IMG/VR virus record: IMGVR_UViG_3300020166_001048
Coordinates: 1 to 64,000 of that record
Length of the DNA: 64,000 nucleotides
Reading direction: 5' to 3' (one strand)
From: a virus
Position 1 is the first letter of the stretch; every line of letters starts with the position of its first letter. The position numbers were made by a program, and so were the translations under genes. Shown here one piece after another: positions 1 through 64,000 of this stretch. The notes beneath the pieces are model-generated. The model saw only the letters and a list, made by a program, of their open reading frames with translations. It was not told where the DNA came from and did no database searches.

Positions 1-2
1 GG

Positions 3-554
3 CAGCCGGATTATGTTGCTGGCATTACACGTGGCGGGTTAACAGTTGCAAACTTAATAAGTCAGTATCTTGGTGTACGTATGTACACACTGGATGTGCG
101 ATTGCGAGATGGTAAACCAGAAGATTGCGAAAGTAACTGCTGGATGGCCGAAGAAGCGTTTGGCTACAATGATGAAGCTAAAACTGGCATCTCTGGCGCA
201 CGTTGGGACCCATCTCTTAAAAAGAAAATCCTCATTGTTGACGATATTAACGACAGCGGTGCTACATTGAACTGGATCAAGCAAGATTGGGAAGCTAGTT
301 GTTCTCCTAGTAGAGATAACAGCGAACATTTATGGAATCTTGTGTGGGAAGACACAGTACGAGTTGCTGTGTTGTATGATAATACTGCAAGTGAAAGCAA
401 ATTACCTATTAGGTATTGCGCTGAAGAAATTAACAAAGTTGACGACCCAAGTTGGATTGTATTTCCTTGGGAAGAATGGTGGAAACGTTGGGATCCAAGT
501 GTTAAGAAAGAATTCTTTGATAACATTAAACTACAACAGGAGTTCGCACGATGA
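3..554 (+). CDS. Type I phosphoribosyltransferase, 5' end outside the window
   Basis: The frame is open from base 3, so the N-terminus is lost at the window edge; an ATG at 81 is internal. The first visible residues read PDYVAGITRGGLTVANL, typical of the strand and helix that start type I PRTases. The PRPP-binding loop VDDINDSGAT lies at about visible residues 79-88. The family transfers ribose-5-phosphate from PRPP to a base (purine or orotate salvage); the substrate cannot be told. Its stop overlaps the queE start in an ATGA junction, so the two are translationally coupled. A nucleobase salvage role next to deazaguanine and NAD genes fits. Confidence 0.8.
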   Translation, partial: QPDYVAGITRGGLTVANLISQYLGVRMYTLDVRLRDGKPEDCESNCWMAEEAFGYNDEAKTGISGARWDPSLKKKILIVDDINDSGATLNWIKQDWEASCSPSRDNSEHLWNLVWEDTVRVAVLYDNTASESKLPIRYCAEEINKVDDPSWIVFPWEEWWKRWDPSVKKEFFDNIKLQQEFAR

Positions 555-1513
555 TAGAGGCTCCAGTATTTGAAAAAGGTTATCCGTCATATGAAGCAGT
601 TAATAGAAAGCCAGCAATGAAACTAAGATATTCAGAAGCGTTTTACAGCGTACAAGGCGAAGGCAAGTTTGTAGGAGTACCTAGTGTATTCCTGCGTACA
701 TTCGGTTGTAACTTTCGTTGTATGAACTTTGGACTTGGTAAAGATGAACCTAGTCGTGCAGAGAAACACGCAAACGGACAAAGATACAATCAAGAAGTAA
801 AAGACTTATTAGACGCCGGAGTTGATAAAACAACCAAGGAGTTTAACGACCTGCCTATTATTCATACAGGTTGTGATACATATGCAAGTATCTATCCTGA
901 GTTTAAGCACTTTAACAAGGAAGCAACAATTGACGAAGTTGTTGAACATTTGCTATCACTTACTCCCAATGGTAAGTGGGTGCAAGACAATGGACAAGAC
1001 GTTCATCTTATCTTAACTGGTGGTGAACCATTGCTTGCTTGGCAACGACTTTACGTAGAACTATTTGAACACCCACGCATGCAGGACTTGAAAAATGTTA
1101 CATTTGAAACAAACACTACACAACATTTACACAGCGATTTCTTTGACTATCTCAACAACCAAGAGAGGTTTAACGTCACTTGGAGTTGTTCCCCAAAACT
1201 TAGTGTTAGCGGAGAATCTTGGGAAGATGCTATTAAACCTAATGTTGCTAGTGAGTATCAGCGTGTTACTGATAGCAACATTTATTTCAAGTTTGTTGTC
1301 GCTGATCAAGATGATTTTGCTGAAGTCAAAAGAGCTGTCAGTGCTTATCAAAGTGCCGGGGTACAATGTCCAGTATATCTTATGCCAATGGGCGGTCGCA
1401 GTGAAGAATATTCCCTCAATGTTAATGACGTTGCCCAAGCGTGTATGGACGAAGGATGGAGATTCACTCCCCGACTCCACATTAGCTTATTCGGAAATGC
1501 CTGGGGGACTTAA
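551..1513 (+). CDS. queE: 7-carboxy-7-deazaguanine synthase (QueE), radical SAM
   Basis: Radical SAM enzyme that converts 6-carboxytetrahydropterin to 7-carboxy-7-deazaguanine in the preQ0 pathway (queuosine or deazaguanine DNA modification). It is recognised from SEAFYSVQGEG near residue 29, FLRTFGCNFRC, the SAM-binding GGEP at 157-160 and the C-terminal PRLHISLFGN block. The cluster motif is unusual: Cys53 and Cys57 are present, but the third position of CX3CX2C is Phe60. Another Cys (108, in HTGCDTYAS), in an insertion, may be the third ligand. Start at 551 is supported by AGGAG upstream and the ATGA overlap; Met23 is an alternative. QueD, QueC and FolE are not in the window. Confidence 0.88.
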   Translation: MIEAPVFEKGYPSYEAVNRKPAMKLRYSEAFYSVQGEGKFVGVPSVFLRTFGCNFRCMNFGLGKDEPSRAEKHANGQRYNQEVKDLLDAGVDKTTKEFNDLPIIHTGCDTYASIYPEFKHFNKEATIDEVVEHLLSLTPNGKWVQDNGQDVHLILTGGEPLLAWQRLYVELFEHPRMQDLKNVTFETNTTQHLHSDFFDYLNNQERFNVTWSCSPKLSVSGESWEDAIKPNVASEYQRVTDSNIYFKFVVADQDDFAEVKRAVSAYQSAGVQCPVYLMPMGGRSEEYSLNVNDVAQACMDEGWRFTPRLHISLFGNAWGT

Positions 1514-1523
1514 CAAAGAAGAT

Positions 1524-1589
1524 ATGAATTATCTTAAAGGCAAAAAGATCACCGAAGAACAATACGAAAAAGTAAGAAAGCAATTATGA
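1524..1589 (+). CDS. Possible 21-residue peptide
   Basis: A short frame, rich in Lys and Glu, that fills the gap between queE and nadE and ends on the nadE start codon (overlap of TGA and ATG at 1586-1589). Only weak Shine-Dalgarno (AAGAAG). It could be a real micro-ORF that couples translation into nadE, or simply spacer sequence. No function can be assigned. Confidence 0.3.
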   Translation: MNYLKGKKITEEQYEKVRKQL

Positions 1590-2356
1590 GTGATTTAACA
1601 AAAGATATTCCGCAGTGGATTAGAGACTATGCACTTAAAAACGGAATTGATCAATTAGTAGTTGGTGTTAGCGGCGGAATCGACAGTGCTGTTGTCAGTA
1701 CACTGTGTGCGTTATCTGGTATGCCTACGCTGTGCTTGGTTATGCCAATTCGACAAAAAGTAGAGCAAACAGACTTAGGTATCGACCATTGCCTGCGCCT
1801 AAACACACAGTACATGAACGCTAGCTTTGAAACAATCGACCTCACTGATGTATTTGAGAAGTTTGAAGACTTGTTTCAACATGCCTATTCTCCGCTGGCA
1901 CTAGCAAACAGTCGTGCTAGATTACGCATGATGACACTGTATCAAAAAGCACAAACACATGGCGGTATTGTAGTTGGTACAGGCAACAAAGTAGAAGACT
2001 TTGGAGTAGGTTTTTATACTAAGTACGGAGACGGAGGAGTTGATATCTCTCCAATTGCAGACTTAACAAAAACCGAAGTATGGGCATTGGGTAAACAACT
2101 TGGGGTTAGCCAAGAAATTATCGATGCCAAACCCACAGATGGATTGTGGGATGATGGGCGAGTAGATGAAGATCAATTGCATGGCATGAGCTACAGTGAT
2201 TTAGAAAAATGTATGGACATTGACGAGCAGGGCATTGATGTTGAATCGCTTGGTGAAGAAGACAAAACTCAAGTAAAACAATATCTTGAGATTCGCAAAC
2301 GCAATTTGCATAAGATGCAGCCTATCCCAGTATTTAAAAGGACTACGCATGTTTGA
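1586..2356 (+). CDS. nadE: NH3-dependent NAD+ synthetase
   Basis: Catalyses the last step of NAD synthesis, amidation of nicotinic acid adenine dinucleotide with ATP and ammonia. The PP-loop SGGIDS is at 29-34; GTGNKVED (131-138), the glycine-rich GVGFYTKYGDGGVD and KPTDGLW follow, all NadE signatures. At 256 residues it is the short ammonia-dependent form without a glutaminase domain. It overlaps the downstream gene by 8 nt, so it is part of the 0-3.4 kb operon. An NMN-adenylyltransferase-like protein at 12.2 kb hints that the phage supports the NAD pool at more than one step. Confidence 0.93.
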   Translation: MSDLTKDIPQWIRDYALKNGIDQLVVGVSGGIDSAVVSTLCALSGMPTLCLVMPIRQKVEQTDLGIDHCLRLNTQYMNASFETIDLTDVFEKFEDLFQHAYSPLALANSRARLRMMTLYQKAQTHGGIVVGTGNKVEDFGVGFYTKYGDGGVDISPIADLTKTEVWALGKQLGVSQEIIDAKPTDGLWDDGRVDEDQLHGMSYSDLEKCMDIDEQGIDVESLGEEDKTQVKQYLEIRKRNLHKMQPIPVFKRTTHV

Positions 2357-2735
2357 TAAATTTAAAAAGACACTAGGCTTAACAAAACCAGAAGTCAAGC
2401 CTGCTGTTAAACCTAAGAAAGTAATCAAAACTGACAAAGAGATTGCCACCGAAAAGGGCGAGCCTTATGTTGCTGTACTAAGCATGGAACTTGCCGAAGG
2501 TGACATCGATCAAGGTGCATTTGAACTTGACTGGAATGAAAAGTTTATAGCAAATCTTGTAAGAGCTGGTTACCAAGGACAGCCAAATGAACCCGATCAC
2601 GAGATTGTTGATCGTTGGTTTCAAAATGTATGCCGCAATGTTGTTATGGAAACGTACGAGCAATACCAAGCAGATCCTGAAGTACGCTTTACAAGAGAGC
2701 GTGATCTCGGAGACGGATACACAGAAGTAAAATGA
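2349..2735 (+). CDS. Conserved-looking phage protein, function unknown
   Basis: 128 residues. The N-terminus is Lys/Pro-rich (PEVKPAVKPKK), followed by an acidic domain with several Trp and Tyr. The start is inside the end of nadE and the stop overlaps the next gene by 4 nt, so it is surely co-translated. No motif I recognise. The basic N-terminal tail could bind nucleic acid; this is only inferred from composition. Confidence 0.7.
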   Translation: MFDKFKKTLGLTKPEVKPAVKPKKVIKTDKEIATEKGEPYVAVLSMELAEGDIDQGAFELDWNEKFIANLVRAGYQGQPNEPDHEIVDRWFQNVCRNVVMETYEQYQADPEVRFTRERDLGDGYTEVK

Positions 2736-3433
2736 TATTATACGTTAACGGCGACAGTCATACCGCAGCCGCAGAATGCGTAAATCCACATGCGTTTGCA
2801 GCCGATGATCCAAAGTACTGGATGATGCAACGACTGCCGCATCCAGATAATATTGCACAAAGTTGGGGTAAATTACTAAGCCAGCGGCTCAGTTGCGGAT
2901 TCAAGTGTGATGCAGAAAGTGCTAGTAGTAACGATCGTATTATTAGGACTACACGTAAATGGGTAGAAGAAAATCCACACAATTTGTATAAAACATTAAT
3001 GATTATACAATGGAGTACATGGGAACGCCAAGAATGGCTAATCGATGGCAAATACTACCAATTAAATGCGTCTGGTATCGACGATGTTCCCGAGTCGCAC
3101 CAACAACAATACAAAGAGTTTATTGCAAACATAGATTGGCATACCATAACACAAGAATGGCATGAAAAAATCTGGCAGTTTCATTTGGAACTCGAGTCTC
3201 TAGGAATCAAGCATGTGTTCTTCAATGGAAACAATCATTTTGAAAACGTTTCGTCCCGCAAAGAATGGGAAAATAGTTATATAGATCCATATGATCCAGA
3301 ATCGACGTACAATGCAGTGATAAGTAATACATGCAACACTGTTAGTCCAACAAGCTGGCATTACGGGCCAGATGGGCACAGGGCATGGGCACAATATCTA
3401 ACCAAGTACATAGTTGCTAACAATCTTGTATAG
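2732..3433 (+). CDS. SGNH/GDSL-hydrolase-like protein
   Basis: 233 residues. It opens with a strand followed by GDSH (residues 7-10), the position of the nucleophile block in SGNH hydrolases. The C-terminus has WHYGPDGHRAWAQYL, resembling block V, where the catalytic His follows an Asp. Two more proteins of this type lie at 8.3 and 11.1 kb. Family members cleave O-acyl groups from lipids or polysaccharides; a glycan deacylase role would fit the sugar genes in this genome, but the catalytic triad is not certain. Confidence 0.6.
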   Translation: MILYVNGDSHTAAAECVNPHAFAADDPKYWMMQRLPHPDNIAQSWGKLLSQRLSCGFKCDAESASSNDRIIRTTRKWVEENPHNLYKTLMIIQWSTWERQEWLIDGKYYQLNASGIDDVPESHQQQYKEFIANIDWHTITQEWHEKIWQFHLELESLGIKHVFFNGNNHFENVSSRKEWENSYIDPYDPESTYNAVISNTCNTVSPTSWHYGPDGHRAWAQYLTKYIVANNLV

Positions 3434-3441
3434 GAGAATAA

Positions 3442-3624
3442 ATGAAGTATGCAATTAAAGCAATGCTAGCAAAAGATGATTGGATTTACCTCACCGAAGA
3501 CACAGGACGTTGTGATTTGCTGGTTCCTATGCTATACAGCAACATCGATCAAGCTCGTAATGCAGCCAAAATTTGGGAACAAAATCGTGGGTATAAAGTT
3601 AAAGTAGTTGAATATAACTGTTGA
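3442..3624 (+). CDS. 60-residue unknown protein
   Basis: Small protein starting 8 nt after the SGNH-like gene, with AGGAG just before the ATG. Mixed alpha/beta composition and no motif. Its alternating hydrophobic pattern near the end (YKVKVVEYNC) suggests a beta strand. Last gene of the 0-3.6 kb operon, directly before the duplicated promoter. Confidence 0.6.
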   Translation: MKYAIKAMLAKDDWIYLTEDTGRCDLLVPMLYSNIDQARNAAKIWEQNRGYKVKVVEYNC

Positions 3625-3702
3625 CATACTAACATTATAGTGTTAGTATAGTACTATAACATTGACATACTAACATTATAGTGTTAGTATAGTACTATAA
3701 CA
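3621..3702 (+). repeat. Perfect tandem duplication of a 41-nt promoter
   Basis: Two identical 41-nt units (3621-3661 and 3662-3702). Each carries TTGACA, a 17-nt spacer and TAGTAT. Inside the spacer and -10 region is the dyad ACTAACA-6-TGTTAGT, and just after it the palindrome TATAGTACTATA. The duplication doubles both promoter and possible operator upstream of the exonuclease gene. Confidence 0.9.
3662..3690 (+). promoter_or_regulatory. Sigma70-like promoter of the exonuclease gene (proximal copy)
   Basis: TTGACA at 3662-3667, 17-nt spacer, TAGTAT at 3685-3690. An identical copy is 41 nt upstream (3621-3649). The spacer holds a 7-bp inverted repeat, so a repressor could block the promoter. 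Confidence 0.75.
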
Positions 3703-3716
3703 ACAAAGGGCTTGGT

Positions 3717-4718
3717 ATGAAATATCTACTTATCGACACTGCTAACATGTTTTTTCGTGCAAGACACGTTGCATTTCGTGCAAATGATCCTTGGGAAAAA
3801 GTAGGATACGCATTACACATTAGTATGGCAGCTATTAACAAAGTAGCCAAAAAGTTTGATGCAGACCACGTTGTATTTTGTTTGGAAGGCCGCAGCTGGC
3901 GTAAAGATCACTATACGCCTTACAAAGCAAATCGCAAGGCAGCTCGTGATGCTCTTACAGAAGCACAGCAAGAAGAAGAACAACTTTTTTGGAGCACCTT
4001 TGATGACTTCAATAAGTACTTGCAAGATAAGACAAATTGCAGTGTATTAAGAGAACCTAACGCAGAAGCAGACGATCTTATAGCACGTTGGATACATTTG
4101 CACCCTGATGATGAACATGTTATTATCAGCAGTGACAGTGACTTTTACCAGCTGCTATCAGATAAAGTAAAACAGTTCAACGGTATCACTGACCATTTGA
4201 TTACTATAGAAGGCATCTTCGATAGTAAGGGTAAAAAAGTGCTAGATAAAAAGACCAAAGAACCAAAAGCTATACCCGACCCAGAGTGGTTGTTGTTTGA
4301 AAAGTGCATGCGTGGCGATAGCAGCGACAATGTATTTTCGGCATATCCAGGTGTACGCAAGAAAGGCACTAAGAATAAAGTAGGATTACTAGAAGCATTT
4401 GAAGATCGTGTTAAACAAGGGTATGCATGGAACAACATGATGTTGCAGCGTTGGACTGATCACAACGGCGACGAGCATCGTGTGTTGGATGATTATAATC
4501 GCAATCGACAGCTAATTGATCTTTGTGCACAACCTGATGACGTTAAAGACAGAGTTGATCAAGCAATTATTACACAAGTTACTAACAAAGATATTGGACA
4601 AGTTGGTTCGAAGTTCTTAAAATTTTGTGGTAAATATGAACTCAGTCGACTCAGTGATCAAGCTGAGCAATACGGTCGTTGGCTTAATCAGCGATACCGA
4701 GGAGTATTGCAACAATGA
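3717..4718 (+). CDS. 5'-3' exonuclease / flap endonuclease (T4 RNase H-like)
   Basis: Metal-dependent nuclease of the PolI N-terminal / T4 RNase H family, which removes RNA primers and flaps during phage DNA replication. Acidic residues expected for two-metal catalysis are visible: Asp7 in LLIDTANMFF, EADD at 117-120, SSDSD at 138-142 and the family signature GDSSDN at 200-205. FCLEGRSWRKDHYTPYKANR matches the helical-arch region. 333 residues is normal. It is driven by the duplicated promoter, and has a following run of small genes. Confidence 0.88.
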   Translation: MKYLLIDTANMFFRARHVAFRANDPWEKVGYALHISMAAINKVAKKFDADHVVFCLEGRSWRKDHYTPYKANRKAARDALTEAQQEEEQLFWSTFDDFNKYLQDKTNCSVLREPNAEADDLIARWIHLHPDDEHVIISSDSDFYQLLSDKVKQFNGITDHLITIEGIFDSKGKKVLDKKTKEPKAIPDPEWLLFEKCMRGDSSDNVFSAYPGVRKKGTKNKVGLLEAFEDRVKQGYAWNNMMLQRWTDHNGDEHRVLDDYNRNRQLIDLCAQPDDVKDRVDQAIITQVTNKDIGQVGSKFLKFCGKYELSRLSDQAEQYGRWLNQRYRGVLQQ

Positions 4719-4733
4719 CAAAGGAAAATTAAA

Positions 4734-5180
4734 ATGAACAAAACTATTGCTAGACCAGTTGTTGCTGGTAAATTTTGGATTGTTAAAGACCAAGATCACA
4801 AAGTCGGAAGTGTAGAAAAAGCCCAAGGTGGTTATATACTGCGCACAAACAGCGGTGTCACAAACTATAAAACCATCAAATCACTTCGTGATATTACAAA
4901 GATTTCGTTTGAGGATGAGCAAGAGAAAGTTGTTAATCCTGAAAACCAAATCAACGGATATGAAACTGACGCAAAGCCATACAACGCTGTTTATAATGTA
5001 AACACTCGTTTGCCTATCTACACCAAAGAACCTAAATCAAAAAGCTGGTATGCAGCTGGTTGGTACCAAATTGTTGTCAATGGCAAGACTACTATTGAGT
5101 TTTGTCCTAAACTTATTTTGCTTGAACGTTATCCTTATCGCGGTCCAGCAATGGAAGAAGATGGGTTTACTTACAAGTGA
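4734..5180 (+). CDS. 148-residue unknown protein
   Basis: Starts 15 nt after the exonuclease, preceded by AAAGGAAAA. The middle contains VGSVEKAQGGYILRTNSG and a Lys-rich acidic stretch; the C-terminus is rich in Tyr and Pro. I do not recognise a family. Its place next to the exonuclease and its overlap with the next gene suggest an early replication-associated unit. Confidence 0.65.
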   Translation: MNKTIARPVVAGKFWIVKDQDHKVGSVEKAQGGYILRTNSGVTNYKTIKSLRDITKISFEDEQEKVVNPENQINGYETDAKPYNAVYNVNTRLPIYTKEPKSKSWYAAGWYQIVVNGKTTIEFCPKLILLERYPYRGPAMEEDGFTYK

Positions 5181-5380
5181 GCGGGCTGTATATACGAAAA
5201 TTTATTGATCGTGTGCAAGCATGTGATGCCAAAGGGGTTGATGACTTTGTCTGGCCGCTCAGTGATGCAAAAAACTTACACGGAGATATTACTAAACTAT
5301 TGTTAGATATTGAATTATTGCAGCAAAATTCTAACAATCAGGAAGTGGTTCAAGTTGAAGTAAGTGGCGGAGAATGGTAA
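5177..5380 (+). CDS. 67-residue unknown protein
   Basis: Begins in the stop of the upstream gene (GTG at 5177, GTGA overlap). Acidic, with a predicted helix LHGDITKLLLDIELLQQ that could form a coiled coil. No motif recognised. Confidence 0.55.
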   Translation: MSGLYIRKFIDRVQACDAKGVDDFVWPLSDAKNLHGDITKLLLDIELLQQNSNNQEVVQVEVSGGEW

Positions 5381-5410
5381 TTAACTAAGCCGTTAACCTA
5401 GTTATCTACG

Positions 5411-5431
5411 CAGTTATCATAAATATAACTG
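5411..5431 (+). promoter_or_regulatory. T4-like late promoter inside an inverted repeat
   Basis: CATAAATA at 5418-5425 matches the T4 late consensus TATAAATA at 7 of 8 positions and sits 29 nt before a start codon. It is flanked by the arms CAGTTAT (5411-5417) and ATAACTG (5425-5431), a 7-bp inverted repeat that could be an operator. Confidence 0.5.
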
Positions 5432-5446
5432 TGGAGATAACAAATC

Positions 5447-5743
5447 ATGAGCAGACCTAAACCTACTATATTAGCCGAGATCACTGATAAAGCTACCTAT
5501 AAAACCGAACAAGTTCTTGGCAGTGAAGGTATCTGGGCAGTATACTACAACAAGTCACCGATTAATTTGAAAACATCAAACATGCTAGTGCAGTACCCTG
5601 GTCCTAAGTATAAGAAAGTTAGCTTTGCTAACCCAGGGCATGCTATTAGCCTAGCTAAAAAATTAAACATACAATTTAAAACAGATAAATTTAGTGTGGT
5701 AATGCTCACTAAAGGTGAAGTTGTCTACAGTGAAGAGAAATAA
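5447..5743 (+). CDS. 98-residue unknown protein
   Basis: Preceded by GTGGAGATAACAA, a good Shine-Dalgarno, and by the late-type promoter at 5418. Basic protein with a strand-rich C-terminal half (FKTDKFSVVMLTKGEVVY). It overlaps the next gene. No family recognised. Confidence 0.65.
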   Translation: MSRPKPTILAEITDKATYKTEQVLGSEGIWAVYYNKSPINLKTSNMLVQYPGPKYKKVSFANPGHAISLAKKLNIQFKTDKFSVVMLTKGEVVYSEEK

Positions 5744-6095
5744 GGAAGAATTAACACATCTTCTTTTGGACTTGCACGGAAATGCTGACAACGAGTATGA
5801 CTACAAGTCAGCTTTTAATAGTTGGTGGTACAACACCCGAGACTCGGGCGGACTTAGATTAACTGCCACTGGCTTTCACATAATGAAAAAATTAAAATTT
5901 CAGCACTGGGATTTTGAGTTACCCGAAGGGTGGAACCGACATAACAAACGAGTCATACTAGGACTAGATCGCAAAATAAGTTGGCCATATTACTACGGTA
6001 AACATCGTATTAGTTTCTTTAACAGCCAAGATGCAATGATGGTTAACTTAACCGGAGATGTTGAAAAGTGGCTTAGTCAAAACTTTCAGCCATAA
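5730..6095 (+). CDS. 121-residue unknown protein, Trp/Tyr-rich
   Basis: GTG start at 5730 chosen because AGGTG lies about 12 nt upstream and it overlaps the preceding stop; GTG 5715 is an alternative. Contains DYKSAFNSWWYNTRDSGG and LEF-like hydrophobic helices LTATGFHIMKKL, compatible with a small nucleic-acid-binding fold; this is speculative. Its end overlaps the converging gene on the other strand by 23 nt. Confidence 0.65.
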   Translation: MKRNKEELTHLLLDLHGNADNEYDYKSAFNSWWYNTRDSGGLRLTATGFHIMKKLKFQHWDFELPEGWNRHNKRVILGLDRKISWPYYYGKHRISFFNSQDAMMVNLTGDVEKWLSQNFQP

Positions 6096-7086
6096 TTTTG
6101 TATATTTGTTTTTGCGCACGTTGTTCAATACTTTTAGTATAATCATTCATTAAAAAATCAAAATTGCGTTCAGTTTTATCAATTGCTGCACTAGTATCCC
6201 AATTTGGATCTTGTAGCATCGGTAAGTTTAGATCTATAGCTGCATCTAATCTGTGTTCTTCATCTAGTGTGTCGTAACTCAAATCAAATAGATTATCAAA
6301 ATTTTCAAATCCTCGTTCGGCAATTTCTCGATGTATGTTGATGTGTCCTATACACATAAACGGATGTTTAGCAGCAATAGCTAACAATGTCTTTTCGGTG
6401 ATAATTCCAGGGCTGTCAGAGTATATTGTTTCACTTACAATACTAGACTTGGCCTGTTGATACAATGGCATTAGATTAATGAAGTTGTTGGTGTTGTTCC
6501 AATTGTAATCTATATATGGAGCAAACGGTGCAGGTTGTCTATATCCATGTGTAGTGTATCCAGTTGGCTCATCTCGTAAAATATCGTGAAGTTTATTTCT
6601 ATGTGGCTTTGGTTGACCATTTAAACAAATAAAATTGTACCCAATGTCTTTGTTATGCACATCTTTCCATTCGTTCCATCGTTCTTTAAGTTGATGAACT
6701 AGCTCGTAACTGTGGCTTGGAAATTCGACACATTTTATAAGTCCTGTGTAACAATCATTTAAACTGTGTTCCCAGTGTAAAAATATAATTTTACGCTGTT
6801 GCTCGAGTGTGTAGTGTTTTTCGATCCAAAGCAACTCCGGGCACGATGTGTTTTTGTACCAATTTACAAAGTCCTGTGCATGCAATACCAATCGAAAGTT
6901 TGGTTGTTTCCATTTTTCTTCAGGCACATCAGGAAGTTGTATAGACCACATACCTCCAACAATTGGGCGCTGAAGTATTGAATGCACAATTATTGAATCA
7001 ATTCCAGCACTGCGAAGCAGTATTAACAGTTTCTTATTAAAATTTGGCCCGGCAAATGAATCCGGAATGTATGTACTCATTGACAT
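6073..7086 (-). CDS. TEK-motif putative glycosyltransferase (copy 1)
   Basis: 337 residues. Belongs to a family with five members in this window (others at 31098, 32189, 49940, 53243). Shared features are a mid-protein strand followed by an HR pair (here NGQPKPHRNKL) and a C-terminal block with ITEKT, a hydrophobic strand (HPFMCIG), a Gly-Phe-x-x-Phe step and an acidic YD pair. The TEK block resembles the donor-binding region of GT-B fucosyltransferases (GT10), which suggests sugar transfer, but the family is not firmly known to me. It is the only minus-strand gene besides an oxygenase in the left 26 kb. Confidence 0.55.
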   Translation of the reverse strand: MSMSTYIPDSFAGPNFNKKLLILLRSAGIDSIIVHSILQRPIVGGMWSIQLPDVPEEKWKQPNFRLVLHAQDFVNWYKNTSCPELLWIEKHYTLEQQRKIIFLHWEHSLNDCYTGLIKCVEFPSHSYELVHQLKERWNEWKDVHNKDIGYNFICLNGQPKPHRNKLHDILRDEPTGYTTHGYRQPAPFAPYIDYNWNNTNNFINLMPLYQQAKSSIVSETIYSDSPGIITEKTLLAIAAKHPFMCIGHINIHREIAERGFENFDNLFDLSYDTLDEEHRLDAAIDLNLPMLQDPNWDTSAAIDKTERNFDFLMNDYTKSIEQRAQKQIYKIMAESFD

Positions 7087-7159
7087 GTGCGTTTACCTAT
7101 GTTATAATATAGTTATTGTTTGGAACAACTGTAGAAAAAAATATGTGTGTTGTAGGCAG

Positions 7160-7167
7160 CATAAATA
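7160..7167 (+). promoter_or_regulatory. Late-promoter-like CATAAATA
   Basis: CATAAATA, one mismatch to T4 late TATAAATA, 6 nt before a 26-residue zinc-ribbon frame and about 90 nt before tRNA-Thr. It may drive the tRNAs rather than the peptide. Confidence 0.35.
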
Positions 7168-7172
7168 TTTTT

Positions 7173-7253
7173 ATGCAACAGACAACATGTCCAGAATGTA
7201 GAGCCGAACTAGACACTAACGACTTTTGTCCAAACTGTAGAGTAAGAAGGTAA
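7173..7253 (+). CDS. 26-residue zinc-ribbon micropeptide
   Basis: Encodes two CPxC knuckles, TTCPEC and DFCPNC, 10 residues apart in 26 residues with a basic tail (RVRR). This is the minimal layout of a zinc ribbon. No clear Shine-Dalgarno, and the late-type motif is very close, so translation is uncertain; it could also be the remnant of a larger zinc-ribbon protein. It lies 5 nt before tRNA-Thr. Confidence 0.45.
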   Translation: MQQTTCPECRAELDTNDFCPNCRVRR

Positions 7254-7258
7254 ACAGT

Positions 7259-7334
7259 GCCCCAATAGCTCAGCTGGTAGAGCAACTGATTTGTAATCAG
7301 TAGGTCGGGAGTTCAAGTCTCTCTTGGGGCACCA
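7259..7334 (+). tRNA. tRNA-Thr (anticodon TGT)
   Basis: Full cloverleaf with a 7-bp acceptor (GCCCCAA/TTGGGGC), loop TTTGTAA with anticodon TGT at 7292-7294, T-loop TTCAAGT and an encoded CCA. Reads ACA and related Thr codons. Confidence 0.95.
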
Positions 7335-7337
7335 CAT

Positions 7338-7421
<84 letters not shown>

Positions 7422-7586
7422 ATAGTGTAGCGACTTAATACGCTCGTATAAGCCCATGGTTAGCTTACACATATAGGGTTTTGTTCCCCTTGTAAAACAA
7501 TTGAGCAAATGGTGCCCAGAATGTCCTGAGTAGGACACAAAACTGCTTCTATCTTTCTATTGACTGCTAAACAAGGTCTAACAACA
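7422..7586 (+). other. 165-nt non-coding stretch with a strong small hairpin
   Basis: No frame is supported. It contains the hairpin TGTCCT-GAGT-AGGACA (7522-7537) and a weaker TTGTT/AACAA stem upstream. No U-tract follows, so it is not a typical terminator. It might be a 5' leader of the phosphatase-like gene. Confidence 0.4.
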
Positions 7587-8297
7587 ATGACAACCAAGTA
7601 CATATTTGATGTAGATGGAACATTAACTCCGAGTAGACAGCGCATAAACCGAGACTTTGCAGTATGGTTTAGTAAGTTTTGTGAAACGCATGCAGTATAT
7701 CTGGTAACAGGCAGTGATCGTCCTAAGACCATTGAGCAGGTAGGAGAGTATATCTATTACCAGTGCAAGCTTGTTTACAATTGTAGCGGCAATGACGTTT
7801 GGAAATGTGATACCAATGTACGAACAAGTGGTTGGGTACTTCCGGAGACTGCTGAATACTTTTTAAATAGTTGTTTATACGAAAGTAAATTTAATTTACG
7901 CACAGGTATCCATATTGAGAAACGCCCCGGTACGGTAAACTTTAGTATTGTAGGAAGAGGTGCTACTGTAGAACAACGTGAGCAATATGTAGCACACGAC
8001 ACATCCACAAACGAACGTAATATAATTGCAAATGCATTTAATACAATGTTTCCGGACTTGCAAGCAACAATAGGCGGTGATACTGGCATTGACATTGCTC
8101 CTCAGGGCGCAGACAAGTCACAAATACTAAGTGATTTTAAAGACACTGACAAGTTATTATTTGTTGGCGATAAATGCGAAGAGGGCGGTAACGACTATGC
8201 AATTGCAAAAGCGATCGCTGCACGCCCTGGCGGAAAGTTTTATAATACAGAGGGATGGGAGCAAACTTGGAAAATTTTAAAGAATACACAAAGTTAA
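7587..8297 (+). CDS. Eukaryotic-type phosphomannomutase homologue (HAD superfamily)
   Basis: 236 residues. The N-terminal DVDGTL (Asp8, Asp10) is the HAD nucleophile motif. RPGTVNFSIVGRG and GDKCEEGGNDYAI match the two signature blocks of eukaryotic phosphomannomutase (RPGMxNxSPIGR and GDKTxxGGND). The family converts mannose-6-phosphate to mannose-1-phosphate, precursor of GDP-mannose and GDP-fucose, which would feed the GDP-fucose-synthase-like SDR and the glycosyltransferases further right. ATG 7587 is chosen; a TTG at 7560 lies in the leader. A simple phosphatase role cannot be excluded. Confidence 0.75.
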   Translation: MTTKYIFDVDGTLTPSRQRINRDFAVWFSKFCETHAVYLVTGSDRPKTIEQVGEYIYYQCKLVYNCSGNDVWKCDTNVRTSGWVLPETAEYFLNSCLYESKFNLRTGIHIEKRPGTVNFSIVGRGATVEQREQYVAHDTSTNERNIIANAFNTMFPDLQATIGGDTGIDIAPQGADKSQILSDFKDTDKLLFVGDKCEEGGNDYAIAKAIAARPGGKFYNTEGWEQTWKILKNTQS

Positions 8298-8304
8298 AGA
8301 CGCA

Positions 8305-9045
8305 ATGACAACAAAGTGCTTAATACTAGGGTGTTCGCATGCAAACGGTGCAAACATGCATTTAGATCCAGATTTTGATATTGAAAATTATAACTTTGTC
8401 GAACAAATCGAATACGGAGCTAGGAACAGCTATCCAGTATTACTAGCAGAAATGCTAGGACATGATCCGCTAAACTATTCAATATCCGGCGGCAGTAATG
8501 ACGCAATGCTGCGTATTGGCCTAGAGCAAATAAACGCCCTCAACAGTAATGATGTAATTATTGCTTGCTGGACTGGAATGGACCGAGGAGAAGTTTGGCA
8601 CGAAGAGCACCAATACTGGCGTCCCATACACTATGACCATCACATGATTCATCAGATTCGTCCCAATGAGTTTTCCAAAGCAGGAATAAACACAGGACCA
8701 TTGGTTGCCCGCAATCAAGAATATTACGAATATGGAAAACAATGGTTGTTGTTTGAGGGGAATTATACCCGAGGTTATAATAACAAACTTAAAAATATAC
8801 TAGCACTAAACTCTGTGGCACACAGTCGAGGCATTAGACTAATTAACTTAGACAGTTTTCAAGCGATATGGGATTTTGCATGGCCAGATGTTGTGCATCG
8901 TCCTCAAAAATCATTTAATGACGAGTTTGGTAATTTTTGCCTTGATAGGAATTATCCACACGAGCCAGGCGGGCATTTTTTCCGCCCGGCGCATCTTGCC
9001 TATGCTGAATACATTTATTCTATTATGCTAGACACCACAGTATAA
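8305..9045 (+). CDS. SGNH-hydrolase-like protein
   Basis: 246 residues. GCSHANG near residue 9 takes the place of the GDS nucleophile block, SISGGSNDAM is a clear block III-like GGSND, and PGGHFFRPAHLAYAEYI near the end resembles block V with His. Such proteins are esterases/acetyl-transferring enzymes acting on glycans. It starts 7 nt after the phosphomannomutase homologue, which suggests a shared sugar-related role. The catalytic Asp is not evident. Confidence 0.6.
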   Translation: MTTKCLILGCSHANGANMHLDPDFDIENYNFVEQIEYGARNSYPVLLAEMLGHDPLNYSISGGSNDAMLRIGLEQINALNSNDVIIACWTGMDRGEVWHEEHQYWRPIHYDHHMIHQIRPNEFSKAGINTGPLVARNQEYYEYGKQWLLFEGNYTRGYNNKLKNILALNSVAHSRGIRLINLDSFQAIWDFAWPDVVHRPQKSFNDEFGNFCLDRNYPHEPGGHFFRPAHLAYAEYIYSIMLDTTV

Positions 9046-9057
9046 CTAATATTATAT

Positions 9058-9132
9058 GCGGGTGTAGCTCAGTGGTAGAGCACTTCGTTGCCAACGAAGA
9101 TGTCGTGAGTTCGAATCTCATCACCCGCTCCA
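9058..9132 (+). tRNA. tRNA-Gly (anticodon GCC)
   Basis: Acceptor GCGGGTG/CACCCGC, anticodon stem CTTCG/CGAAG, anticodon GCC at 9090-9092, T-loop TTCGAAT, encoded CCA. Confidence 0.95.
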
Positions 9133-9156
9133 TTCTACAGTAGGATAAAGATCAGT

Positions 9157-9696
9157 ATGAATAATCAATCATTGAATTTTTTTCACGAAATCCCAATTGA
9201 GGTATATCATGAGAACACAGATGTTTCGATTAAAGTAAGCATCAATGATTTGGTGATGTTTGAAAAAGTATACTCTCCCGGAGTGGTTCACACAGAAACA
9301 ATAAGATTTCATAATGAATACATTGAGTCTAATAAAAATACAATTTGTTTTGACTTTTCTGGCGATGCAGAAGCACAACACAAGTATTTAAAAATAAATT
9401 CAATTTTAATTAACAATATTTGGTTAAATTTATTTAATGCAGATTATAGACCTATATTAAACCAGGAATGGTGGGATAGTTTACCCGAAGAAGAACAAGA
9501 AAGTTATTTAGATATTATATACGGTATAAACGGAAATACATTTGGATGGTTTGGTAAAATAATTTTTAAATTTGCAGCAGGATACGACTGGAAAAGTAAA
9601 TTTAACAAAGAGTCACACATGGCAACAATACTTAACAGCAAAGAAAATTGGATATTTCTTGACGAAACAGATAATCAACCATGGGAAAAAAGATGA
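9157..9696 (+). CDS. 179-residue unknown protein, beta-rich N-terminus
   Basis: The first about 85 residues alternate hydrophobic and polar residues (VSIKVSINDLVMFEKV, CFDFSG), as in a jelly-roll or carbohydrate-binding sandwich. The C-terminal part has several Trp (NQEWWDSLPEEEQ, FGWFGK). A glycan-binding role is a guess. Its stop overlaps the amidinotransferase start, so the two are coupled. Very AT-rich. Confidence 0.65.
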   Translation: MNNQSLNFFHEIPIEVYHENTDVSIKVSINDLVMFEKVYSPGVVHTETIRFHNEYIESNKNTICFDFSGDAEAQHKYLKINSILINNIWLNLFNADYRPILNQEWWDSLPEEEQESYLDIIYGINGNTFGWFGKIIFKFAAGYDWKSKFNKESHMATILNSKENWIFLDETDNQPWEKR

Positions 9697-10709
9697 CAAT
9701 AAACTCGTTCAATACATTTGACAGCATTAAAGAAATAATGCTAGGAGATGTTGATCACACTGTAATAGATTTTTGCGATGCTGACCAGCGTCCGCGACTT
9801 AATCACATTTTTAACAAAACTAAAAAAGAACTCAATCAAATACAAAAAATCTTTGAATCAAGAGGTATCAAAGTTCATCGACCAGCTACTATTAACAAGA
9901 CCCAAGTTCGCACACCGTACTGGAGTAGCATGGGAACAAAAATACCATTGACTCCAAGAGATGTGTTTTTAATTATGGGCAACGATGTTGTTGAGTCGGC
10001 ACACTGGCAAAAAGAAAGAATGTTTGAAACTTACCATTGGAGAGATCTGTTTATCAGCAAGCTCGAAAGTGGCGCACGTTGGCATAATATGCCGTTACCA
10101 AGACATGATTATGCAAGTCTCGAAGTTGAGTTTGACGACATTGTAGTAGAACAAGACCCGATCCTCGACGGTTCTGCAATTTTAAGATATGGAAAAGATA
10201 TATTCATCAGCGGCGATGGCAGTCACAATGAATTAGGCCGCAAATGGTTGCAGGCAATGTTTCCTGATAGGCGATACCACCAGTTAGATAAAAATGTGTT
10301 TAACGGCCATTTGGATAGCCATTTGACTATACTGAGACCAGGGTTGTTACTCACTTATCATAGCAAAGAAAACCTGCCGGAATATTTTAAAAATTGGGAT
10401 ATCATCCATGTAAATCCTGAGCACGACAAGTCGTTAAGTCTACCCCAAACTCTAGTAGACTATAAGATTCAAGACGACGATTTTGCCAATACAGTTCTAG
10501 CAGTTTGCACATTAAGTCTCGACGCTAACACTGTCATGATGTACAGTCATTACAAAGACAATCAATATTTAATAAATCAATTTAACAAATATCAAATTGA
10601 AATAATTTTTGTTGATTTTACATATTCTCACTTTTTTAACCAAGGCATGACTTGCCTAACAAATGAGTTGAATAGAGACACCGACGGGTGTATTGATTAT
10701 TTAGGTTGA
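9693..10709 (+). CDS. Amidinotransferase-family enzyme (copy 1)
   Basis: 338 residues, similar to arginine:glycine / arginine:inosamine amidinotransferases (StrB1 type), which move an amidino group from arginine to an amine through a Cys-bound intermediate. The catalytic His is in NGHLDSH and the Cys in GMTCLTNELNRD; PLTPRD is also shared with copies 2 and 3 (33361, 37449). Start at ATG 9693 (ATGA overlap with the upstream stop); ATG 9681 is possible. Acceptor unknown. It is more diverged than the other two copies. Confidence 0.75.
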   Translation: MTINSFNTFDSIKEIMLGDVDHTVIDFCDADQRPRLNHIFNKTKKELNQIQKIFESRGIKVHRPATINKTQVRTPYWSSMGTKIPLTPRDVFLIMGNDVVESAHWQKERMFETYHWRDLFISKLESGARWHNMPLPRHDYASLEVEFDDIVVEQDPILDGSAILRYGKDIFISGDGSHNELGRKWLQAMFPDRRYHQLDKNVFNGHLDSHLTILRPGLLLTYHSKENLPEYFKNWDIIHVNPEHDKSLSLPQTLVDYKIQDDDFANTVLAVCTLSLDANTVMMYSHYKDNQYLINQFNKYQIEIIFVDFTYSHFFNQGMTCLTNELNRDTDGCIDYLG

Positions 10710-10734
10710 CATTTACACCACTATATTATATACT
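10706..10734 (+). promoter_or_regulatory. Sigma70-like promoter for tRNA-Arg
   Basis: TTGACA (10706-10711), 17-nt spacer, TATACT (10729-10734). It starts right at the stop of the amidinotransferase gene and 13 nt before tRNA-Arg. Confidence 0.75.
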
Positions 10735-10746
10735 ATTATATAACAT

Positions 10747-10823
10747 GGTCTCTTAGCTCAGCTGGATAGAGCAAGTGCCTTCTAAGCACTAGGTCGCAGG
10801 TTCGAATCCTGCAGAGATCGCCA
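10747..10823 (+). tRNA. tRNA-Arg (anticodon TCT)
   Basis: Acceptor GGTCTCT/AGAGATC, anticodon stem AGTGC/GCACT with loop CTTCTAA, anticodon TCT at 10781-10783, T-loop TTCGAAT, encoded CCA. It reads AGA, a codon frequent in this AT-rich genome. Confidence 0.95.
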
Positions 10824-10842
10824 ATTTAGGACACAAGTAAAC

Positions 10843-11073
10843 ATGTTCACAGTCGAAGAAGAGTTTGATGAAACCGTTGTTACAGTACTGGACTCACAAG
10901 GTGAGTTTCAAGATATAAAAATGTACTTCGGAGAAGAATCAGTTCTAATAACACAAGCCATCAATGACGATGATGTCTGGGTATCAGTGATTGAAATGTC
11001 TGATAGACAGTGGGAAAAATTGATACTTGCATATAATAGCACCGAAGGAACATATAAAACAGTTCCTGAATAA
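10843..11073 (+). CDS. 76-residue acidic unknown protein
   Basis: Very acidic (EEEFDETVV at the N-terminus) with alternating strand-like segments and one WEKLILAYNS helix. An acidic beta-protein of this size could be a DNA mimic or a regulator; nothing specific is visible. Probably transcribed with tRNA-Arg from the promoter at 10706. Confidence 0.6.
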   Translation: MFTVEEEFDETVVTVLDSQGEFQDIKMYFGEESVLITQAINDDDVWVSVIEMSDRQWEKLILAYNSTEGTYKTVPE

Positions 11074-11088
11074 GATAAAGATAATAAA

Positions 11089-12252
11089 ATGTTTAATAAT
11101 TTTATCACCGCTGGCTGTAGTTTTACCGCAGGTAACAGTGTAATTGAAGAAGTAACCCGCTCACCTAGCGTCTGGCCAGATTTTTTAGTGTCCAGGATTG
11201 ATGCAAAAGTTTTTTATAATATTGGGATCACAGGCGGCGGTAACTGCGCCATGTGTGATAGTTTAATTTATCTATTAGAAACAAAAAAGCATATCAATCC
11301 TACTAATACATTAATAGGAATTAACATTACTGGATTAGATCGAATTGATACCATGTGTGCAGTTGGTCACCCAAATGATACCAATCGTTTTCCTTGGAAG
11401 CATGACTTTGGATTTAGTTGGATTAACGAGGGCGGATTTACTAGTCAAATACCGCCGTTTAACGGAGACTTGCAAAAACACATAGGACTAGAACAAATAC
11501 ATCTGTTAAATGCATTGGCTGTAACGAAATGTCTTACTTACTTAGAATCGCATAAGTTTAGTTATTTTTTTATGGTTATGGATGATCAAGTTATTCAAGA
11601 CAGCCCGCCATGGTTTCTTGATTTTTTAAACTGCCGAAAGAAAAAATGGATAACATTTGACAATCATAATACTATGAATTCGTTTGCCAAAGAAAATTGT
11701 CTCTTAGAGGAGGATGGATTTCATCCCACTGATGCTGGGCACAAACTTATTGCCGACGCAGCAATAGAACAATTAGTTGACAACAACTTATTAACAACTG
11801 TTAAAGGAGAAACTATGCCTGCTAAAATTTTAATATGCGGATTACCAGGAAGTGGCAAGACAACACTAGCAAAACCTTTTGCAGATTTAATAGGTGGTGT
11901 GCACATTAATGCCGACGAAGTAAGAACAAAATACGACGACTGGGATTTTAGTCCTAGGGGACGTATTAGACAAGCACAACGTATGCAACATTTAGCTGAT
12001 GGGGTTGTTATGGCAGGTAAGGTTGCTGTGTGCGATTTTGTTTGTCCTACTGAAGCAGTGCGAGGAGAGTTTAACCCAGACTTCACAGTGTGGATGGACA
12101 CTATTAAAGAAAGCAAGTATGAGGATACAAACAAAATATTTGAAAAACCAAGCTCTGTTGATTATCATGTATCCAAATGGTTTGATGATACCCACGAAGC
12201 ATTAATGCTTGCTGTGAAAAGATATCAAAAATGGAAAGAAACAAATGTTTGA
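11089..12252 (+). CDS. SGNH-like domain fused to an APS-kinase-like domain
   Basis: 387 residues in two parts. Residues 1 to about 235 are SGNH-like: GCSFTAG near residue 8, GGNC in the second block, and DGFHPTDAGHKLIADA as block V with Asp and His. From Met243 begins a P-loop kinase (GLPGSGKTTLAKP) with INADEVR, a RQAQRMQHLADGVV helix and VDYHV near the end, which resembles CysC (adenylylsulfate to PAPS). The internal ATG at 11815 is in frame and preceded by AAAGGAG, so the kinase may also be made alone. PAPS would serve the sulfotransferase-like protein at 49.3 kb. Confidence 0.78.
   Translation: MFNNFITAGCSFTAGNSVIEEVTRSPSVWPDFLVSRIDAKVFYNIGITGGGNCAMCDSLIYLLETKKHINPTNTLIGINITGLDRIDTMCAVGHPNDTNRFPWKHDFGFSWINEGGFTSQIPPFNGDLQKHIGLEQIHLLNALAVTKCLTYLESHKFSYFFMVMDDQVIQDSPPWFLDFLNCRKKKWITFDNHNTMNSFAKENCLLEEDGFHPTDAGHKLIADAAIEQLVDNNLLTTVKGETMPAKILICGLPGSGKTTLAKPFADLIGGVHINADEVRTKYDDWDFSPRGRIRQAQRMQHLADGVVMAGKVAVCDFVCPTEAVRGEFNPDFTVWMDTIKESKYEDTNKIFEKPSSVDYHVSKWFDDTHEALMLAVKRYQKWKETNV
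11802..11817 (+). promoter_or_regulatory. Internal ribosome-binding site and start of the kinase domain
   Basis: AAAGGAG followed by AAACT and an in-frame ATG (11815) exactly at the domain border. It suggests that two genes were joined by loss of a stop codon, or that two products are made. Confidence 0.6.
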
Positions 12253-12637
12253 TTGGAAAAGTCCTACGGTACAAATGCTAGGTAGATGGCAACCGTGGCA
12301 CGATGGACATACAGCATTGTTTAAAAAAGCATTAGAACAAACTGGACAAGTAATTATTATGTGCAGAGATGTTCAAGGGCAAGATGCCGGTCCTGGCCAA
12401 GATGACAATCCATTTAATTACTATGTAGTTAGAGATAATATCATTGCAGGATTAAAAGAACACGGGTATACAATACATCACGAATACGAAATAGCTAAGG
12501 TTCCTAATATTGTAGACATTAGTTATGGTAGAGGTGTAGGTTACACATTCACAGAGCACGATTTAGGCGAAGAAATACACAACATCAGTGCTACAAAAAT
12601 AAGAAAACAAATGAGGGACAACGGTGAGCTTGACTAG
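12245..12637 (+). CDS. Nucleotidyltransferase (NMNAT/cytidylyltransferase-like)
   Basis: 130 residues, HIGH-superfamily nucleotidyltransferase. GRWQPWHDGH (His19, His22) is the nucleotide-binding motif, close to GRFQPxHxGH of NadM/NadR-type NMN adenylyltransferases, and ISATKIRKQMR is the C-terminal ISxTxxR motif. It overlaps the kinase fusion by 8 nt. It may join NMN to ATP (with NadE) or act as an adenylyl/cytidylyltransferase that works with the kinase; the pairing kinase + adenylyltransferase also recalls ATP sulfurylase/APS kinase, but the sequence is not ATP sulfurylase-like. Confidence 0.75.
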   Translation: MFDWKSPTVQMLGRWQPWHDGHTALFKKALEQTGQVIIMCRDVQGQDAGPGQDDNPFNYYVVRDNIIAGLKEHGYTIHHEYEIAKVPNIVDISYGRGVGYTFTEHDLGEEIHNISATKIRKQMRDNGELD

Positions 12638-12803
12638 AACTTTACAAGACGGTACAGAAGTACCTGCTATTGATATAGCTGTTGAACTCAAAGTAATTAC
12701 CAAGTGCCCAAGTAAGTGGCGACTAATCGACGAAGAAACGGGTGCGGAGTACAGAGGACGTTTGCCACTGGATGGTGAATTACACTGGAAAAGAATAGAA
12801 TAA
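12624..12803 (+). CDS. 59-residue unknown protein
   Basis: GTG start overlapping the end of the nucleotidyltransferase by 14 nt. Reads with good protein character (CPSKWRLIDEETGAEYRG, LHWKRIE), a small beta-type domain with a conserved-looking WRLID...G...YRG pattern. No function assigned. Confidence 0.65.
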   Translation: MSLTRTLQDGTEVPAIDIAVELKVITKCPSKWRLIDEETGAEYRGRLPLDGELHWKRIE

Positions 12804-12887
12804 GTCAATGCAGGTTTGCCAACAGTTACCGATAGCACAGGCGTCATATCACAACTGCGGTGAGGTTCGATTCCTTGGTTGACACCA
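12804..12887 (+). ncRNA. tRNA-like element with T-arm and CCA end, no normal anticodon arm
   Basis: Starts GTCAAT and ends GTTGAC-ACCA, which pair as a 6-bp acceptor. TGAGG-TTCGATT-CCTTG forms a T-arm with a canonical TTCGA loop. The middle does not fold into ordinary D and anticodon arms: it offers GGT/ACC, CAGTT/AACTG and GATA/TATC stems, and no credible 7-nt anticodon loop. Either a decayed tRNA or a tRNA mimic. Confidence 0.35.
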
Positions 12888-12891
12888 AAAT

Positions 12892-13386
12892 TTATAGATT
12901 AGGATTGTCGCCCATACCCCAAACAGTTAACGCCCAGCGTGTGCCATTAGTTGGTGGTAGTGCTCTGTGTTCAGCAGTTGACGGAATAAGAACTGCTTCG
13001 CCTTGCTGCAAATCAAAGGTGTGATCTCTTGTTTCAAAGTGAGCGCCGAGTGCTGTTTGAAGTGTGCATGTTAGTGTAAGTATTCGAGAGCTAGTTCTTT
13101 TGTCCACTGATTGGTCTGTGTGCCAATGGTAGTACTGCTCTTTTTCATATTTAGAAATTTGTATAGGTTCCTGTATCCAGGATACATTGTAATCTTCGAT
13201 ATCCATCATAAGATTGCGCAACTTTTCGATATCTTTATAATCTATCCAAAATATTTTATTATTTCTTATACTAGTATTATATTTCCCCCCGGCAATGCCA
13301 TCACTTTCAGCAAGTTCTTTTGTATCTCTAATGATTTGCTCACATTCTTCAGGTGTAAACAATTGAAATGGGGTGTATAGTTTCAC
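12892..13386 (-). CDS. 2OG-Fe(II) oxygenase
   Basis: 164 residues, prolyl-4-hydroxylase-like fold. The iron ligands fit HTD (His89, Asp91) and His140, with Arg150 as the 2-oxoglutarate contact; GTRWALTVWG closes the barrel. Such phage enzymes may hydroxylate proteins, nucleic acids or sugars; the substrate is unknown. It stands alone on the minus strand between plus-strand genes, so it needs its own promoter. Confidence 0.85.
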   Translation of the reverse strand: MKLYTPFQLFTPEECEQIIRDTKELAESDGIAGGKYNTSIRNNKIFWIDYKDIEKLRNLMMDIEDYNVSWIQEPIQISKYEKEQYYHWHTDQSVDKRTSSRILTLTCTLQTALGAHFETRDHTFDLQQGEAVLIPSTAEHRALPPTNGTRWALTVWGMGDNPNL

Positions 13387-13473
13387 AGTGAAAATCCTTT
13401 GTACTTTTATTTATTAGCCAGCATTAAACCATACCTAACTTATGCAAGTTTACGCTAACATTTCGGAACCGTT

Positions 13474-13481
13474 GTAAATAC
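13474..13481 (+). promoter_or_regulatory. Late-promoter-like GTAAATAC
   Basis: GTAAATAC 26 nt before the ATG at 13507, the same spacing and sequence as at 55487-55494 on the other strand. AAGGAAAGG follows as ribosome-binding site. Confidence 0.45.
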
Positions 13482-13506
13482 AAATACAACAAGGAAAGGT
13501 CCCACC

Positions 13507-13749
13507 ATGTGCAGTCCATATGTACGTAAAGAAGCCAACCGTTTTAATTGGATCATCAAAGGCCAATTAATTGACAAGTCCGAATCAGACACAACCATCG
13601 AAAAATTATACGATTCATATTTCAAAAGAATTTGGGGTAATCACGAAAATGTTGCGCACGAGGACGGGTTTGAAGAAGCTTATACTGTTAGGTTAAATGA
13701 AATGTACGAAGATGAACTTGAAAAAGTTGCAGTGCTAGGCTACGATTAA
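13507..13749 (+). CDS. 80-residue unknown protein
   Basis: Start preceded by AAGGAAAGG. Starts MCSPYVRKEANRFNW, then an acidic helical C-terminus (RLNEMYEDELEKVAVLG). The residue after Met is Cys, but no maturation motif or membrane segment is visible. No family recognised. Confidence 0.6.
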   Translation: MCSPYVRKEANRFNWIIKGQLIDKSESDTTIEKLYDSYFKRIWGNHENVAHEDGFEEAYTVRLNEMYEDELEKVAVLGYD

Positions 13750-13751
13750 GG

Positions 13752-13780
13752 TTGACAGCATGTCTATAATATGCTATATT
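13752..13780 (+). promoter_or_regulatory. Sigma70-like promoter
   Basis: TTGACA (13752-13757), 17-nt spacer, TATATT (13775-13780), 24 nt before the SWIM-domain gene. Confidence 0.7.
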
Positions 13781-13803
13781 AACGTATAACATAGAGGTGC
13801 AAT

Positions 13804-14007
13804 ATGTCAAAGTTTGGTCCAAAAGTTTACACCAGTGAGATCATCAATACCAAAAAGCATTGGTTGGTTAACACAGTGTGGAATACTGTTGGCAGCAAAG
13901 GCAACATCTATAATATAGAAATGTTGGACAAAGGCTTTACTTGCGATTGTCCAGCTTTTAAAAAATGCAAGCATATAAAATCTGTAGAAGAAAAGTTATC
14001 AGCATGA
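13804..14007 (+). CDS. Small SWIM zinc-finger protein
   Basis: 67 residues. The C-terminus has TCDCPAFKKCKHI, the CxCx(n)CxH pattern of SWIM zinc fingers, preceded by the usual strand pairs (NIYNIEMLDKGF). SWIM domains bind DNA or proteins. The stop overlaps the next start (ATGA). Confidence 0.75.
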   Translation: MSKFGPKVYTSEIINTKKHWLVNTVWNTVGSKGNIYNIEMLDKGFTCDCPAFKKCKHIKSVEEKLSA

Positions 14008-14141
14008 GTACCCAGACGTTCACTGAAGTTAGTTTAAAAGATTTGCGTAAAATATTCAACGACAATGGATTAGAGTATTATATTAAAAAACAAAAAGGTA
14101 ATGTAGTAAAAGTATGCTTTTTAGTTAATGACGATGAATAA
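14004..14141 (+). CDS. 45-residue unknown protein
   Basis: Coupled to the SWIM gene by an ATGA overlap. Reads MSTQTFTEVSLKDLRK, then a short basic/hydrophobic strand region. No motif. Likely a helper of the SWIM protein or an independent small regulator. Confidence 0.55.
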   Translation: MSTQTFTEVSLKDLRKIFNDNGLEYYIKKQKGNVVKVCFLVNDDE

Positions 14142-14150
14142 CAATCAGCA

Positions 14151-14157
14151 CTAAATA
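14151..14157 (+). promoter_or_regulatory. Late-promoter-like CTAAATA
   Basis: CTAAATA 33 nt before the histone-like gene; the same heptamer recurs at 16720 and 17402. Confidence 0.4.
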
Positions 14158-14183
14158 TAGTAATACTATACAAGGAAATAACA

Positions 14184-14348
14184 ATGAGTATGATTAAAAA
14201 ACTATCAAGCAAAATTGCCAGTGTTTTTGGAAAAAAAGCACCTGCACCTGTTAAAAAGAAGACAGCAGCTAAAAAAACACCTGCCAAGAAGCCAGTGACT
14301 AAGAAGCCAGCAGCTAAAAAAACACCTGCCAAGAAGACTAAAAAATAA
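14184..14348 (+). CDS. Histone-H1-like Lys/Ala/Pro-rich peptide
   Basis: 54 residues. A short amphipathic N-terminus (MSMIKKLSSKIASVFGKK) is followed by a tail of AAKKTPAKKP-type repeats with no acidic residues, as in bacterial histone H1-like proteins and the tails of chlamydial Hc1. Such tails bind DNA non-specifically. CAAGGAAATAAC gives a clear ribosome-binding site. It could condense phage DNA or bind RNA; the N-terminal helix might target a membrane. Confidence 0.7.
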   Translation: MSMIKKLSSKIASVFGKKAPAPVKKKTAAKKTPAKKPVTKKPAAKKTPAKKTKK

Positions 14349-14366
14349 CAGCCGGAGTGGCACCAG

Positions 14367-14783
14367 GTGGATATCCAACATCAACCAATCTTTGATACAG
14401 CAAAAATAGAAAAGCTCTACTCTGAAAAAGACAATGTAACAGTAAAGTATGTTTGCACAAGTGCAACCAACAAAAATGCTACATATGCAGCTGATGTTTA
14501 TTATCGTGCCACTCCGCATCCTGAATATGGTAATTACTATTTCGGGTTATACAAAAACCCCCACGCTACCGGAAATGTAATAATTGTCAATGCCGACACT
14601 ATTGAAGCATTGGCATTTGGCATGATTGAAGCTGATGGTAAATATCATTACAGTCAGCATCGACATGATTATAAAGTAATCAATGGCAAGATGATTGACG
14701 GTGGTCGTGCTTATATCCGTTCAGGTGCGCACGAAGTAAACGTATTTAAAATACAGGATGGAGAGTTTATAACCTCCAAGTAA
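14367..14783 (+). CDS. 138-residue unknown protein
   Basis: GTG start at 14367 with GGAG about 10 nt upstream. Beta-rich (VTVKYVCTSATNKNATYAADVYY, GNYYFGLYKN) with His/Tyr-rich C-terminal part. The pattern of strands with a final basic loop resembles small virion-associated or nucleotide-binding domains, but no family is recognised. Confidence 0.65.
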   Translation: MDIQHQPIFDTAKIEKLYSEKDNVTVKYVCTSATNKNATYAADVYYRATPHPEYGNYYFGLYKNPHATGNVIIVNADTIEALAFGMIEADGKYHYSQHRHDYKVINGKMIDGGRAYIRSGAHEVNVFKIQDGEFITSK

Positions 14784-14792
14784 TCGTATAAC

Positions 14793-15233
14793 ATGCATGC
14801 TAGAATTGATTTAGACAAAACTAATTACAGCCTGGGTGCTATACAGCAAATAGACTTAAAAGTTCGATTAATACGAGCATTTGACACAGACGAACTTGAC
14901 AAAATTTATATTGCTTACTGTCGATACAAGAAATTTCCCAGCGTTATGCCGCTATTCAGTGAAGAATACTTGTATCCACAGTCAGATGTATTTGCATACT
15001 ACGACAACGAAGTAATGGTAGGGTTCACAATGATGTTTCGGTATAACACACATAGTGTGGCTGCAAATCAATTTGCCTGGACATATCATAAACCTAAAAT
15101 ACGACTGGGCATTCGAAGCTTGCACTATATTTGCGCTCATTACAAACAAGAAGGATTCAAGCATTTGTACCTTGGTGATGCTGCTAGTTATAAACAATAT
15201 CTCGATGGGTTTGAATTGTGTGGTCCAGCATGA
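14793..15233 (+). CDS. GNAT-like acyltransferase (tentative)
   Basis: 146 residues. VRLIRAFDTDELDKIYIAY, the central DVFAYYDNEVMVGFTMMF strand pair and the RLGIRSLHYICAHYKQEGF helix follow the order of a GNAT fold; the last looks like an acyl-CoA loop variant without a clear R/QxxGxG/A. Similar to the C-terminal domain of aminoacyl-tRNA-protein transferases. The stop overlaps the next start. Confidence 0.45.
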   Translation: MHARIDLDKTNYSLGAIQQIDLKVRLIRAFDTDELDKIYIAYCRYKKFPSVMPLFSEEYLYPQSDVFAYYDNEVMVGFTMMFRYNTHSVAANQFAWTYHKPKIRLGIRSLHYICAHYKQEGFKHLYLGDAASYKQYLDGFELCGPA

Positions 15234-15397
15234 ACAATTGGATTGATATAGATAACTTCTTGCGTGGACTTATTATTGCATCCAAGGACAACGAACAACT
15301 ATATGCTGATGCTATGAAGAAGTTTAATTGGAATCGCAGTCAAGCAACGGCAGCAATTGAACCTTTAAAAAATAGGTTGACAAAGCATACAGAGTAG
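15230..15397 (+). CDS. 55-residue unknown protein
   Basis: Coupled to the upstream gene by an ATGA overlap. Mostly helical (MNNWIDIDNFLRGLIIA, then QLYADAMKKFNWN). Its last codons contain the -35 box of the tmRNA promoter. Confidence 0.6.
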   Translation: MNNWIDIDNFLRGLIIASKDNEQLYADAMKKFNWNRSQATAAIEPLKNRLTKHTE

Positions 15398-15407
15398 TGT
15401 ATAAATA
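15377..15407 (+). promoter_or_regulatory. tmRNA promoter: consensus sigma70 with overlapping T4 late motif
   Basis: TTGACA (15377-15382), 17-nt spacer, TATAAA (15400-15405). The -10 is also a perfect T4-type late promoter, TATAAATA (15400-15407). The tmRNA could therefore be transcribed both early and late. Confidence 0.8.
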
Positions 15408-15420
15408 GTATTGTAACGTT

Positions 15421-15733
15421 GAAGCAATTTGACGACTGAACTGGACCTGGGGGCAGTACCCAGCAGCTCCACCATAAACACACTATACCTCTGGGAGTTC
15501 CCGGGGGAAACCTTGCAAGTTGTAGTGTGTTTTTGATGGGGCTGAACTAGGATCGACAGGCAGGATAGAAGAGTGGAGTTACCGGGATGTAAGCGCCGTT
15601 ACCGCGAACAAACTTTCTAAATGCAAACGCAAATAGAGCGCCAGCAATGGCAATGGCAGCCTAGTTAGGCTTCCGGGGTGGATCACCTAGCAACAGAACG
15701 ATCAAGAGAGTGTTGCAGCAATGTGACACTCTC
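15421..15733 (+). ncRNA. ssrA: Circularly permuted (two-piece) tmRNA
   Basis: Acceptor piece first: T-arm CTGGG-GGCAGTA-CCCAG (15447-15463), 3' acceptor strand CAGCTCC (15464-15470) and encoded ACCA to 15474. Coding piece second: GGGGCTG (15538-15544) pairs with CAGCTCC (one G-U) and is followed by the conserved GGATCGAC region. The tag begins at GCA 15623 and reads ANANRAPAMAMAA before TAG (15662-15664). This gene order and the tag (AN-N..APx..AA) match alphaproteobacterial two-piece tmRNA. tmRNA rescues stalled ribosomes and tags the product for proteolysis. The intervening 15475-15537 would be removed. Exact ends are estimated. Confidence 0.92.
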
Positions 15734-15742
15734 GTTTTATTT
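15706..15742 (+). terminator. Terminator of the tmRNA
   Basis: Perfect 8-bp stem GAGAGTGT/ACACTCTC (15706-15713, 15726-15733) with a 12-nt loop, then GTTTTATTTT. Confidence 0.85.
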
Positions 15743-15855
15743 TACTACAAAATCGCTGGATTTTGCATTTTTACGAGTTACATCTATATAATTAATACGT
15801 TGGGCAAAAGAGAATCCCGCCCACAAAAAAATCATTAATTATGAGGAAATTTAAA

Positions 15856-16659
15856 ATGCGTACATTCGTACTAGCAACGGTAGCTGCAATGATTGCTACA
15901 TCTGCACTAGCAGAAGACACAGCAACTCCAGCTGCTCCAGTATTGTCGGGTGCAATAAATCTTGACTTTGCTGAAAACGGAAGCGACAAATACAAAGGCA
16001 CAATGGGTGTTGAATTAGATATCGACGCAAGCGATGTTGCAACTGTTGACCTAGACTTTAAAGCAACAGACGGCAATTCATTGACATTAGACACATGGAC
16101 AGTTGGTACAACAGTAAACGGTCTTGATCTAGCATTTGGCGATAACAACAATCTAATGCCAGAAACAACAGCGGCTGCTGGTGCTACTGGTACACTAACA
16201 AAACCAGCAATGACTGAGTCACTAATGGTAACATCAGGTGCAGCAAGTGTAGCAATTGGTCTTTCCAGCTACGCAACAGACATCACAGAAGTAAGCAACC
16301 TACAAGGTGCATACACAATGGATGCAGGTATTGCAGACGTAACAGCAAGTGTAGACTATAACCGTACAAGTAAAAACTATGTATGGGGCGGTGAAGTTTC
16401 CGGAATTAATGCAGGATCACTAGAAGTGGGTAGCCTACTCACATATGACAATGATGCAAATCATTGGGCATACGAAGGTACTGTAGATGCTGGAAATGGT
16501 TTCACAGCATACGTCAACGGTGACGAAACTGACATGAGCCAGAACATTGGCGGCGAGCATGTAATGGGTTTCGCAGGTGCTGAATTAACATCAGGCATCA
16601 ACTATGACCTTGACACTGAAGACCTAACACCAAACGTAAGCCTATCCTTTAAATTCTAA
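15856..16659 (+). CDS. Outer-membrane beta-barrel (porin-like) protein
   Basis: 267 residues. The start at 15856 is set by GAGGAAA 7 nt upstream; ATG 15841 lies within that ribosome-binding site. A typical Sec signal peptide (MRTFVLATVAAMIATSALA, then ED) is followed by amphipathic strands with periodic Asp/Asn/Gly turns and a C-terminal LSFKF. The terminal Phe is the BAM recognition signal of outer-membrane barrels. No Cys and few basic residues. A phage could use it to change host permeability or shield its receptor from superinfection. It is a stand-alone transcription unit between two terminators. Confidence 0.8.
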   Translation: MRTFVLATVAAMIATSALAEDTATPAAPVLSGAINLDFAENGSDKYKGTMGVELDIDASDVATVDLDFKATDGNSLTLDTWTVGTTVNGLDLAFGDNNNLMPETTAAAGATGTLTKPAMTESLMVTSGAASVAIGLSSYATDITEVSNLQGAYTMDAGIADVTASVDYNRTSKNYVWGGEVSGINAGSLEVGSLLTYDNDANHWAYEGTVDAGNGFTAYVNGDETDMSQNIGGEHVMGFAGAELTSGINYDLDTEDLTPNVSLSFKF

Positions 16660-16688
16660 GAATTTAAAAATATAAAAACAACGGCACC

Positions 16689-16715
16689 AAGGGGCGCTAC
16701 GGCGCCCCTTTATTA
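16689..16715 (+). terminator. Rho-independent terminator after the porin-like gene
   Basis: 9-bp stem AAGGGGCGC/GCGCCCCTT with TACG tetraloop, followed by TATT. Directly followed by a late-promoter motif. Confidence 0.85.
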
Positions 16716-16719
16716 CTGG

Positions 16720-16726
16720 CTAAATA
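16720..16726 (+). promoter_or_regulatory. Late-promoter-like CTAAATA
   Basis: Lies in the 20-nt sequence 16707-16726, which recurs exactly at 17389-17408. It is 42 nt before the chosen start of the coiled-coil gene. Confidence 0.5.
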
Positions 16727-16761
16727 ATATGGGTACGTTATTTAGACCGGAGAATTATAAA

Positions 16762-17355
16762 ATGTGGAAATGGATAGGATATATCACAGCAGTCTTGCCT
16801 TTGATTGGTGTGTTGTACGGAGGTCTTAGAATCGCCAGTGATCTACAAACTTCGCTTGAACAGTCTATACAGACATCAGCAGATGCTCACGCAAGGATAG
16901 ATTCTATTGCACAATCCCAAAAAGACATCAACAATCAACTATTAGATTTACAGTCAATCAGTGCTGAAGTAAACGGAATTGTAGGATCATTAGAGCGTCA
17001 GAAAAATGACTCAGTCACACGTGGTCAATTGGACACATTAAGAGATCAACTCTCAGCACTGAAAGAATCAATCAGTGCTGAAGTAAACGGAATCGTAGAA
17101 TCATTAGAGCGTCAGAAAAATGACTCAGTTACACGTGGACAGTTGGACACATTAAGAGATCAACTCTACGCACTGAGAGACACACTTGAACAGATGGGTA
17201 ACATGTCAAACAAAGTTTCAGATATCTACAGCAGACTTGACAAGATAGAACGTGAAGTTAACAACACACAGATAGATGATGATAAACGCATCCACAATGT
17301 CTTGAAGGACATTGAAGAAATATTTAGACGGTTAGATAGAGCTAATATTGATTAG
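16762..17355 (+). CDS. Membrane-anchored coiled-coil protein with an internal duplication
   Basis: 197 residues. Start at 16762 is set by CGGAG upstream; an ATG at 16729 lies right at the promoter. The N-terminus is one transmembrane helix (WIGYITAVLPLIGVLYGGL), the rest is heptad-like helix. A 38-residue block, SISAEVNGIV...LERQKNDSVTRGQLDTLRDQL, occurs twice in tandem (114-nt period near 16956-17183, almost identical DNA), so the duplication is recent. Resembles spanin-like or membrane-tether proteins in layout; function unknown. Confidence 0.7.
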   Translation: MWKWIGYITAVLPLIGVLYGGLRIASDLQTSLEQSIQTSADAHARIDSIAQSQKDINNQLLDLQSISAEVNGIVGSLERQKNDSVTRGQLDTLRDQLSALKESISAEVNGIVESLERQKNDSVTRGQLDTLRDQLYALRDTLEQMGNMSNKVSDIYSRLDKIEREVNNTQIDDDKRIHNVLKDIEEIFRRLDRANID

Positions 17356-17370
17356 GCAAACACAACACTA

Positions 17371-17397
17371 AAAGGTCGATTTGTGCGGCCTTTATTA
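17371..17397 (+). terminator. Terminator after the coiled-coil gene
   Basis: 8-bp stem AAAGGTCG/CGGCCTTT (one G-U) with a 7-nt loop, then ATTACTGG. Followed by the same 3' sequence as the 16689 terminator. Confidence 0.7.
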
Positions 17398-17401
17398 CTG
17401 G

Positions 17402-17408
17402 CTAAATA
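17402..17408 (+). promoter_or_regulatory. Late-promoter-like CTAAATA close to a start codon
   Basis: Only 4 nt before ATG 17413, so a transcript from here would be leaderless or begin inside the gene. It may be a copy of the 16720 module without promoter role. Confidence 0.3.
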
Positions 17409-17412
17409 TTAG

Positions 17413-18003
17413 ATGCAAATAGTTTACATACACGGCGCAACTGCAAGCAATAGAAGTTTTGCGTATATACAGAAAAGCATTCAAGCGATAGATCCAATTT
17501 ATCTTGATTATGATAAAGAAGATACCGCAGAAAATAATCTAGATCGTATGATTAATAGGTTGACAAACATCAACGAACCAGTGTATTATATAACACACAG
17601 TTTGGGAGGTATATACGGATTGCATTTGCAAAATTGTATACCAAACAGTGTGGGTGCTATAAGTTTGGCAACACCATTTAATGGCAGCGAAATAGCTGCG
17701 TGGAGCACATTGTTTGTTCCGCATTATCAGTTGTTCAAAGATATAACATCAAGAAGTAAATTTATCTCGCAAAGTAGGGAGATAAATATCAGTATACCAT
17801 GGATGCAGATTGTTACTACTGTAGGAGATGTACCATGGTTGGTTGGGGAAAATGACGGTGTAGTCACACGTTCCAGTATGACATGCAGGGATGATGTAGA
17901 ATACGCAACAGTAGACCGCAATCACTACGAAATTGTGCAATCACAACGAGTAGTAGACTATATTAAAACACACATGACACACACAAAGGAAAAAATATCA
18001 TGA
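17413..18003 (+). CDS. Alpha/beta hydrolase (lipase/esterase-like)
   Basis: 196 residues. VYIHGATASN is the oxyanion HG motif, THSLGG the nucleophile elbow (Ser near residue 59), GENDGVVT supplies the acid and RNHYEIV the His. No signal peptide, so it acts in the cytoplasm or at lysis. The absence of a leader is odd (see promoter at 17402). Overlaps the next gene by 4 nt. Confidence 0.8.
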   Translation: MQIVYIHGATASNRSFAYIQKSIQAIDPIYLDYDKEDTAENNLDRMINRLTNINEPVYYITHSLGGIYGLHLQNCIPNSVGAISLATPFNGSEIAAWSTLFVPHYQLFKDITSRSKFISQSREINISIPWMQIVTTVGDVPWLVGENDGVVTRSSMTCRDDVEYATVDRNHYEIVQSQRVVDYIKTHMTHTKEKIS

Positions 18004-18269
18004 ATAAGAACCCATTTGAAATCCGTCTTGAAACACTAAAGATGGCAAAAGACATGCTGGACAAACAAGTCGAAATGCAAGAGTCTTTTACAAACCAAGC
18101 ACTTGATATGTGGAAAGAGCAAGGCAAAGATGTTGCTGAATTTTGGGCCGACTACATGCCTAAAATGTATCAACCAGAAGAAATTGTCGAAAAAGCCAAC
18201 GAACTGTATAGCTTTGTGAGCAGCAATCTACGCACTGTATCTGGTGGAAAAGGCAAAGACGCAGCCTAA
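18000..18269 (+). CDS. 89-residue helical protein, phasin-like
   Basis: Begins MNKNPFEIRLETLKMAKDMLDKQVEMQESF and is fully helical with amphipathic character, as in phasins and in small proteins of marine T4-like phages. Coupled to the hydrolase by an ATGA overlap. Might scaffold or bind membranes; inference only. Confidence 0.6.
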   Translation: MNKNPFEIRLETLKMAKDMLDKQVEMQESFTNQALDMWKEQGKDVAEFWADYMPKMYQPEEIVEKANELYSFVSSNLRTVSGGKGKDAA

Positions 18270-18297
18270 TTATTTGCGCTAATGTTAGCAATAATGG

Positions 18298-18326
18298 TTG
18301 ACATACTATTTACTAACCTATATACT
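18298..18326 (+). promoter_or_regulatory. Sigma70-like promoter of the omega-subunit gene
   Basis: TTGACA (18298-18303), 17-nt spacer, TATACT (18321-18326). Confidence 0.75.
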
Positions 18327-18339
18327 AATAATATAAACA

Positions 18340-18374
18340 GCATACACAGTCTGGAGAGTCTGGATTGTGTATGC
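18340..18374 (+). promoter_or_regulatory. Leader hairpin of the omega-subunit gene
   Basis: Perfect 9-bp stem GCATACACA/TGTGTATGC, 17-nt loop with the direct repeat GTCTGGA. It lies just after the predicted transcription start and 33 nt before the ATG, so it would be in the 5' UTR and could protect the RNA or serve feedback control. Confidence 0.6.
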
Positions 18375-18406
18375 AATTAGTAATGACATATAACCAGGAG
18401 AATAAC

Positions 18407-18664
18407 ATGGCACGAATCAGTAACAATAAAGGCCGCGAAAACGTTGGTGGATCGCCATATGATCTTATTGTGATTGCAGTAGAACGTGCACGGCAAATTG
18501 GTCGCGGCGACCTTCCACTTGTTACCAAGCCAGGTAACAAAGCTATGACAGCACTTCGGGAAATTGAGCAAGGCTTGGTTGGTCGTGAGCTAATGGAAGA
18601 AATTATTTACAGTCACCAAACTGAAAAAAATGAGGAAGAAGATGACTTAGCTAACTATGTTTAG
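18407..18664 (+). CDS. rpoZ: RNA polymerase omega-subunit homologue
   Basis: 85 residues, start set by CAGGAG 8 nt upstream. MARIS, then SPYDLIVIAVERARQIGRG, LVTKPGNKAMTALREIEQGLVG and a charged C-terminal tail follow the omega order (E. coli: NRFDLVLVAARRARQM, then ALREIEEGL). Omega binds the beta' subunit, helps RNA polymerase assembly and mediates ppGpp effects. A phage copy could replace host omega and alter promoter choice or blunt the stringent response. It has its own promoter and a leader hairpin. Confidence 0.85.
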   Translation: MARISNNKGRENVGGSPYDLIVIAVERARQIGRGDLPLVTKPGNKAMTALREIEQGLVGRELMEEIIYSHQTEKNEEEDDLANYV

Positions 18665-18687
18665 TAATTAAAACATGGAGGCTAAAA

Positions 18688-19278
18688 ATGATTTTCTTTA
18701 AAAAGCTATTGCAAGTTGTTGCAATTGTATTTGTATCCAGTCCTGTATTCGCACAAGATACAGATGGATTAACTATTTGCAATGGACAATTTGCATTGTG
18801 TGCTGCTAGCGCATGTGTTCCAACCGGAGGCACAATTACTAACAGTCAAGGTGTTGAATATCCAGAAGTTGAATGCTCGTGCCCAATCCTCAAAGGCAAC
18901 AACATAGCAGATGTTAATGCAGGCAACATGCAAGGTTCATGTGAACCCACAGATGAAAATCATGTGTGGAGTACATTTTGGCCACGTTTTGAATATCCAC
19001 GCCAACAAAATGATTTTTCTCACAATAAAAAAGACATGCGGGCCAGTATCCAAGAATGCCCAAGTGAGTTAAAGCAAGGCTATAACGCAAGTAATTGCTT
19101 TAGTTGGAACTGCGAAATTGGCAAGAACGGCCTAGCAAAGTGTAGTTGTCCAATGGGACAATCACCAGCAGAGACTCCGTTCTTGATTGAAACGTTGCCA
19201 GAAGAATTTCCCAAACGTTGTTTTGAGCATCCAGTTAGTTTGCCGTTGGCAACTATAAAAAAGTTAGAATTAGAGTAA
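18688..19278 (+). CDS. Secreted Cys-rich protein
   Basis: 196 residues with a signal peptide (MIFFKKLLQVVAIVFVSSPVFA) and about 13 Cys in the mature part, in patterns such as CSCP and CSCPMGQS, which implies disulfides in the periplasm. ATGGAGG upstream gives the ribosome-binding site. No enzyme motif. It may act on the host envelope; host-like composition suggests capture from a bacterium. Confidence 0.7.
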   Translation: MIFFKKLLQVVAIVFVSSPVFAQDTDGLTICNGQFALCAASACVPTGGTITNSQGVEYPEVECSCPILKGNNIADVNAGNMQGSCEPTDENHVWSTFWPRFEYPRQQNDFSHNKKDMRASIQECPSELKQGYNASNCFSWNCEIGKNGLAKCSCPMGQSPAETPFLIETLPEEFPKRCFEHPVSLPLATIKKLELE

Positions 19279-19296
19279 AAAAAAGCAATATAGAGG

Positions 19297-19325
19297 TTGA
19301 CATTTGCTACAAGAGCCACTATATT
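19297..19325 (+). promoter_or_regulatory. Sigma70-like promoter of the Asn-Ser-Trp tRNA cluster
   Basis: TTGACA (19297-19302), 17-nt spacer, TATATT (19320-19325), 19 nt before tRNA-Asn. Confidence 0.75.
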
Positions 19326-19343
19326 AGTACTAAGTAGTTTTAT

Positions 19344-19418
19344 TCCCCAGTAGCTCAGTGGTAGAGCAATTGACTGTTAATCAATTGGCCGGTGGTTCGA
19401 ACCCATCCTGGGGAGCCA
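19344..19418 (+). tRNA. tRNA-Asn (anticodon GTT)
   Basis: Acceptor TCCCCAG/CTGGGGA, anticodon stem ATTGA/TCAAT, anticodon GTT at 19376-19378, T-loop TTCGAAC, encoded CCA. Confidence 0.95.
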
Positions 19419-19428
19419 AGAATAAAAT

Positions 19429-19516
19429 GGACAGTTGGCCGAGTGGTCGAAGGCAGCGGATTACTAATCCGCCGAACCGAAAGGTTCCGTGGGTTCGAAT
19501 CCCACACTGTCTGCCA
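19429..19516 (+). tRNA. tRNA-Ser with rare anticodon ACT
   Basis: Type II tRNA with a long variable arm. Acceptor GGACAGT/ACTGTCT, stem GCGGA/TCCGC, loop TTACTAA with anticodon ACT at 19463-19465, encoded CCA. Bacteria normally use GCT for AGU/AGC; A34 would need editing to inosine or restrict reading to AGU. Confidence 0.92.
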
Positions 19517-19532
19517 GAATAGGGGCTTTTTT

Positions 19533-19606
19533 TTCGGTGAAGTGTTACGGTAGCACGTCAGTCTCCAAAACTGAAAGCCAGGGTTCGACTCCCTGCACCG
19601 ATGCCA
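19533..19606 (+). tRNA. tRNA-Trp (anticodon CCA)
   Basis: Anticodon stem TCAGT/ACTGA, loop CTCCAAA with anticodon CCA at 19565-19567, T-loop TTCGACT, encoded GCCA end. Acceptor pairs 6 of 7 (first pair is T-T), so the tRNA may need editing or may start differently. Confidence 0.9.
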
Positions 19607-19792
19607 AAAGTCACGCAAGAGTTACTACTTGCTAGTATGGGTTACAAGGTCCCATATGAATGAAGTGAGGTTGTTCTCATACAAAAAAATGTCGATGCAA
19701 GTATGCCGGCAGGTGTTTGTCGTTAGTGCGAAGCGTGGAGCGAAAGCGTTGAAACCGTTAGCACATACACCTTAATAAACAAAGGAACTACT
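19607..19792 (+). other. 186-nt non-coding region with several hairpins
   Basis: Follows tRNA-Trp and precedes the oxygenase gene. Contains TATGGG/CCCATA (19636-19656), GAG/CTC and a GTGC...GCAC closing pair around GCG-rich repeats (about 19710-19765). No protein frame fits. It may be a leader RNA or a small RNA; I see no known family. Confidence 0.35.
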
Positions 19793-20359
19793 ATGTTAGG
19801 TGCAACTAATTATGTCGGAAAGGGACTTTGGTATTTGCCTAAAGTCTTTAATCAACGATCAGATTACGTTAACATAAAACGCACCTATCGAGAAACTGCC
19901 ACACAATGGCAAATGCTATCCCCAAATAGAATAATGGCTATGCCCAACAATTACGAAGTGTTAAACACTATTGGATCACAATTATCAGGCCCAGTTGCTG
20001 AACTTACTGGGATTGCAAATCTAAAATGCAGTAATGTTGATATCTTTATTGATCTACCAGGACACAAGTTATCGTGGCATTTTGATCATGATAACTATAA
20101 AGTGTTATTGCAAGTGTACACTGGCGACAAAGAAATTAAAAGAGGCGGCACACACTGGTACATTGGTGATCGCAATGAAGAACTATTAAATCAATACGGC
20201 ACTGACAGTATTGTACCAACCATTGGGTTAGAACAAACTGAAACTCCGTACATGCCATTTGCAGGATATGTTAATGACAACACACAACGAAAAGCACACG
20301 GTACTAATGTAGTTCCACCGGGTGTTGCACGTGAAAGCGTGTTGTTTACATTTAGCTAA
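19793..20359 (+). CDS. 2OG-Fe(II) oxygenase-like protein
   Basis: 188 residues. HFD (His96, Asp98), GGTHWYIGDR and KAHG (His169) with Arg180 in VAR reproduce the HxD...H...R set of 2-oxoglutarate/iron oxygenases, with the usual surrounding strands (VLLQVYTG, RESVLFTF). AAAGGAACTACT gives the ribosome-binding site. Substrate unknown; the family in phages often modifies proteins or sugars. Confidence 0.72.
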   Translation: MLGATNYVGKGLWYLPKVFNQRSDYVNIKRTYRETATQWQMLSPNRIMAMPNNYEVLNTIGSQLSGPVAELTGIANLKCSNVDIFIDLPGHKLSWHFDHDNYKVLLQVYTGDKEIKRGGTHWYIGDRNEELLNQYGTDSIVPTIGLEQTETPYMPFAGYVNDNTQRKAHGTNVVPPGVARESVLFTFS

Positions 20360-20387
20360 AAAACTTTCTAAAAATGGCATTTAGAGG

Positions 20388-20416
20388 TTGACCTTTTCTT
20401 TAGTTTCGGCTATACT
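20388..20416 (+). promoter_or_regulatory. Sigma70-like promoter
   Basis: TTGACC (20388-20393), 17-nt spacer, TATACT (20411-20416), 35 nt before the next start. Confidence 0.7.
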
Positions 20417-20450
20417 GTATGTAACAGTTAGGCAAACAGGAGACTACAAG

Positions 20451-20876
20451 ATGGCATATGTTTCACAAGAAATGAAAAAAGAACTTGCTCCAGCTATTAA
20501 AGCAGTATTGAAAAAATACAACGTAAAAGCCAGCATTAGTGTTTACAACCATTCTACAATTTGCGTTAACATTAAAAGTGGCCCAATTGATTTTATCGGC
20601 GAAGCTAATAAAAAGAACATGGAATTTGCAGAGCGCACAGGTCGCCAATATTACAAGTGCACTGGTTACCTTCAAGTAAACGATTGCTATCCAGAAACAT
20701 ACGGTGCTGCAAGTGACTTTCTAGTAGAGCTAGTAGATGCCATGAAAGGTCCCAAATACTTTAACAACGATGATTCTCAGTCAGACTACTTTAGCCGTAG
20801 CCATTACACTGATATCAATGTAGGCAAGTGGAACAAGCCATATGTTTGCACAGCTACAGTTTTAGAAGCAGCATAA
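20451..20876 (+). CDS. 141-residue protein with an LPD29-like domain
   Basis: ATG 20451 preceded by CAGGAG. MAYVSQEMKKELAPAIKAVLKKYNVKASISVYNHSTI resembles the LPD29-type module (helix KELxPxIKxxLKxY, then a strand pair with IxVNIKSGPIDF). The domain occurs in polyvalent and phage proteins of unknown activity. Expressed from its own early-type promoter. Confidence 0.6.
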   Translation: MAYVSQEMKKELAPAIKAVLKKYNVKASISVYNHSTICVNIKSGPIDFIGEANKKNMEFAERTGRQYYKCTGYLQVNDCYPETYGAASDFLVELVDAMKGPKYFNNDDSQSDYFSRSHYTDINVGKWNKPYVCTATVLEAA

Positions 20877-20882
20877 AAAAGG

Positions 20883-20911
20883 TTGACAGCGTATATCATT
20901 TGTAGTAATAT
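20883..20911 (+). promoter_or_regulatory. Sigma70-like promoter of the MoxR gene
   Basis: TTGACA (20883-20888), 17-nt spacer, TAATAT (20906-20911). Confidence 0.7.
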
Positions 20912-20948
20912 AGTAATACAGTTAGAAAACAACAAAGGACAATAGCCC

Positions 20949-22040
20949 ATGTCAAACGCAATCGAATATCGCACCGTAACTGCCAAAGGCGCTGCTAGCG
21001 CAATCAAAGTTGCATTTAAAGTAAAACGCCCAGTGTTCTTGTGGGGACCTCCGGGCATCGGTAAATCAGATGTAGTTACCAACATTGTTGAAAACATGGA
21101 TGGTATTGTGTACGATCTACGTTTGGGACAAATGGATCCAACTGATTTGCGTGGTATGCCGTTTTTCAACAAAACAATGGGATTAATGGATTGGGCTCCG
21201 CCGATTGATCTTCCTACTGAAGAAGTTGCTGCACAATATCCTGTTGTTGGATTGTTCTTAGACGAAATGAACTCAGCAGCGCCAAGCGTACAAGCCGCAG
21301 CATACCAGTTGATTCTCAATCGACGTATTGGCAAGTATAAATTGCCCGACAATGTTGTTATTATTGCAGCAGGCAATAGAGAAAGCGACAAAGGTGTTAC
21401 GTATCGTATGCCTACTCCGCTTGCTAACCGCTTTATCCACATCGAAATGCGGGCAGACTTTGAAGCTTGGATGGATTGGGCTGTTAACAATAACATCCAC
21501 GAAGATGTAGTTGGTTACCTGAGCTTTGCCAAACAGGACTTGTATGACTTTGATGCTAAAAGTGTGAGCCGTAGTTTTGCTACGCCCCGCAGCTGGAGCT
21601 TTGTTAGCGAGCTGTTAAGCGAAAATGTAGATGATGTAACAATGACCGATTTGATTGCCGGTTCTATAGGCGAAGGGCTTGCTGTTAAGTTTATGGCGCA
21701 TCGACGCATTGCAGGCAAGCTTCCTAATCCAGAAGATGTGTTAAGTGGGAAAGTTAAAACACTTGAAGTTAAAGAAGTATCGGCTATGTATAGCTTGGTC
21801 ATCTCCATGTGCTACGAACTCAAGCAAGCATTAAATGAAGTTAAAGATGCAGAGTTTCACAAAATGAGCGACAACTTCTTCCGCTATGCAATGGACAATT
21901 TTGAAACTGAATTGGTTGTTATGGGTGCCCGAATTGCACTTACTACATACAATCTGCCGTTCCAACCAACCAAGCTAAAGAACTTTGACGAGTTCCACCA
22001 GCGGTATGGCAAATACATTCTGGCTAGCCAAGAGCGCTAG
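20949..22040 (+). CDS. MoxR-family AAA+ ATPase
   Basis: 363 residues. Walker A GPPGIGKS (33-40), Walker B LFLDEMN (102-108), sensor AAGNRESD and the arginine-rich TPLANRF motif. MoxR ATPases act as chaperones that load metals or assemble complexes together with VWA proteins; the VWA partner is at 23031. In marine T4-like phages this pair is a common feature. The small genes at 22099-22982 sit between the two partners. Confidence 0.88.
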   Translation: MSNAIEYRTVTAKGAASAIKVAFKVKRPVFLWGPPGIGKSDVVTNIVENMDGIVYDLRLGQMDPTDLRGMPFFNKTMGLMDWAPPIDLPTEEVAAQYPVVGLFLDEMNSAAPSVQAAAYQLILNRRIGKYKLPDNVVIIAAGNRESDKGVTYRMPTPLANRFIHIEMRADFEAWMDWAVNNNIHEDVVGYLSFAKQDLYDFDAKSVSRSFATPRSWSFVSELLSENVDDVTMTDLIAGSIGEGLAVKFMAHRRIAGKLPNPEDVLSGKVKTLEVKEVSAMYSLVISMCYELKQALNEVKDAEFHKMSDNFFRYAMDNFETELVVMGARIALTTYNLPFQPTKLKNFDEFHQRYGKYILASQER

Positions 22041-22051
22041 GTAGACCAAGT

Positions 22052-22117
22052 TATGGGTGAGATCCATCTTCTAACTGTAATCAAGAAAGCATAGGGCTAT
22101 GCAGGGTCTCACCCATA
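22052..22117 (+). promoter_or_regulatory. Nested hairpins over a start codon
   Basis: Outer stem TATGGGTGAGA/TCTCACCCATA (22052-22062, 22107-22117, perfect 11 bp) and inner stem GCATAG-GG-CTATGC (22089-22102). The inner stem holds the ATG at 22099, so the folded RNA would hide the start of the downstream gene. Confidence 0.65.
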
Positions 22118-22401
22118 TACAAGAAATACTGGACAAAACAGACTTATTACTAGACAGGCACCTGGAAGGATATTACCGGGTGCGTTACTGTATCAGCCCT
22201 TACAATCACGAAACTTGGATGAACTTGTTAAAGGATGTGCACCGTACATTTGGCAGGCCCAGTGAGCGTTGGCAATGGAGCAACGAACTCGACTTAATAC
22301 AGCGACCCGACCACGTAGTAGGTGACGAACCTGAATCACTTAATGTGATATTTCATTTTCGAAAAGAATCAGATGCAGTGATGTTTTCACTTAAATACTA
22401 G
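22099..22401 (+). CDS. 100-residue unknown protein
   Basis: MQGLTHIQEILDKTD followed by a Trp-rich acidic region (ERWQWSNELDLIQ) and a strand at the end (LNVIFHFRKESDAV). Start lies in a hairpin and no strong Shine-Dalgarno is visible. The gene structure is compatible with a small phage protein; function unknown. Confidence 0.6.
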   Translation: MQGLTHIQEILDKTDLLLDRHLEGYYRVRYCISPYNHETWMNLLKDVHRTFGRPSERWQWSNELDLIQRPDHVVGDEPESLNVIFHFRKESDAVMFSLKY

Positions 22402-22402
22402 C

Positions 22403-22747
22403 ATGCAATATGTTACTAAAAAATTAGACGGCAGATACAGCCACAAGAAGTATTTTAAATATTTCTTGGAATTTAAAAAGGAACGTGAAGGCCCGTTACA
22501 ATTCCATATTGCAACAAAATGGATGATGGATATTTACGGTTACACTGCTGAAATACGCGACTGGCAGTATATATTAGAATCACACAAACAACATCTACTT
22601 TGGAATTTAACCACCAAAGACACACCAAGCATGGTGAACTATAGCTGGAGTTGGGCCAACAGTTACAACGAACGGCGCATATACGTCAAGGGTGACAAAG
22701 AACTTGCATTCTTTAGACTCAAATGGCCGATTCAATCAAGAGTATAG
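22403..22747 (+). CDS. 114-residue unknown protein
   Basis: Follows the previous gene by 1 nt. Rich in Tyr, Trp and basic residues (DGRYSHKKYFKYFLEF), with a C-terminal Arg-rich end (ERRIYVKGDKELAFF). The size and pattern suggest a paralogue-like relation to the 22099 protein (both end with a strand before a Phe/Lys block), but this is weak. Confidence 0.6.
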   Translation: MQYVTKKLDGRYSHKKYFKYFLEFKKEREGPLQFHIATKWMMDIYGYTAEIRDWQYILESHKQHLLWNLTTKDTPSMVNYSWSWANSYNERRIYVKGDKELAFFRLKWPIQSRV

Positions 22748-22748
22748 T

Positions 22749-22982
22749 ATGCGAACCATTGACTTGCACGGTTACGTACTGCATGATGCATGGAAGAAGT
22801 TCAATGTATTTGCTCAAGACAGTTATTATGCAAGAAAAAAACAAATACGAGTAATAACTGGCCAAGGTGCTATGATGAAAGAATTTCCAAATTGGGCATC
22901 AGCTAATAGATATGTTAAAAGCCACGAACAAGTAAAATTTAATTCTGGTGCTTGGATACTAAAACTAAAAATTAAAGGTTGA
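22749..22982 (+). CDS. Smr-domain protein
   Basis: 77 residues covering just an Smr (small MutS-related) domain: DLHGY at the N-terminus, IRVITGQGAMMKEFPNWA in the centre, and a final strand pair. The DLHG and TGxG motifs are the family hallmarks. Smr domains are endonucleases, recently linked to cleavage of mRNA on stalled ribosomes; a phage Smr could work with the tmRNA encoded here. Confidence 0.75.
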   Translation: MRTIDLHGYVLHDAWKKFNVFAQDSYYARKKQIRVITGQGAMMKEFPNWASANRYVKSHEQVKFNSGAWILKLKIKG

Positions 22983-23006
22983 CTTTGCATGCACATGTGT
23001 TACAAT
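22979..23006 (+). promoter_or_regulatory. Sigma70-like promoter of the VWA gene
   Basis: TTGACT (22979-22984), 16-nt spacer, TACAAT (23001-23006), 25 nt before ATG 23031. Confidence 0.65.
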
Positions 23007-23030
23007 GTATATAACATTTAGGAGAAAGCC

Positions 23031-24287
23031 ATGAGCACTACCACAGTAAACAAGGATGTAGCCGACCAGTTCAAAGACATTCTGGGCCCAATGGATCCCA
23101 AACTAGATCGAGAAGTGCGTGAATTGCTGGTAACTGCCCGGGTAGGCATGTTGCTTCGTGCTAGCTTTTTCGGAAATCTTGCCACACGTCTTAAACTAGT
23201 TAATGCAGACGAGTGGTGTTCAACTGCTGCAACAGACGGCAGAAACTTTTATTACAACACTAAATTTATCAAAATGCTCAAGCCCAAAGAAGTTGAATTC
23301 TTGTTTGGACATGAAGTATTGCACTGTGTGTACGACCATTTTGGTCGTCGGGGGGAGCGTGACCCGCAATTGTTCAACATTGCTGCTGATTATTGCGTAA
23401 ATGCTGATCTTAAAAAACACAAAGTAGGCGAGTTTATCACCACTGTTCCGTGTTTGTATGACACCAAGTACACTAACTGGAGTGCAGAAGAAGTATACGA
23501 TGATTTGTACGAAAATGCAGAAAAAATTGATTTACAAGACTTGCTAGATAAAATGCTGGACCAGCATCTTGATGGTGAAGGTGAAGGTGAAGGTGACGAC
23601 CGTGACGGGAAAGGTCCAGCACAGTACAGCAAAGAAGAACGTGAACAGATCAAACAAGAAATCAAAGAAGCAATGCTAAGTGCTGCACAAACATCAGATG
23701 CAGGAAACATACCAGGTGGTGTGAAACGACTTGTTCAGCATTTAACAGAACCCAAGATGGACTGGCGTGAACTGTTGCGCATGCAATTGCAAAGCACAAT
23801 TAAAAGCGATTACACATTTACACGACTGAATCGCAAAGGTTGGGATTGTGATGCTATTCTTCCGGGTATGGATTACGATGAGCGCATTGATGTTGCAATT
23901 GCAATGGACATGAGCGGATCCATTGGTGCAGAGCAGGGCATGGATTTTCTAAGCGAAGTAAAAGGTATCATGGAGGAGTTTAGCAACTTCAACATTCACT
24001 TGTTTTGCTTTGACACAAATGTTTACAATCCACAAGATTTTACTGCGGACAACTTAGACGACATCGGCGATTATGAATTAATGGGCGGTGGTGGCACTGA
24101 CTTTGATGCTATATTTAAATATCTTAAACAAGAAGAAATTGAGCCCAAACGCTTGTTGGTGTTTACAGATGGGTACCCATGGAACAGTTGGGGCGATGCC
24201 AACTACTGCGATACAGTATGGATCATTCACGGTGATCCTAATCCCAACCCGCCCTTTGGAACATGGGCACTATACAATGAAGGCTGA
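23031..24287 (+). CDS. VWA-domain protein with metallopeptidase-like N-terminus
   Basis: 418 residues. The N-terminal half matches VWA-like/DUF2201 proteins: HEVLH (94-98) as HExxH zinc motif. A Gly/Glu/Asp-rich linker (about 178-195) leads to a VWA domain with MIDAS motif DMSGS (293-297), and TDFD and DG later. Partner of the MoxR ATPase upstream. The gene has an AAGGAGAAAG-type ribosome-binding site. Confidence 0.85.
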   Translation: MSTTTVNKDVADQFKDILGPMDPKLDREVRELLVTARVGMLLRASFFGNLATRLKLVNADEWCSTAATDGRNFYYNTKFIKMLKPKEVEFLFGHEVLHCVYDHFGRRGERDPQLFNIAADYCVNADLKKHKVGEFITTVPCLYDTKYTNWSAEEVYDDLYENAEKIDLQDLLDKMLDQHLDGEGEGEGDDRDGKGPAQYSKEEREQIKQEIKEAMLSAAQTSDAGNIPGGVKRLVQHLTEPKMDWRELLRMQLQSTIKSDYTFTRLNRKGWDCDAILPGMDYDERIDVAIAMDMSGSIGAEQGMDFLSEVKGIMEEFSNFNIHLFCFDTNVYNPQDFTADNLDDIGDYELMGGGGTDFDAIFKYLKQEEIEPKRLLVFTDGYPWNSWGDANYCDTVWIIHGDPNPNPPFGTWALYNEG

Positions 24288-24453
24288 TACTCCGGGATGT
24301 GAATACGAATATCAACAGCCTGAGCAAAACGGCAACGAAATCTTGGTAGATTGGGATTGGGAGGTGTCGTTGGGCGCAGAGCGTTCATGGGTGGTCGAAA
24401 ACAAGTACGAGTGGGGCGAACCATTTGAAACACCTTATTACATGGACAGGTAA
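24277..24453 (+). CDS. 58-residue acidic protein
   Basis: Starts inside the end of the VWA gene (11-nt overlap). Acidic and Trp-rich (VDWDWEVSLGAERSWVV). Probably co-translated; no function visible. Confidence 0.6.
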   Translation: MKADTPGCEYEYQQPEQNGNEILVDWDWEVSLGAERSWVVENKYEWGEPFETPYYMDR

Positions 24454-24517
24454 TTTTACCGAAATCGCGGTCAAACCACTTTATAACAGCAGATAAACTG
24501 CGCAGTTAACGATAATA

Positions 24518-24775
24518 ATGATAAGTATTAGTATGGAAAACGAAAACGATACACCCGAAGAACAAAACACGGATGCACCAACCTTGGAAGTACAAGATAT
24601 TGCATACTGTAAGCAAATAATCGAAACAGCAAGTACTAGAGGTGCATTTCATGCAAACGAATTGCAAGTCGTAGGATTAACATACGATAGAATATCAAGC
24701 TGGTTAGCGTCAGTTACTGAAACAACAGAGCCTGTAGACGAAAATGTTGCAGAGCAAGGAGAAACAAATGATTAA
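24518..24775 (+). CDS. 85-residue acidic protein
   Basis: ATG 24518, or more likely ATG 24533 (MENENDTPEEQN), since neither has a strong ribosome-binding site. Acidic ends with a helix in the middle (QDIAYCKQIIETAS). Overlaps the next gene by 8 nt. This is a common layout in marine T4-like phages upstream of an AT-hook protein; function unknown. Confidence 0.6.
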   Translation: MISISMENENDTPEEQNTDAPTLEVQDIAYCKQIIETASTRGAFHANELQVVGLTYDRISSWLASVTETTEPVDENVAEQGETND

Positions 24776-25532
24776 ACATGTTGGTAAACAAGGTGATCGC
24801 AAAGTAGCAATTATCTTTAGAGAAGTGCCAGGTGATGAGCACATGTGCCTAGTGGTATACCCAGATACATTGCAGCAAAACATGCACAACACACTAATGG
24901 CAGCAATTGAAAGCAATGAAGCGCAGCAAGCCGACAGCCTAGGCGATGCACTTGCTAGTAAAATGTTTGGTGACGGTACAGTTATCTTGCAGCGATTGCA
25001 CCAAGAAGGCATGATTAAAAAAGTACAAACTGCACAAGTTATTGTTACGCCTACTCCACAAAGCCATGTTCGTTTAGACGAAATGAACAAGATTATCAAT
25101 GAAATGAAAACTGGCGAAGATGCAGTACGCCGTATGGCCGAGCTTGATGCAAACACAGGTTATACTGGTAAAGCAAGTCGCAGAGATGATTATGGACGAG
25201 AAGTTGGTGCTCCGCAAGATATTGCCAAAGGCTCGCTTAATGAAACATCCAATCCCGGCACACGCCCTGCGCCCATGCAAGCAACAGGACAAGGTGCACT
25301 TGATGATGCAAGTATTGCAAACAACCTTAAGGCACAAGCAGACCGCATGGCAACCGAAGCAGCTAGCCTGATTGCTGAATCTCAGCGTATGCAAGCAGAA
25401 GCAGCTAGCTTGCTAGGCGAACCAGCGCCCCAAGCCAAAGCAAAAAGAACTACTAAGGCCAAGACAACTACCGCCGACGGCAGTGCTCCTAAGAAGCGTG
25501 GACGTCCGTCTAAGAAAGCATCTGTTGCTTAA
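24768..25532 (+). CDS. Protein with C-terminal AT-hook
   Basis: 254 residues, start set by AAGGAG. N-terminal domain of mixed strands (HVGKQGDRKVAIIFREV), Ala-rich helical middle (MATEAASLIAESQRM), and a Lys/Ala/Thr tail ending KKRGRPSKK, an AT-hook that binds the minor groove of AT-rich DNA. Could organise or regulate phage DNA. Confidence 0.7.
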   Translation: MIKHVGKQGDRKVAIIFREVPGDEHMCLVVYPDTLQQNMHNTLMAAIESNEAQQADSLGDALASKMFGDGTVILQRLHQEGMIKKVQTAQVIVTPTPQSHVRLDEMNKIINEMKTGEDAVRRMAELDANTGYTGKASRRDDYGREVGAPQDIAKGSLNETSNPGTRPAPMQATGQGALDDASIANNLKAQADRMATEAASLIAESQRMQAEAASLLGEPAPQAKAKRTTKAKTTTADGSAPKKRGRPSKKASVA

Positions 25533-25834
25533 TGAATCTAAGTGTCACTGAAACAGAAAAATGGGACGAAGTTATAAACAGTATCGATCAAGATATGATT
25601 CCAATTGATTGTGTTAAAAAGGTAGTGTTTAAACTTCGTGGTGGCAAGCAACGTACTATTAATCTCAACAGGTTAAGAAAACAAGGATTAATAATGGAAG
25701 ACATCGAAGTTGTAGTTAATCGCAACATCGGTGAATTTGGCAAAGATATTGTTAATCTAATGTTTGTTATTGATGTGCCTGCGGTAGCTGAACAAATTCA
25801 ACCCTTAACTAGAAAGTATTTGGCAAATCTATGA
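25532..25834 (+). CDS. 100-residue unknown protein
   Basis: Overlaps its neighbours by 1 and 4 nt. Basic centre (KLRGGKQRTINLNRLRKQG) followed by acidic/hydrophobic strands (FGKDIVNLMFVIDV). Might be nucleic-acid-binding. Sits between the AT-hook protein and ThyX in one operon. Confidence 0.6.
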   Translation: MNLSVTETEKWDEVINSIDQDMIPIDCVKKVVFKLRGGKQRTINLNRLRKQGLIMEDIEVVVNRNIGEFGKDIVNLMFVIDVPAVAEQIQPLTRKYLANL

Positions 25835-26502
25835 GTGTTAAACTTATTTCCTATTCAACAGCAACAGAAGAATTAGCAACCGACGGATTAGATGATCTTC
25901 AGGAATTGATTGCATTCTGTGCCAAGGTATCAAATCCCACTGCGCAAATTAATAACGAAACAAGCGAGCGTTTGCTTAACTATCTTGTCAAGCACCAGCA
26001 CTGGTCACCTTTTGAAATGGTTAATGCTTGTTTAGAAATCGAAACAACACGTGATATTGCTCACCAGATTGTGCGTCATAGAAGTTTTTCATTCCAAGAG
26101 TTCAGCCAACGTTATGCTAATCCTGCAGAAATGGGAGACATGTTTGTATTGCGTGAAGCACGACTACAAGATACAAAGAACAGGCAGAACAGCGTAGAAG
26201 TTGACAGTGAAGAAGATATTCACTATGCTTGGGCAACCGAACAGCAAAAAGTAATTGATGCAGCCAGCGCGGCTTACAACTGGGCTATCAAAAACGGCAT
26301 TGCTAAAGAACAAGCTCGTGCGGTGTTACCCGAGGGTAATACGAAAACAAGACTATATATGAATGGAACTATTCGTAGTTGGATTCATTACATTGACTTG
26401 CGTGGTGCTAATGGCACACAAAAAGAGCACATGGATATTGCAAAAGCCTGCGCACAAGTCATTACCTCCATTTTCCCAAACATCAAAAACTATACAGCCT
26501 AA
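25831..26502 (+). CDS. thyX: Flavin-dependent thymidylate synthase
   Basis: Makes dTMP from dUMP with FAD and methylene-THF. The ThyX motif appears as RHRSFSFQEFSQRY (82-95), with Gln where Asn is usual, and HWSPFE precedes it. 223 residues is normal. A typical gene of marine T4-like phages for supply of dTMP during replication; it overlaps the upstream gene by 4 nt. Confidence 0.93.
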   Translation: MSVKLISYSTATEELATDGLDDLQELIAFCAKVSNPTAQINNETSERLLNYLVKHQHWSPFEMVNACLEIETTRDIAHQIVRHRSFSFQEFSQRYANPAEMGDMFVLREARLQDTKNRQNSVEVDSEEDIHYAWATEQQKVIDAASAAYNWAIKNGIAKEQARAVLPEGNTKTRLYMNGTIRSWIHYIDLRGANGTQKEHMDIAKACAQVITSIFPNIKNYTA

Positions 26503-26543
26503 AATTAGACAACTAATTATTAGAATACAAAAGGTAAACACAC

Positions 26544-27596
26544 ATGGCTAAAAAGAAAAAACACCCAAACCAAAAGAAAAAACAAACAGAGGCAGTAGCA
26601 ACCGAAGCAGTCTTGCCCACCGGAAGTAAAGTTCTAGTAACAGGCGGCTTGGGACTTATTGGCCACAATGTTGTTGCAAAACTACAATCAGCAGGACACG
26701 AAGTACAAATTGTTGATGTGCTCACTACGTACAATAGTGTTAACAAAGAAGAATTAGAGTATTTGTACAACGAACGTATTAAAAAGATTTCTCCTGACAC
26801 ACACATTTATAAATTAGATATTTGTGATGGCAAGGTCGACGAAGTCTTTGAAATCTTCAAGCCAGAATATGTTATTCACTTGGCTAGTTTTCCAAGAGAA
26901 AAGGCAGTAAAGCATAATCCAATTGATGCTGCACACACCATGGGCGAAGGTCTAATCAATGTCATGGAATGTTGTGTGCGTCATGATGTTAAAAAAGTAC
27001 TGTATGCTAGCTCCAGCATGGTGTACGGTGACTTCGAGGATGACGTAAACGAAGATGCAGTGCTAAACCCACAGGGTGCATATGCTATTTGGAAAGTCGC
27101 TGGCGAACAAATCATGCGCCAATACAAACGTGCACACAATTTAGATTATGTAATTGTTCGTCCTAGTGCAGTGTACGGCCCATTGGATGTAGGCGATAGA
27201 GTTATCAGCAAATTCCTTATCAGCGCAATGGCAGGCGGCACACTTCAAGTTAATGGTGCCACAGAGAAACTAGACTTTACATATGTTGATGATGCAGCTG
27301 ATGGCATGATTGCTGCTACATTCAGTGAGCATGTTGGTACATACAATCTCACCAAGAGCCATAGCTGCACACTGGAAGCGGCTGCAAATCTTGCAGTTAA
27401 ACTAGCTGGTAAAGGCTCAGTTAGCATGCACGAAAAAGACGACGACTTTCCAAGTCGCGGTGCACTAAACATTGATGCAGCAAGAAAAGACTTTGGGTTT
27501 GATCCAAAAGTTGATATTGATGAAGGCTTTCAAATCTATTATGATTGGCTTACAAACAGTAGTTATTGGGCCGTTAACAAAGCACAAGTTGCATGA
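26544..27596 (+). CDS. NAD-dependent sugar epimerase/dehydratase (extended SDR)
   Basis: 350 residues. A basic tail (KKKKHPNQKKK) precedes the Rossmann motif GGLGLIG (34-40); SSSMVYG and YAIWK supply the catalytic Ser/Tyr/Lys. Acts on nucleotide sugars (4-epimerase or 4,6-dehydratase). It overlaps the aminotransferase by 4 nt and forms a sugar cassette with the two genes that follow. The basic tail is unusual for the family. Confidence 0.82.
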   Translation: MAKKKKHPNQKKKQTEAVATEAVLPTGSKVLVTGGLGLIGHNVVAKLQSAGHEVQIVDVLTTYNSVNKEELEYLYNERIKKISPDTHIYKLDICDGKVDEVFEIFKPEYVIHLASFPREKAVKHNPIDAAHTMGEGLINVMECCVRHDVKKVLYASSSMVYGDFEDDVNEDAVLNPQGAYAIWKVAGEQIMRQYKRAHNLDYVIVRPSAVYGPLDVGDRVISKFLISAMAGGTLQVNGATEKLDFTYVDDAADGMIAATFSEHVGTYNLTKSHSCTLEAAANLAVKLAGKGSVSMHEKDDDFPSRGALNIDAARKDFGFDPKVDIDEGFQIYYDWLTNSSYWAVNKAQVA

Positions 27597-28678
27597 AAAT
27601 ACCATTTACTAACTTACAAGCCCAATATCAGGATTGTAAACAAGATATCGATGCAGCAATACAACGTTGCCTCGATATCGACAGTTTTATCACAGGGCCC
27701 GATGTTACAGAATTTGAATTAAAATTTGCAGAATATCTCGGCGCTGATGATGTAGCAAGTTGTGGTAGCGGTACTACAGGACTTTATTGTGCAATGCGGG
27801 CCCTAAACATTGGCCCAGGTGATGAAGTAATCACAGTAAGTCATACGTTTGTTGCTACACCCGAAAGTATTGTTATATGCGGTGCTACTCCGGTGTTCTG
27901 CGATATTGATCCAGACACTTGGCTAGTTGATCTTGATCAATTGGAAACACTGATTAATAAAAATACTCGTGCTGTACTATTTGTAGACATTTACGGACAA
28001 TGCCCTGACATTGAGCGAGTGCGCAACATATGCGATCATTACAATCTTGCAATGGTAGAGGATGCTGCACAGAGTGTGGGCAACCGGTGGAACGGTCGTC
28101 CGGTGGGAAGCCTCAGTGACATTACTTGTATGAGCTTTAATCCTGTGAAAAACTTGGGTGCAGTGGGTGATGCAGGCGCAGTAAGTGGCAGCAAGCATTA
28201 CATGAATGAAGTTCGCAAGTATAGAGATCATGGTAGAACTGGTCGTTACGACATTGTAGAAGTTGGATACAATGCTAGAATTGACAACATACAAAGCAAT
28301 GTTGTTATGGCTAAATTGCCCAAGCTAGATGGCTGGCTTGAGCGCAAAAGAGAAATCTGTAACTATTATACCGAACAGTTATCAAGTGTGATTAAAACGC
28401 CTGTTACTGTAGAAGGTAACAGTCATAGCTGGTATGTATATGTAATACAAACTGCTAATAGAGAGAGTTTAAAAGCACATCTCAATGATGCTGGCATCGG
28501 AACAAACATTCATTATATGAGAGCTGCACACCAACAACCAGCATTTGCACAGTGGAGTCGTAGTTTGCCAGTAACTGAACGCACTGTAGACGAGATACTC
28601 AGCATACCGTGTTGGTATAGCATGACTGACAGCGAAGTTGATTATGTAGTAGACAGCGTTAAAGGTTGGAAATCATGA
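27593..28678 (+). CDS. DegT/DnrJ/EryC1/StrS sugar aminotransferase
   Basis: 361 residues, PLP fold type I. EDAAQ (156-160) and the Schiff-base Lys186 in FNPVKNLGA are in place. It transfers an amino group from Glu to a keto-sugar or keto-cyclitol. With the Gfo/Idh protein it resembles the WbpB/WbpE pair of amino-sugar pathways, and StrS-type enzymes of aminocyclitol pathways. Confidence 0.88.
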   Translation: MKIPFTNLQAQYQDCKQDIDAAIQRCLDIDSFITGPDVTEFELKFAEYLGADDVASCGSGTTGLYCAMRALNIGPGDEVITVSHTFVATPESIVICGATPVFCDIDPDTWLVDLDQLETLINKNTRAVLFVDIYGQCPDIERVRNICDHYNLAMVEDAAQSVGNRWNGRPVGSLSDITCMSFNPVKNLGAVGDAGAVSGSKHYMNEVRKYRDHGRTGRYDIVEVGYNARIDNIQSNVVMAKLPKLDGWLERKREICNYYTEQLSSVIKTPVTVEGNSHSWYVYVIQTANRESLKAHLNDAGIGTNIHYMRAAHQQPAFAQWSRSLPVTERTVDEILSIPCWYSMTDSEVDYVVDSVKGWKS

Positions 28679-29544
28679 AAATGAATTTGGTTGGAGCAGG
28701 CTATTGGGGTAGTAAACTCCTTGAAAGCTTGAAGCAGTTTGATGTTGATGCAACAGTAATTGACATACGCAACGGCCAAACCATTGATGACATCAACAAC
28801 AGCGATCCAGTTATACTAGCAACACCATTATGGCAGCACCACGAGCAAACAGTTGAGCTGGTTAAACGTGGACACGATGTGTATGTCGAAAAACCAATGG
28901 CCGAGACTGCTGAACAAATCGAAGACATTGCCAGTCATCTTAAAGACGATCAATTGATAATGGTAGGTCACATATTCTTGCACCATCCTCAAATACATTT
29001 GATTAAAAGCATGCTGGACAACGGCGACATTGGCGACTTGACTTATATTCGCAGCGAAAGATCAAATTGGGGAATTTATCAAACTAAAACAGATCCAGTT
29101 CTGAGTTTAGCAACACATGACATTAGCATTGTGAATTATTTCCAAGGCCCAATGACTGTAACCAATGCACAAAGCTGGAACTACAGTAACAACATTGTGC
29201 CTGACAGAGTTTGGTTTAGTGGCACACCTGGTTACGATATTGATGTCAGCTGGTATAGCCCAGTGCGTATTCGCCGCACTGTGTTGTTAGGAACTAAAGG
29301 ACAAATTGTCTGGGATCAAGATGCTAACACTGTTACTGTTAGCAAACATAGTATAGAAGATCGCAGAAGTATAACTGATGCTTCCCTTAAAGTGTATGAA
29401 TACGATTACAAATATTCGCCTTTAGAATACGAATTAAAGCACTGGGTAGATTGTGTTGTTAATCGCACTACACCAAGTACAGGCATACGCAATGCATTAG
29501 AAGTTGCTAATGTTATTGATTCTCTTAAAGGGATCCGTACTTAG
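28675..29544 (+). CDS. Gfo/Idh/MocA-family oxidoreductase
   Basis: 289 residues, start in an ATGA overlap with the aminotransferase. N-terminal Rossmann NLVGAGYWG, the VEKPM motif near 83-87 (EKP signature), then the Gfo/Idh C-terminal sheet. Oxidises sugars or inositols to the ketone used by the aminotransferase. The 3' end overlaps the converging gene by 20 nt. Confidence 0.85.
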   Translation: MKMNLVGAGYWGSKLLESLKQFDVDATVIDIRNGQTIDDINNSDPVILATPLWQHHEQTVELVKRGHDVYVEKPMAETAEQIEDIASHLKDDQLIMVGHIFLHHPQIHLIKSMLDNGDIGDLTYIRSERSNWGIYQTKTDPVLSLATHDISIVNYFQGPMTVTNAQSWNYSNNIVPDRVWFSGTPGYDIDVSWYSPVRIRRTVLLGTKGQIVWDQDANTVTVSKHSIEDRRSITDASLKVYEYDYKYSPLEYELKHWVDCVVNRTTPSTGIRNALEVANVIDSLKGIRT

Positions 29545-31099
29545 AATCAAAGTACTGTCTCAGCCAAGTCCAATCAAATGCCGCCTTTAATTTAGGCAAA
29601 TCTGGGCCAGTTGCGTTAAAGAACTCTACACCATCACGAGCACCATTTAATACCCATTCACTGTGCGGGCCGTGTGCCTTATTGGTCCACACGTGCAATC
29701 GATGACGAGCTTCCATGTTGGGAGTTCCATCTAAGAAGTAACTCAATTTACTAGCTTCCCTAAATGCAGTACGCCAAGCTTGATACGGGCTAGTAGCAAA
29801 GTTTCCATAACAACTTAGCTCAGGTACTACCTCGACCGGAAAGCTCATTGTGAAGTCTAATCCAAGCTCGCTGTAATCAGCACTTTCAATTACCATGCGA
29901 TTGTTGTACAGCACAACACCCATATGACCGTATACTAAATTATTGCTCATGTTTTTGCAATTAAAGATATAGTTCTTAGGAATTTGCATATAATCCGGAA
30001 TATAATCAAATTTAAAATTTGGATTTAATTCAGTTTTTGCAAACACATGATAACTCCAGGGTGTGTTGCTTTTCGAACTTGCTGCCTGCAATGCTTGCTG
30101 CATGCCTTTAACTCCGTGCACACGATGCACAGTATTAGGTAAATCTTTTGTTATTTCCAATAATGTATTATAATTCTTTTCGGCGTCAATTTCATCATAA
30201 CTGATATAAACAATATCTTGGGGATCAGCTGACAGCACCGGGTGACTTTTATCTACCCACGGATAATCATAAATTTGAGTATTCAAATGATTCTTAGCTT
30301 CTCGCGGAATTAACACAGTGCTTGCACCTGCTACTAACGGAACAACTGTCTTAGTTTGTTCTTGCCACAAACTAATTGCCGGCACATCAATTTGTGCATT
30401 GTCATAACGACGAAATACTGCATAAGGCTCAACAAATTCGTGTTGCCATACTGCATCAACCACAGTGTCTGCGTCAAAATCAACAAAAGTCATTGGATGG
30501 CGTTTTACTGTCCACACATCTGTAACAAAGTGTAGTGTTTCAAACCACTCAAGTATCTTTAAGTTTTCTGTTTTAGCTAAAAAACTAGGCACATGCACAT
30601 AAAAAGTATCTCCAAACTTTTGTTCATTGCTAGGAAATACATGCAGCATGTCGTGCTGGTATTCACTGTGATGCCAAGTGAAATCAAAATCTTTGTAATC
30701 GCAAACATCAGCTGTGACCCAACAGTACTCCCAATCTACTTTCTTTAACACTCGGCGCATTGTACCCAAGTAATCACTGATATATCGTGTGTTAATATCT
30801 CCTAAGTCCGGACTGGATGGGCTGTGTTTTATATGCAGTCTAGGTACGTAACCGACTCGGTTTACAATGGCATGATTGTAGTTTTTGTCTACGGCCCCGT
30901 GTTTTGGAACAAGCATGGTACCGGAGTTTTCTTGGTGCTGACTAGGCCACACATGTATTTGTTCACTTTCCCAAGGCGCAGGCTCCCAGGAGAAGTCAAA
31001 GTTAGAATAATCGCACCGATCATCTAACATCCATAAGTATCTAGTCCTGCTGAGTTTGCAGGCTTCATTAATGTCCATGGAATAAAATTTATCAAACAT
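29525..31099 (-). CDS. Large GT-like protein (paralogue of the 54185 gene)
   Basis: 524 residues. Its C-terminal half parallels the 54185 protein: IVYISYDEIDAEKN with DCIYLSYDEPQKEE, VHRVHGVKGM with AKRVDGVEGS, and YQAWRTAFREASKL with KQAWRAGFREGVKM. The N-terminal about 250 residues hold two copies of a WxxDxRCDYSxFDFxW / WVTADVCDYKDFDFTW unit, followed by HVWPS / HVFPS. Looks like a GT-A-type glycosyltransferase with an additional repeat domain. Start ATG 31099 (or 31078) overlaps the opposite gene. Confidence 0.55.
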   Translation of the reverse strand: MFDKFYSMDINEACKLSRTRYLWMLDDRCDYSNFDFSWEPAPWESEQIHVWPSQHQENSGTMLVPKHGAVDKNYNHAIVNRVGYVPRLHIKHSPSSPDLGDINTRYISDYLGTMRRVLKKVDWEYCWVTADVCDYKDFDFTWHHSEYQHDMLHVFPSNEQKFGDTFYVHVPSFLAKTENLKILEWFETLHFVTDVWTVKRHPMTFVDFDADTVVDAVWQHEFVEPYAVFRRYDNAQIDVPAISLWQEQTKTVVPLVAGASTVLIPREAKNHLNTQIYDYPWVDKSHPVLSADPQDIVYISYDEIDAEKNYNTLLEITKDLPNTVHRVHGVKGMQQALQAASSKSNTPWSYHVFAKTELNPNFKFDYIPDYMQIPKNYIFNCKNMSNNLVYGHMGVVLYNNRMVIESADYSELGLDFTMSFPVEVVPELSCYGNFATSPYQAWRTAFREASKLSYFLDGTPNMEARHRLHVWTNKAHGPHSEWVLNGARDGVEFFNATGPDLPKLKAAFDWTWLRQYFDSKYGSL

Positions 31100-32195
31100 G
31101 ATTAGAATCGACGAAGTTTACAATAATGTTTTCCTGCCACGTGCGTTGGCAAAATCCAACAAAGGCAGTGCAGATAATAGCAACCAACAAATTGGTTTGC
31201 ACTGGTTTGATCCCTTTGGAACAACACAATTTAAAAACATTTGTAGTTTGCCACCTATTACTTGGGGACAGAGCATGGAAAGTAGTGCCACCAGAGTTAT
31301 ATTTTGGGATCAAGAACCGGTACATAAACATAGATTTCAAGAGTTCATTTCAATATTTTTAGAATCATTTGACGCCAGCACTACACGACTTGTTACCAGT
31401 GAATACAATAGCGAAGATGTTCAGTGGGCTTGTGATACTTATGGACTCACAAGCGACTACTATTTTTTTCATGGATGGGCTGCACTTGACTGGTATCGAG
31501 GATACAACAGAACTAGTGTAGCACAACCTTTTGCGGATCGCAAGCCATATAATACATTTCTTTGTCCTAATAATATAATTGGCGGCGAACGTCGGCATCG
31601 AATCGAACTGTTAAACCAATTTGCAAACAGAAATATGTTGGATAAGAATCTTATATCATTTCCGGATACATGCCCATACGAAGGACTGTCAATTAATGCT
31701 ATATGCAAGAAGTATAACCTACAGGTACCAAATGTTCGACTACCTCTTACTATTGACAATGGTAGTGGATATGCTGCACAAAGCCATAGAATCGATTTGT
31801 GGGAACAAGCAAACAATAGTTTAATACAAGTTGTAACAGAAACAGCATATGACGGTAACAAACAACACTTGACTGAAAAATCATTTAAACCTATAGTAAT
31901 GCAACAGCCTTTTATAATACAGAGTTGCAAAGGCAGTTTAGAATACTTGCGCCGTTACGGGTTTAAAACATTTGGTGAATTCTGGGACGAAAGTTATGAC
32001 GAGCACGAAGATGACTCACGAACTCAAGAAATTGGTCGGTTATTATACGATATTAATAATATGAGCCAAAAAGAAAAAGCCTCTCTACAAAAAGCCGTAA
32101 GTAATACTGTGCAACACAACTTTGACTGGTTTTACAGTGACAAGTTTGAAAACATACTATGGGACGAACTCAACGAAATGACAGAACAATGGTAA
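31098..32195 (+). CDS. TEK-motif putative glycosyltransferase (copy 2)
   Basis: 365 residues. ERRHRIELLNQF, then VVTETAYDGNKQHLTEKSF, KPIVMQQPFIIQ, YGFKTFGEFWDESYD follow the family pattern. The TEK block and the following strand are the best conserved part. Divergent from the 29525 gene with overlapping start codons (CATG), so its promoter must be within that gene. Overlaps the next gene by 7 nt. Confidence 0.58.
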   Translation: MIRIDEVYNNVFLPRALAKSNKGSADNSNQQIGLHWFDPFGTTQFKNICSLPPITWGQSMESSATRVIFWDQEPVHKHRFQEFISIFLESFDASTTRLVTSEYNSEDVQWACDTYGLTSDYYFFHGWAALDWYRGYNRTSVAQPFADRKPYNTFLCPNNIIGGERRHRIELLNQFANRNMLDKNLISFPDTCPYEGLSINAICKKYNLQVPNVRLPLTIDNGSGYAAQSHRIDLWEQANNSLIQVVTETAYDGNKQHLTEKSFKPIVMQQPFIIQSCKGSLEYLRRYGFKTFGEFWDESYDEHEDDSRTQEIGRLLYDINNMSQKEKASLQKAVSNTVQHNFDWFYSDKFENILWDELNEMTEQW

Positions 32196-33364
32196 CATTT
32201 TGTGCAGATAAATTTAAAGGCAATGTGCCTTTTCCTAATTGTGCTGTCTGGGATGCACAACCATTTACCACTCAGTGGCGGCAATTTAGTATTAACAGCC
32301 CGTTCAGTGAACCAGTGCATTTTTACGAATATCTAAAACAAGAAGGTATTGACTATAGTGTAGTCGACACCAGTGATGCACCCAACGGCAGCATATATCC
32401 AATTAGTCTTAGCTTTTTTGATTTTACTATAGAATGGTTTGATGTTATCCCGAAAAACGTTGTAAAACGTTTGGCAGACAACCAACTAAAAATTTGGTTT
32501 TTCTACAGCGAAGGAGATAACCCTTTTCGCATAAAAAAACATATTGAAAAACAAATGGTTACAGCAGGCATTTCGCCAGAAAACCTGCATTTCACCACTG
32601 CAAACACTAAAAGTCACGATCTTACACAGTTCAGCTACTTATGTGACGATGAGCTGTTATACAGGCTCCGTAATGAAGGTCTAGCAACTGAGTTCCACGA
32701 CCTCCCACGCAGTAAAAATTTTACTGCACTTGTGCGCACACACAAATGGTGGCGTGCTAACACCATGACCAGACTGTGGATGAAAGGGTTGCACGAAAAA
32801 GGATTCTTTGGATACAATGCTGATATTAGTGTAGGTGATTTACCAGAAGATAATCCTGTTGAAGTTGATAGTTTTGGTAGTCTAAGACATCACACTGAAT
32901 TCTTTTTAAAACTGTGCCCGTTTCATGCAGATTTATTGAGCAGCGACGAACACAATTTGTACCATCACACTGTGGCAGCACACCACGACGATGCATACTT
33001 TAACTTTGTAATCGAAACGCATTTAGATGTAGATCAAAGCAACGGTGTGTTTTTAACAGAAAAAACATTTAAACCCATCAAGCATGCACAGCCATTTGTA
33101 ATTGTTGGTGCGGCAGGTAGTATACAACAGTTACGCAACATGGGTTATAAAACGTTTGATCATGTTGTTGATCACAGTTATGACAACATTGCTAACAACA
33201 CTGAGCGCTGGAATGCAGTGTGCAACGAAATGGAACGAATTGCAAAATCTAAAAAAATACATCAAATGTATATAGATTGTAAAGAAGATTTGCTGCACAA
33301 TCAACAGTTATTCTTGGCTAGCAAAGCCAATAGATTAGAAACAATATTAAGGAAATTAAAATGA
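32189..33364 (+). CDS. TEK-motif putative glycosyltransferase (copy 3)
   Basis: 391 residues, start ATG 32189 in an overlap with the preceding stop. VVETHLD-type block, FLTEKTFKPIKHAQPFVIVG and MGYKTFDHVVDHSYD are family signatures. An N-terminal Rossmann-like domain (NQLKIWFFYSEGD) suits a GT-B fold. It overlaps the amidinotransferase by 4 nt; the four genes 31098-35645 form one operon. Confidence 0.58.
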   Translation: MVTFCADKFKGNVPFPNCAVWDAQPFTTQWRQFSINSPFSEPVHFYEYLKQEGIDYSVVDTSDAPNGSIYPISLSFFDFTIEWFDVIPKNVVKRLADNQLKIWFFYSEGDNPFRIKKHIEKQMVTAGISPENLHFTTANTKSHDLTQFSYLCDDELLYRLRNEGLATEFHDLPRSKNFTALVRTHKWWRANTMTRLWMKGLHEKGFFGYNADISVGDLPEDNPVEVDSFGSLRHHTEFFLKLCPFHADLLSSDEHNLYHHTVAAHHDDAYFNFVIETHLDVDQSNGVFLTEKTFKPIKHAQPFVIVGAAGSIQQLRNMGYKTFDHVVDHSYDNIANNTERWNAVCNEMERIAKSKKIHQMYIDCKEDLLHNQQLFLASKANRLETILRKLK

Positions 33365-34389
33365 GTAAAGTAAGTAGTTACACCAGCTGGCAACCATTGG
33401 AAGAAGTTATTGTTGGTCGTGCATACACACCTGACTATTTTGACTTTATCGACGATGCACAAGTGCGTAACCAGCTGCAACAAATTTTAGCAGAAACAAA
33501 TGAAGACTTGGACAACTTGCAAAAGACTTGTGAAGAATATGGTGCTGTTGTAAAACGCCCTGGCTTACCCGATAAAGACAATTTCCAAGGAGGCCAAGTC
33601 GCTGACGGCGGTGGCGCACCGTTGCCTCCGCTTACACCACGTGACTGGCAAATTAGCTTAGGCGACAAACTGCTGAGAGTGTTGCCAGTCGACGAATTAA
33701 ATGATATTTGTGCCGAATACGGAGATCAAGTTATTAACCCACACGGCGAAACATGGGACCCTGATTGTATTTTAAATGGTTCTAGTGCTAGTTGTATTGT
33801 ACGTGTTGGGCGTGACGTATTCTTCGACAACAGCGAGTATTTACAACCACATCAAACTAAATGGATTGTAGAGAATGTACTAGGTCCAGAATATCGTGTA
33901 CACGAAGCAATCACAGACGGACACGGAGATGCTGTATTTGCCATTCTCAAACCAGGTGTTATTCTTTCAAGCAAGTGGGATGATCAACTCAACTTAGCCG
34001 AAGACTTTCCGGGATGGGACGTTTGTAAGATATGGGATAGTAGTATCTGGGCCGCAATGGAAGTTGGCAAGTTTAAAGAGGAAAACTTCAACGGCTCATG
34101 GTATGTTCAAGGGCAAACCCCAACCCAAGAATTCAGTAACTTTGTTGACCAGTATCTCAGTAAATGGGTTGGCTTTGTCAGCGACACAGTGTTTGATGTT
34201 AACTGCCTTGTGTTAGACGAAGAGAATGTTGTCTTTAGTGCGTACAATAAAGAAGTATTTGATTATTGCGCCAAGCACAAAATCAATCCTATTATTAGCG
34301 AACTGCGTCATAGTTATTTCTGGGATGGCGGTATTAGTTGTTGCACACAAGACATTAGGCGCAAAGGTGGGTTAGAAGAATATCTATGA
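33361..34389 (+). CDS. Amidinotransferase-family enzyme (copy 2)
   Basis: 342 residues. LEEVIVGRAY at the N-terminus, PLTPRDW, His in DGHGDAVF and Cys in GISCCTQDIRRKG are the catalytic landmarks of arginine amidinotransferases. It would convert an amine on a sugar or amino acid into a guanidine. Its neighbours (GT, radical SAM) point to a modified-sugar substrate. Two extra copies (9693, 37449) suggest more than one acceptor. Confidence 0.8.
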   Translation: MSKVSSYTSWQPLEEVIVGRAYTPDYFDFIDDAQVRNQLQQILAETNEDLDNLQKTCEEYGAVVKRPGLPDKDNFQGGQVADGGGAPLPPLTPRDWQISLGDKLLRVLPVDELNDICAEYGDQVINPHGETWDPDCILNGSSASCIVRVGRDVFFDNSEYLQPHQTKWIVENVLGPEYRVHEAITDGHGDAVFAILKPGVILSSKWDDQLNLAEDFPGWDVCKIWDSSIWAAMEVGKFKEENFNGSWYVQGQTPTQEFSNFVDQYLSKWVGFVSDTVFDVNCLVLDEENVVFSAYNKEVFDYCAKHKINPIISELRHSYFWDGGISCCTQDIRRKGGLEEYL

Positions 34390-35645
34390 ATGATATAGAT
34401 AAAATATACAAAGAACTTGGTGAGGGTATATGCCTTTTTCCATTCATTGGCGGGTTTTATTCAACAGTTGATGCAAAGTCACGTGGAGATAACCGAGTTA
34501 TCCTTAACAGAATAACACCTTGCTGCGTATGGCAGAACGGTATAGACAATTCATGGTATGAAGTCCAAGAAGGCGCAACTATTGCTGAAACACGTAACAG
34601 CGATGGTTATCGACGTATTAGAGAAATGTTTCTTGCTGGTAAGTGGAAAGACATACCTGGCTGTAATTCGTGCCATATTGCTGAACAATATAGCAATAGT
34701 TCGACACGCATTGTTAACAACGAATACTTTGCCGAAAACATCGAAGAAGACATTATTGCATTAGTTAAAGAAATACAAGCAAACAATTTTACAAGCAACA
34801 CCATTAAACACTTAGATTATTTCCCTAGCAATTATTGTGATTACGAATGTGTAATGTGCTTCGGTGGAGCTAGTTCAAAACGCAATACATTTGAAATAAA
34901 ACACAAGAGCAGCGAACAAAGCATTGTATTAAATGATGTTGATAGTGATTTTTATGATGTACTAACAAATGTTGACATAATTGGATTTACAGGTGGTGAA
35001 ACTATTATGCAAAAACAAGTGCACGAGTTAATTGATTATTTAATTGAAAAAGATTTAGCAAAAAACATCACCATTCATATACTAACCAATGCTAGTCAGT
35101 ATCCAGAAAATTTTGTTAACAAGATTAAAGCATTTAAAAAAGTAGCGTATACTATTAGTATTGATGGCACAGGTGATATAATTGAATACCAGCGCCGCGG
35201 TGCAAAATGGAATACTGTGCAAGACGTTGCAAGAAAAATTAAAAAAACTGCACACTTGCACAATTTTGTTAACTATGTATTGACCAGCATGAATGTACTA
35301 AATGCAATGGAATGGATTGACTGGATGCATGATAATAACTTTGAAATGTTTGCAGTTAGCCCGGTACACAGAGCAGATCATTTAAGTCTATTGGCATTAC
35401 CCGAAGAAATGAAAGCAACTGCATTAAATCGCTTGCGAAATGGTAGAAAACGTTACCAGCATTATATGCCAGACCGCGACGAGTACCGTTATGTCCGCGG
35501 CATTGATCAAATTATACAAACAATCGAGCAAGCAACGTTTGATCCTGTACAGTTACAAAAGTTTGTCGAGTTTATAGAAGTTGAAAACCGTGTTAGCAGA
35601 AAGCCACTGCACGAAATTGTACCAGAATGGGCACCTTACTTTTAA
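34386..35645 (+). CDS. Radical SAM with N-terminal SPASM/twitch-like domain (rSAM-1)
   Basis: 419 residues. N-terminal cysteines C16, C46-C47, C93 and C96 make a SPASM-like auxiliary cluster site; the radical SAM motif is C151-x3-C155-x2-C158, with FTGGET as SAM-binding GGE and IDGTGD later. The auxiliary domain precedes the barrel, the reverse of most SPASM enzymes. Only plus-strand member of the eight. Its 3' end overlaps the SufT-like gene by 4 nt. Confidence 0.85.
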   Translation: MNDIDKIYKELGEGICLFPFIGGFYSTVDAKSRGDNRVILNRITPCCVWQNGIDNSWYEVQEGATIAETRNSDGYRRIREMFLAGKWKDIPGCNSCHIAEQYSNSSTRIVNNEYFAENIEEDIIALVKEIQANNFTSNTIKHLDYFPSNYCDYECVMCFGGASSKRNTFEIKHKSSEQSIVLNDVDSDFYDVLTNVDIIGFTGGETIMQKQVHELIDYLIEKDLAKNITIHILTNASQYPENFVNKIKAFKKVAYTISIDGTGDIIEYQRRGAKWNTVQDVARKIKKTAHLHNFVNYVLTSMNVLNAMEWIDWMHDNNFEMFAVSPVHRADHLSLLALPEEMKATALNRLRNGRKRYQHYMPDRDEYRYVRGIDQIIQTIEQATFDPVQLQKFVEFIEVENRVSRKPLHEIVPEWAPYF

Positions 35646-35941
35646 ATCCAACCCATTAGGATTTTAGTATCGTCGGGAACCATATCTAGGCTAAACGGTG
35701 GATCAAACACTAGTTGCCTGTCCACAGTTTCAACACCGTCGACACCTTGCACTGCTTCGTCGATGTCATTGCAAATTTGATCTGCAAAAGGGCACATCAT
35801 GCTAGTAAGTGTGTGTTCCACTATGCAATGTGATCCGGTTATTTCAATGTTGTAAATTAATCCCAAATCAAATACATTAATTGCAACTTCTGGATCGTGC
35901 ACTTGTCGTAGTGCATCTTCTACTTTTTCAACTAACTGCAC
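35642..35941 (-). CDS. SufT/MIP18-family (DUF59) Fe-S assembly protein
   Basis: 99 residues. DPEVAINVFDLGLIYNIEI is the DUF59 hallmark, and TLTSMMCPFADQI carries the conserved Cys near residue 49. SufT/PaaD-like proteins help load Fe-S clusters on client enzymes. It overlaps the carbamoyltransferase by 10 nt; the radical SAM proteins around it are the likely clients. Confidence 0.85.
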   Translation of the reverse strand: MQLVEKVEDALRQVHDPEVAINVFDLGLIYNIEITGSHCIVEHTLTSMMCPFADQICNDIDEAVQGVDGVETVDRQLVFDPPFSLDMVPDDTKILMGWI

Positions 35942-37449
35942 ACTGTAACTCCGTATTCTTTTTCAAATCTGTCTGCATCTGCTCTGTCGTCAACCATTGG
36001 TTCGCCGCGAATGTTCAACGATGTGTTTAGCAACATTGGGCACCCTGTTTCTTTGAACCAAGCTTCTAATAATTGTCTAATGCCACTACCGTCGTCGGGT
36101 ACTGTTTGCACTCTTGCTGTACCGTCTACGTGTGTAATAGCAGGAAACTGGTCCGGATGTTTAACTGGCGCTACTACCTGCATGTAATGCGATGTGTTTT
36201 GATTTTTTGGCATATCAAAATAATCGTGTACATGTTCTTCAAGTATTACTGGTGCAAAAGGACGAAATTTTTGCCGCCTTTTTATTTCATTTACTTTGTC
36301 TTTAATTTCAGGCCCACGTGGATCAGCAAGTAAACTTCTGTTTCCAAGAGCACGTGGACCAAACTCGGCTTTACCACTTGCTACTCCTACTATTTTTTTA
36401 GTCTTTAATTGTTTAATCAATTTCTTTACTGGATACTTACCCGGAATATCAGTGCCCAGTAATGCTGTGTGCCAGTTGACTTTTTTGCCATATGCTAGTG
36501 CCGCAGCACCTAAACTACTACCTGCATCTCCCGGGTTGGGCATGATCCATATGTTGTCAAAAATATCACCCAACTTGCTGTTTGCTACGCAATTAAGTGC
36601 AACACCGCCCATATAAACAAGATTGTCCGAACCTGTTAATTCTTTAGCCTTGTGCATCACTTGCATAATCAACTCTTCACAAAGTTGCTGCCCTGCGGCT
36701 GCGATATCCATTTCGTCAACGCCTGCAGGAAACTCCAAGTCTTGCATGCCAATGTGTAAGTTTCTTTTAAATTTTGCCATTGATGTGTCGTCTATTAGAT
36801 TATCAACCAACGTGCAGTATGCCTTTGTTGCATCGCCATATGCTGCCATGCCCATTGTGATGTATTCTTCATCCATTGGGCGCAAGCCTACACGCTGCGT
36901 AACAGCACTATAGTACATGCCGATGCTGTTAGGATACTGCTGACACCAAACACGCTTGTATTGGGCCTGTCTGTGCTTCTTATACCCCAAGTAACCAGTG
37001 GTAGCATCGTCGTATCTAGCTTTGTAAATGCTGATAGTATCTATTTCGCCGATTGCATCAATTACAACAACAGCGGCTTCGTCGTAAGGCGATGTTTGAA
37101 ATCCACCAGCAGCGTGACTCATGTGATGCCCAACATTGGTTATAGCACCTTTGTGTTCTGACATTATTATCGGAATTGTATTTTTAAGTTCTGACTTTAG
37201 TCGCCAGTTACCACCCCAGGGTTCACCGCTGAGAAATTTACGCAACTGCCGTTTCCACGGTTTTTCATAGTATACAATTTTATCAAATGGGCCGTGTGCA
37301 AGGGCTGCCATCTCAAGTTCTAGGCAAATATTATTATCGTTTTTCTGTTTACTGTAACGCTCACTATGGCCAGCAAATACAATTTCGTCATCATGCAACA
37401 CAGTTAATGCTGCATCATGAAATCCTGCACTAACTCCTAGTATTTTCAT
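35932..37449 (-). CDS. NodU/TobZ/CmcH-family carbamoyltransferase
   Basis: 505 residues. MKILGVSAGFHDAALTVL starts the N-terminal ASKHA-like domain, NVGHHMSHAAGGF holds metal-binding histidines, and ALGNRSLLADPRGPE with KFRPFAPVI and NTSLNIRGEPMV complete the family pattern. Transfers carbamoyl from carbamoyl-phosphate through carbamoyl-adenylate to a sugar hydroxyl (nodulation factors, tobramycin, cephamycin). Here a glycan or aminoglycoside-like acceptor is likely. Confidence 0.92.
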   Translation of the reverse strand: MKILGVSAGFHDAALTVLHDDEIVFAGHSERYSKQKNDNNICLELEMAALAHGPFDKIVYYEKPWKRQLRKFLSGEPWGGNWRLKSELKNTIPIIMSEHKGAITNVGHHMSHAAGGFQTSPYDEAAVVVIDAIGEIDTISIYKARYDDATTGYLGYKKHRQAQYKRVWCQQYPNSIGMYYSAVTQRVGLRPMDEEYITMGMAAYGDATKAYCTLVDNLIDDTSMAKFKRNLHIGMQDLEFPAGVDEMDIAAAGQQLCEELIMQVMHKAKELTGSDNLVYMGGVALNCVANSKLGDIFDNIWIMPNPGDAGSSLGAAALAYGKKVNWHTALLGTDIPGKYPVKKLIKQLKTKKIVGVASGKAEFGPRALGNRSLLADPRGPEIKDKVNEIKRRQKFRPFAPVILEEHVHDYFDMPKNQNTSHYMQVVAPVKHPDQFPAITHVDGTARVQTVPDDGSGIRQLLEAWFKETGCPMLLNTSLNIRGEPMVDDRADADRFEKEYGVTVCS

Positions 37450-38483
37450 TAAACGTCATCTTCTCTGTAGTACACACCATTATCTCCCCGTTGAGGAAAT
37501 AAGTCTGTACTTTGATCATCTTCTCTGTGTATATCCAATGTTAAACAATGCCAACCACCGTCAAAGAAACTTCGTGGACGAAAATCAAATGTGTGCACAG
37601 CAATTCCTCGACGGTCAAGCCATTCGGTGAGCGGAGGATGATCTTTCATACAAACTATATTTTTTTCATCGAGTACCAACATGTTAACTTCAAATACTGT
37701 TTCATGAAATTCACCTATCCAATCGCTGGCATCGTCTTCAATCCACTTTTCAAATTTTTTACTATTATCATGCTTGCCCGGCACAGACCAGTTTTTGGGT
37801 TGATGAAAATTAAAATTGTTAAGTTCTTCAGGAATATGGAATACTTCCCAATTTGGAAAACTTGTACTATAATTTGTTTTCCAATGACTACTCGCAATTA
37901 CGTTTGGTGCAACAGGCGTAAACACACCATCACTATGTCCACCTGTGCTGCATATATTTACTCTATATTTTTTTGCCAATTCGACCATTGCTTCGCAACA
38001 GTATCCCCACATACCTTCATGCGGTTCTGGATCAATGTAAATGTCTTTTCCCATTCTTACCACTGCAGGCGGATTAAAACAATTTATTGGTGCATCAACG
38101 GGTGTTTGTACATCGTATCCTAATGCCTTGTACTCGTCCATGACATGGTGCCAGCGATCAAACGGTAATTCGTTATTATGATGCAATGAGTAAAGAGTCT
38201 TGTCAAGAACAATATAATGATCTCTCGGAGTAATTGGGGGCTTAACTAGTAAGCCACTCTTGCCAAGATGATGGTCAATTGAATCGAATTGTGGCCTGCG
38301 TACCTTGATGCCTCTACCTTCTAAAAACTTTTGTAGTTTGCCTGTGTCTTCCTTGCACCATTGTGTAATTTGACATAGTGGATCTGCTACTTCGTTGGGA
38401 AGATAATCGTAATAACTTTCAGGATATGTATCTCCTAGCCAAACTTCTTTTAATGGAGTAAATCCAAAGTTACTGTTAATCAT
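37449..38483 (-). CDS. Amidinotransferase-family enzyme (copy 3)
   Basis: 344 residues. Start at 38483 (MINSNFGFTPLKEVWLGD) because this is where homology to copy 2 begins and it overlaps the metK stop by 8 nt. PPITPRDH, His in STGGHSDGVF and Cys in GGWHCLTLDIHRED are conserved. It lies between the carbamoyltransferase and metK. Possibly guanidinylates an amino group on the same product that is carbamoylated. Confidence 0.8.
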   Translation of the reverse strand: MINSNFGFTPLKEVWLGDTYPESYYDYLPNEVADPLCQITQWCKEDTGKLQKFLEGRGIKVRRPQFDSIDHHLGKSGLLVKPPITPRDHYIVLDKTLYSLHHNNELPFDRWHHVMDEYKALGYDVQTPVDAPINCFNPPAVVRMGKDIYIDPEPHEGMWGYCCEAMVELAKKYRVNICSTGGHSDGVFTPVAPNVIASSHWKTNYSTSFPNWEVFHIPEELNNFNFHQPKNWSVPGKHDNSKKFEKWIEDDASDWIGEFHETVFEVNMLVLDEKNIVCMKDHPPLTEWLDRRGIAVHTFDFRPRSFFDGGWHCLTLDIHREDDQSTDLFPQRGDNGVYYREDDV

Positions 38484-39570
38484 TTTCCCAACCAATCTTT
38501 TCCCACGGTACATCTTTGTCACCAAAGTGCCCATATGTACAATTTTTACTGTAGTTAGTATAGTTGAACAAATCAAATCTGTCAATGATTCCTTTTGGAC
38601 TCATATCAATGTTTTCTTTAATAAACTTTTCAATACTGCGATTGTGCCCATTGCTATCAATATACACACTTGTTGGTGCCTTAACACCAATAGCATACGA
38701 CAACTGAATGTTACACCAGTCTGCCATATCATCTGCTACTACATTTTTGGCGATCCACCTAGCCATGTATGCAGCACTTCTATCAACTTTTGTGGGATCT
38801 TTGCCACTAAAAGCACCGCCGCCGTGAGGAGCAAACCCGCCATAAGTATCAACGATAATCTTACGTCCAGTAATGCCAGCGTCACCATCAGGCCCGCCAA
38901 TAACAAAATTCCCAGTGGGATTAATATGCCACGTAGTATTTTCATCAATTAAATCTCCCAAAGCATGATTCGCGGCGCCTCTTGCAATCATTCTTGCTGT
39001 TTCAATTTCGCCGGCTGCATGTTGTGTACTAATAACAATTTGATCTGCACGTTTAGCTATACCGCCTTCATACTGTATACTAACCTGTGATTTTGCGTCA
39101 GGGCCTAATATGTTATCTAATAATCGAACTTCTTTTAATTCTTTTAAAACTTCGTGCGCATAGTAGATAGGCGCTGGCAAGTATGCCGAATTATCATTAC
39201 ACGCATATCCAAACATAATACCTTGATCGCCTGCTCCAAAGTCGTCTGTTCCTAGTGCAATGTCTGCACTTTGACTGTGGATTTCATTGTAAATGTTTAG
39301 TTTATCCCAATGAAACCCTTCTTGCTCATAGCCAATTTCTCGAACCTTGTTACGCACAATTTCTTTAACTTCATCCTGGCTTACATTAAAGTTTTTTACT
39401 TCACCGGCTAATGTTACGTGATTGGTAGTTACAAGTGTTTCAACAGCAACACGAGTTGTTTCATCGCCTGCCTTTAGTCCTGCATCAACTAGCGCATCGG
39501 AGATTTGGTCTGCGACCTTGTCAGGGTGCCCTTCACTAACACTTTCGCTTGTAAAAATATAATTATTCAT
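38476..39570 (-). CDS. metK: S-adenosylmethionine synthetase
   Basis: 364 residues, close to the bacterial length. SEGHPDKVADQISDA at the N-terminus, GAGDQGIMFGYA in the centre and GGGAFSGKDPTKVDRSAAY towards the end are MetK signatures. It makes SAM from ATP and methionine; in this island eight radical SAM proteins would use it. Start overlaps the 40-residue gene upstream (ATGA). Confidence 0.95.
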   Translation of the reverse strand: MNNYIFTSESVSEGHPDKVADQISDALVDAGLKAGDETTRVAVETLVTTNHVTLAGEVKNFNVSQDEVKEIVRNKVREIGYEQEGFHWDKLNIYNEIHSQSADIALGTDDFGAGDQGIMFGYACNDNSAYLPAPIYYAHEVLKELKEVRLLDNILGPDAKSQVSIQYEGGIAKRADQIVISTQHAAGEIETARMIARGAANHALGDLIDENTTWHINPTGNFVIGGPDGDAGITGRKIIVDTYGGFAPHGGGAFSGKDPTKVDRSAAYMARWIAKNVVADDMADWCNIQLSYAIGVKAPTSVYIDSNGHNRSIEKFIKENIDMSPKGIIDRFDLFNYTNYSKNCTYGHFGDKDVPWEKIGWEND

Positions 39571-39689
39571 TTGTAAATAAATGGATCCCTTTTTCTGAGT
39601 TCCTTGAGTTTTTTACGATAACGGATTTCAAGTTTAATTTTGTTGATTAATCTTTTCGGCCAACTTAGTATTTTTTTAATTGTTTTCAT
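39567..39689 (-). CDS. 40-residue basic peptide before metK
   Basis: Starts in the stop of the 39686 gene and ends with ATGA on metK, so it is translationally linked on both sides. Strongly basic with Lys/Arg runs (MKTIKKILSWPKRLINKIKLE, shown in part), an amphipathic helix suited to membranes or nucleic acid. Function unknown. Confidence 0.65.
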   Translation of the reverse strand: MKTIKKILSWPKRLINKIKLEIRYRKKLKELRKRDPFIYK

Positions 39690-40744
39690 AGCAACGGTAC
39701 CTGTAATTCTTCGCTGTTACGCCAGGTATAATCGTACTCGGCGTATGCATTTGATGTGCGTATACTGTACACATCCAAATGCTGTGTTAATTTACTTAGT
39801 ATCTGATGAAAGTCGGTTGTTGAAAAGCTAGAATCTAAATCAACTTGAGCTACCTTTGGATGCCCAATTGTTAAACTTTTATCAGTGGGGTCAAAATTAT
39901 TGTCTACAAGCCATCCCCGAAAGGCGCTGAGGTGTTCTTGCATAAATGGCTGATTTAATGTATCTTTGCCCCACTCAATATCAAAGTCGCCCGCTGCTTC
40001 AGTTTGTGGCTTTAGTGATGTTGTAGTAAGCTCATCGACTCTGCTATCTCGTCCTTCGTCTTGGAATACTTCCCAGTGATGTTTTCCTACTGCCTTGTTA
40101 ACACCGACGTATACTCCACCTTTGTCACGTGCAATCGTATCAATTCCAAACAGTTCATAATCTTCCTCGTCGAGAATAAATCGTGGCGCATTCAACCAAC
40201 ACATAACATTACTAGGACGAATCCAATCTGGTGCATGTTGTTTTTTACGTAGACTTAATATGAGACTCTCTGCTTCGTGGCATAACAAATTCAATTGTCG
40301 AATATACCAACGAGTCTTAGGATCTGCTGCAAGGTAATGCGGTGACATCCTCCCGCTTTCACCTTGTGTCTCTTCAAAGTACAAGTGCAATTGATTAAAC
40401 TTGTCGTGATTGATGCCCAATGTTTCGCCATGTCCATTGTGTTCCTCTGGCTCAACTACATTGTCTATTGTAAAATGATCATCAATGTAATAATCAATAC
40501 TGCTATCATTGATGCCTTTAATTGTTGCATTAATCTGATTAACAAGTAATTGCAAATCACGTTCGCCATCAGGAAATCCAAAAAAGCAATAATTCTTTTC
40601 GAGATGGTAATTGTTATTAAGCAACCCTTCAAGTGCTGGTAGCCATTTACGGCTTAAACTATTATCATACACATCAATATACACAGGAAATAATTCTCCT
40701 GTAATATTATGTCTAAGTTTCATTTCAATTTTATCCAGCATCAA
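39686..40744 (-). CDS. 352-residue unknown protein of the island
   Basis: Starts MMLDKIEMKLRHNITGELFPVYIDVYDN, with later CFFGFPDGERDLQLLVNQIN and a Trp-rich acidic C-terminus. No cysteine cluster, Rossmann or P-loop motif. Coupled to rSAM-2 by a 14-nt overlap, so it may act on or with that enzyme. Not recognised. Confidence 0.65.
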   Translation of the reverse strand: MMLDKIEMKLRHNITGELFPVYIDVYDNSLSRKWLPALEGLLNNNYHLEKNYCFFGFPDGERDLQLLVNQINATIKGINDSSIDYYIDDHFTIDNVVEPEEHNGHGETLGINHDKFNQLHLYFEETQGESGRMSPHYLAADPKTRWYIRQLNLLCHEAESLILSLRKKQHAPDWIRPSNVMCWLNAPRFILDEEDYELFGIDTIARDKGGVYVGVNKAVGKHHWEVFQDEGRDSRVDELTTTSLKPQTEAAGDFDIEWGKDTLNQPFMQEHLSAFRGWLVDNNFDPTDKSLTIGHPKVAQVDLDSSFSTTDFHQILSKLTQHLDVYSIRTSNAYAEYDYTWRNSEELQVPLL

Positions 40745-42047
40745 TGCTATCCCACCATTTTAATATATCTGTGTCGGCACTGAGAATATCTCTCATGCAT
40801 AACTTGTTGTTGCGTATACTCTCAAGCGCAAGCATACGTCTTTTGCCTTTGCGCATACCTCTTTGGTATTCGTCTTCTGAGTACGTTTCTTCCATAGTTG
40901 GTCTGTTTTTTAATTGTAGTAACACGTTTTGTAATGCATTGCCGAGTTTGTTGTTTGTAATTAGTTCGTCTACTAACCTGTTTAATATTTCACGCGGCAA
41001 TGCCAATGGACTCATAATGATGTCTGGCGAAAATGTAAATATTACCTTGGCCAGAATATCAACATTGAGATCGTCTGCTAACTTTTGTATATTAACTACA
41101 TCCATCATACCCGGTAATGTAAGTGTAAAGTCTAAACGCATTTGTCGACGGTGTGTTGCAATTTCCAAACCTTGTTTGAAGTTGTTAACAAATACATCGT
41201 ATTTCAATCCTGTGCGTATGTATTCGCCTAAGGCGCCTGTGCCGTCCAAGCTTGCACACATTTGCCAATCACGTGTGTGTGCTAGTATGTCATGATATAA
41301 ATTTACACCTTTGTAATCAACTCTGCTGAGATTACTATTATACCTTGCATACAAGCGATGGGCATCACCTAATTCAACAATGCGTTTCATATAACGCCAG
41401 TGCTGTTCATACATAAGAGGCTCGCCGCCTACCCAGTAAATCTCTTCAACCCGGTGCTCTTCAACTGCTTCGCTAAATTCTTTTTCAATCTGTGTGTCTT
41501 GAAATTTTGTTATCTCTGCACGTACTTCTGGTAACATCCAATTGTTTTTAGGATTGGTTAGATCAGTCATGTTGTGCTTTTTTTGTTCTGTTTCCCAACT
41601 ACTACTCAACATATCACCGCATGTGCGACATTTAAAGTTACACAAATTACTAAAACGATAATCCCAACTAATAGGTTTCATTGTAGTATATCCACTGGCA
41701 TCAGTGTTTTCCCAAATGTCATTGTACTTGTGACGGAACATTCTTTCAAAGTAACTGCGATATACATCCGTGTTTAGCAACTGACTGTTGCACACATCAC
41801 ATTCAGGCAATGTTTCTCCAGCCATCATACGACGACGAACACTTTGCATATGTTCATTGTTCCAGTGTTCGTCTAGGCTCACTGGTTGATATTCGCCGCT
41901 ACCCGATTTAGTGTCAATATATTGTTCAAAGCTTTGTGCTTCTTCGCGACTTGCGCAGCACATACGCCGTTCAGTTTGCGGGCTTAGATACGTGTGTGTC
42001 CATGGTGCCATGCACAGGGTAGGTGGCTTGTTATCAGGTTTTTGCAT
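40731..42047 (-). CDS. Radical SAM with N-terminal SPASM/twitch-like domain (rSAM-2)
   Basis: 438 residues. Auxiliary cysteines C12 (in CMAPWTH), C30-C31, C83 and C86; radical SAM motif C136-x3-C140-x2-C143; VGGEPLM as GGE block and SLDGTG later. The CMxPW start is shared with rSAM-4 and rSAM-6. Abuts rSAM-3 by one nt. Confidence 0.85.
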   Translation of the reverse strand: MQKPDNKPPTLCMAPWTHTYLSPQTERRMCCASREEAQSFEQYIDTKSGSGEYQPVSLDEHWNNEHMQSVRRRMMAGETLPECDVCNSQLLNTDVYRSYFERMFRHKYNDIWENTDASGYTTMKPISWDYRFSNLCNFKCRTCGDMLSSSWETEQKKHNMTDLTNPKNNWMLPEVRAEITKFQDTQIEKEFSEAVEEHRVEEIYWVGGEPLMYEQHWRYMKRIVELGDAHRLYARYNSNLSRVDYKGVNLYHDILAHTRDWQMCASLDGTGALGEYIRTGLKYDVFVNNFKQGLEIATHRRQMRLDFTLTLPGMMDVVNIQKLADDLNVDILAKVIFTFSPDIIMSPLALPREILNRLVDELITNNKLGNALQNVLLQLKNRPTMEETYSEDEYQRGMRKGKRRMLALESIRNNKLCMRDILSADTDILKWWDSIDAG

Positions 42048-43105
42048 TAAAATGAATTCACTATTTCGTTATACCAATCAAAATCTTTAAATTTTGATAA
42101 TTCGCTTTTGAACAATTCTTTTTCTTTCGTAGTTGCTTTTTGTAATGACAATTCACCATACACAGTGTGTACATAAAAATTTGATGTAACATCAAAATTT
42201 GGTAAAGATGCAAACCAATTGATTGTATCTTCTAAATCAAACACATTGTGTTTTCCTATAGTGTATGCGCAACTAATAGGAATACTGTTTAATAGGTTTA
42301 CTTTTTTTATAACGTTTGATACCTTGTCCCATTTAAGGGGAGTACGAGTTTCTTCAAACCGTTCGCCGATTCCGTCGATACTAAAAAATAACTGAACTGA
42401 CTTTGCTTGCTCCCACAATGCAAGTGTTTCAGTAGACGGATAACAGCTACCATTTGTATTGTAGGATATATCAACGTTACTTAAATTTTTAATTTTTTTC
42501 AAAAGAGTCAAATGCTCTCCGGTTAGCAACGGTTCTCCACCGTTAAAATAAACCGACTGCACATCATCTAAGTTGGTGCCTATTAAATGATCGTAGTTGA
42601 GTTCGTCTCCTGCAACAATCTTAATACCTTCTTCGGCAGCCCAGAGACTCGAGTAACTCGAACTACATATTACACACTTAGCATTGCAAATTGGTAATGT
42701 ATTGTAATCTAAGCTATAGCACTTGTCTTTGTTGAGTTCGCTTTGCTGGAGGTTTATTGGTAAATTTTTAGATTTGTATTTTTTAATTGCAAGTGCTCTT
42801 GGGCTATAACCTCCATAAGATTCGTTCTCCCAACAATGCTCGCATGCTTCGGGTTTTTTATTATTTCTTACATCATTTCTTATATTTTCTAAATGTTGAT
42901 TTGACATTAGATTATCATGTCCAGAAAAACGCTGTGAAGGTTTAGCTAAACAACACGGTGCTACTTGTTGAGTGTCGCCAGGAAATCTACGAGCGTATAA
43001 CCCGTGGAATACCAATGGGCAATAACTAGAACTCAAGAACTCCTTGAGTTCAGCTGCCTCTCGATCGATTGTTTCCTGAGAAACAGTTATAATTTCACTT
43101 GGCAT
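42047..43105 (-). CDS. Radical SAM with N-terminal SPASM/twitch-like domain (rSAM-3)
   Basis: 352 residues; start at 43105 (MPSEIITV), overlapping the cytidylyltransferase by 11 nt. Auxiliary cysteines C29, C51-C52, C88 and C91; radical SAM motif C140-x3-C144-x2-C147; NGGEPLL and SIDGIG follow. Shorter than the others at the C-terminus. Confidence 0.84.
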   Translation of the reverse strand: MPSEIITVSQETIDREAAELKEFLSSSYCPLVFHGLYARRFPGDTQQVAPCCLAKPSQRFSGHDNLMSNQHLENIRNDVRNNKKPEACEHCWENESYGGYSPRALAIKKYKSKNLPINLQQSELNKDKCYSLDYNTLPICNAKCVICSSSYSSLWAAEEGIKIVAGDELNYDHLIGTNLDDVQSVYFNGGEPLLTGEHLTLLKKIKNLSNVDISYNTNGSCYPSTETLALWEQAKSVQLFFSIDGIGERFEETRTPLKWDKVSNVIKKVNLLNSIPISCAYTIGKHNVFDLEDTINWFASLPNFDVTSNFYVHTVYGELSLQKATTKEKELFKSELSKFKDFDWYNEIVNSF

Positions 43106-43511
43106 GCTCAGCAACCCTTTTGCGTAGGTCACTACTGCTGAATCTATGATCTCGTTTGTTAAAGTGCAGTGCTATTCCACGTTTTTGACAAACATCTTTT
43201 CCACTAAAGTCTTCGTGTTTGTATTCTTCTCCTAAAAACCGCACATCTAATTGAAACAGTTCTAGTATATCAATAACGTCTTGTTCGGTTTGATACGGAA
43301 CAATCTCATCAACAAACTTGAGTGCGTTAAGTTGCGCATAACGCTCCACTAACGTTTGTACTGGTTTGTTTTTGGTGTCAGGTCTGTCAATTGTAGGATC
43401 ACTTTGTAACCCTACAATTAAGTAATCACAATTATCTTTTGCTTCACGCAACATTCCAATATGCCCAGCGTGTAACAAATCAAACGTGCTAAATGTAATA
43501 CCTTTTCTCAT
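43095..43511 (-). CDS. Cytidylyltransferase (TagD/RfaE-C-like)
   Basis: 138 residues. GITFSTFDLLHAGHIGML contains the HxGH nucleotide-binding motif and RFSSSDLRKRV the C-terminal SSSxLR. The family makes CDP-glycerol or ADP-heptose-like activated sugars/alcohols. It suggests that the island activates its own donor. Overlaps its neighbours by 4 and 11 nt. Confidence 0.85.
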   Translation of the reverse strand: MRKGITFSTFDLLHAGHIGMLREAKDNCDYLIVGLQSDPTIDRPDTKNKPVQTLVERYAQLNALKFVDEIVPYQTEQDVIDILELFQLDVRFLGEEYKHEDFSGKDVCQKRGIALHFNKRDHRFSSSDLRKRVAEHAK

Positions 43512-44083
43512 ATCAATTCCATTTGCTGTGGTACAATCTTATCCAACACAGTAGTAGTAAACAATTCTGCGCCTTTGTGCACATTAGCTGCCCATTCTGC
43601 ACCTTGGTCTTCCCCGTCAGCATCGCTGTCAGAAATATACTTGTAGCAGTCAAATGGTGTGTCAAATTTTTGACAAACCTTTGCTAGTGCATATGCTTCC
43701 ATTTCAACCACTTGGTAGTTAATATGTGGTACACTAAAGCTGTCTCCGGTTCCGCATACAAACAGACTATCGTGCTTGGTTTGGCAAATAATCATTTGTT
43801 CTTCGTCCCCTGGGCTAACATACAGCGGAAGACCAAGTGGGGTACAATCCATATCACGCTCAATCACTGCGCTCACTCCAACAAGTTGTCCTTTAAGTGC
43901 AGCACTTCCCCCGGCTGATCCATAGTTTATTACTTTACTATATCTATTAGAATTATTATAACACAATTCTGTAGTTAATGCAATACTTGCATTAACCTTT
44001 CCAACACCGGTTACTAACTTTTTAAAGCCATGTGGCAAGGCACCTGGTAGTTCTTCTTCTAAGGCGATTACCACTAATATCAT
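43508..44083 (-). CDS. MTA/SAH/5'-deoxyadenosine nucleosidase-like
   Basis: 191 residues, slightly short for the MTAN family. IALEEEL near residue 7 (family: GAMEEE), GVGKVNA, INYGSAGG, MEAYALAKVC and SDSDADGED are in family order, so the purine-binding and catalytic Glu/Asp are kept. MTAN cleaves MTA, SAH and 5'-deoxyadenosine; the last is the inhibitory by-product of radical SAM reactions, which fits the neighbours. Confidence 0.82.
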   Translation of the reverse strand: MILVVIALEEELPGALPHGFKKLVTGVGKVNASIALTTELCYNNSNRYSKVINYGSAGGSAALKGQLVGVSAVIERDMDCTPLGLPLYVSPGDEEQMIICQTKHDSLFVCGTGDSFSVPHINYQVVEMEAYALAKVCQKFDTPFDCYKYISDSDADGEDQGAEWAANVHKGAELFTTTVLDKIVPQQMELI

Positions 44084-45282
44084 GCAGGGCCTCCATATTC
44101 GATTGCATCAGCAAGTTCTTTATGGTGATCACGCAAATCTTGATTTCTGCGCCAATCCACGTCTTTTACTTTCATGCGTAATACGTTACCGTCCAAGCTG
44201 ACTCCACTATTGATAAAGTCAATAATATTATTGAATTCTTTTTTATGAAATTCAGTTACATCGGCATTTTGCAAACGTTTAATTGCTATCTGTTTTGCTG
44301 CTTCGGGCAATGTTCCCACACTGTGGTAGTATGCTTCGTGCAACATGTTCCAGTATACAAACTCAAAGGATCTGGTATCAATCCAATTGGCCAGACCTTC
44401 GAGATACATTACATTAAACACATTAACAGTTGCGCAACATTGTAACTGTATGTTGTTTAGTCTATCTCGTAGATGTTCAAAGCGATCCATGTTGTTGTTA
44501 ACCAGTTGCCACTCGGCATTAGCACGTTGATATTCGAATCGTTCGTCAACATCATCAATACTAAATGCAATTTCTACTAGCTTAAAGTGTTTCCATATAG
44601 ATTCGGCATTCTCTGGATAATGTGTACCATTGGTATTATAGTGTATTTCGATGTTGCCTGCAATGCCTGCGTCTATGCAACGCTGCAACAAGGCAAAGTG
44701 TTCTTGTATCATAAATGGTTCGCCACCCGTGAATTCCAAGTAACGAATTTGGTCCATCATTGGATCAATTTGGTCCCAAAACTTTTGGTTCTTTCTGGGC
44801 CATGCGCCTTTTTGCAGCATTTCATAATGAAAGCTGTCCTTGCCTTCAAACTTGATCTCTTCGGTGGCAAATGTGCTACTGCTCCAGCTTCCGCAAATAC
44901 GACATTTGAGATTGCAAATGTTACCTAGTTTAAAATCAATAAACACCAAAGGCTTGGCATCAGCAGTCCACTCCGTATCTTTTACAATATGCTTGAGTCG
45001 ATTTAGTGTATGCATACGTTTACTAGTACGCCCACTGCGTTCTTCGTTCCAGCACTTTCTACATGTCTGCGGCTTTTTAGCATCCAAGAAGTCTTGACGC
45101 AAGTTGTTCATATAATTGCTGTGGTGTATTTCATTTAGTGTGCTGTTATTGAGATCAAACTTAACACCATCAGCATCTTTGATTTCGTCCTCGGCTAAAC
45201 AACAAGGCCGGGTAGTGCCAATCGGTGATGTTTCAATGCTTACCCAAGGCAGCACACAGAATGTATCGTGAGGTAATTTCAT
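44080..45282 (-). CDS. Radical SAM with N-terminal SPASM/twitch-like domain (rSAM-4)
   Basis: 400 residues. C9 in FCVLPWVS, C27-C28, C74 and C77 form the auxiliary set; C123-x3-C127-x2-C130 is the radical SAM motif (NICNLKCRICGSW); TGGEPFM is the SAM-binding block, SIDDVD a variant of the SxDG strand. Overlaps its neighbours by 4 nt each. Confidence 0.86.
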   Translation of the reverse strand: MKLPHDTFCVLPWVSIETSPIGTTRPCCLAEDEIKDADGVKFDLNNSTLNEIHHSNYMNNLRQDFLDAKKPQTCRKCWNEERSGRTSKRMHTLNRLKHIVKDTEWTADAKPLVFIDFKLGNICNLKCRICGSWSSSTFATEEIKFEGKDSFHYEMLQKGAWPRKNQKFWDQIDPMMDQIRYLEFTGGEPFMIQEHFALLQRCIDAGIAGNIEIHYNTNGTHYPENAESIWKHFKLVEIAFSIDDVDERFEYQRANAEWQLVNNNMDRFEHLRDRLNNIQLQCCATVNVFNVMYLEGLANWIDTRSFEFVYWNMLHEAYYHSVGTLPEAAKQIAIKRLQNADVTEFHKKEFNNIIDFINSGVSLDGNVLRMKVKDVDWRRNQDLRDHHKELADAIEYGGPA

Positions 45283-46658
45283 AAATCATACTTTCTAAAT
45301 TCGTCGATTAACCATGGAAACAACTCGCGCCAATCTGTTTTGCGTCTTGCATCTGTGTTTTTAAGATGGTTAAATAGCTTACCAATCTCTACTACATTTG
45401 GTTCATTGCTTTTACTTTGTTTTGCAATACCCAACAAATAGTTTTTACTTGAAATTTCTTCTGCTGTTTTTTCGGGTTTTAGTGCTAATGCTTTATCAAA
45501 GTCATCAGAAAAGATATCTCCAAATATATCAATAAACATGTAACTCGGGCCGTTCACACTGTTTTGATAATGATAAACAGTGCGTACCTTATTCCATTCT
45601 TGTATTTTGCTTAACAAGTCTGGCAATGTTTTCACAGTCAACGGCGTAACAGTTGAACTAATAATAAGATTAATCCAATCACACCCTAATAGATATTCAA
45701 AGTTTGTTTCCCATGTTGTTAAATTTAAAGGAAAACGTACATACTCTTGCTGTGGGCCCCAACAATCAAGACTTGCAGTCACTTCAAACTCCCTGAGGCA
45801 CCCTATATCTATTAAATGTTTAACACGATTTGTTACTTTTTTTACATAGTCAAGTTTTGCATTTAGATTTGTAAAGATTTGTAATTTCAATTCCGGGGCA
45901 GGATATTCTTCAAACAAGTCTAAACATTCTTCTAGCTCACTCTGATACAAAGGCTCGCCGCCTAATATATTAAAGTTAGTCAGGTACTGCCCGTTTACTT
46001 TTAACCAATCAAATAGCTTTTGTTTATTAGATTGCAAATTTGGATCTTTGACAAATGCTTTATCACCAAATCTAACATTTTCAGCGTTCCATAAACTGCT
46101 AAATTTTGGGCCACAATACAAGCACTTGAGATTACAAGTATTGTCAAAGTATATTTCAAGTGTCCTTGGTGTCACATGTGTTGCAATGGGATTATCATTT
46201 AGCTCAACTGGAGCATGCTGCCCAGGAAAGTCTAAGTTGGTAATCCTGTCACTTTGGCCGCCTGCTTTTTCAATGTTAATGCAATAGTTACATCCTATTT
46301 TTGGCCAGTTACCTTCTAACATCTGTTTACGATCATCAACTTTGCTTGGCGTATTATGAAAATCAAATTTGTCAATGTCAAACTTATGATGATTGGTTCT
46401 ATGACAACTAGCAGTTTCGCCGGTGGTTAGAAATACTGTGCTCCAATTCCATTTAAGCTGGCATGCAGTCGGTGTATTAATTGGAAATGGTTTATTAACG
46501 AGTTTGCTTTTGTGTTTAAACTGCTCTGTGCTATACCCATATAGATTGATGCATTCATCTTGAATATGTTGAGGTAACAATGCAAAGTCTGCTTCCTGCT
46601 TACACTCGGGCCAGCTTGGGTCCTTTATATCATCATAAAATTCTTCCCAGGTGCTCAT
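45279..46658 (-). CDS. Radical SAM, second subfamily (rSAM-5)
   Basis: 459 residues. Auxiliary cysteines C66 (ACQLKW), C85 (SCHRTNHH) and C123/C126 (CNYC); radical SAM motif C175-x3-C179-x2-C182; LGGEPLY follows. Here the CC pair is replaced by one Cys with neighbouring His, a trait shared with rSAM-7 and rSAM-8 and not with the others, so this is a distinct subfamily. Confidence 0.85.
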   Translation of the reverse strand: MSTWEEFYDDIKDPSWPECKQEADFALLPQHIQDECINLYGYSTEQFKHKSKLVNKPFPINTPTACQLKWNWSTVFLTTGETASCHRTNHHKFDIDKFDFHNTPSKVDDRKQMLEGNWPKIGCNYCINIEKAGGQSDRITNLDFPGQHAPVELNDNPIATHVTPRTLEIYFDNTCNLKCLYCGPKFSSLWNAENVRFGDKAFVKDPNLQSNKQKLFDWLKVNGQYLTNFNILGGEPLYQSELEECLDLFEEYPAPELKLQIFTNLNAKLDYVKKVTNRVKHLIDIGCLREFEVTASLDCWGPQQEYVRFPLNLTTWETNFEYLLGCDWINLIISSTVTPLTVKTLPDLLSKIQEWNKVRTVYHYQNSVNGPSYMFIDIFGDIFSDDFDKALALKPEKTAEEISSKNYLLGIAKQSKSNEPNVVEIGKLFNHLKNTDARRKTDWRELFPWLIDEFRKYDL

Positions 46659-47941
46659 ACTAATGCTCCTAACTCTGGAATCGCATCCAGTACGTTTTCT
46701 TTTCGTATGCCGTCGAGTCGATTGGTCTTCTGCCAGAACTTGTCCACCAGGTGTGTGTTGTCGGTGCTATCCATATATTGTAGCGCACTTTCAAATCCCA
46801 CTGTTGCTCTGTTCAGTTGATCCAATGGGCGCAGCCATTCCAGGTGTGCTTCGTACTTTTCTTTGATTTGATCTTTGTATGCTTGTGGCGCAATATCAAT
46901 GCGTAAATAGTCTGGATCTTGTAAAATATTTACGTTAAGGTCTTGTGGTTTTATCAAACCTTTTTCAACCCAATCTCTGTGAAAGTCAGGTAAGTGCAGG
47001 GCATTCATAATGCTTAATGTTGGACTAATATAAAAGTCGACGTTGGGGCATATTTCCATCATAGTACGTCTATTTTGTTCTACTTCTTCCCACTTGGTGC
47101 CTGTGCGAATGTATTCGCCGTGTGCACCCATGCCATCCAAGCTTGCACCTACAGCTACACTATCAAACTTTTTCCAGTAATCAAATACCAAACGGTCTTT
47201 TAATTTTGTTTTTGTAAAGTTTGTATTGTATATAAGACGCACGTCGAATCGGCCTCTGCGTTCTAATTCCTCAAGAATACGATAATGCTCGTCCATCATG
47301 CATGGCTCACCACCTGCAAAATATATCTGTTCTACATGATCTAGGTGCTCGTACAATTGCTCGATCATATCAGCTTCAAATCGACCTGCGTAGTTCATTG
47401 GCTTGTTTTCTTTAGCCCACCCAGGGCCTGCCAGTACACTTTGATCCTTGTACCAACTGCTACTAAAAATGTGCCCGCAACTGCGACAACTTAGGTTGCA
47501 CAAGTTGGAAAATCTGATGTCCCAGTATGTCATTTCAAAGTTGTCGTATTGCCCGTCTTCGTGCGTATTAAGTGCACGACCAATATGATGCCCGTGGTGC
47601 TTGTTTGCACTCTGGCGACCACTAAAAAATCCGCTTTTCTCTTGTTCGTAGCAACGCCCACACGCAGGGTTTTCTTGTTCTAACAACATGTCTTTGCGTA
47701 GTTGCTTTTGCTCTGGGCTATTCCAGATCTCTTCTATTGTGTTGTTTTTACAGTTTCCAACTTGACCAACACCCATTTCGGCATGACAACAAGGGTATGC
47801 TTCGCCTGTAGGATAAGCATGCAAGTGTATCCACGGGTACATACAAAATGTTTTACTTTCAGAAAGAAGTTCACGTTCTCTTTCACTTACATCTGCTAGC
47901 CTAATCTTAATTGGATCGGCACTGTTATAACTATAGCTCAT
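46655..47941 (-). CDS. Radical SAM with N-terminal SPASM/twitch-like domain (rSAM-6)
   Basis: 428 residues. C33 (FCMYPWIH), C51-C52, C94 and C97; radical SAM motif C148-x3-C152-x2-C155; AGGEPCM and SLDGMG. Closest in layout to rSAM-2. Overlaps rSAM-7 by 11 nt and rSAM-5 by 4 nt. Confidence 0.86.
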   Translation of the reverse strand: MSYSYNSADPIKIRLADVSERERELLSESKTFCMYPWIHLHAYPTGEAYPCCHAEMGVGQVGNCKNNTIEEIWNSPEQKQLRKDMLLEQENPACGRCYEQEKSGFFSGRQSANKHHGHHIGRALNTHEDGQYDNFEMTYWDIRFSNLCNLSCRSCGHIFSSSWYKDQSVLAGPGWAKENKPMNYAGRFEADMIEQLYEHLDHVEQIYFAGGEPCMMDEHYRILEELERRGRFDVRLIYNTNFTKTKLKDRLVFDYWKKFDSVAVGASLDGMGAHGEYIRTGTKWEEVEQNRRTMMEICPNVDFYISPTLSIMNALHLPDFHRDWVEKGLIKPQDLNVNILQDPDYLRIDIAPQAYKDQIKEKYEAHLEWLRPLDQLNRATVGFESALQYMDSTDNTHLVDKFWQKTNRLDGIRKENVLDAIPELGALV

Positions 47942-49283
47942 TGTACCAATCTTTCATGCTAGGAAATGCAGTAGCAAAGTCTTTACCTCTGCGCTTGTCG
48001 TACTGCGTATAAAAACGTTTAAAGTCGTTGTGTAGTTTTGGCATATCAAATGTGTCGCTGTGTGGTGTTTTAACAACATCAAGATAGTCAATCAATCGTT
48101 CAGTTTGGTTAATCTCATGTTCGTGTAATAATGTATTGTCTCTGTTTGTGTCTAGCCAATTCTGCAAACGATCTTTATGCAACATCCGAATTTCGTCCGG
48201 CAATACCAATGGGCTTTGGAAACTAGGAAAACGTAAAATGTTCAATGTAAAGCTTGGAAAATCTCTGCCATATGTTTGTTTAAATGTTAATAGATAATCT
48301 AAAAACTCAGGAAGTGTTTCTAAACACAATGCGTTGATTGTGCACATATTGTGCAACCCACGTATTTTACCCGAACTGGCCAACATGTGCATGTTTCGAT
48401 CCCAGGTTTCCCATTCTAGTCCGTCACGGATGTATTCTGCTTGTACTGGCATACTTTCATTTGATGTATAAATGTCCAGTGGCGCACTAGCAGCTCTGTC
48501 AAGCAATTTTTCCATGTCGGCAGTAGCAAGGCCTAAGTTACTGTTGATTGCAATTCGTGTGGTGCTTGCGCCTTTATTTTCTTTAAACCAGTCAAGCAAC
48601 TTCCACAAGTGGCCGCTCATTGCTGGTTCGCCACCTGTGATGCGCAATTCGTCGAGTGTTCTATGCAAGTCGCTTTCCCACCATTTAAAAAACGCTTCGA
48701 TGTATGGGTTTGTTTCGTTGTAAGTGTACAGTTGATTACTGTCATGTGTGTGCGTAAAATGATTGCGACCATCACTGATTAAATCTTCGTATGCACCGTG
48801 TTTTTTTAGATCTTTGACCCAGGTTGAACTAAATGCTGGATTGCAATAACTGCAAGCAAACTGACAAGTTCTATCAAATGCAATTTCCAATGTTTTAAGA
48901 TCAACATCTTCGTTATAATCCAGTGCATGTGCTGATTGCAAATCTTCATCTGAATAGATTACACTTTTATATGTTCTGTCGGATATATTGTCTCTGCCAA
49001 TGTCCTCAATCTTCCAGCAATATTCGCAACCTTTTGGCCGCTCGCCGCACTGCATTTGTTTACGCTCTTCTTTTTTACGAAGAGTGTTGTGCAATGCTTT
49101 TGGATTTGCTTGTACTTCTTCGACAGATATGTGATGAGGCAAAGGATGGTGGCAGCTAGTTGTCATACCCGATCCCAACCATATAGTAGCATTATACCAT
49201 TTAGCTCCGCACATACTAGAACTCAATGGATCAAGCACACGTTCTTTGTATTGTAGGTCAGTTTCGTTATTTTGCTTAGGCAT
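47931..49283 (-). CDS. Radical SAM, second subfamily (rSAM-7)
   Basis: 450 residues. C25 (MCGAKWYN), C44 (SCHHP), C86/C89 (CEYC); radical SAM motif C140-x3-C144-x2-C147; TGGEPAM follows. The C-terminus (HNDFKRFYTQYDKRRG) is shared with rSAM-8 (FTEHDRRRG). SCHHP and the following His-rich loop could bind a metal. Confidence 0.86.
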   Translation of the reverse strand: MPKQNNETDLQYKERVLDPLSSSMCGAKWYNATIWLGSGMTTSCHHPLPHHISVEEVQANPKALHNTLRKKEERKQMQCGERPKGCEYCWKIEDIGRDNISDRTYKSVIYSDEDLQSAHALDYNEDVDLKTLEIAFDRTCQFACSYCNPAFSSTWVKDLKKHGAYEDLISDGRNHFTHTHDSNQLYTYNETNPYIEAFFKWWESDLHRTLDELRITGGEPAMSGHLWKLLDWFKENKGASTTRIAINSNLGLATADMEKLLDRAASAPLDIYTSNESMPVQAEYIRDGLEWETWDRNMHMLASSGKIRGLHNMCTINALCLETLPEFLDYLLTFKQTYGRDFPSFTLNILRFPSFQSPLVLPDEIRMLHKDRLQNWLDTNRDNTLLHEHEINQTERLIDYLDVVKTPHSDTFDMPKLHNDFKRFYTQYDKRRGKDFATAFPSMKDWYNEL

Positions 49284-49947
49284 TAAAATATAACTCTTTG
49301 TTTAGTAGTTGATATTCAACAATCAGTTGTTTTATACTATTAGTAACCGGTTTATTCAAAATAGTTTCTAAACTATCTGTAAGTGACGAATTATCTAATC
49401 CAAAAATTGTTTTAAAATTTATAATATGGTTTACATTTTTACGATCTAGAGTATTATGCCAATTAATGGTATCCTTATTGAGTTGTTCATGCATTATATC
49501 AAATACATCTGGATGGTCAAGGTTACTAATATTATATGGAGGAAAGTTGCATCCTGTTGCTACCCACTTGTTGTATTCTTGCTGTGTCCAAAGATTTGGA
49601 AATCCTTTTTTTATAAACAACGTTGTTATGTGTTCAAAATCATCCTCGTCTGCGTCGATTGCAATCACTGTTATATTATTAAACATGGTTTGGAGTTTAC
49701 TTACAAAATCATGTTGATGTGTGTAATATATCTTCGCTGGCACACTCTGGTTTTCCCAATAATTTCCCATAAAACATACATCATCTTTGTTATTATTGTG
49801 TGCCCATACACCTCTATCACACCGATGGTAATCACCATGCGTAGCATCTATACGATTTGTTATCTGTATATCAAGCATCTTGGCAATTATTGTCGTAAGA
49901 AATAATCCACCACTTCCACTAACATGATGTATGCAGATTCTAGACAT
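49276..49947 (-). CDS. P-loop protein, sulfotransferase-like (tentative)
   Basis: 223 residues, very AT-rich. Begins MSRICIHHVSGSGGLFLTTI, where SGSGG could be a PAPS- or nucleotide-binding loop as in sulfotransferases, with later helix and FKTIFG segment. If so it would use PAPS made by the APS-kinase-like domain at 11.8 kb. The P-loop is not canonical, so nucleotide binding is a hypothesis. Confidence 0.4.
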   Translation of the reverse strand: MSRICIHHVSGSGGLFLTTIIAKMLDIQITNRIDATHGDYHRCDRGVWAHNNNKDDVCFMGNYWENQSVPAKIYYTHQHDFVSKLQTMFNNITVIAIDADEDDFEHITTLFIKKGFPNLWTQQEYNKWVATGCNFPPYNISNLDHPDVFDIMHEQLNKDTINWHNTLDRKNVNHIINFKTIFGLDNSSLTDSLETILNKPVTNSIKQLIVEYQLLNKELYFNA

Positions 49948-50983
49948 TGAAAATATTTTTCATCTTGTGTTTTTGTTCAGTACTAAATTCTTTTAGTCTA
50001 TGTTTATTATAACGCAAATCTGGTAACATGTCAAGATACATTTGTTCAAGTTCAGATTTTGGCATGTCCACTAAATGATGTATCACACTCATTAACGCAT
50101 CATGTTGTCCGGTGGTTTCAACTGGAATATGATCCCAATAATGATTGAATGTGCGGAAGCCTCTGTCTCTCAACCATTGATATGATCTTGGATTGCCGTG
50201 TACATGAAAAGGACGCAATCCTACCATTGGCTTCCAAATTTTTTCTGTCATAAACACAGGCTTCCATTCATCAAATTCAGTTTCGCTTACTACATTCAAA
50301 AAATGATTTTTCCATAGGTCAAGACGTCCAACAGTAACAAGATCATTGGGTACACCGGCATGGTCATCATGATCGCCTTGCGTTTGATTGTACGCTGCCG
50401 GGAGATCATCAATTGTCATTGGAACTACTTCCAGACCTTGTTGCCAATCTGTGCCGTCTTTTGCTGCGCCGCCTAGTGTGACAATACCACGTTCTAATAA
50501 ATGGGGGTTCTCACGCAAAATATTCGTAATTTCAATCCTGTGCCGTCTTGGTTTTCTTTGATATAACATGTATGCAAAATCAGCACTTTGCATTACTACT
50601 TGGTCTTCTGTGTACGCAGGCATACGATCGTTTGCAATCATGGCATGAAAGTTCCACTCCTTTGCTTCACCTTCGTACATGCCTATTCTGTGTACATTTT
50701 TAATTTTGTATTTGTTGATTATTTTTTGTAAATCTTCTGTGAAAAGATATTCAGGATCGATTACACATAGCAAAAATAAATTATCAAATTCACCTTCTAA
50801 ATTCATCGTTTGTTTCCAGCAATCGTTATCAAATTGACTGCCAAACCATGTTGTGTTAATTAAAAGATTTTTCTCATTCGGAAAACGTTGCTTAATTTGC
50901 ATTTCTGTGCTATCAATTATTTCCAACTCGTCTTTACCGTACGGCCAAGTCAACGGGAAGTGTGTCCCGATTCTTACAAGCAT
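49940..50983 (-). CDS. TEK-motif putative glycosyltransferase (copy 4)
   Basis: 347 residues. RRHRIEITNIL, VSETEFDEWKPVFMTEKIWKP (in part), RPFHVHGN and RGFRTFNHYWD follow the family. Overlaps the SDR gene by 10 nt and the P-loop gene by 8 nt. Confidence 0.58.
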   Translation of the reverse strand: MLVRIGTHFPLTWPYGKDELEIIDSTEMQIKQRFPNEKNLLINTTWFGSQFDNDCWKQTMNLEGEFDNLFLLCVIDPEYLFTEDLQKIINKYKIKNVHRIGMYEGEAKEWNFHAMIANDRMPAYTEDQVVMQSADFAYMLYQRKPRRHRIEITNILRENPHLLERGIVTLGGAAKDGTDWQQGLEVVPMTIDDLPAAYNQTQGDHDDHAGVPNDLVTVGRLDLWKNHFLNVVSETEFDEWKPVFMTEKIWKPMVGLRPFHVHGNPRSYQWLRDRGFRTFNHYWDHIPVETTGQHDALMSVIHHLVDMPKSELEQMYLDMLPDLRYNKHRLKEFSTEQKHKMKNIFNV

Positions 50984-51801
50984 TCTATCATTTTCCTTAT
51001 CCCGTGCTCCAATGGAGTATCACAGATTAGTCCCAAACTTTGCATTCTTTCAGTGCTACCAACCCTGTGGCCAGCACCTTCTGGTTCATTGGTTTGCGTT
51101 TTAACTGGTATTGTTACACCGTGCACTAGTTTGTAAACTATTTCGGCTACTTCTTTAAATGTAATTGCATTACCAGATGCAATGTTTACAGTAACTGGTT
51201 CTTCTCTATGCAACAAGTATTCAAATACTTTAAGTGCATCATCAATGTACACCCAGTCTCTTGTTTGTGTTCCGCTGCCCCACACACTACATTCTCCCTG
51301 GCGTGCTCTTTCTATTATAGCAGGCAATGGATAGTCCATGTCTTGTCCTGGACCGTATATGCTAAAAGGACGCATAACATGGACAGGAATGTCAAGTGTT
51401 TTTAGCATACCCTCTGCTACTAGTTTGGAGAGTCCATACAAGTCAAAGGTTTTTGAATTTCCAAACTGTTCTTCGTGCATTGGAGTATTCGGCGATTCTT
51501 GCAAGTGTGTTGGATATGCTGCACAACTACTAGGGTAAATGATCTTTTTACAAAACTCATCTGCCCACTTGAATGTTATTCTATCTATTTCTATATTTTC
51601 AGCAATACGCCATTTGTTATTGTCTATACCTTTACGCCCGCCCACAAAGGCTGCAAAATGATATAGACAATCAAAACGTTCATAAGGTAAATTGCGTCTT
51701 ACATCTTGTGTAAAGGGTGTAACATCATGCCCCTTTTCTTTAAGATACCTAACAGTATTCCTGCCAAGGAACCCGTCTGCGCCAGTGATTAATACTTTCA
51801 T
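50974..51801 (-). CDS. SDR sugar epimerase, GDP-fucose-synthase-like
   Basis: 275 residues. MKVLITGADGFLGRNTV is the Rossmann motif, YPSSCAAYP and YGLSKLVAEG give the Ser/Tyr/Lys triad (Tyr in YGLSK), and RPFSIYGPGQD is typical of NAD(P)-dependent epimerases/reductases of the GDP-fucose synthase and GDP-mannose group. A GDP-mannose source is suggested by the phosphomannomutase homologue at 7.6 kb. Confidence 0.85.
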   Translation of the reverse strand: MKVLITGADGFLGRNTVRYLKEKGHDVTPFTQDVRRNLPYERFDCLYHFAAFVGGRKGIDNNKWRIAENIEIDRITFKWADEFCKKIIYPSSCAAYPTHLQESPNTPMHEEQFGNSKTFDLYGLSKLVAEGMLKTLDIPVHVMRPFSIYGPGQDMDYPLPAIIERARQGECSVWGSGTQTRDWVYIDDALKVFEYLLHREEPVTVNIASGNAITFKEVAEIVYKLVHGVTIPVKTQTNEPEGAGHRVGSTERMQSLGLICDTPLEHGIRKMIECL

Positions 51802-51813
51802 ACAAATATGTAT

Positions 51814-53256
51814 CTATTTTAAGTTGCTGGCTGCATATTTACACTCGGCCCACCAGTCAGCCATTTCGGGGAATGTTTTTAAAAAGTCTGTTCCGCGCCG
51901 GCGATCGTGCTCAGTAAAGAACTTATAGAAGTCTGCTTTATTGCGATTAACGTACTCAGTGGATAGTTTTTGTCCATTGCGCATCCACGCAATATCTCTG
52001 TCTAATCGGTTAACTTCATAGTCTTTAAATCCGTGAAACCGAGTGGCTTCAGTTTCTAGATTGTCCAACATCCAAGACTTAATATTTTCAAGTTCATACA
52101 CATAGCTCTCAGGCAACAGTTGCAGGCTTTGCCAAGAAGGTGTGCGCAGCACAGGTGTATCAAACCACACTCGTTGATACGTTGTACTATATGCTTGCCT
52201 TAGTTCAAGTATAGAAACAAACAATTTGTGTAGAGTAGTTACACTTAGATTGCTCATTGTTATGATAAATGTAACACTGTTACGTTCCGGAATGTCACGT
52301 AAAAATTGATGTACTCTATCCCACAACAAGTCAAAGTCGAGTCCATGGCGTACATATTCTACTTGCTCGAACATCCCATCCAAGCTTACATACTGCATAA
52401 AGTGTTCCACAGTGTCTGGTTGACTGCATATTTTTGAGACATACTTCTTGTACTTTTGCCACAGTTTTTCATCTACGCTAAAGTTTGATGTTGTGCTTAG
52501 ATGCAAGTCTGACTTGGGATTGGCCAGCACATGATCAAATACTCGATATGTATTTTTATCCATCAACGGTTCGCCACCAGTCATTCGGAAGTGCTCTAAA
52601 TCTGGATACAATGTGGGCCACCATTCCCAGAATGCATCGACATACGGATTGTGTTCTCTTGCAGGAATAGGTCTACGTTCACCAGCGAAATGTGCTGGAT
52701 GGTTGTGCGGTGTGCTAGTTGGCCATGCACCGTGTTTTTCTGTTTCAGCCATCCATGTTGAACTATACTGCGGCGAACAATAACTACAACTCAGATTGCA
52801 TGCGCTGTTAAAGTCTACTTCAACGTAACTAGGAGTAATGTCTTTGTCCCATGATGCGTTTGTTATTTTTTCAAAATCTTTCATTGCCCAAGGTTCGCCG
52901 CTGCGATAATGTCTATCACTTAGCTTTCCGTTGTCTTCCATAGCCCAGCAGTAATTACATTCAGTTGGGCGCACTCCTTCGAGCATCAACTTGCGTTGTT
53001 GTTTTTTATAATCTGTGTTGTGTAGCGCACTGGGATTTTTCTTAATAGCTTCTGCATCTGCTTTGTGCAATGGCGGATGATAACAACTATTGTTCATGCC
53101 AGTTGTTAAATGTAAACTAAGTTGTTTCCACTTAGCTAAACACATACTAGGACTTACTGTGTCTAACTTCTGTTGTGCTTGTTCAGCATCAGTGAGAAAA
53201 TTACTTTTAAAATTTTCATCAACGCCATCACCTTTGTTTTGTTTAGTATTTGTCAT
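51814..53256 (-). CDS. Radical SAM, second subfamily (rSAM-8)
   Basis: 480 residues with start at 53256 (a start at 53271 is possible; both overlap the upstream gene). C39 (MCLAKWKQ), C58 (SCYHPP), C100/C103 (CNYC); radical SAM motif C153-x3-C157-x2-C160; TGGEPLM and SLDGMF. Closest to rSAM-7, so the pair probably arose by duplication. Confidence 0.85.
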   Translation of the reverse strand: MTNTKQNKGDGVDENFKSNFLTDAEQAQQKLDTVSPSMCLAKWKQLSLHLTTGMNNSCYHPPLHKADAEAIKKNPSALHNTDYKKQQRKLMLEGVRPTECNYCWAMEDNGKLSDRHYRSGEPWAMKDFEKITNASWDKDITPSYVEVDFNSACNLSCSYCSPQYSSTWMAETEKHGAWPTSTPHNHPAHFAGERRPIPAREHNPYVDAFWEWWPTLYPDLEHFRMTGGEPLMDKNTYRVFDHVLANPKSDLHLSTTSNFSVDEKLWQKYKKYVSKICSQPDTVEHFMQYVSLDGMFEQVEYVRHGLDFDLLWDRVHQFLRDIPERNSVTFIITMSNLSVTTLHKLFVSILELRQAYSTTYQRVWFDTPVLRTPSWQSLQLLPESYVYELENIKSWMLDNLETEATRFHGFKDYEVNRLDRDIAWMRNGQKLSTEYVNRNKADFYKFFTEHDRRRGTDFLKTFPEMADWWAECKYAASNLK

Positions 53257-54184
53257 TTTTAAATATTTCAAAATCTTTTGTGGTTAGTTCCATAAACCGT
53301 TTTTTATTATGCTGTAGTATGGGTTGCATTTCCTGATGCATAGTTCTAAGTTCTTGAGTGCTTTTTTTTGCTAGAGAATCAATGACTTTAATAATTTCAT
53401 GCGGTTGATAGTCAGCTGGATCTTCAGCATAACCTTCGTTCCACCAACGATCAAATGTTTGAAAACCCATGTTACGCAGTCTGTGTAAGTGCCATTGAGG
53501 CCCTTGTATTATAAATGGCGTTGAAAGCATTATTGGCCTCCACGTTTTTTCAGTGGGATAAAATGTATTTCCGGTATAGTAGGTTTCGCAAACAATTTCA
53601 ATTAAAAAATTATTATATTCTTGATAAAAATTATGGTGTTGTTTTACTATAGGATAAGACACTTCGTCTTTTATAATAGGTGAATTTTCTAATAAATTTA
53701 CTGTTTGCGGTAATGCAATTGTTCCATATAATTCAACTAACTTGTCCAATCCAAGATTGTTCCTATGAAAGTCCATATTAGGATTATAATGAAATGTTTG
53801 GTTTGCTAAATTGTGTTCGTATAGATAGCCACTTAGATATAACCTGTGTACATTACTGCGTCCAATAAACATTCCAAATGTATTGTCTATAGTTTTGTTT
53901 ACTACTACGTCTTTAAGGAAATTTATTGTATCATCTACCCAATTATTTGATATAATATCAAATACAATATTATTAATGTTTTTTTGTACTGGATTTCTAA
54001 AATTAACAACTTTTGCTGGATAGTCGCCAATCAATTCTACTAGCCCAAGTGTTTCAAAGTCTGGACCTTCGCTGTTTAAATCTAGTACCAGATCTTGTTT
54101 TGTTGCCTTGGCAGTAGCAATAGCCGTACAAACTTCAGCAAAATTCCAAACTTTGCTGTCACTGGTAACTACAACTACATTCAT
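53243..54184 (-). CDS. TEK-motif putative glycosyltransferase (copy 5)
   Basis: 313 residues. GRSNVHRLYLSG, ETYYTGNTFYPTEKTW, RPIMLSTPFIIQG and MGFQTFDRWWNEGY are family blocks. One of the most AT-rich genes of the island. Adjacent to, and 1 nt from, the GT-A-like gene. Confidence 0.58.
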   Translation of the reverse strand: MNVVVVTSDSKVWNFAEVCTAIATAKATKQDLVLDLNSEGPDFETLGLVELIGDYPAKVVNFRNPVQKNINNIVFDIISNNWVDDTINFLKDVVVNKTIDNTFGMFIGRSNVHRLYLSGYLYEHNLANQTFHYNPNMDFHRNNLGLDKLVELYGTIALPQTVNLLENSPIIKDEVSYPIVKQHHNFYQEYNNFLIEIVCETYYTGNTFYPTEKTWRPIMLSTPFIIQGPQWHLHRLRNMGFQTFDRWWNEGYAEDPADYQPHEIIKVIDSLAKKSTQELRTMHQEMQPILQHNKKRFMELTTKDFEIFKNDKY

Positions 54185-55111
54185 CTACCAGCCTTCTTGA
54201 CTACGAATAACATCAATCTCGCGAGTCATAATATTTTTATTATTCCAGTTACTACGATAGTGATGTTTGAAAAACTTACTCTGTTCAGGAGAAAATGTGT
54301 TCATTGGCAAATCTAATTGTCTGTTTAATGCATTAGCATGTTGTTCGACTATGTTAAGTGGATCAGTGTTTTCTATTTCGTTCCAAATTTGTTCTAGATT
54401 GTCGAACCATTGTACTTCTTTATGATCCCAATCTGTTAGCATGGTTTTGTATGTTCCGAGTCTTGCACCAGCAATTGCCCACAGACCGTAATCTGCATCG
54501 CTACCCACATTTTGCCAGACAGTCAAGTGATCGAGATTGCGACTGTGCACTCGTTCTTTAAATTCGCTGACACTTGGTTTGCGGCCTCTGTCAAGGCACA
54601 TCTTTACACCTTCACGAAAGCCAGCACGCCAGGCCTGTTTAGCACTTCCATTTGGATGTGTAGTTGAATAGCAATTGTACATCGGCCAGTACAGCGGATC
54701 AAAACAAAACTCTACATCAGTATCATCTGCGCCTTCACTTGCTTCATGTGTGCGCATGTTCATAACAAACTCTTTTGTCCAAGAACTCATGCCGCCGTTA
54801 CCATACATCAAACCATTAACATGATTACGTGCTCTCCAGCGATAAACTGCCTTTTCGTAGCTACTGTCCTTGTATTCAATGGTTTGATTGAAAAAAGACT
54901 CCTCAGGAAGATTGTCACCATCAATTAATATAAAACGTTCAGTATCGCTTGCTTGTGCTGCGGCTTTGTGTGCAGCATCGCTGCCTTCTACCCCATCAAC
55001 ACGTTTTGCCCACGGAACCATGTTGCGTATCTTAACCCAAAACTCTTCTTTTTGTGGTTCATCGTAAGAAAGATAGATACAGTCCAAATCGGCAATATCA
55101 ATTGAATCCAT
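54185..55111 (-). CDS. GT-A-like protein (paralogue of the 29525 C-terminus)
   Basis: 308 residues. DCIYLSYDEPQKEE and RFILIDGDNLPEE suggest a nucleotide-sugar-binding DxD-like site (DGDN); YGNGGMSSW, KQAWRAGFREGV and WAIAGARLGTY follow. The parallel with the 29525 protein is clear in order and wording. A glycosyltransferase role is likely but not proven. Confidence 0.58.
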   Translation of the reverse strand: MDSIDIADLDCIYLSYDEPQKEEFWVKIRNMVPWAKRVDGVEGSDAAHKAAAQASDTERFILIDGDNLPEESFFNQTIEYKDSSYEKAVYRWRARNHVNGLMYGNGGMSSWTKEFVMNMRTHEASEGADDTDVEFCFDPLYWPMYNCYSTTHPNGSAKQAWRAGFREGVKMCLDRGRKPSVSEFKERVHSRNLDHLTVWQNVGSDADYGLWAIAGARLGTYKTMLTDWDHKEVQWFDNLEQIWNEIENTDPLNIVEQHANALNRQLDLPMNTFSPEQSKFFKHHYRSNWNNKNIMTREIDVIRSQEGW

Positions 55112-55125
55112 GTTAACTCCGTGAT

Positions 55126-55461
55126 TTATCTTGTGTAGGGTTTAAAATCTTGGCCATTAGCAACCAAACACGCTGTTCCGTTATCATACAAACTCACTAG
55201 TGTCCAGGTGCCCGAGTTCTGGTTAACAAAAAACATCATTGAACTCCAATATTCTTTGCTGTCAGATGAACTCCGTTGCATGCCTCTGCCACTGTGCAAA
55301 GGTTTTTCGCCATAATTGTTCATAACCGTATTAGTCATCTGAATAACTGGTGCACAAGGTTGTGTAGTAAGAAAAAATTTAGTTTCTTGTTCTTGCGACA
55401 ACACCGTTGCTGGTAGTAGTACTAGTATTCCTGCAATAAATGCATTTAATATATACTCCAT
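55126..55461 (-). CDS. Secreted 111-residue unknown protein
   Basis: Signal peptide (MEYILNAFIAGILVLLPATVLS, in part) followed by QEQE and a mature part with two Cys (PCAPVI, TACLVANG) that may form a disulfide. AAGGAAAA and a late-type promoter lie upstream. Periplasmic phage protein of unknown role. Confidence 0.65.
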   Translation of the reverse strand: MEYILNAFIAGILVLLPATVLSQEQETKFFLTTQPCAPVIQMTNTVMNNYGEKPLHSGRGMQRSSSDSKEYWSSMMFFVNQNSGTWTLVSLYDNGTACLVANGQDFKPYTR

Positions 55462-55486
55462 TTAATATTTTCCTTATTATTATAAA

Positions 55487-55494
55487 GTATTTAC
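55487..55494 (-). promoter_or_regulatory. Late-promoter-like GTAAATAC
   Basis: On the minus strand, 26 nt upstream of the secreted protein's ATG; identical to the motif at 13474. Confidence 0.45.
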
Positions 55495-55838
55495 TTTAAA
55501 TAATACGTTTTACTAGCCCACTTAATATCACTGTTGTTGTCCACAATCATTACATTATCAGCTCTACACCTAGTACCAGTCTCAGATGGTACTAATTTTG
55601 TCCAACTCACAGCATCATTTTGCCTAACAATCTTGCCTTTAAGAACAAGTATATCATACCGTCCTTCGCTGTGTTGTTTTTGTGTTACTGTAATATAATC
55701 GCCATCATGTTGCCCTTCCATACTGTAGAACAATGGTTCTCCAGTTTCTTTATTATAGTACAATCTATATTCATAGTCAACCGGTTTATTATCCGCTATT
55801 ATTTGATCAAACAATTGTGCTAGTTCTTCTTCAGTCAT
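55491..55838 (-). CDS. 115-residue unknown protein
   Basis: Starts MTEEELAQLFDQIIADNKP, then a strand-rich centre (YEYRLYYNKETGEPLFY, GDYITVTQKQH). No motif recognised. Overlaps the upstream GT gene by 8 nt, so it is the last cistron of the glycosyltransferase pair. Confidence 0.65.
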   Translation of the reverse strand: MTEEELAQLFDQIIADNKPVDYEYRLYYNKETGEPLFYSMEGQHDGDYITVTQKQHSEGRYDILVLKGKIVRQNDAVSWTKLVPSETGTRCRADNVMIVDNNSDIKWASKTYYLK

Positions 55839-56610
55839 AGTACTGCCCTAATTGCTGTGCTAATTCTTTTTGATGATAGTGAACAAATCCGTGTTGATTA
55901 TGCCCGTTGATACGTAGTACTCCATCGTCTACTTCCCATGTCAGCTCTTTTGCCCAGTCGTCGGCACTAGTGCCAAGTATTCTCGGTTTCATGTGTACAA
56001 TTTGAGGACCTGTGCCCGGAGTAACAAAGTCGCTGCCATTTAATGCATAAATTAAATCTGTATTGGCTATTTCGTCGCTGCCTAGTTTAATGTTAAGTTT
56101 GATCTTATCCCAATCTTCAAAGCACTGTTTTACATTGTTAAAGAATCGCTGTGCATCGGGACTTACTCTCCAGTAAGTAATTGCATTATATACATCGGGT
56201 AAATTGTTATGATCAAATATTTTCCTATAGTGTCGCACAGTTGATGTAGTTCCGTGGAAGTCTCGTGCACCAGTGCTAATCCAAACCGGCTTGTTTCGAT
56301 ACAAGGGCCACCAATGGTCAATCGGACCACTAACAACCATGTCTGCTTCTAATTTTACAGTTTCGTGAAACGGGCTAGCATAAAATACTTGCCAGTCAGT
56401 GGACCAGCCGCCTGTATTGCCTTGTGGAAATTGCCTAACATAATCAAAAAGAGGATTTGCATAGTTCTCATGATCTGTAACCAAACAAATCTTTACATCC
56501 GGGTGCCAGTATTTGAGACTTTTTGCAAGTGTTTCTGCACAAGAAATATAGTCAACACCGTCGGTGATTCCTGCAACAATTAGATATCCTCGATCAGCTT
56601 CGTACTGCAT
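55831..56610 (-). CDS. GT-A-type glycosyltransferase
   Basis: 259 residues; start at 56610 because the fold begins there (GYLIVAGITDGVDYI) and a frame to 56718 would only add a non-homologous extension. ICLVTDHE and LEADMVVSGPI form the donor and acid motifs; SDEIANTDLIYAL is a second block. Overlaps the next GT by 17 nt. Confidence 0.72.
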   Translation of the reverse strand: MQYEADRGYLIVAGITDGVDYISCAETLAKSLKYWHPDVKICLVTDHENYANPLFDYVRQFPQGNTGGWSTDWQVFYASPFHETVKLEADMVVSGPIDHWWPLYRNKPVWISTGARDFHGTTSTVRHYRKIFDHNNLPDVYNAITYWRVSPDAQRFFNNVKQCFEDWDKIKLNIKLGSDEIANTDLIYALNGSDFVTPGTGPQIVHMKPRILGTSADDWAKELTWEVDDGVLRINGHNQHGFVHYHQKELAQQLGQYYD

Positions 56611-57388
56611 ACAGTTTCTCCAAATAACTCTTGCACATAACATGTAGATCATGATTTTTAACACAAATTTTCTTTTTGCGGTTATCATTAATATAGTTAA
56701 TCCACCATATATCATCAACTAGGTCAGCTTCTACATCAGTTTCTACATTTGCCATTGGCCACGGGATTTCGCACTGATGTGGGTGTGTATTTCCATTAGC
56801 CAATAATAATGCAATGCTTATTGCAAAGTCGTTGCGATATTGTTTAGTGTTGAATCCAAACAATGTTCCGTAGTGCGCATAGTTTTGTTCTACCATCTTC
56901 CAAACATTAAACACATCTTGTGTAAATTGACTGTGACGGTCAAAAATAACAACTGTTGCCCACCACATGTGTGATTTTTTTGTCCCAAACGTTTGCAGCC
57001 TCGGTAACGGCTGATGTACATTGCGAACATGTCTGTGGCATAAGAACGGTTGTGAACTATCTAGTAACGGTGCCAACGAATCGCCGTTGACCATGTAATC
57101 TGTGTCAACTAATAGTGTTCTATCGTAAGGTGATAGATCGAGTGCAGCGTTTCTGCCAAAATTATACCAAGTTGTTGTTTCTTTTCTGTCATGAAAATAT
57201 CGCCTATTGGTGTTTTTACCGCGATCAACTATAACTTGACTGTCAAACATATCTGAATCAACAGATTTGTCAGTAACCAGTGTTACCGGAATATTGAGGT
57301 GTTTTTTTATTCGTCGTGCACACTCAACAGCAAGTTTAGTATACTGTATTTCACTGTCAAACGCAAAAAGTAAAGCGCCCGTTGTCAT
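56594..57388 (-). CDS. GT-A-type glycosyltransferase
   Basis: 264 residues. VTLVTDKS and RTLLVDTDYMV carry the DxD motif (Asp-Thr-Asp), NDFAISIAL and the C-terminal basic end support a glycosyltransferase. Related in order to the 55831 protein. Fourth gene of the minus operon entering the island. Confidence 0.75.
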   Translation of the reverse strand: MTTGALLFAFDSEIQYTKLAVECARRIKKHLNIPVTLVTDKSVDSDMFDSQVIVDRGKNTNRRYFHDRKETTTWYNFGRNAALDLSPYDRTLLVDTDYMVNGDSLAPLLDSSQPFLCHRHVRNVHQPLPRLQTFGTKKSHMWWATVVIFDRHSQFTQDVFNVWKMVEQNYAHYGTLFGFNTKQYRNDFAISIALLLANGNTHPHQCEIPWPMANVETDVEADLVDDIWWINYINDNRKKKICVKNHDLHVMCKSYLEKLYAVRS

Positions 57389-57705
57389 CTTTGTTTGGAA
57401 ATTTCATTGTATTCGGCTTGCCAGGCATTCATTTGTTCTTGCCATCGCTGCATTGCTAATTTTTTAAGTTCATGTGGATCTACACTAACTGGCGTATTGT
57501 AATAATCTTCAAGTACCACAAGTGTATCTTGGCAACAATCACACAACACAATCAAGTCCGGCGATGCTTTCCACATACCGCCATCGTGCGCAAAAAGCAT
57601 CTTGGCTTCATACGTTTCCCGCAAGACAATCCTAGCTTGCTGATGATCAAATCTGGTTTTAATGTTTTGGGAGAGTTGGTCTGTTTGCATGCTAGTAGTT
57701 AGCAT
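57385..57705 (-). CDS. 106-residue unknown protein
   Basis: Helical and strand-mixed (RFDHQQARIVLRETYEAKMLFAHDGG, in part), with CDCCQDT in the middle and a long C-terminal helix with Trp/Gln. ATG 57705 has AGGTC upstream; ATG 57690 is an alternative. Both lie in a perfect inverted repeat. The type occurs near tail genes of T4-like marine phages as far as I recall. Confidence 0.65.
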   Translation of the reverse strand: MLTTSMQTDQLSQNIKTRFDHQQARIVLRETYEAKMLFAHDGGMWKASPDLIVLCDCCQDTLVVLEDYYNTPVSVDPHELKKLAMQRWQEQMNAWQAEYNEISKQR

Positions 57706-57711
57706 GCAAAC
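57683..57711 (-). promoter_or_regulatory. Inverted repeat covering two start codons
   Basis: Perfect 11-bp arms GTTTGCATGCT and AGCATGCAAAC (57683-57693, 57701-57711), 7-nt centre. Both candidate ATGs of the 57385 gene lie in the arms. No U-tract follows, so it is not a typical terminator. Confidence 0.65.
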
Positions 57712-57736
57712 AATGACCTGATTAAATTTTTAAATT

Positions 57737-58666
57737 TTAAGTTAACGTCCAAGTGGCAGAGTTCTGTGTCACTGAACCCCAAGTGTCTGCAATGTATGTA
57801 GTAGACGGTGGGCGAATTGTTGTATTCATCGTAAGTGTTCCGTCAACACTATCAAGTCCGCCAGGCACGCCCGGAGTTTTCTGATCATCCATTGTTGCAG
57901 TGATTGTAATCACACTACCACTAATTGATGCTTGAATTTGAGCAAAGTTTGCTGTGTAAGTGTATGTGGTAGCAAATTGCTTGAAAAGTGTTTGATTAGT
58001 GCCAGTAAGATCGTATGCACCTATGCCTTCGGCAAGTGTATCTGCTGTTCCGCTGCCACCAATCTTAGTAGTACCAGTATAAGATGTACCTGCAATGGTT
58101 TTGTTTGGTCCTGGGTCGCCAGCTCCTGTCAGCACAATTGTACCGCATGCTGTTAACAAGTTTGTCCAAGAAGTGTTTTGATCACTTGCTGTACCACCTG
58201 AACGACTAAAGCTCATTCTAATCATGCCGCCTGCATTAAAGAAATAACGCAGTTGGTTGGCACTTGCAAATGTGATAGTTTTAGATGTTGTTGCAGTGTT
58301 GACCCAGGCAGTAGTTGTTGTGGTAGCCGCTGTAGAATCAGAGCCACTAGCAGCGGCATTATTACGCCCAGATTCTATTGCTGTAATGTTTGTTGATAAG
58401 GCAGCGTATGCCGAGATAGTATCACCGGCTGTTGGGCTTGTTATTGCTGTAATTGACGTCCCTTGGTGACTAGCTGCACTTGATGTTCTTGCTAGCAAAG
58501 TTGCCCATTGTGTTGCTGATATGGTTGAACCAACGACTGTTTCGCCAATGATATTGGTTTGTCCGTAACCGTTTTCGCCGCTTCCGACTCCCCAAACAGC
58601 ATCGACACTGTTTGTGAAAGTGTTATAGTCTGCGGCAGTAATTGTAGACCCTGATGAATATGTCAT
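57737..58666 (-). CDS. Virion structural / tail-fibre-like protein
   Basis: 309 residues. MTYSSGSTITAADYNTF is a common N-terminus of structural proteins in marine T4-like phages; the rest is Thr/Ser/Gly-rich with many short strands (TITFASANQLRYFF) and no Cys cluster. Likely a receptor-binding or baseplate-proximal fibre. Confidence 0.7.
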   Translation of the reverse strand: MTYSSGSTITAADYNTFTNSVDAVWGVGSGENGYGQTNIIGETVVGSTISATQWATLLARTSSAASHQGTSITAITSPTAGDTISAYAALSTNITAIESGRNNAAASGSDSTAATTTTTAWVNTATTSKTITFASANQLRYFFNAGGMIRMSFSRSGGTASDQNTSWTNLLTACGTIVLTGAGDPGPNKTIAGTSYTGTTKIGGSGTADTLAEGIGAYDLTGTNQTLFKQFATTYTYTANFAQIQASISGSVITITATMDDQKTPGVPGGLDSVDGTLTMNTTIRPPSTTYIADTWGSVTQNSATWTLT

Positions 58667-58828
58667 CTTTTATTTTTCCCTTTGTATTAGTAGGTGTCTC
58701 CTACGCTATAAAATTAGGCGCCCTGCAATGCAGTAAAGATTTAAACTTTTATCTTTTTAGTAGTTACCTACCACGTCTGGTTAACTATTGTGTATAGCTG
58801 GGTTATCCTTCTATCAGTATTTACCGTA
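58667..58828 (-). other. 162-nt spacer with late motif and small hairpin
   Basis: Minus-strand GTAAATAC at 58817-58824 and a GTAGG/CCTAC hairpin near 58690-58706. Nothing else supported. The motif may drive the 57737 gene. Confidence 0.4.
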
Positions 58829-60220
58829 TTAGCTAATTTTCACAATTGCTTCTACAGTGCCGAGACCCTCGGTTTTTTTGTTCGTTAGCGCACGGCCAAT
58901 CACATTAAACGCTGTAACTTCGTCTAAAGTTGCTGCTCTGGCTGCGCCGTTTCCTGCACTCACTAGTCTATCACCTTTAGACACAAAGCCCATTGTCATA
59001 ACCGGAACACGCCCTGTCATAGCAATTGCCGGGTGTGTAACATCATTTCCGTACCCTGCATTCATTGTGTAAGCTGGGCGAGTTGATACTACTCCAAAAA
59101 CATTAGTTGAAAGATCATCTGCACAAATTGTGATTTCTTCACTGCCGCCGAGCTCGACTACTGTGCCAGATGCGTATTCTGCATCTGCTGAAAAACGCTC
59201 TGCCAAGTCGGCGTATTCTGCAGACGTTGCTTTAGCAAATATTGTATTAAACGAGCCGCCTGCAGCGCCGATATTTCCAATACCGTCAGCATTGCCATTT
59301 GTTATACTAGCAACTGTTACCGAGCCAGACGAAACCAAGCTGGTGTTAACAGTAACAACTGAAGATGCGCCATCAATTGTCATAGCAGTAGTTTGCGAAC
59401 CGCCGTCATTGACACGAATTATAATATCGCCATCTTGTGTTTGGTTTTGAAAGTACACATCTGTGCCGCTAACATTTAGTCGACCATCGTTGTCAGCACC
59501 AAAATAGATACCTGTATCATTTAATACACTTACTGTTCCAGTTGTACTAGTAGCTGCATCTGAGCGCATAAACTGGGACGCTGTGAGTCCTTCTAGTCCA
59601 TCACTGTCACTTGCTGTACCTTTAAATGTTGCACCAGCTACTGTGGTACTCATGTTTAGACCTGGAGAAATTGTAGCAAAGCCTGAAAGTGCCGCAGCCG
59701 GAGTAAACGTTGCGTCTTTAGACCAAATACCACAAATAACGTTGTTAACATACATCAACACAACAACATGATCTGAACCAGGGCTACTGTCAGTAATTGT
59801 ATCAACAATAGCACCAGATGTGCCTTCGCCGCTAGTAAACGCTGGGCCAATTGTTACAAAAGCACTACCACTGTAGACTTTAAGTTGATCATTTACTGTA
59901 TCAAACCAAAGATCACCTGCTACATTACTAGTCGGTGCTGTTGATGATGAAGTTGCTCCTGAAATAGACTTGAACAATGTGCCGTTATATACTTTAATAA
60001 CGTTGTTGGTTTGGTCATACCATAATTGCCCTTGCAAAGGTGTGCCTGGTGCAGTTGTGTTTGCTGCATTTTCCAACAAGTGAACAAAGTTCTCTCCTAG
60101 GAACTCGCCATAGCCTGCGTAGTTTTTACCTACAATGACTTGGCTTGAATCTGTGTTAATAGTACCATCTGCAACTACTGCAAAGATTGTACCATCTGTT
60201 TTGTTAATGGTATACGCCAT
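58829..60220 (-). CDS. Tail-fibre protein with C-terminal self-processing-like domain
   Basis: 463 residues. Repeats of LWFDTVNDQLKVYSGSAF and QLWYDQTNNVIKVYNGTLF at the N-terminal third are the typical fibre modules. The C-terminal about 110 residues (AEYADLAERFSADAEY, then GRVPVMTMGFVSKGDRLV) resemble the intramolecular chaperone/peptidase G2-type domains of phage fibres, which trimerise the protein and may be cleaved off. Confidence 0.75.
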   Translation of the reverse strand: MAYTINKTDGTIFAVVADGTINTDSSQVIVGKNYAGYGEFLGENFVHLLENAANTTAPGTPLQGQLWYDQTNNVIKVYNGTLFKSISGATSSSTAPTSNVAGDLWFDTVNDQLKVYSGSAFVTIGPAFTSGEGTSGAIVDTITDSSPGSDHVVVLMYVNNVICGIWSKDATFTPAAALSGFATISPGLNMSTTVAGATFKGTASDSDGLEGLTASQFMRSDAATSTTGTVSVLNDTGIYFGADNDGRLNVSGTDVYFQNQTQDGDIIIRVNDGGSQTTAMTIDGASSVVTVNTSLVSSGSVTVASITNGNADGIGNIGAAGGSFNTIFAKATSAEYADLAERFSADAEYASGTVVELGGSEEITICADDLSTNVFGVVSTRPAYTMNAGYGNDVTHPAIAMTGRVPVMTMGFVSKGDRLVSAGNGAARAATLDEVTAFNVIGRALTNKKTEGLGTVEAIVKIS

Positions 60221-60245
60221 TTGTTTATTACTCCGTTTCCAAGTG

Positions 60246-60253
60246 TATTTATA
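60246..60253 (-). promoter_or_regulatory. T4 late promoter (perfect TATAAATA, minus strand)
   Basis: TATAAATA reading on the minus strand, 26 nt before the fibre gene's start at 60220. A second CATAAATA lies about 22 nt further upstream. Confidence 0.6.
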
Positions 60254-60273
60254 TCTTTATAATATACGTGTAT

Positions 60274-60939
60274 TTATGTTGCACTAAGATTTGTTAAAGT
60301 CTGAATGCGCACTGTGTAATCAATTTGTATTTGTCTGTTCAATGATTTTTGAACTGGGTGGAAAATAACATGTGTTATTAGTCGCAAATTGGTTGCACTA
60401 CCGTTCCAAACTTTAAGTCCAAGTTCGTCGAACACATAATCTCCATTAAAATCTGTTGAATTATCAAATGCCTGTTGTCCACTCGGCTCTCCATAATCTA
60501 ACAGACAACTAACTAGAATGTCTGTATACACTTTTCCGGTAGTATGCGTCACCGTTAGTTTGTTTCTACTAGTGTCAGTGTTTGATGCACTGTTGTCGTC
60601 AACTACTTTTGAATAAGTTGGATTGTACAGATTAGCGTTTTGCCCTGTAGTGTTAGGTGGCAAGTATGTAATAACCCCTGTTGGGTCTACACTACTGCCG
60701 CCGTTTCCAAATGACATATTATAGATTTGTCCAATGCTTTTATTTGCAAGACTATTTGCAAGTGCTTCGCTCATATTTTCATAATGAATTGCATTGCGTT
60801 TATCTATAATTACTTCATCGGTGTTTGGATCAAAAATTTTGATGTGCCCACTAATAGCAACCTGGCCATTTTCGTTTGGCGCAACTTCTTTATTTTGTTC
60901 CATTGACATCTCGTTAACGTTATCTTTATCTACTTCCAT
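60274..60939 (-). CDS. Virion structural protein
   Basis: 221 residues. Acidic N-terminus (MEVDKDNVNEMSMEQNKEV; start may be Met11 or Met13), then strands with IFDPNTDEVIIDKRNAIHYENMSEAL (in part) and YNMSFGNGG, as in small structural proteins of marine T4-like phages. Located between two fibre genes. Confidence 0.65.
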   Translation of the reverse strand: MEVDKDNVNEMSMEQNKEVAPNENGQVAISGHIKIFDPNTDEVIIDKRNAIHYENMSEALANSLANKSIGQIYNMSFGNGGSSVDPTGVITYLPPNTTGQNANLYNPTYSKVVDDNSASNTDTSRNKLTVTHTTGKVYTDILVSCLLDYGEPSGQQAFDNSTDFNGDYVFDELGLKVWNGSATNLRLITHVIFHPVQKSLNRQIQIDYTVRIQTLTNLSAT

Positions 60940-60958
60940 GCTGTATTTACCTATCTAG

Positions 60959-63900
60959 TTAACCTTGGTCTTTAAGAAATAATGCTGCTACGGTAGTTTG
61001 ATCTTGCAGCGCAATTCCGTTACTTGCTGTATTATTTCCTTGTTTGTACATTACGTTACCATTGACTATTGAGATATCAATTTCTACGCCATCAGCTGGT
61101 GCAGTTGTAAGTGTTACTTCAACTTGGGTTGCATCAACTTGAGTTACAGTATAATCAACAGTATTAATCAGCTCTGCGCCGCCAACGCTAACTCTAACTG
61201 CTTCGTCGAGCTCTGTACTGTCAACTGTTGATGGTACAACAATCCCAGACCCAATAAAGGTGGTAGTTGAACCGTCGCCAATATTTGTTTTATCAGTTGT
61301 AGTTTTTTGCTGATACGTACTTGGCAACTGTTGTGCTAGTCCAACATCGCTGACACTTACGCCGCTAACGTGCGCCATTGCACCGGTACCGGCTACACCT
61401 CTGCGCAATCCACTAACAGTGTTGTTTGATAAATCCCGTGATCTGTAAGTGATACGCTCTGCACCAACTATCATCTGTCCAAATATATTTGATTCTAGAT
61501 TTGGTGCACTCAATTTGCTTGCATCCTTAACATAAACAACATCATCGTCTATTGCTAGTGCAGATGTTAACTCAGTGGTATTGCCAGTGTTCAGTTTGAG
61601 TATTTTTTGATTTCCCAACATGTCCTGGAAGATACGGAAGTTCAAACTATCCGGAACGACACTCATTGTAAATATAGTTACTATCAACACATCAATAGGT
61701 CCGAGTATACTGCCATTGACAGTAAGAACACTAAGCCCGTCTGTGCCGGTACTTAGTTCGAAGTCTACACCGTTTCTAAGATACTTGCCATTTAGAGATA
61801 CAAATATTCTTTCAGGATTAGTTACAAGTCTACCGAGAGCAAAATTGTTAGTCTCTATAGATATACCAATTGTGTAGTCAAATGGGCCGTCGTCATAGTC
61901 ATTTTCATCAAATGCAATACTAGTAGTTGCACCCTCAGTAGTAGGCCCTTGGTATACCTTGGTAATAATGCTTTGCTCTGATGTGTCATTGAATGTATAC
62001 ACAGTAAACGGTGTATCGGGTATAGCACCAACCCGCAACAATAAATCATTTGTGTTCACTATTGTATAATCAGCTTCAGTTGTTACTGCAATCAGAATTT
62101 TTGCACCATCTGCTGGTTGTGCATTTGCATTAAATTCAACATACCTGTCGCTACTGCCGTCAAACTCGCTTAGTGTCCAATCAACTGCTAGATTCTGTTG
62201 TACGTTATCAACGTACACAATTACATCGTTGTCTGCAATTAATCCTTGATTTGTTTTACCTGTTGTACTCAAATAGTAAGGACCCAAACTCGATCCGTCG
62301 CTAGTATATTCAATGCCCTCTGGTGCTCTCAAACGTAAACCATCACGTTCAACTAACATGTTAACAATGTTTGTTCCTTGTAAACTGTTTGTTAGTGCAT
62401 ATTGAGATGTACTGCCGTCGTGGGTGAAACGTTGTATTTGAGGTGCACTCCAACTTAGTTGCGTTGGTGTTGTTACTCCAAGTGCAACAATAGTAACCCA
62501 ATCAGTTGACGTGGGCTGTGTATTAAATGTTACATCAGTTGCAAAACTGCCGCTGGCTGCATAAGTGTAGTTTGTAAAAAGTGCGCCATTAACAAACACA
62601 ACCATCTCGGCAATTTCTGTGTATGCTACGTTAATCTGCTGTGTTGCATTGGTGATGGTGTTGCCTACAAAACTTTCTTTGTAAAGTTGCGATCCACCTC
62701 CTAGTCCATAGATTTGAACATTAAACACATCTCCTACATTTCCACTATTAAGTGTAATTACTTTAGTAACCCAATTAATAGTGTAGCTACTTGGATCAAC
62801 ATTTTGTCCACTGAGCTCGTTATAAACTTCAAGCTCAATGGGGTGCTGTATAAGACCTGCAAAACTAACTGTTGTCCCAACTCCGGTGTACTCAACGCTA
62901 ACACCCTTGATGCTAAAGCCGTGGCCGTTATTAGACCAATCACTGCCTGGGCGAGTGTAAACTTTGAGATCTAATGTATCAAACTCACTACCTGGGACTA
63001 GTTCCTCTGGTGCATGTGAGCTGTATGTGTCGATAAATTCGCCACCTTCAACATTAATATCAGTTGCACGTATTCCCAAGTATGAATCAGTAAACGAGCT
63101 CTCATATATAACATCCAAGATTTCGGCGCTGTATGTTGGCAAGCCCTCGGGGCCAAACTCGATGTTATCAAACGGATTAATATCGTAGTTGCCTACATCA
63201 AAACCGGTGTTTTGGTCAAAGTCTGGTCCTTGTACTTGTACACCAGGGTAATCAATCCCTGTCATTAGCTGTGCTAATTCTCGACCTGGATCAGATGGAG
63301 TTGGCGTATACATACCAATTGTTCTGTCTGCGCCGTCTAGTGTACTTGGATCAACTATTGTATAATTGTCAGGATCGAATGTTGAGGTACTAGTAAAGTC
63401 TGCAATTACTTGATAAACTTTTGCTTGTGTTGTAGCAACCGTGCCAACAGTAGGCACAGGATATCGCACAAGTTCATTTGCAGTATAAACTGTATTTGCT
63501 TGCCAATCAACTACTTGACTGTTGTAAGTAATTCTGTCGTACTTGATTGTTGTTACTATGTCTCGAACTAGACTTGGCGCAAGCACTGCAATTGCAGTTG
63601 CACCAACGCCGTTGCCACCCGAGATAGTAATAATTGGAGTAGTCGTATATCCGCTTCCAGGTGTAAGCACAGTTACACTAATTAATTGTCCAGCACTATT
63701 AACTTTTGCTTCCATTGTTGCTTGTGTATCTGCATCACCTGTTACAATAACTTGTGGAGGAACAGTATACCCCGAACCACCATTTATTACAGTAACACTG
63801 CTCAGTTCTAGCAAGTAGTTGCTAATCCATTGGCTGTAGGGCCAAGTTTTCCATATTGGGTCAGTACTAGGAAAGCTGCTCAATGACATAGGATTGTCAG

Positions 63901-64000
63901 TGTTGTTGTCCAAGATAGGCGATATGAATCCTTGTCTTAGCTCGTCATAATAAGCTGGCACATCAAAATCTGTAGCACTACCATTGTAACTGTCAATGCC
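60959..64000 (-). CDS. Very large virion/tail-fibre protein, 5' end outside the window
   Basis: At least 1013 residues; the frame stays open to the window end. It is a chain of beta-rich modules: two GSGYTxxP-type repeats near the start (GGSGYTVPPQVIVTG, GSGYTTTPIITISGG), several YVDNVQQNL-like units and a C-terminus with VGGAELINTVDYTVTQVD. The pattern matches baseplate-linked structural proteins of marine T4-like phages. A GTG at 63961 is not the true start. Confidence 0.75.
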   Translation of the reverse strand, partial: GIDSYNGSATDFDVPAYYDELRQGFISPILDNNTDNPMSLSSFPSTDPIWKTWPYSQWISNYLLELSSVTVINGGSGYTVPPQVIVTGDADTQATMEAKVNSAGQLISVTVLTPGSGYTTTPIITISGGNGVGATAIAVLAPSLVRDIVTTIKYDRITYNSQVVDWQANTVYTANELVRYPVPTVGTVATTQAKVYQVIADFTSTSTFDPDNYTIVDPSTLDGADRTIGMYTPTPSDPGRELAQLMTGIDYPGVQVQGPDFDQNTGFDVGNYDINPFDNIEFGPEGLPTYSAEILDVIYESSFTDSYLGIRATDINVEGGEFIDTYSSHAPEELVPGSEFDTLDLKVYTRPGSDWSNNGHGFSIKGVSVEYTGVGTTVSFAGLIQHPIELEVYNELSGQNVDPSSYTINWVTKVITLNSGNVGDVFNVQIYGLGGGSQLYKESFVGNTITNATQQINVAYTEIAEMVVFVNGALFTNYTYAASGSFATDVTFNTQPTSTDWVTIVALGVTTPTQLSWSAPQIQRFTHDGSTSQYALTNSLQGTNIVNMLVERDGLRLRAPEGIEYTSDGSSLGPYYLSTTGKTNQGLIADNDVIVYVDNVQQNLAVDWTLSEFDGSSDRYVEFNANAQPADGAKILIAVTTEADYTIVNTNDLLLRVGAIPDTPFTVYTFNDTSEQSIITKVYQGPTTEGATTSIAFDENDYDDGPFDYTIGISIETNNFALGRLVTNPERIFVSLNGKYLRNGVDFELSTGTDGLSVLTVNGSILGPIDVLIVTIFTMSVVPDSLNFRIFQDMLGNQKILKLNTGNTTELTSALAIDDDVVYVKDASKLSAPNLESNIFGQMIVGAERITYRSRDLSNNTVSGLRRGVAGTGAMAHVSGVSVSDVGLAQQLPSTYQQKTTTDKTNIGDGSTTTFIGSGIVVPSTVDSTELDEAVRVSVGGAELINTVDYTVTQVDATQVEVTLTTAPADGVEIDISIVNGNVMYKQGNNTASNGIALQDQTTVAALFLKDQG

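Follow-up and report, generated by a model that had tools for sequence, protein, structure and literature searches.

A two-piece alpha-type tmRNA gene in a T4-like phage genome and its relatives in other phages

Bxz1-type phages and phage G have tmRNAs in the standard, one-piece form, which are not known to be of the alpha type. As in the case described here, the tmRNA genes of mycobacteriophages (Bxz1 and kin) and of Bacillus phage G (PMC4131195) are carried by large phages. Two-piece tmRNAs of dozens of marine phages, the isolated T4-like methylophage Melnitz among them, were published in 2022, and 53 two-piece forms were present among the 133 unique tmRNA structures found in public phage genomes in 2021 (PMC9004378). 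The two-piece phage tmRNA is already known, and the gene examined here is a further member, of a phage-only version.

The gene is located in a window of 64,000 nt (the whole stretch of DNA that was analysed), taken from a linear virus record of 135,142 bp (IMG/VR record IMGVR_UViG_3300020166_001048). The record encodes a T4-type portal (gp20), a major head protein (gp23), a gp55 late sigma factor, SbcCD-like gp46/47, a tail-sheath family protein and baseplate proteins, and an earlier reading of the window as a phage genome, made from the sequence alone, was borne out by gp20, gp23, gp55 and the tail and baseplate genes. The portal and head proteins are nearest to those of Sinorhizobium phage Phosso, Agrobacterium phage Atu_ph07 and the PA5oct group, at 49–66% identity, indicating a distant T4-like phage. 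Seven tRNA genes were found in the record, all of them within the window.

Directly after the tmRNA gene, a secreted-looking protein with a signal peptide and a repetitive, porin-like look is encoded at 15841–16659 and has no match in Pfam or PHROGs. At 16729–17355 is the gene for a coiled-coil-like protein in which SAEVNGIV..LERQKNDSVTRGQLDTLRDQL occurs twice, as an internal duplication. A long gene block (29525–51801), in which most of the genes tested had no PHROGs match, includes weak radical-SAM-like proteins and a NolO-like carbamoyltransferase (35932–37449), and may represent an island for the modification of sugars or of the surface.

When phage genomes were searched with the DNA of the tmRNA gene, several roseobacter/Rhodobacter phages gave matches, as did Melnitz. 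In IMG/VR, at least 120 viral stretches fitted the pattern used for scanning, and most of them were called as permuted tmRNA by ARAGORN. The Melnitz/pelagimyophage form resembles that in the window in being an alpha-type permuted tmRNA of a T4-like marine phage with an ANxN...AA tag (PMC9004378), and the Melnitz gene shares the TTGACA-N17-TATAAATA promoter and a compact 3′ part (29 nt in Melnitz). However, the aligned mature parts are only 64% identical, the Melnitz tmRNA is followed by a glutamine riboswitch that an Rfam scan did not find in the window, and a conserved ORF is present in the 142-nt intervening sequence (IVS) of Melnitz, whereas that in the window is 63 nt with no ORF. The Roseobacter/Rhodobacter phages MD18, DSS3P8 and RcXuper also encode an alpha-type permuted tmRNA, but form a separate group in the tree, have a 3′ part of intermediate length (53–54 nt) and lack TATAAATA. 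The tmRNA genes of MD18, RcXuper and DSS3P8 (L122, L124 and L125, respectively) are unannotated in the deposited genomes, and in L122 and L125 a GOLLD RNA is located just upstream.

Anatomy of the gene and the trimmed coding piece

Two Rfam models matched the window on the + strand in cmscan, RF01849 alpha_tmRNA at 15361–15707 (114.8 bits, gathering score 50, E 1.4e-30) and RF04321 tmRNA_permuted at 15413–15664 (105 bits, gathering score 47), and ARAGORN independently placed a permuted tmRNA at the same position, with the tag ANANRAPAMAMAA and a stop. The sequence-only reading had proposed a full circularly permuted alpha-type tmRNA, with a covariance-model search as a check, and both models, each above its gathering score, agree with ARAGORN on that identification. 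The coordinates it gave (15421–15733) left out the promoter and the first few bases of the acceptor piece, and the tmRNA itself occupies ~15413–15705. The features are as follows.

15377–15382, + strand: sigma-70 −35 element TTGACA, exact consensus, 17 nt ahead of the −10 element (from the sequence)
15400–15407, + strand: TATAAATA, a sigma-70 −10 element (TATAAA) fused with a T4-type late promoter octamer (from the sequence)
15413–15474, + strand: acceptor piece, with the GUAAC joining strand, T arm, acceptor 3′ strand CAGCUCC and encoded ACCA (start of the RF04321 match, ARAGORN)
15475–15537, + strand: IVS of 63 nt, a segment excised from known two-piece tmRNAs, here a hairpin extending the acceptor stem, no ORF (folding z-score)
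15538–~15705, + strand: coding piece, with the GGGGCUG acceptor 5′ strand, D-like arm, GUUAC, tag region and short 3′ part (3′ end inferred from the terminator)
15578–15582, + strand: GUUAC joining strand in the coding piece (read from the sequence)
15623–15661, + strand: tag reading frame ANANRAPAMAMAA, with stop TAG (UAG) at 15662–15664 (ARAGORN)
15691–15697, + strand: CAACAGA motif in the 3′ part of the coding piece
15706–15743, + strand: intrinsic terminator, 12-pair stem, 4-nt loop and T-rich tail GTTTTATTTT (terminator call, refolded)

The elements were confirmed to follow one another in the permuted order, from the acceptor 3′ strand through the IVS and the acceptor 5′ strand to the tag, and the GUAAC at 15413 pairs with the GUUAC at 15578, as read from the sequence, joining the two pieces. 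Alanine identity is provided by a G3-U third pair (GGGGCUG / CAGCUCC-ACCA) and an encoded CCA, with the remaining acceptor pairs intact. Among the matches listed, G3-U was present in all 120 viral loci with an acceptor partner, and the rest of the acceptor stem varies in the viral loci by matched changes (GGGGGCG/CGCCTCC, GGGGCTG/CAGCTCC, GGGGTCG/CGACTCC, GGGGATG/CATCTCC). The whole precursor folds 3.85 standard deviations below shuffled sequences (z −3.85).

The host alpha_tmRNA found on chromosomes of Alphaproteobacteria (RF01849) shares with the window the gene order, tRNA-like domain, G3-U pair, resume/tag layout and CAACAGA motif, but mostly scores ~160–310 bits against 115 in the window. 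The distance from the tag stop to CAACAGA is 26 nt in the window and has a median of 26 nt in viruses (quartiles 25–32), whereas the median in hosts is 67 nt (64–69). The description of the gene as complete therefore holds for the helices, tag, stop and G3-U pair but not for the ~40 nt after the tag that are present in most host alpha tmRNAs and absent from the window and most of its phage relatives. A host-like 3′ part is a usual feature that the Rfam models do not require, and as the short form is usual in phage members, it marks a sub-type within the alpha-type permuted tmRNAs. This ~40-nt shortening of phage tmRNAs appears to be undescribed in searchable papers.

Promoter and terminator

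The start predicted from the −35 and −10 elements, ~15412, is one base 5′ of the first pair of the joining helix. The promoter is missing from the list of a generic scanner because that program requires T at position 6 of the −10 element. The sequence TATAAATA is the T4 late promoter, and the T4-like phages RB49, S-PM2 and Syn9 are known to have early promoters that overlap with late ones (PMC2984593). In the 135-kb record, TATAAATA occurs 7 times, against ~11 expected under a first-order Markov model. None of the 7 copies lies inside an ORF of at least 70 aa, and 4 are found 33–141 nt before large ORFs (463–1811 aa) in virion-gene regions. Only the copy at the tmRNA gene is part of a TTGACA-N16..18-TATAAATA arrangement anywhere in the record.

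An exact TATAAATA was found at the same place upstream of the tmRNA in 42 of 74 viral loci, which are related and thus do not represent 42 independent events, and in none of 60 host alpha_tmRNA loci. As background, the octamer occurs in 0.9% of 80-nt windows taken at random and in 4.0% of the regions preceding ORFs in these viral loci. In a wider set of viral loci gathered by DNA pattern, 70 of 118 carry TATAAATA, clustered 68–77 nt before the acceptor end. The hybrid TTGAC(A/T)-N17-TATAAATA recurs, with an exact TATAAATA in 39 and a 17-nt spacer in 48 of 54 strong promoters, and the Melnitz tmRNA (L123) has the same hybrid promoter; the authors who described it assumed early expression from an early promoter (PMC9004378). 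The steady attachment of a hybrid early/late promoter to the tmRNA gene appears to be new as far as searchable papers go.

Both the octamer at promoter distance and a gp55 homologue (record coordinates 85661–86575) are present, as needed for T4-type late control of this predicted promoter. Since TATAAATA also holds an acceptable sigma-70 −10 element, late use is suggested rather than dictated by the motif. The sequence-only reading had placed the tmRNA in a period of heavy late translation, and the octamer at 15400–15407 speaks for that timing at the level of a motif. A perfect coupling of octamer and gp55 was not found: some records, those of L030, L076 and L087, have gp55 but no octamer at the tmRNA. 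Some octamer-bearing records, many records being fragments, have no gp55 match, including the 183-kb record of L064.

Intervening sequences and the genes within them

The IVS hairpin of the window is stable (folding z-score −3.7), and no ORF was found in its 63 nt. The IVS is longer in viruses (quartiles 62, 83 and 119 nt) than in host alpha tmRNAs (9, 22 and 39 nt; Mann-Whitney p 5e-18, a guide only as the sequences are related). An ORF longer than those in 95% of base-shuffled versions is present in 19 of the 57 viral IVSs of at least 90 nt. Small IVS ORFs were found in L116, L083, L024, L028, L012, L061, L069, L110, L121 and L037, and further in L123, L018, L023, L098, L103, L022, L003, L009, L233 and L234; the T-arm pattern that was used misses L057, L223 and L028. 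Several of the ORFs have GGGGA/GGAGA-type motifs resembling ribosome-binding sites directly 5′, and several encode membrane-like hydrophobic segments. The peptides had no matches of note in Pfam or PHROGs.

In the six IVS ORF families that could be compared between contigs, pN/pS was 0.07–0.49 with pS up to 0.9, and the ORFs of L116 and L083 differ at 33 synonymous and 9 non-synonymous positions. By this measure, the IVS in relatives of the window gene, though not in the window itself, encodes predicted small proteins under purifying selection. One of these is the 69-aa family B protein, whose relatives in viral contigs number 290; in the best 80 loci it is mostly encoded by a gene standing alone, with tmRNA flanks unrecognised in 70, and in 9 the gene lies between the two tmRNA halves. 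In L233 and L234, scored as unflanked by the simple flank test, closer reading showed a 443-nt IVS that holds two genes in succession, of which the second encodes a family B protein. In Melnitz, an unannotated ORF (MFKWL...) that is conserved in L037 begins within the IVS and extends into the 5′ piece of the tmRNA.

Among published permuted tmRNAs, one is reported to contain a tRNA gene in its IVS and another to contain a repeat there (PMC11915505), and no published report of protein genes in a tmRNA IVS was found in searchable papers. Protein genes within the discarded part of a tmRNA would be an unusual arrangement, in which one transcript would yield a rescue RNA and a small protein. It is about an even question whether marine T4-like phages have their own tmRNA sub-type, in which a trimmed body is combined with a hybrid early/late promoter active throughout infection and an enlarged IVS accommodates genes for small and often membrane-like proteins, which are co-transcribed with the tmRNA and excised at maturation, with the gene in the window a member that has the hairpin only.

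Tag, function and origin

The tag ANANRAPAMAMAA ends in Ala-Ala before the TAG stop. An ANxN start and a hydrophobic-Ala-Ala end are preserved in most of the 76 viral tags, which would be expected if the tag is still in use. Like 9 of the 76 viral tags, ANANRAPAMAMAA has no D or E. A tag without the acidic residue common in host tags might alter degradation (for example by being less SspB-dependent) and so spare or recycle particular proteins, and selective tagging of host proteins was proposed by the Melnitz authors (PMC9004378). However, such redirected tagging is unlikely, as D and E are likewise missing from 8 of 59 sampled host tags, the hydrophobic-Ala-Ala end is kept, and 54 of the 76 viral tags have the ANDN start seen in hosts. 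The tag had also been thought to differ from those of hosts, but that of host locus L158, ANDNRAPAMAVAA, is nearly the same.

No SmpB gene was found in the 135-kb record, which is perhaps incomplete, or in 18 other tmRNA-bearing viral records, so dependence on a compatible host SmpB is assumed. The lack of a phage SmpB and the compact body would also suit a decoy, a phage RNA competing for SmpB or AlaRS and thereby dampening host trans-translation, and a tmRNA with little beyond the tRNA-like domain, such as that of phage DS6A, inhibits tmRNA when expressed (PMC4131195, PMC11915505). A tRNA-like decoy would need no tag frame, stop or resume region, yet all three are kept across divergent phages, which makes this explanation quite improbable.

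The gene probably specifies a working, phage-adapted two-piece tmRNA that would rescue ribosomes during infection together with host SmpB, AlaRS and RNase P. The need for a compatible SmpB from the host, the ~40 nt missing from the body and the imperfect link between octamer and gp55 weigh against this reading. From the anatomy of the RNA, the promoter and terminator motifs, the conservation across phages and the lack of SmpB in the record, we infer its expression, processing, charging, rescue activity, timing and benefit to the phage along the following lines. Transcription would begin at ~15412 from a promoter readable by both host sigma-70 and phage gp55, and end at the 15706–15743 terminator. 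The IVS hairpin would be removed by host RNase P and exonucleases, leaving the acceptor RNA and the coding RNA held together by the acceptor and joining helices. Host AlaRS would charge the RNA via the G3-U pair, and host SmpB would bring it to ribosomes stalled on broken mRNA, which are plentiful during infection. The nascent chain would receive ANANRAPAMAMAA, the ribosome would be freed, and host proteases would clear the product.

Over an alignment of the coding piece from its start to the tag stop, the T arm and the acceptor, with the IVS left out, the closest sequence found was that of the unclassified viral contig L057 (88% identity over 172 positions), followed by viral contigs with tags such as ANDNRAPAMAIAA (70–76%). 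L057 has the same promoter as the window, but L057 and L223 have a shorter tag (ANANIALAA) and a different IVS hairpin. The best identity among 47 sampled host sequences was 61%. In the FastTree tree, the window sits beside L057 in a viral group that is separate from hosts and from the roseobacter phages (deep-split support 0.90). In AU tests, a tree with a main viral clade was not rejected (p 0.85; its likelihood exceeded that of the free search by 37 units), and neither was one that joins the window with hosts (p-AU 0.41, 8.8 units below), as only ~170–180 columns were available.

The acceptor/D-arm pattern GGGGCTGAAHTAGGATCGACAGG occurs in only two stretches among the genomes of 84,980 species. 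One is a second, short tmRNA of Labrenzia sp. OB1, whose main copy scores 302 bits, and the other is in a contig binned as a Bacteroidetes MAG. Recent capture from a host is disfavoured by the identities (88% viral, 61% best host) and by the rarity of GGGGCTGAAHTAGGATCGACAGG in genomes, and these also indicate that the direct donor was probably another phage. The sequence-only reading had held that the gene must come from an alphaproteobacterial host, permuted tmRNA being a trait of that group. The alpha type still fits such a host as the original source of a gene that has probably long been passed among phages, but probably not as the immediate one. Betaproteobacteria and cyanobacteria have the permuted form as well (PMC11915505, PMC9004378).

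As tmRNA genes are frequent integration sites, and capture via imprecise excision has been proposed (PMC9004378), the gene might be a mere passenger, either recently captured or a functionless relic. This is highly improbable, as the relatedness to phage genes argues against recent capture, and all helices, the tag and a phage-type promoter are intact. Phage tmRNAs are easily taken for stray host genes. Under the preferred reading of a working rescue RNA, the conserved phage-specific promoter, common trimming and phage-to-phage kinship suggest that phages keep ribosome rescue for themselves, probably into the late phase. Both this retention and the IVS protein genes are open to direct test in culture, using Melnitz and its host.

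The short Labrenzia sp. OB1 copy (L130, 2769–3136) is a divergent permuted tmRNA with the tag VADNDNDWVAAKAVA, located beside a putative transposase-like ORF, and is possibly of phage origin. The other stretch, a 17.9-kb contig binned as Bacteroidetes UBA4009 (L131), carries a phage-type permuted tmRNA with the tag ANVNAKPSGFALAA and is probably a misbinned phage contig.

Follow-up and report, generated by a model that had tools for sequence, protein, structure and literature searches.

An ordered set of five twitch-domain radical SAM enzymes in T4-like phages, with a possible role in glycan tailoring

A T4-like marine phage was found to carry a gene island built around five radical SAM enzymes whose order is conserved among related phages, and we favour with moderate confidence the reading that this island is a glycan-tailoring operon in which MetK, a nucleosidase and a SufT-like protein would act as boosters. 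The window, i.e., the whole stretch of DNA analysed, comprises positions 1 to 64,000 of the virus record IMGVR_UViG_3300020166_001048, whose 135,142 bases include T4-like capsid and tail genes, confirming its phage nature. A motif scan returned eight open reading frames with CX3CX2C and GGE motifs inside 34386-53271 (Table 1), seven of which share one dense minus-strand gene run with the MetK, nucleosidase and SufT genes. The first-pass annotation had described eight such radical SAM genes in about 19 kb, and all eight proved to be intact and to exceed the cut-off of a curated family model, NF033640; the three support genes that it had placed between them are likewise present, between or beside them. 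Its interpretation of the island as a whole is only partly supported, as set out below. A ninth NF033640 member is encoded at 87.6-89.1 kb of the same record, and a search for near DNA matches among sequenced phages returned none.

Table 1. Features of the island, with positions in the window
Feature	Position	Strand	Class	Evidence and remarks
AmdT1, amidinotransferase	33361..34389	+		overlaps rSAM1 gene
rSAM1	34386..35645	+		NF033640 232 bits; convergent with operon
SufT/PaaD-type Fe-S assembly protein	35642..35941	-	accessory	PF01883 59.9 bits, cut-off 23.5; overlaps CarbT gene end
CarbT, TobZ/NodU-type carbamoyltransferase	35932..37449	-	core	PF16861 176 bits, PF02543 125 bits
AmdT2, amidinotransferase	37449..38486	-	accessory	start set at internal ATG
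MetK, S-adenosylmethionine synthetase	38476..39570	-	accessory	TIGR01034 421 bits, cut-off 309
U39	39686..40735	-	core	alignment A2, many invariant columns; confident predicted fold
rSAM2	40731..42047	-	core	NF033640 290 bits; clade support 1.0
rSAM3	42047..43132	-	variable	NF033640 189 bits; few orthologues
Cytidylyl/adenylyltransferase (HldE domain II / G3P cytidylyltransferase-like)	43095..43511	-	accessory	PF01467; rfaE_dom_II 81 bits, below cut-off
MTAN-like nucleosidase	43508..44083	-	accessory, clade-specific	PF01048 43 bits, cut-off 25
rSAM4	44080..45282	-	core	NF033640 333 bits
rSAM5	45279..46658	-	variable	NF033640 220 bits; few orthologues
rSAM6	46655..47941	-	core	NF033640 415 bits; nearest to family consensus
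rSAM7	47931..49283	-	core	NF033640 291 bits; clade support 1.0
U49	49276..49947	-	accessory	no Pfam or PHROG match
GT49, putatively glycosyltransferase-like	49940..50983	-	accessory	sequence motif; no family match; variable presence
NAD-dependent sugar epimerase/dehydratase	50974..51801	-	accessory	PF01370 110 bits
rSAM8	51814..53271	-	core	NF033640 313 bits; one tree clade including bacterial members
GT53, putatively glycosyltransferase-like	53243..54184	-	accessory	sequence motif; no Pfam match; variable in related loci
U54, GT-A-fold glycosyltransferase-like	54185..55111	-	core	conserved beside array; fold match

The eight enzymes, and the ninth in the record, belong to NCBIfam family NF033640 (N_Twi_rSAM, twitch domain-containing radical SAM protein), with which they have in common a radical SAM core and a putative N-terminal twitch domain, the presumed site of an auxiliary Fe-S cluster. 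All eight scored 188.8 to 415 bits against a curated cut-off of 170 bits and are therefore not a chance count of motifs. Only three of them passed the generic Pfam Radical_SAM cut-off. Across their alignment, C33, C52, C94 and C97 of the twitch domain, C148, C152 and C155, and G210-G211-E212 are invariant, and the N-terminal domain, which contains the four upstream cysteines, matches the BtrN twitch (E 0.0012). All 322 distinct core enzymes (322/322) likewise retain CX3CX2C and GGE, with four or more cysteines upstream, and on these residues the eight are predicted to be cluster-competent. The NF033640 model defines a subfamily without a stated function, whereas here it resolves into five distinct orthologous groups in a fixed array. 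A literature search returned no substrate or activity for any NF033640 member, and we know of none. Since peptide maturation is the role of many bacterial SPASM/twitch radical SAM enzymes (reviewed in PMC11002830) and the eight show weak matches to peptide maturase models, they could mature a peptide or protein in a RiPP-like or PQQ-like manner. However, none of the eight comes near any peptide-maturase cut-off, their best match is always NF033640 with the PqqE model absent among the matches listed, and the scanned cluster proteins contain no precursor-peptide-binding domain of the PqqD/RRE type in a dense operon that leaves no obvious precursor open reading frame, which makes peptide maturation quite unlikely.

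The distribution of the array was investigated by searching viral contigs with single radical SAM proteins as queries, rSAM6 alone matching 98 stretches. The core, U54-rSAM8-7-6-4-2-U39-carbamoyltransferase, keeps one and the same order in 79 of the 80 viral loci (41 of the 42 that are complete), and the fixed-order five-enzyme set occurs in many T4-like phages, on contigs of up to 344 kb. rSAM1, which has zero orthologues in the 80 loci, is private to this phage among the loci compared. In the tree, each of the five core enzymes forms one clade that includes members from an array in the Bacteriovoracaceae genome of a predatory-type bacterium (L278), where homologues of all five lie in a single array. 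Two further candidates were rejected. U54 as a part of bacterial arrays was present in only one of nine bacterial genomes with arrays, on a contig that may be viral, and of the Vibrio phages K566 and K567, considered as carriers, K566 has five N_Twi-like genes and none of U39, U54, CarbT or the amidinotransferases in a 41-kb stretch.

The three support genes are of recognisable type. MetK has both MAT signatures, GAGDQGIMFGY and GGGAFSGKD, as well as GHPDK. The nucleosidase passed only the cut-off of the broad family PF01048 (78 bits against PRK05634, cut-off 129); its catalytic positions E11, M128-E129 and D152, which we take to correspond to E12, M173-E174 and D197 of E. coli MTAN, are invariant in alignment A5. 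The third protein scored below all SufT/PaaD equivalog cut-offs (TIGR02945, 93 of 143 bits; TIGR03406, 72 of 203 bits), and we therefore name it no further than SufT/PaaD-type. The first-pass annotation had tied all three to the radical SAM genes. By its own criterion, the scattering of support genes in phages that lack these enzymes, the tie fails for MetK and SufT, both widespread in phages that do not have the array, and holds among support genes only for the nucleosidase, whose close relatives found in viral contigs are array-bound without exception (18/18). MetK was found in at least 373 viral contigs, and about 64 of the best 80 have no N_Twi radical SAM enzyme within 10 kb; SufT is encountered less often near the array than next to a carbamoyltransferase or on its own. 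At the genome level MetK showed no association with N_Twi genes, which long records matched for capsid carry no less often than MetK-bearing records do. A SufT-radical SAM linkage was likewise set aside as specific evidence: it looked strong in the clade, but of 36 phage contigs 9 have SufT adjoining CarbT, and most have it near neither CarbT nor radical SAM genes.

On the view that it covers each known bottleneck of radical SAM chemistry, the island had been read as a selected, self-sufficient pathway with MetK, nucleosidase and SufT as integral parts. All these genes do stand in one run here, with the close nucleosidase always in the array, and in three more groups (L129, G024, G061/G090) nucleosidases of other lineages stand within or next to N_Twi radical SAM genes. 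SufT is present in the array twice, occupying a second, different position in another lineage (L465, L469), and the slot between U39 and CarbT has taken MetK in one clade and a nucleosidase in another. Against this, most of the 48 long core-bearing records lack the support genes (nucleosidase in 14, MetK in 12, SufT in 6), in-array copies are almost confined to the sub-clade near this phage, MetK and SufT are mostly outside arrays, and phages of this kind commonly have a large N_Twi repertoire whether or not they carry MetK. We therefore consider self-sufficiency unlikely: the pathway seems able to run without support genes from the phage, and MetK, nucleosidase and SufT appear to be boosters added by one clade, as optional extras and not requirements. 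A second nucleosidase type pairs with the carbamoyltransferase without the array.

Large parts of the system have precedents, and the first-pass remark that no phage system of this kind had been described was overstated (PMC5332604; PMC7678222). Nishimura et al. (2017, PMC5332604) described a 183-kb T4-like genome, TARA_ERS488813_N000010, with 12 radical SAM genes and paaD, and related these to the Fe-S metabolism of phage proteins; going by the published description, this paaD encodes the same kind of protein as the SufT-like gene here, whereas that account does not mention metK, a nucleosidase, a core order or orthologous groups. VP_139 from Lake Baikal (2020), a T4-like phage with Methylophilaceae as predicted host, combines metK, a nucleosidase and radical SAM proteins, and a cytidylyltransferase was reported among the Baikal phage populations (PMC7678222). 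The likeness is one of gene content, and the authors assigned the radical SAM proteins to PQQ synthesis and the rest, together with methyltransferases, to a SAM cycle (PMC7678222). Extended to the present phage, this would mean that the SAM-related genes feed into the host's SAM metabolism at large and have no tie to the radical SAM array, as the wide occurrence of MetK without arrays would allow. In this clade, however, the SAM genes sit inside the array and overlap or abut their neighbours, and the scanned part of the record gave only one weak methyltransferase match, which leaves the radical SAM enzymes as the chief consumers of SAM encoded there; a host SAM cycle is accordingly unlikely. 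Marine pelagimyophages carry radical SAM gene cassettes in a hypervariable region (PMC7029224), for which the available part of that paper describes neither support genes nor an ordered five-enzyme set. 

The other core genes and their surroundings point towards sugars. The AlphaFold model of U54 (pLDDT 84.7) gave as top Foldseek matches a PBCV-1 capsid glycosyltransferase and sugar nucleotidyltransferases (E 1.6e-4, with modest TM of 0.3-0.45), its sequence having only chance matches in the PDB. U39 (pLDDT 88.6) matched the PDB neither in sequence nor in fold, and its relatives are uncharacterised phage proteins only. CarbT is related to TobZ, GdmN and novobiocin carbamoyltransferase in the PDB, and the amidinotransferase profile A4, with conserved H188, D190 and C327 (AmdT1 numbering), matches the structures of AGAT, SxtG and StrB1. 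The labels GT31/32/49/53/55/56 are motif-based glycosyltransferase calls without a family match; further sugar genes comprise epimerases, a PseC-like aminotransferase, a UDP-sugar dehydrogenase-like gene and the cytidylyltransferase, and a pyruvyl transferase is encoded elsewhere in the record. Aminoglycoside tailoring by BtrN, TobZ and StrB1 has the same classes, namely a twitch radical SAM enzyme, an O-carbamoyltransferase and an amidinotransferase, a likeness to the island at the level of enzyme class only.

A phage-type carbamoyltransferase is also known to make 5-carbamoyloxymethylcytosine (PMC8670742), and CarbT and the radical SAM enzymes might by analogy act on phage bases. That system pairs with PF00303 hydroxymethylases, and glycosyltransferases adjoin carbamoyltransferases in unmodified contigs (PMC8670742), as they do here. 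PF00303, the thymidylate-synthase family, had no match in this record or in 12 of the 16 relatives searched, which argues against hypermodification through hydroxymethyl-pyrimidines, and we regard DNA hypermodification as highly improbable.

In the glycan-tailoring reading, the five twitch radical SAM enzymes, together with U54, other glycosyltransferases, CarbT and U39, would assemble a sugar, or a molecule linked to one, and alter it chemically in the course of infection. Each core enzyme may carry out a different radical step on a nucleotide sugar or glycan, such as an epimerisation, a dehydrogenation or a deoxygenation, with carbamoyl groups supplied by CarbT and amidino groups by the amidinotransferases, and the product might decorate the virion or host surface. 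Mainly in this clade, MetK would raise the SAM supply and the nucleosidase would clear 5'-deoxyadenosine (or SAH), while the SufT-like protein may aid metal or Fe-S loading. Conservation of the core order, the GT-A-like U54 fold, a TobZ/NodU-type CarbT, StrB1/AGAT-type amidinotransferases and the sugar genes speak for a glycan; the weakness of the U54 fold match, the motif-based glycosyltransferase calls and the lack of obvious sugar genes beside the Bacteriovoracaceae array speak against it.

It is tempting to speculate, more tentatively, that an ordered five-enzyme set, co-inherited and present both in T4-like phages and on one or more Bacteriovoracaceae chromosomes, makes, with the carbamoyltransferase and the new-fold U39, an undescribed glycan or small molecule by successive radical steps, with certain phages providing the SAM for it themselves. 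Radical SAM enzymes are sensitive to oxygen and expensive to maintain, yet a fixed-order set of five is retained by many T4-like phages, which signals strong selection for its product. NF033640, a family with no stated function, gains a defined minimal set for expression from the conserved core together with the array in the bacterium. Once this core is distinguished from boosters particular to a clade, the self-sufficiency reading is corrected and the genes can be ranked for study.

The eight radical SAM genes that the first-pass annotation had picked out in this 135,142-base T4-like phage record proved real: eight ORFs hold CX3CX2C and GGE, and all eight products (rSAM1 to rSAM8) exceed the cut-off of NF033640, the curated family of twitch domain-containing radical SAM proteins (N_Twi), of which a ninth member lies near 88 kb of the record. 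Their N-terminal domain matches the BtrN twitch domain and contributes four of the seven cysteines that are invariant in the alignment of all eight enzymes; the other three belong to the radical SAM cluster motif. Ligands for clusters are therefore present in the enzymes. The genes for MetK, a PNP-family nucleosidase with the MTAN catalytic positions and a SufT-like PF01883 protein are equally genuine. The minus-strand genes of the island mostly abut or share a few bases with their neighbours, which suggests that they probably form one operon; rSAM1, on the opposite strand, shares bases with an amidinotransferase gene. Outside the island, the type of the phage-encoded tmRNA is a hint that the host, or the organism from which the gene came, was alphaproteobacterial.

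Coordinates of the features in the window and in compared loci
Feature	Location	Strand	Remark
Eight radical SAM ORFs	34386-53271		
rSAM1	34386-35645	+	
Minus-strand run	55111-35642	-	
QueE-like reading frame	551-1513	+	by eye (SVQGEG...FGCNFRC); no Pfam match
Third amidinotransferase-family gene	9681-10709	+	outside island; aligned with AmdT1 and AmdT2
Permuted tmRNA, alphaproteobacterial type	15361-15755	+	alpha_tmRNA 114.8 bits; ARAGORN tag ANANRAPAMAMAA
Bacteriovoracaceae MAG array	L278:6040-18036		single array of eight genes for twitch radical SAM enzymes
Vibrio phage K566 (isolated)	L190:19944-37341		five N_Twi-like radical SAM genes
Nucleosidase-carbamoyltransferase-SufT trio	L354:10001-12347		T4-like phage; radical SAM gene not nearby

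Scanning with the enzyme at 46655 (rSAM6), using, as in the other scans, patterns best at detecting close relatives, matched 98 viral stretches, and 80 loci were retained. The order U54, rSAM8, 7, 6, 4, 2, U39, CarbT (a TobZ/NodU-type carbamoyltransferase) is kept in 79 of these 80 loci, which include near-duplicate contigs and thus represent fewer independent lineages, and in 41 of the 42 holding all eight core genes. The variable genes are rSAM1, rSAM3 and rSAM5, with orthologue numbers assigned by best match to the window proteins and absences provisional, as the compared records are fragments or of uncertain completeness. All 322 distinct core-enzyme sequences retain the motifs. A tree built from 185 sequences resolves the core enzymes into five clades, one per enzyme, at support values of 0.84 to 1.0. 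All five clades contain members from a single Bacteriovoracaceae contig, L278, whose array has chromosomal-looking neighbours by eye (obg-like, lgt-like). Nine bacterial genomes, mostly Bdellovibrionota, each gave 5-22 matches to the N_Twi family. K566 is the best cultivable relative seen; the stretch searched holds none of the other core genes.

The annotation knew of no such phage system. Parts of it have been described: a T4-like genome carries 12 radical SAM genes and paaD (PMC5332604), a Baikal T4-like population combines metK, nucleosidase and radical SAM genes, read by its authors as a SAM cycle plus PQQ synthesis (PMC7678222), and the pelagimyophage hypervariable region holds radical SAM cassettes (PMC7029224). 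Of the five-enzyme core and its bacterial counterpart we found no account in the open-access papers searched, a scope that excludes most subscription papers and all preprints.

The proposal that the support genes belong to a linked, self-sufficient pathway holds up unevenly. Close relatives of the window nucleosidase lie inside the array in 18 of 18 contigs, whereas MetK and SufT-like genes lie mostly away from radical SAM genes in phages. MetK occurs in at least 373 viral stretches, and in about 16 of the best 80 a gene for an N_Twi enzyme lies no more than 10 kb away; SufT-like genes in 36 contigs adjoin CarbT in nine, lie inside an array in two and are mostly near neither. In L465 and L469 the SufT-like gene sits between U54 and rSAM8, a slot unlike that in the window. 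In other lineages the nucleosidases, which share 31-48% identity with one another, lie within an array (L129), between radical SAM genes (G024), about 1 kb from them (G061/G090) or away from them (G075, G006, G014, L362 and isolate C48C1, as annotated); the L354-type enzyme has CarbT as its partner, with no radical SAM genes near. Among 48 long core-bearing records, PF02773 (MetK) occurs in 12, PF01883 in 6 and PF01048 in 14, and the nucleosidase family is not clearly commoner with the core (14/48 versus 9/41 comparison records, at least one itself carrying the core). In-array copies of support genes are mainly limited to the sub-clade with rSAM6 at least 80% identical to that of the window. 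Given this distribution, the nucleosidase plausibly has a functional link to the array; for SufT the case is weaker, and for MetK such a link is not shown.

The remaining genes bear on function. U54 has a predicted GT-A-like fold, CarbT groups with TobZ, GdmN and the novobiocin enzyme, and the amidinotransferases group with AGAT, SxtG and StrB1; around the array lie epimerases and genes for a PseC-like aminotransferase, a sugar dehydrogenase-like protein and a cytidylyltransferase. U39 has a confident predicted fold with no counterpart found among solved structures, its only structural relatives being uncharacterised phage proteins. DNA modification by the carbamoylated-hydroxymethylcytosine route (PMC8670742) is disfavoured because PF00303 is absent from the record, and none of the island proteins scanned has an RRE/PqqD-like domain. 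Together with the sugar-gene setting, these absences lead us to favour glycan or nucleotide-sugar tailoring, which, as read from the gene content, has roughly an even chance of being what the island does.
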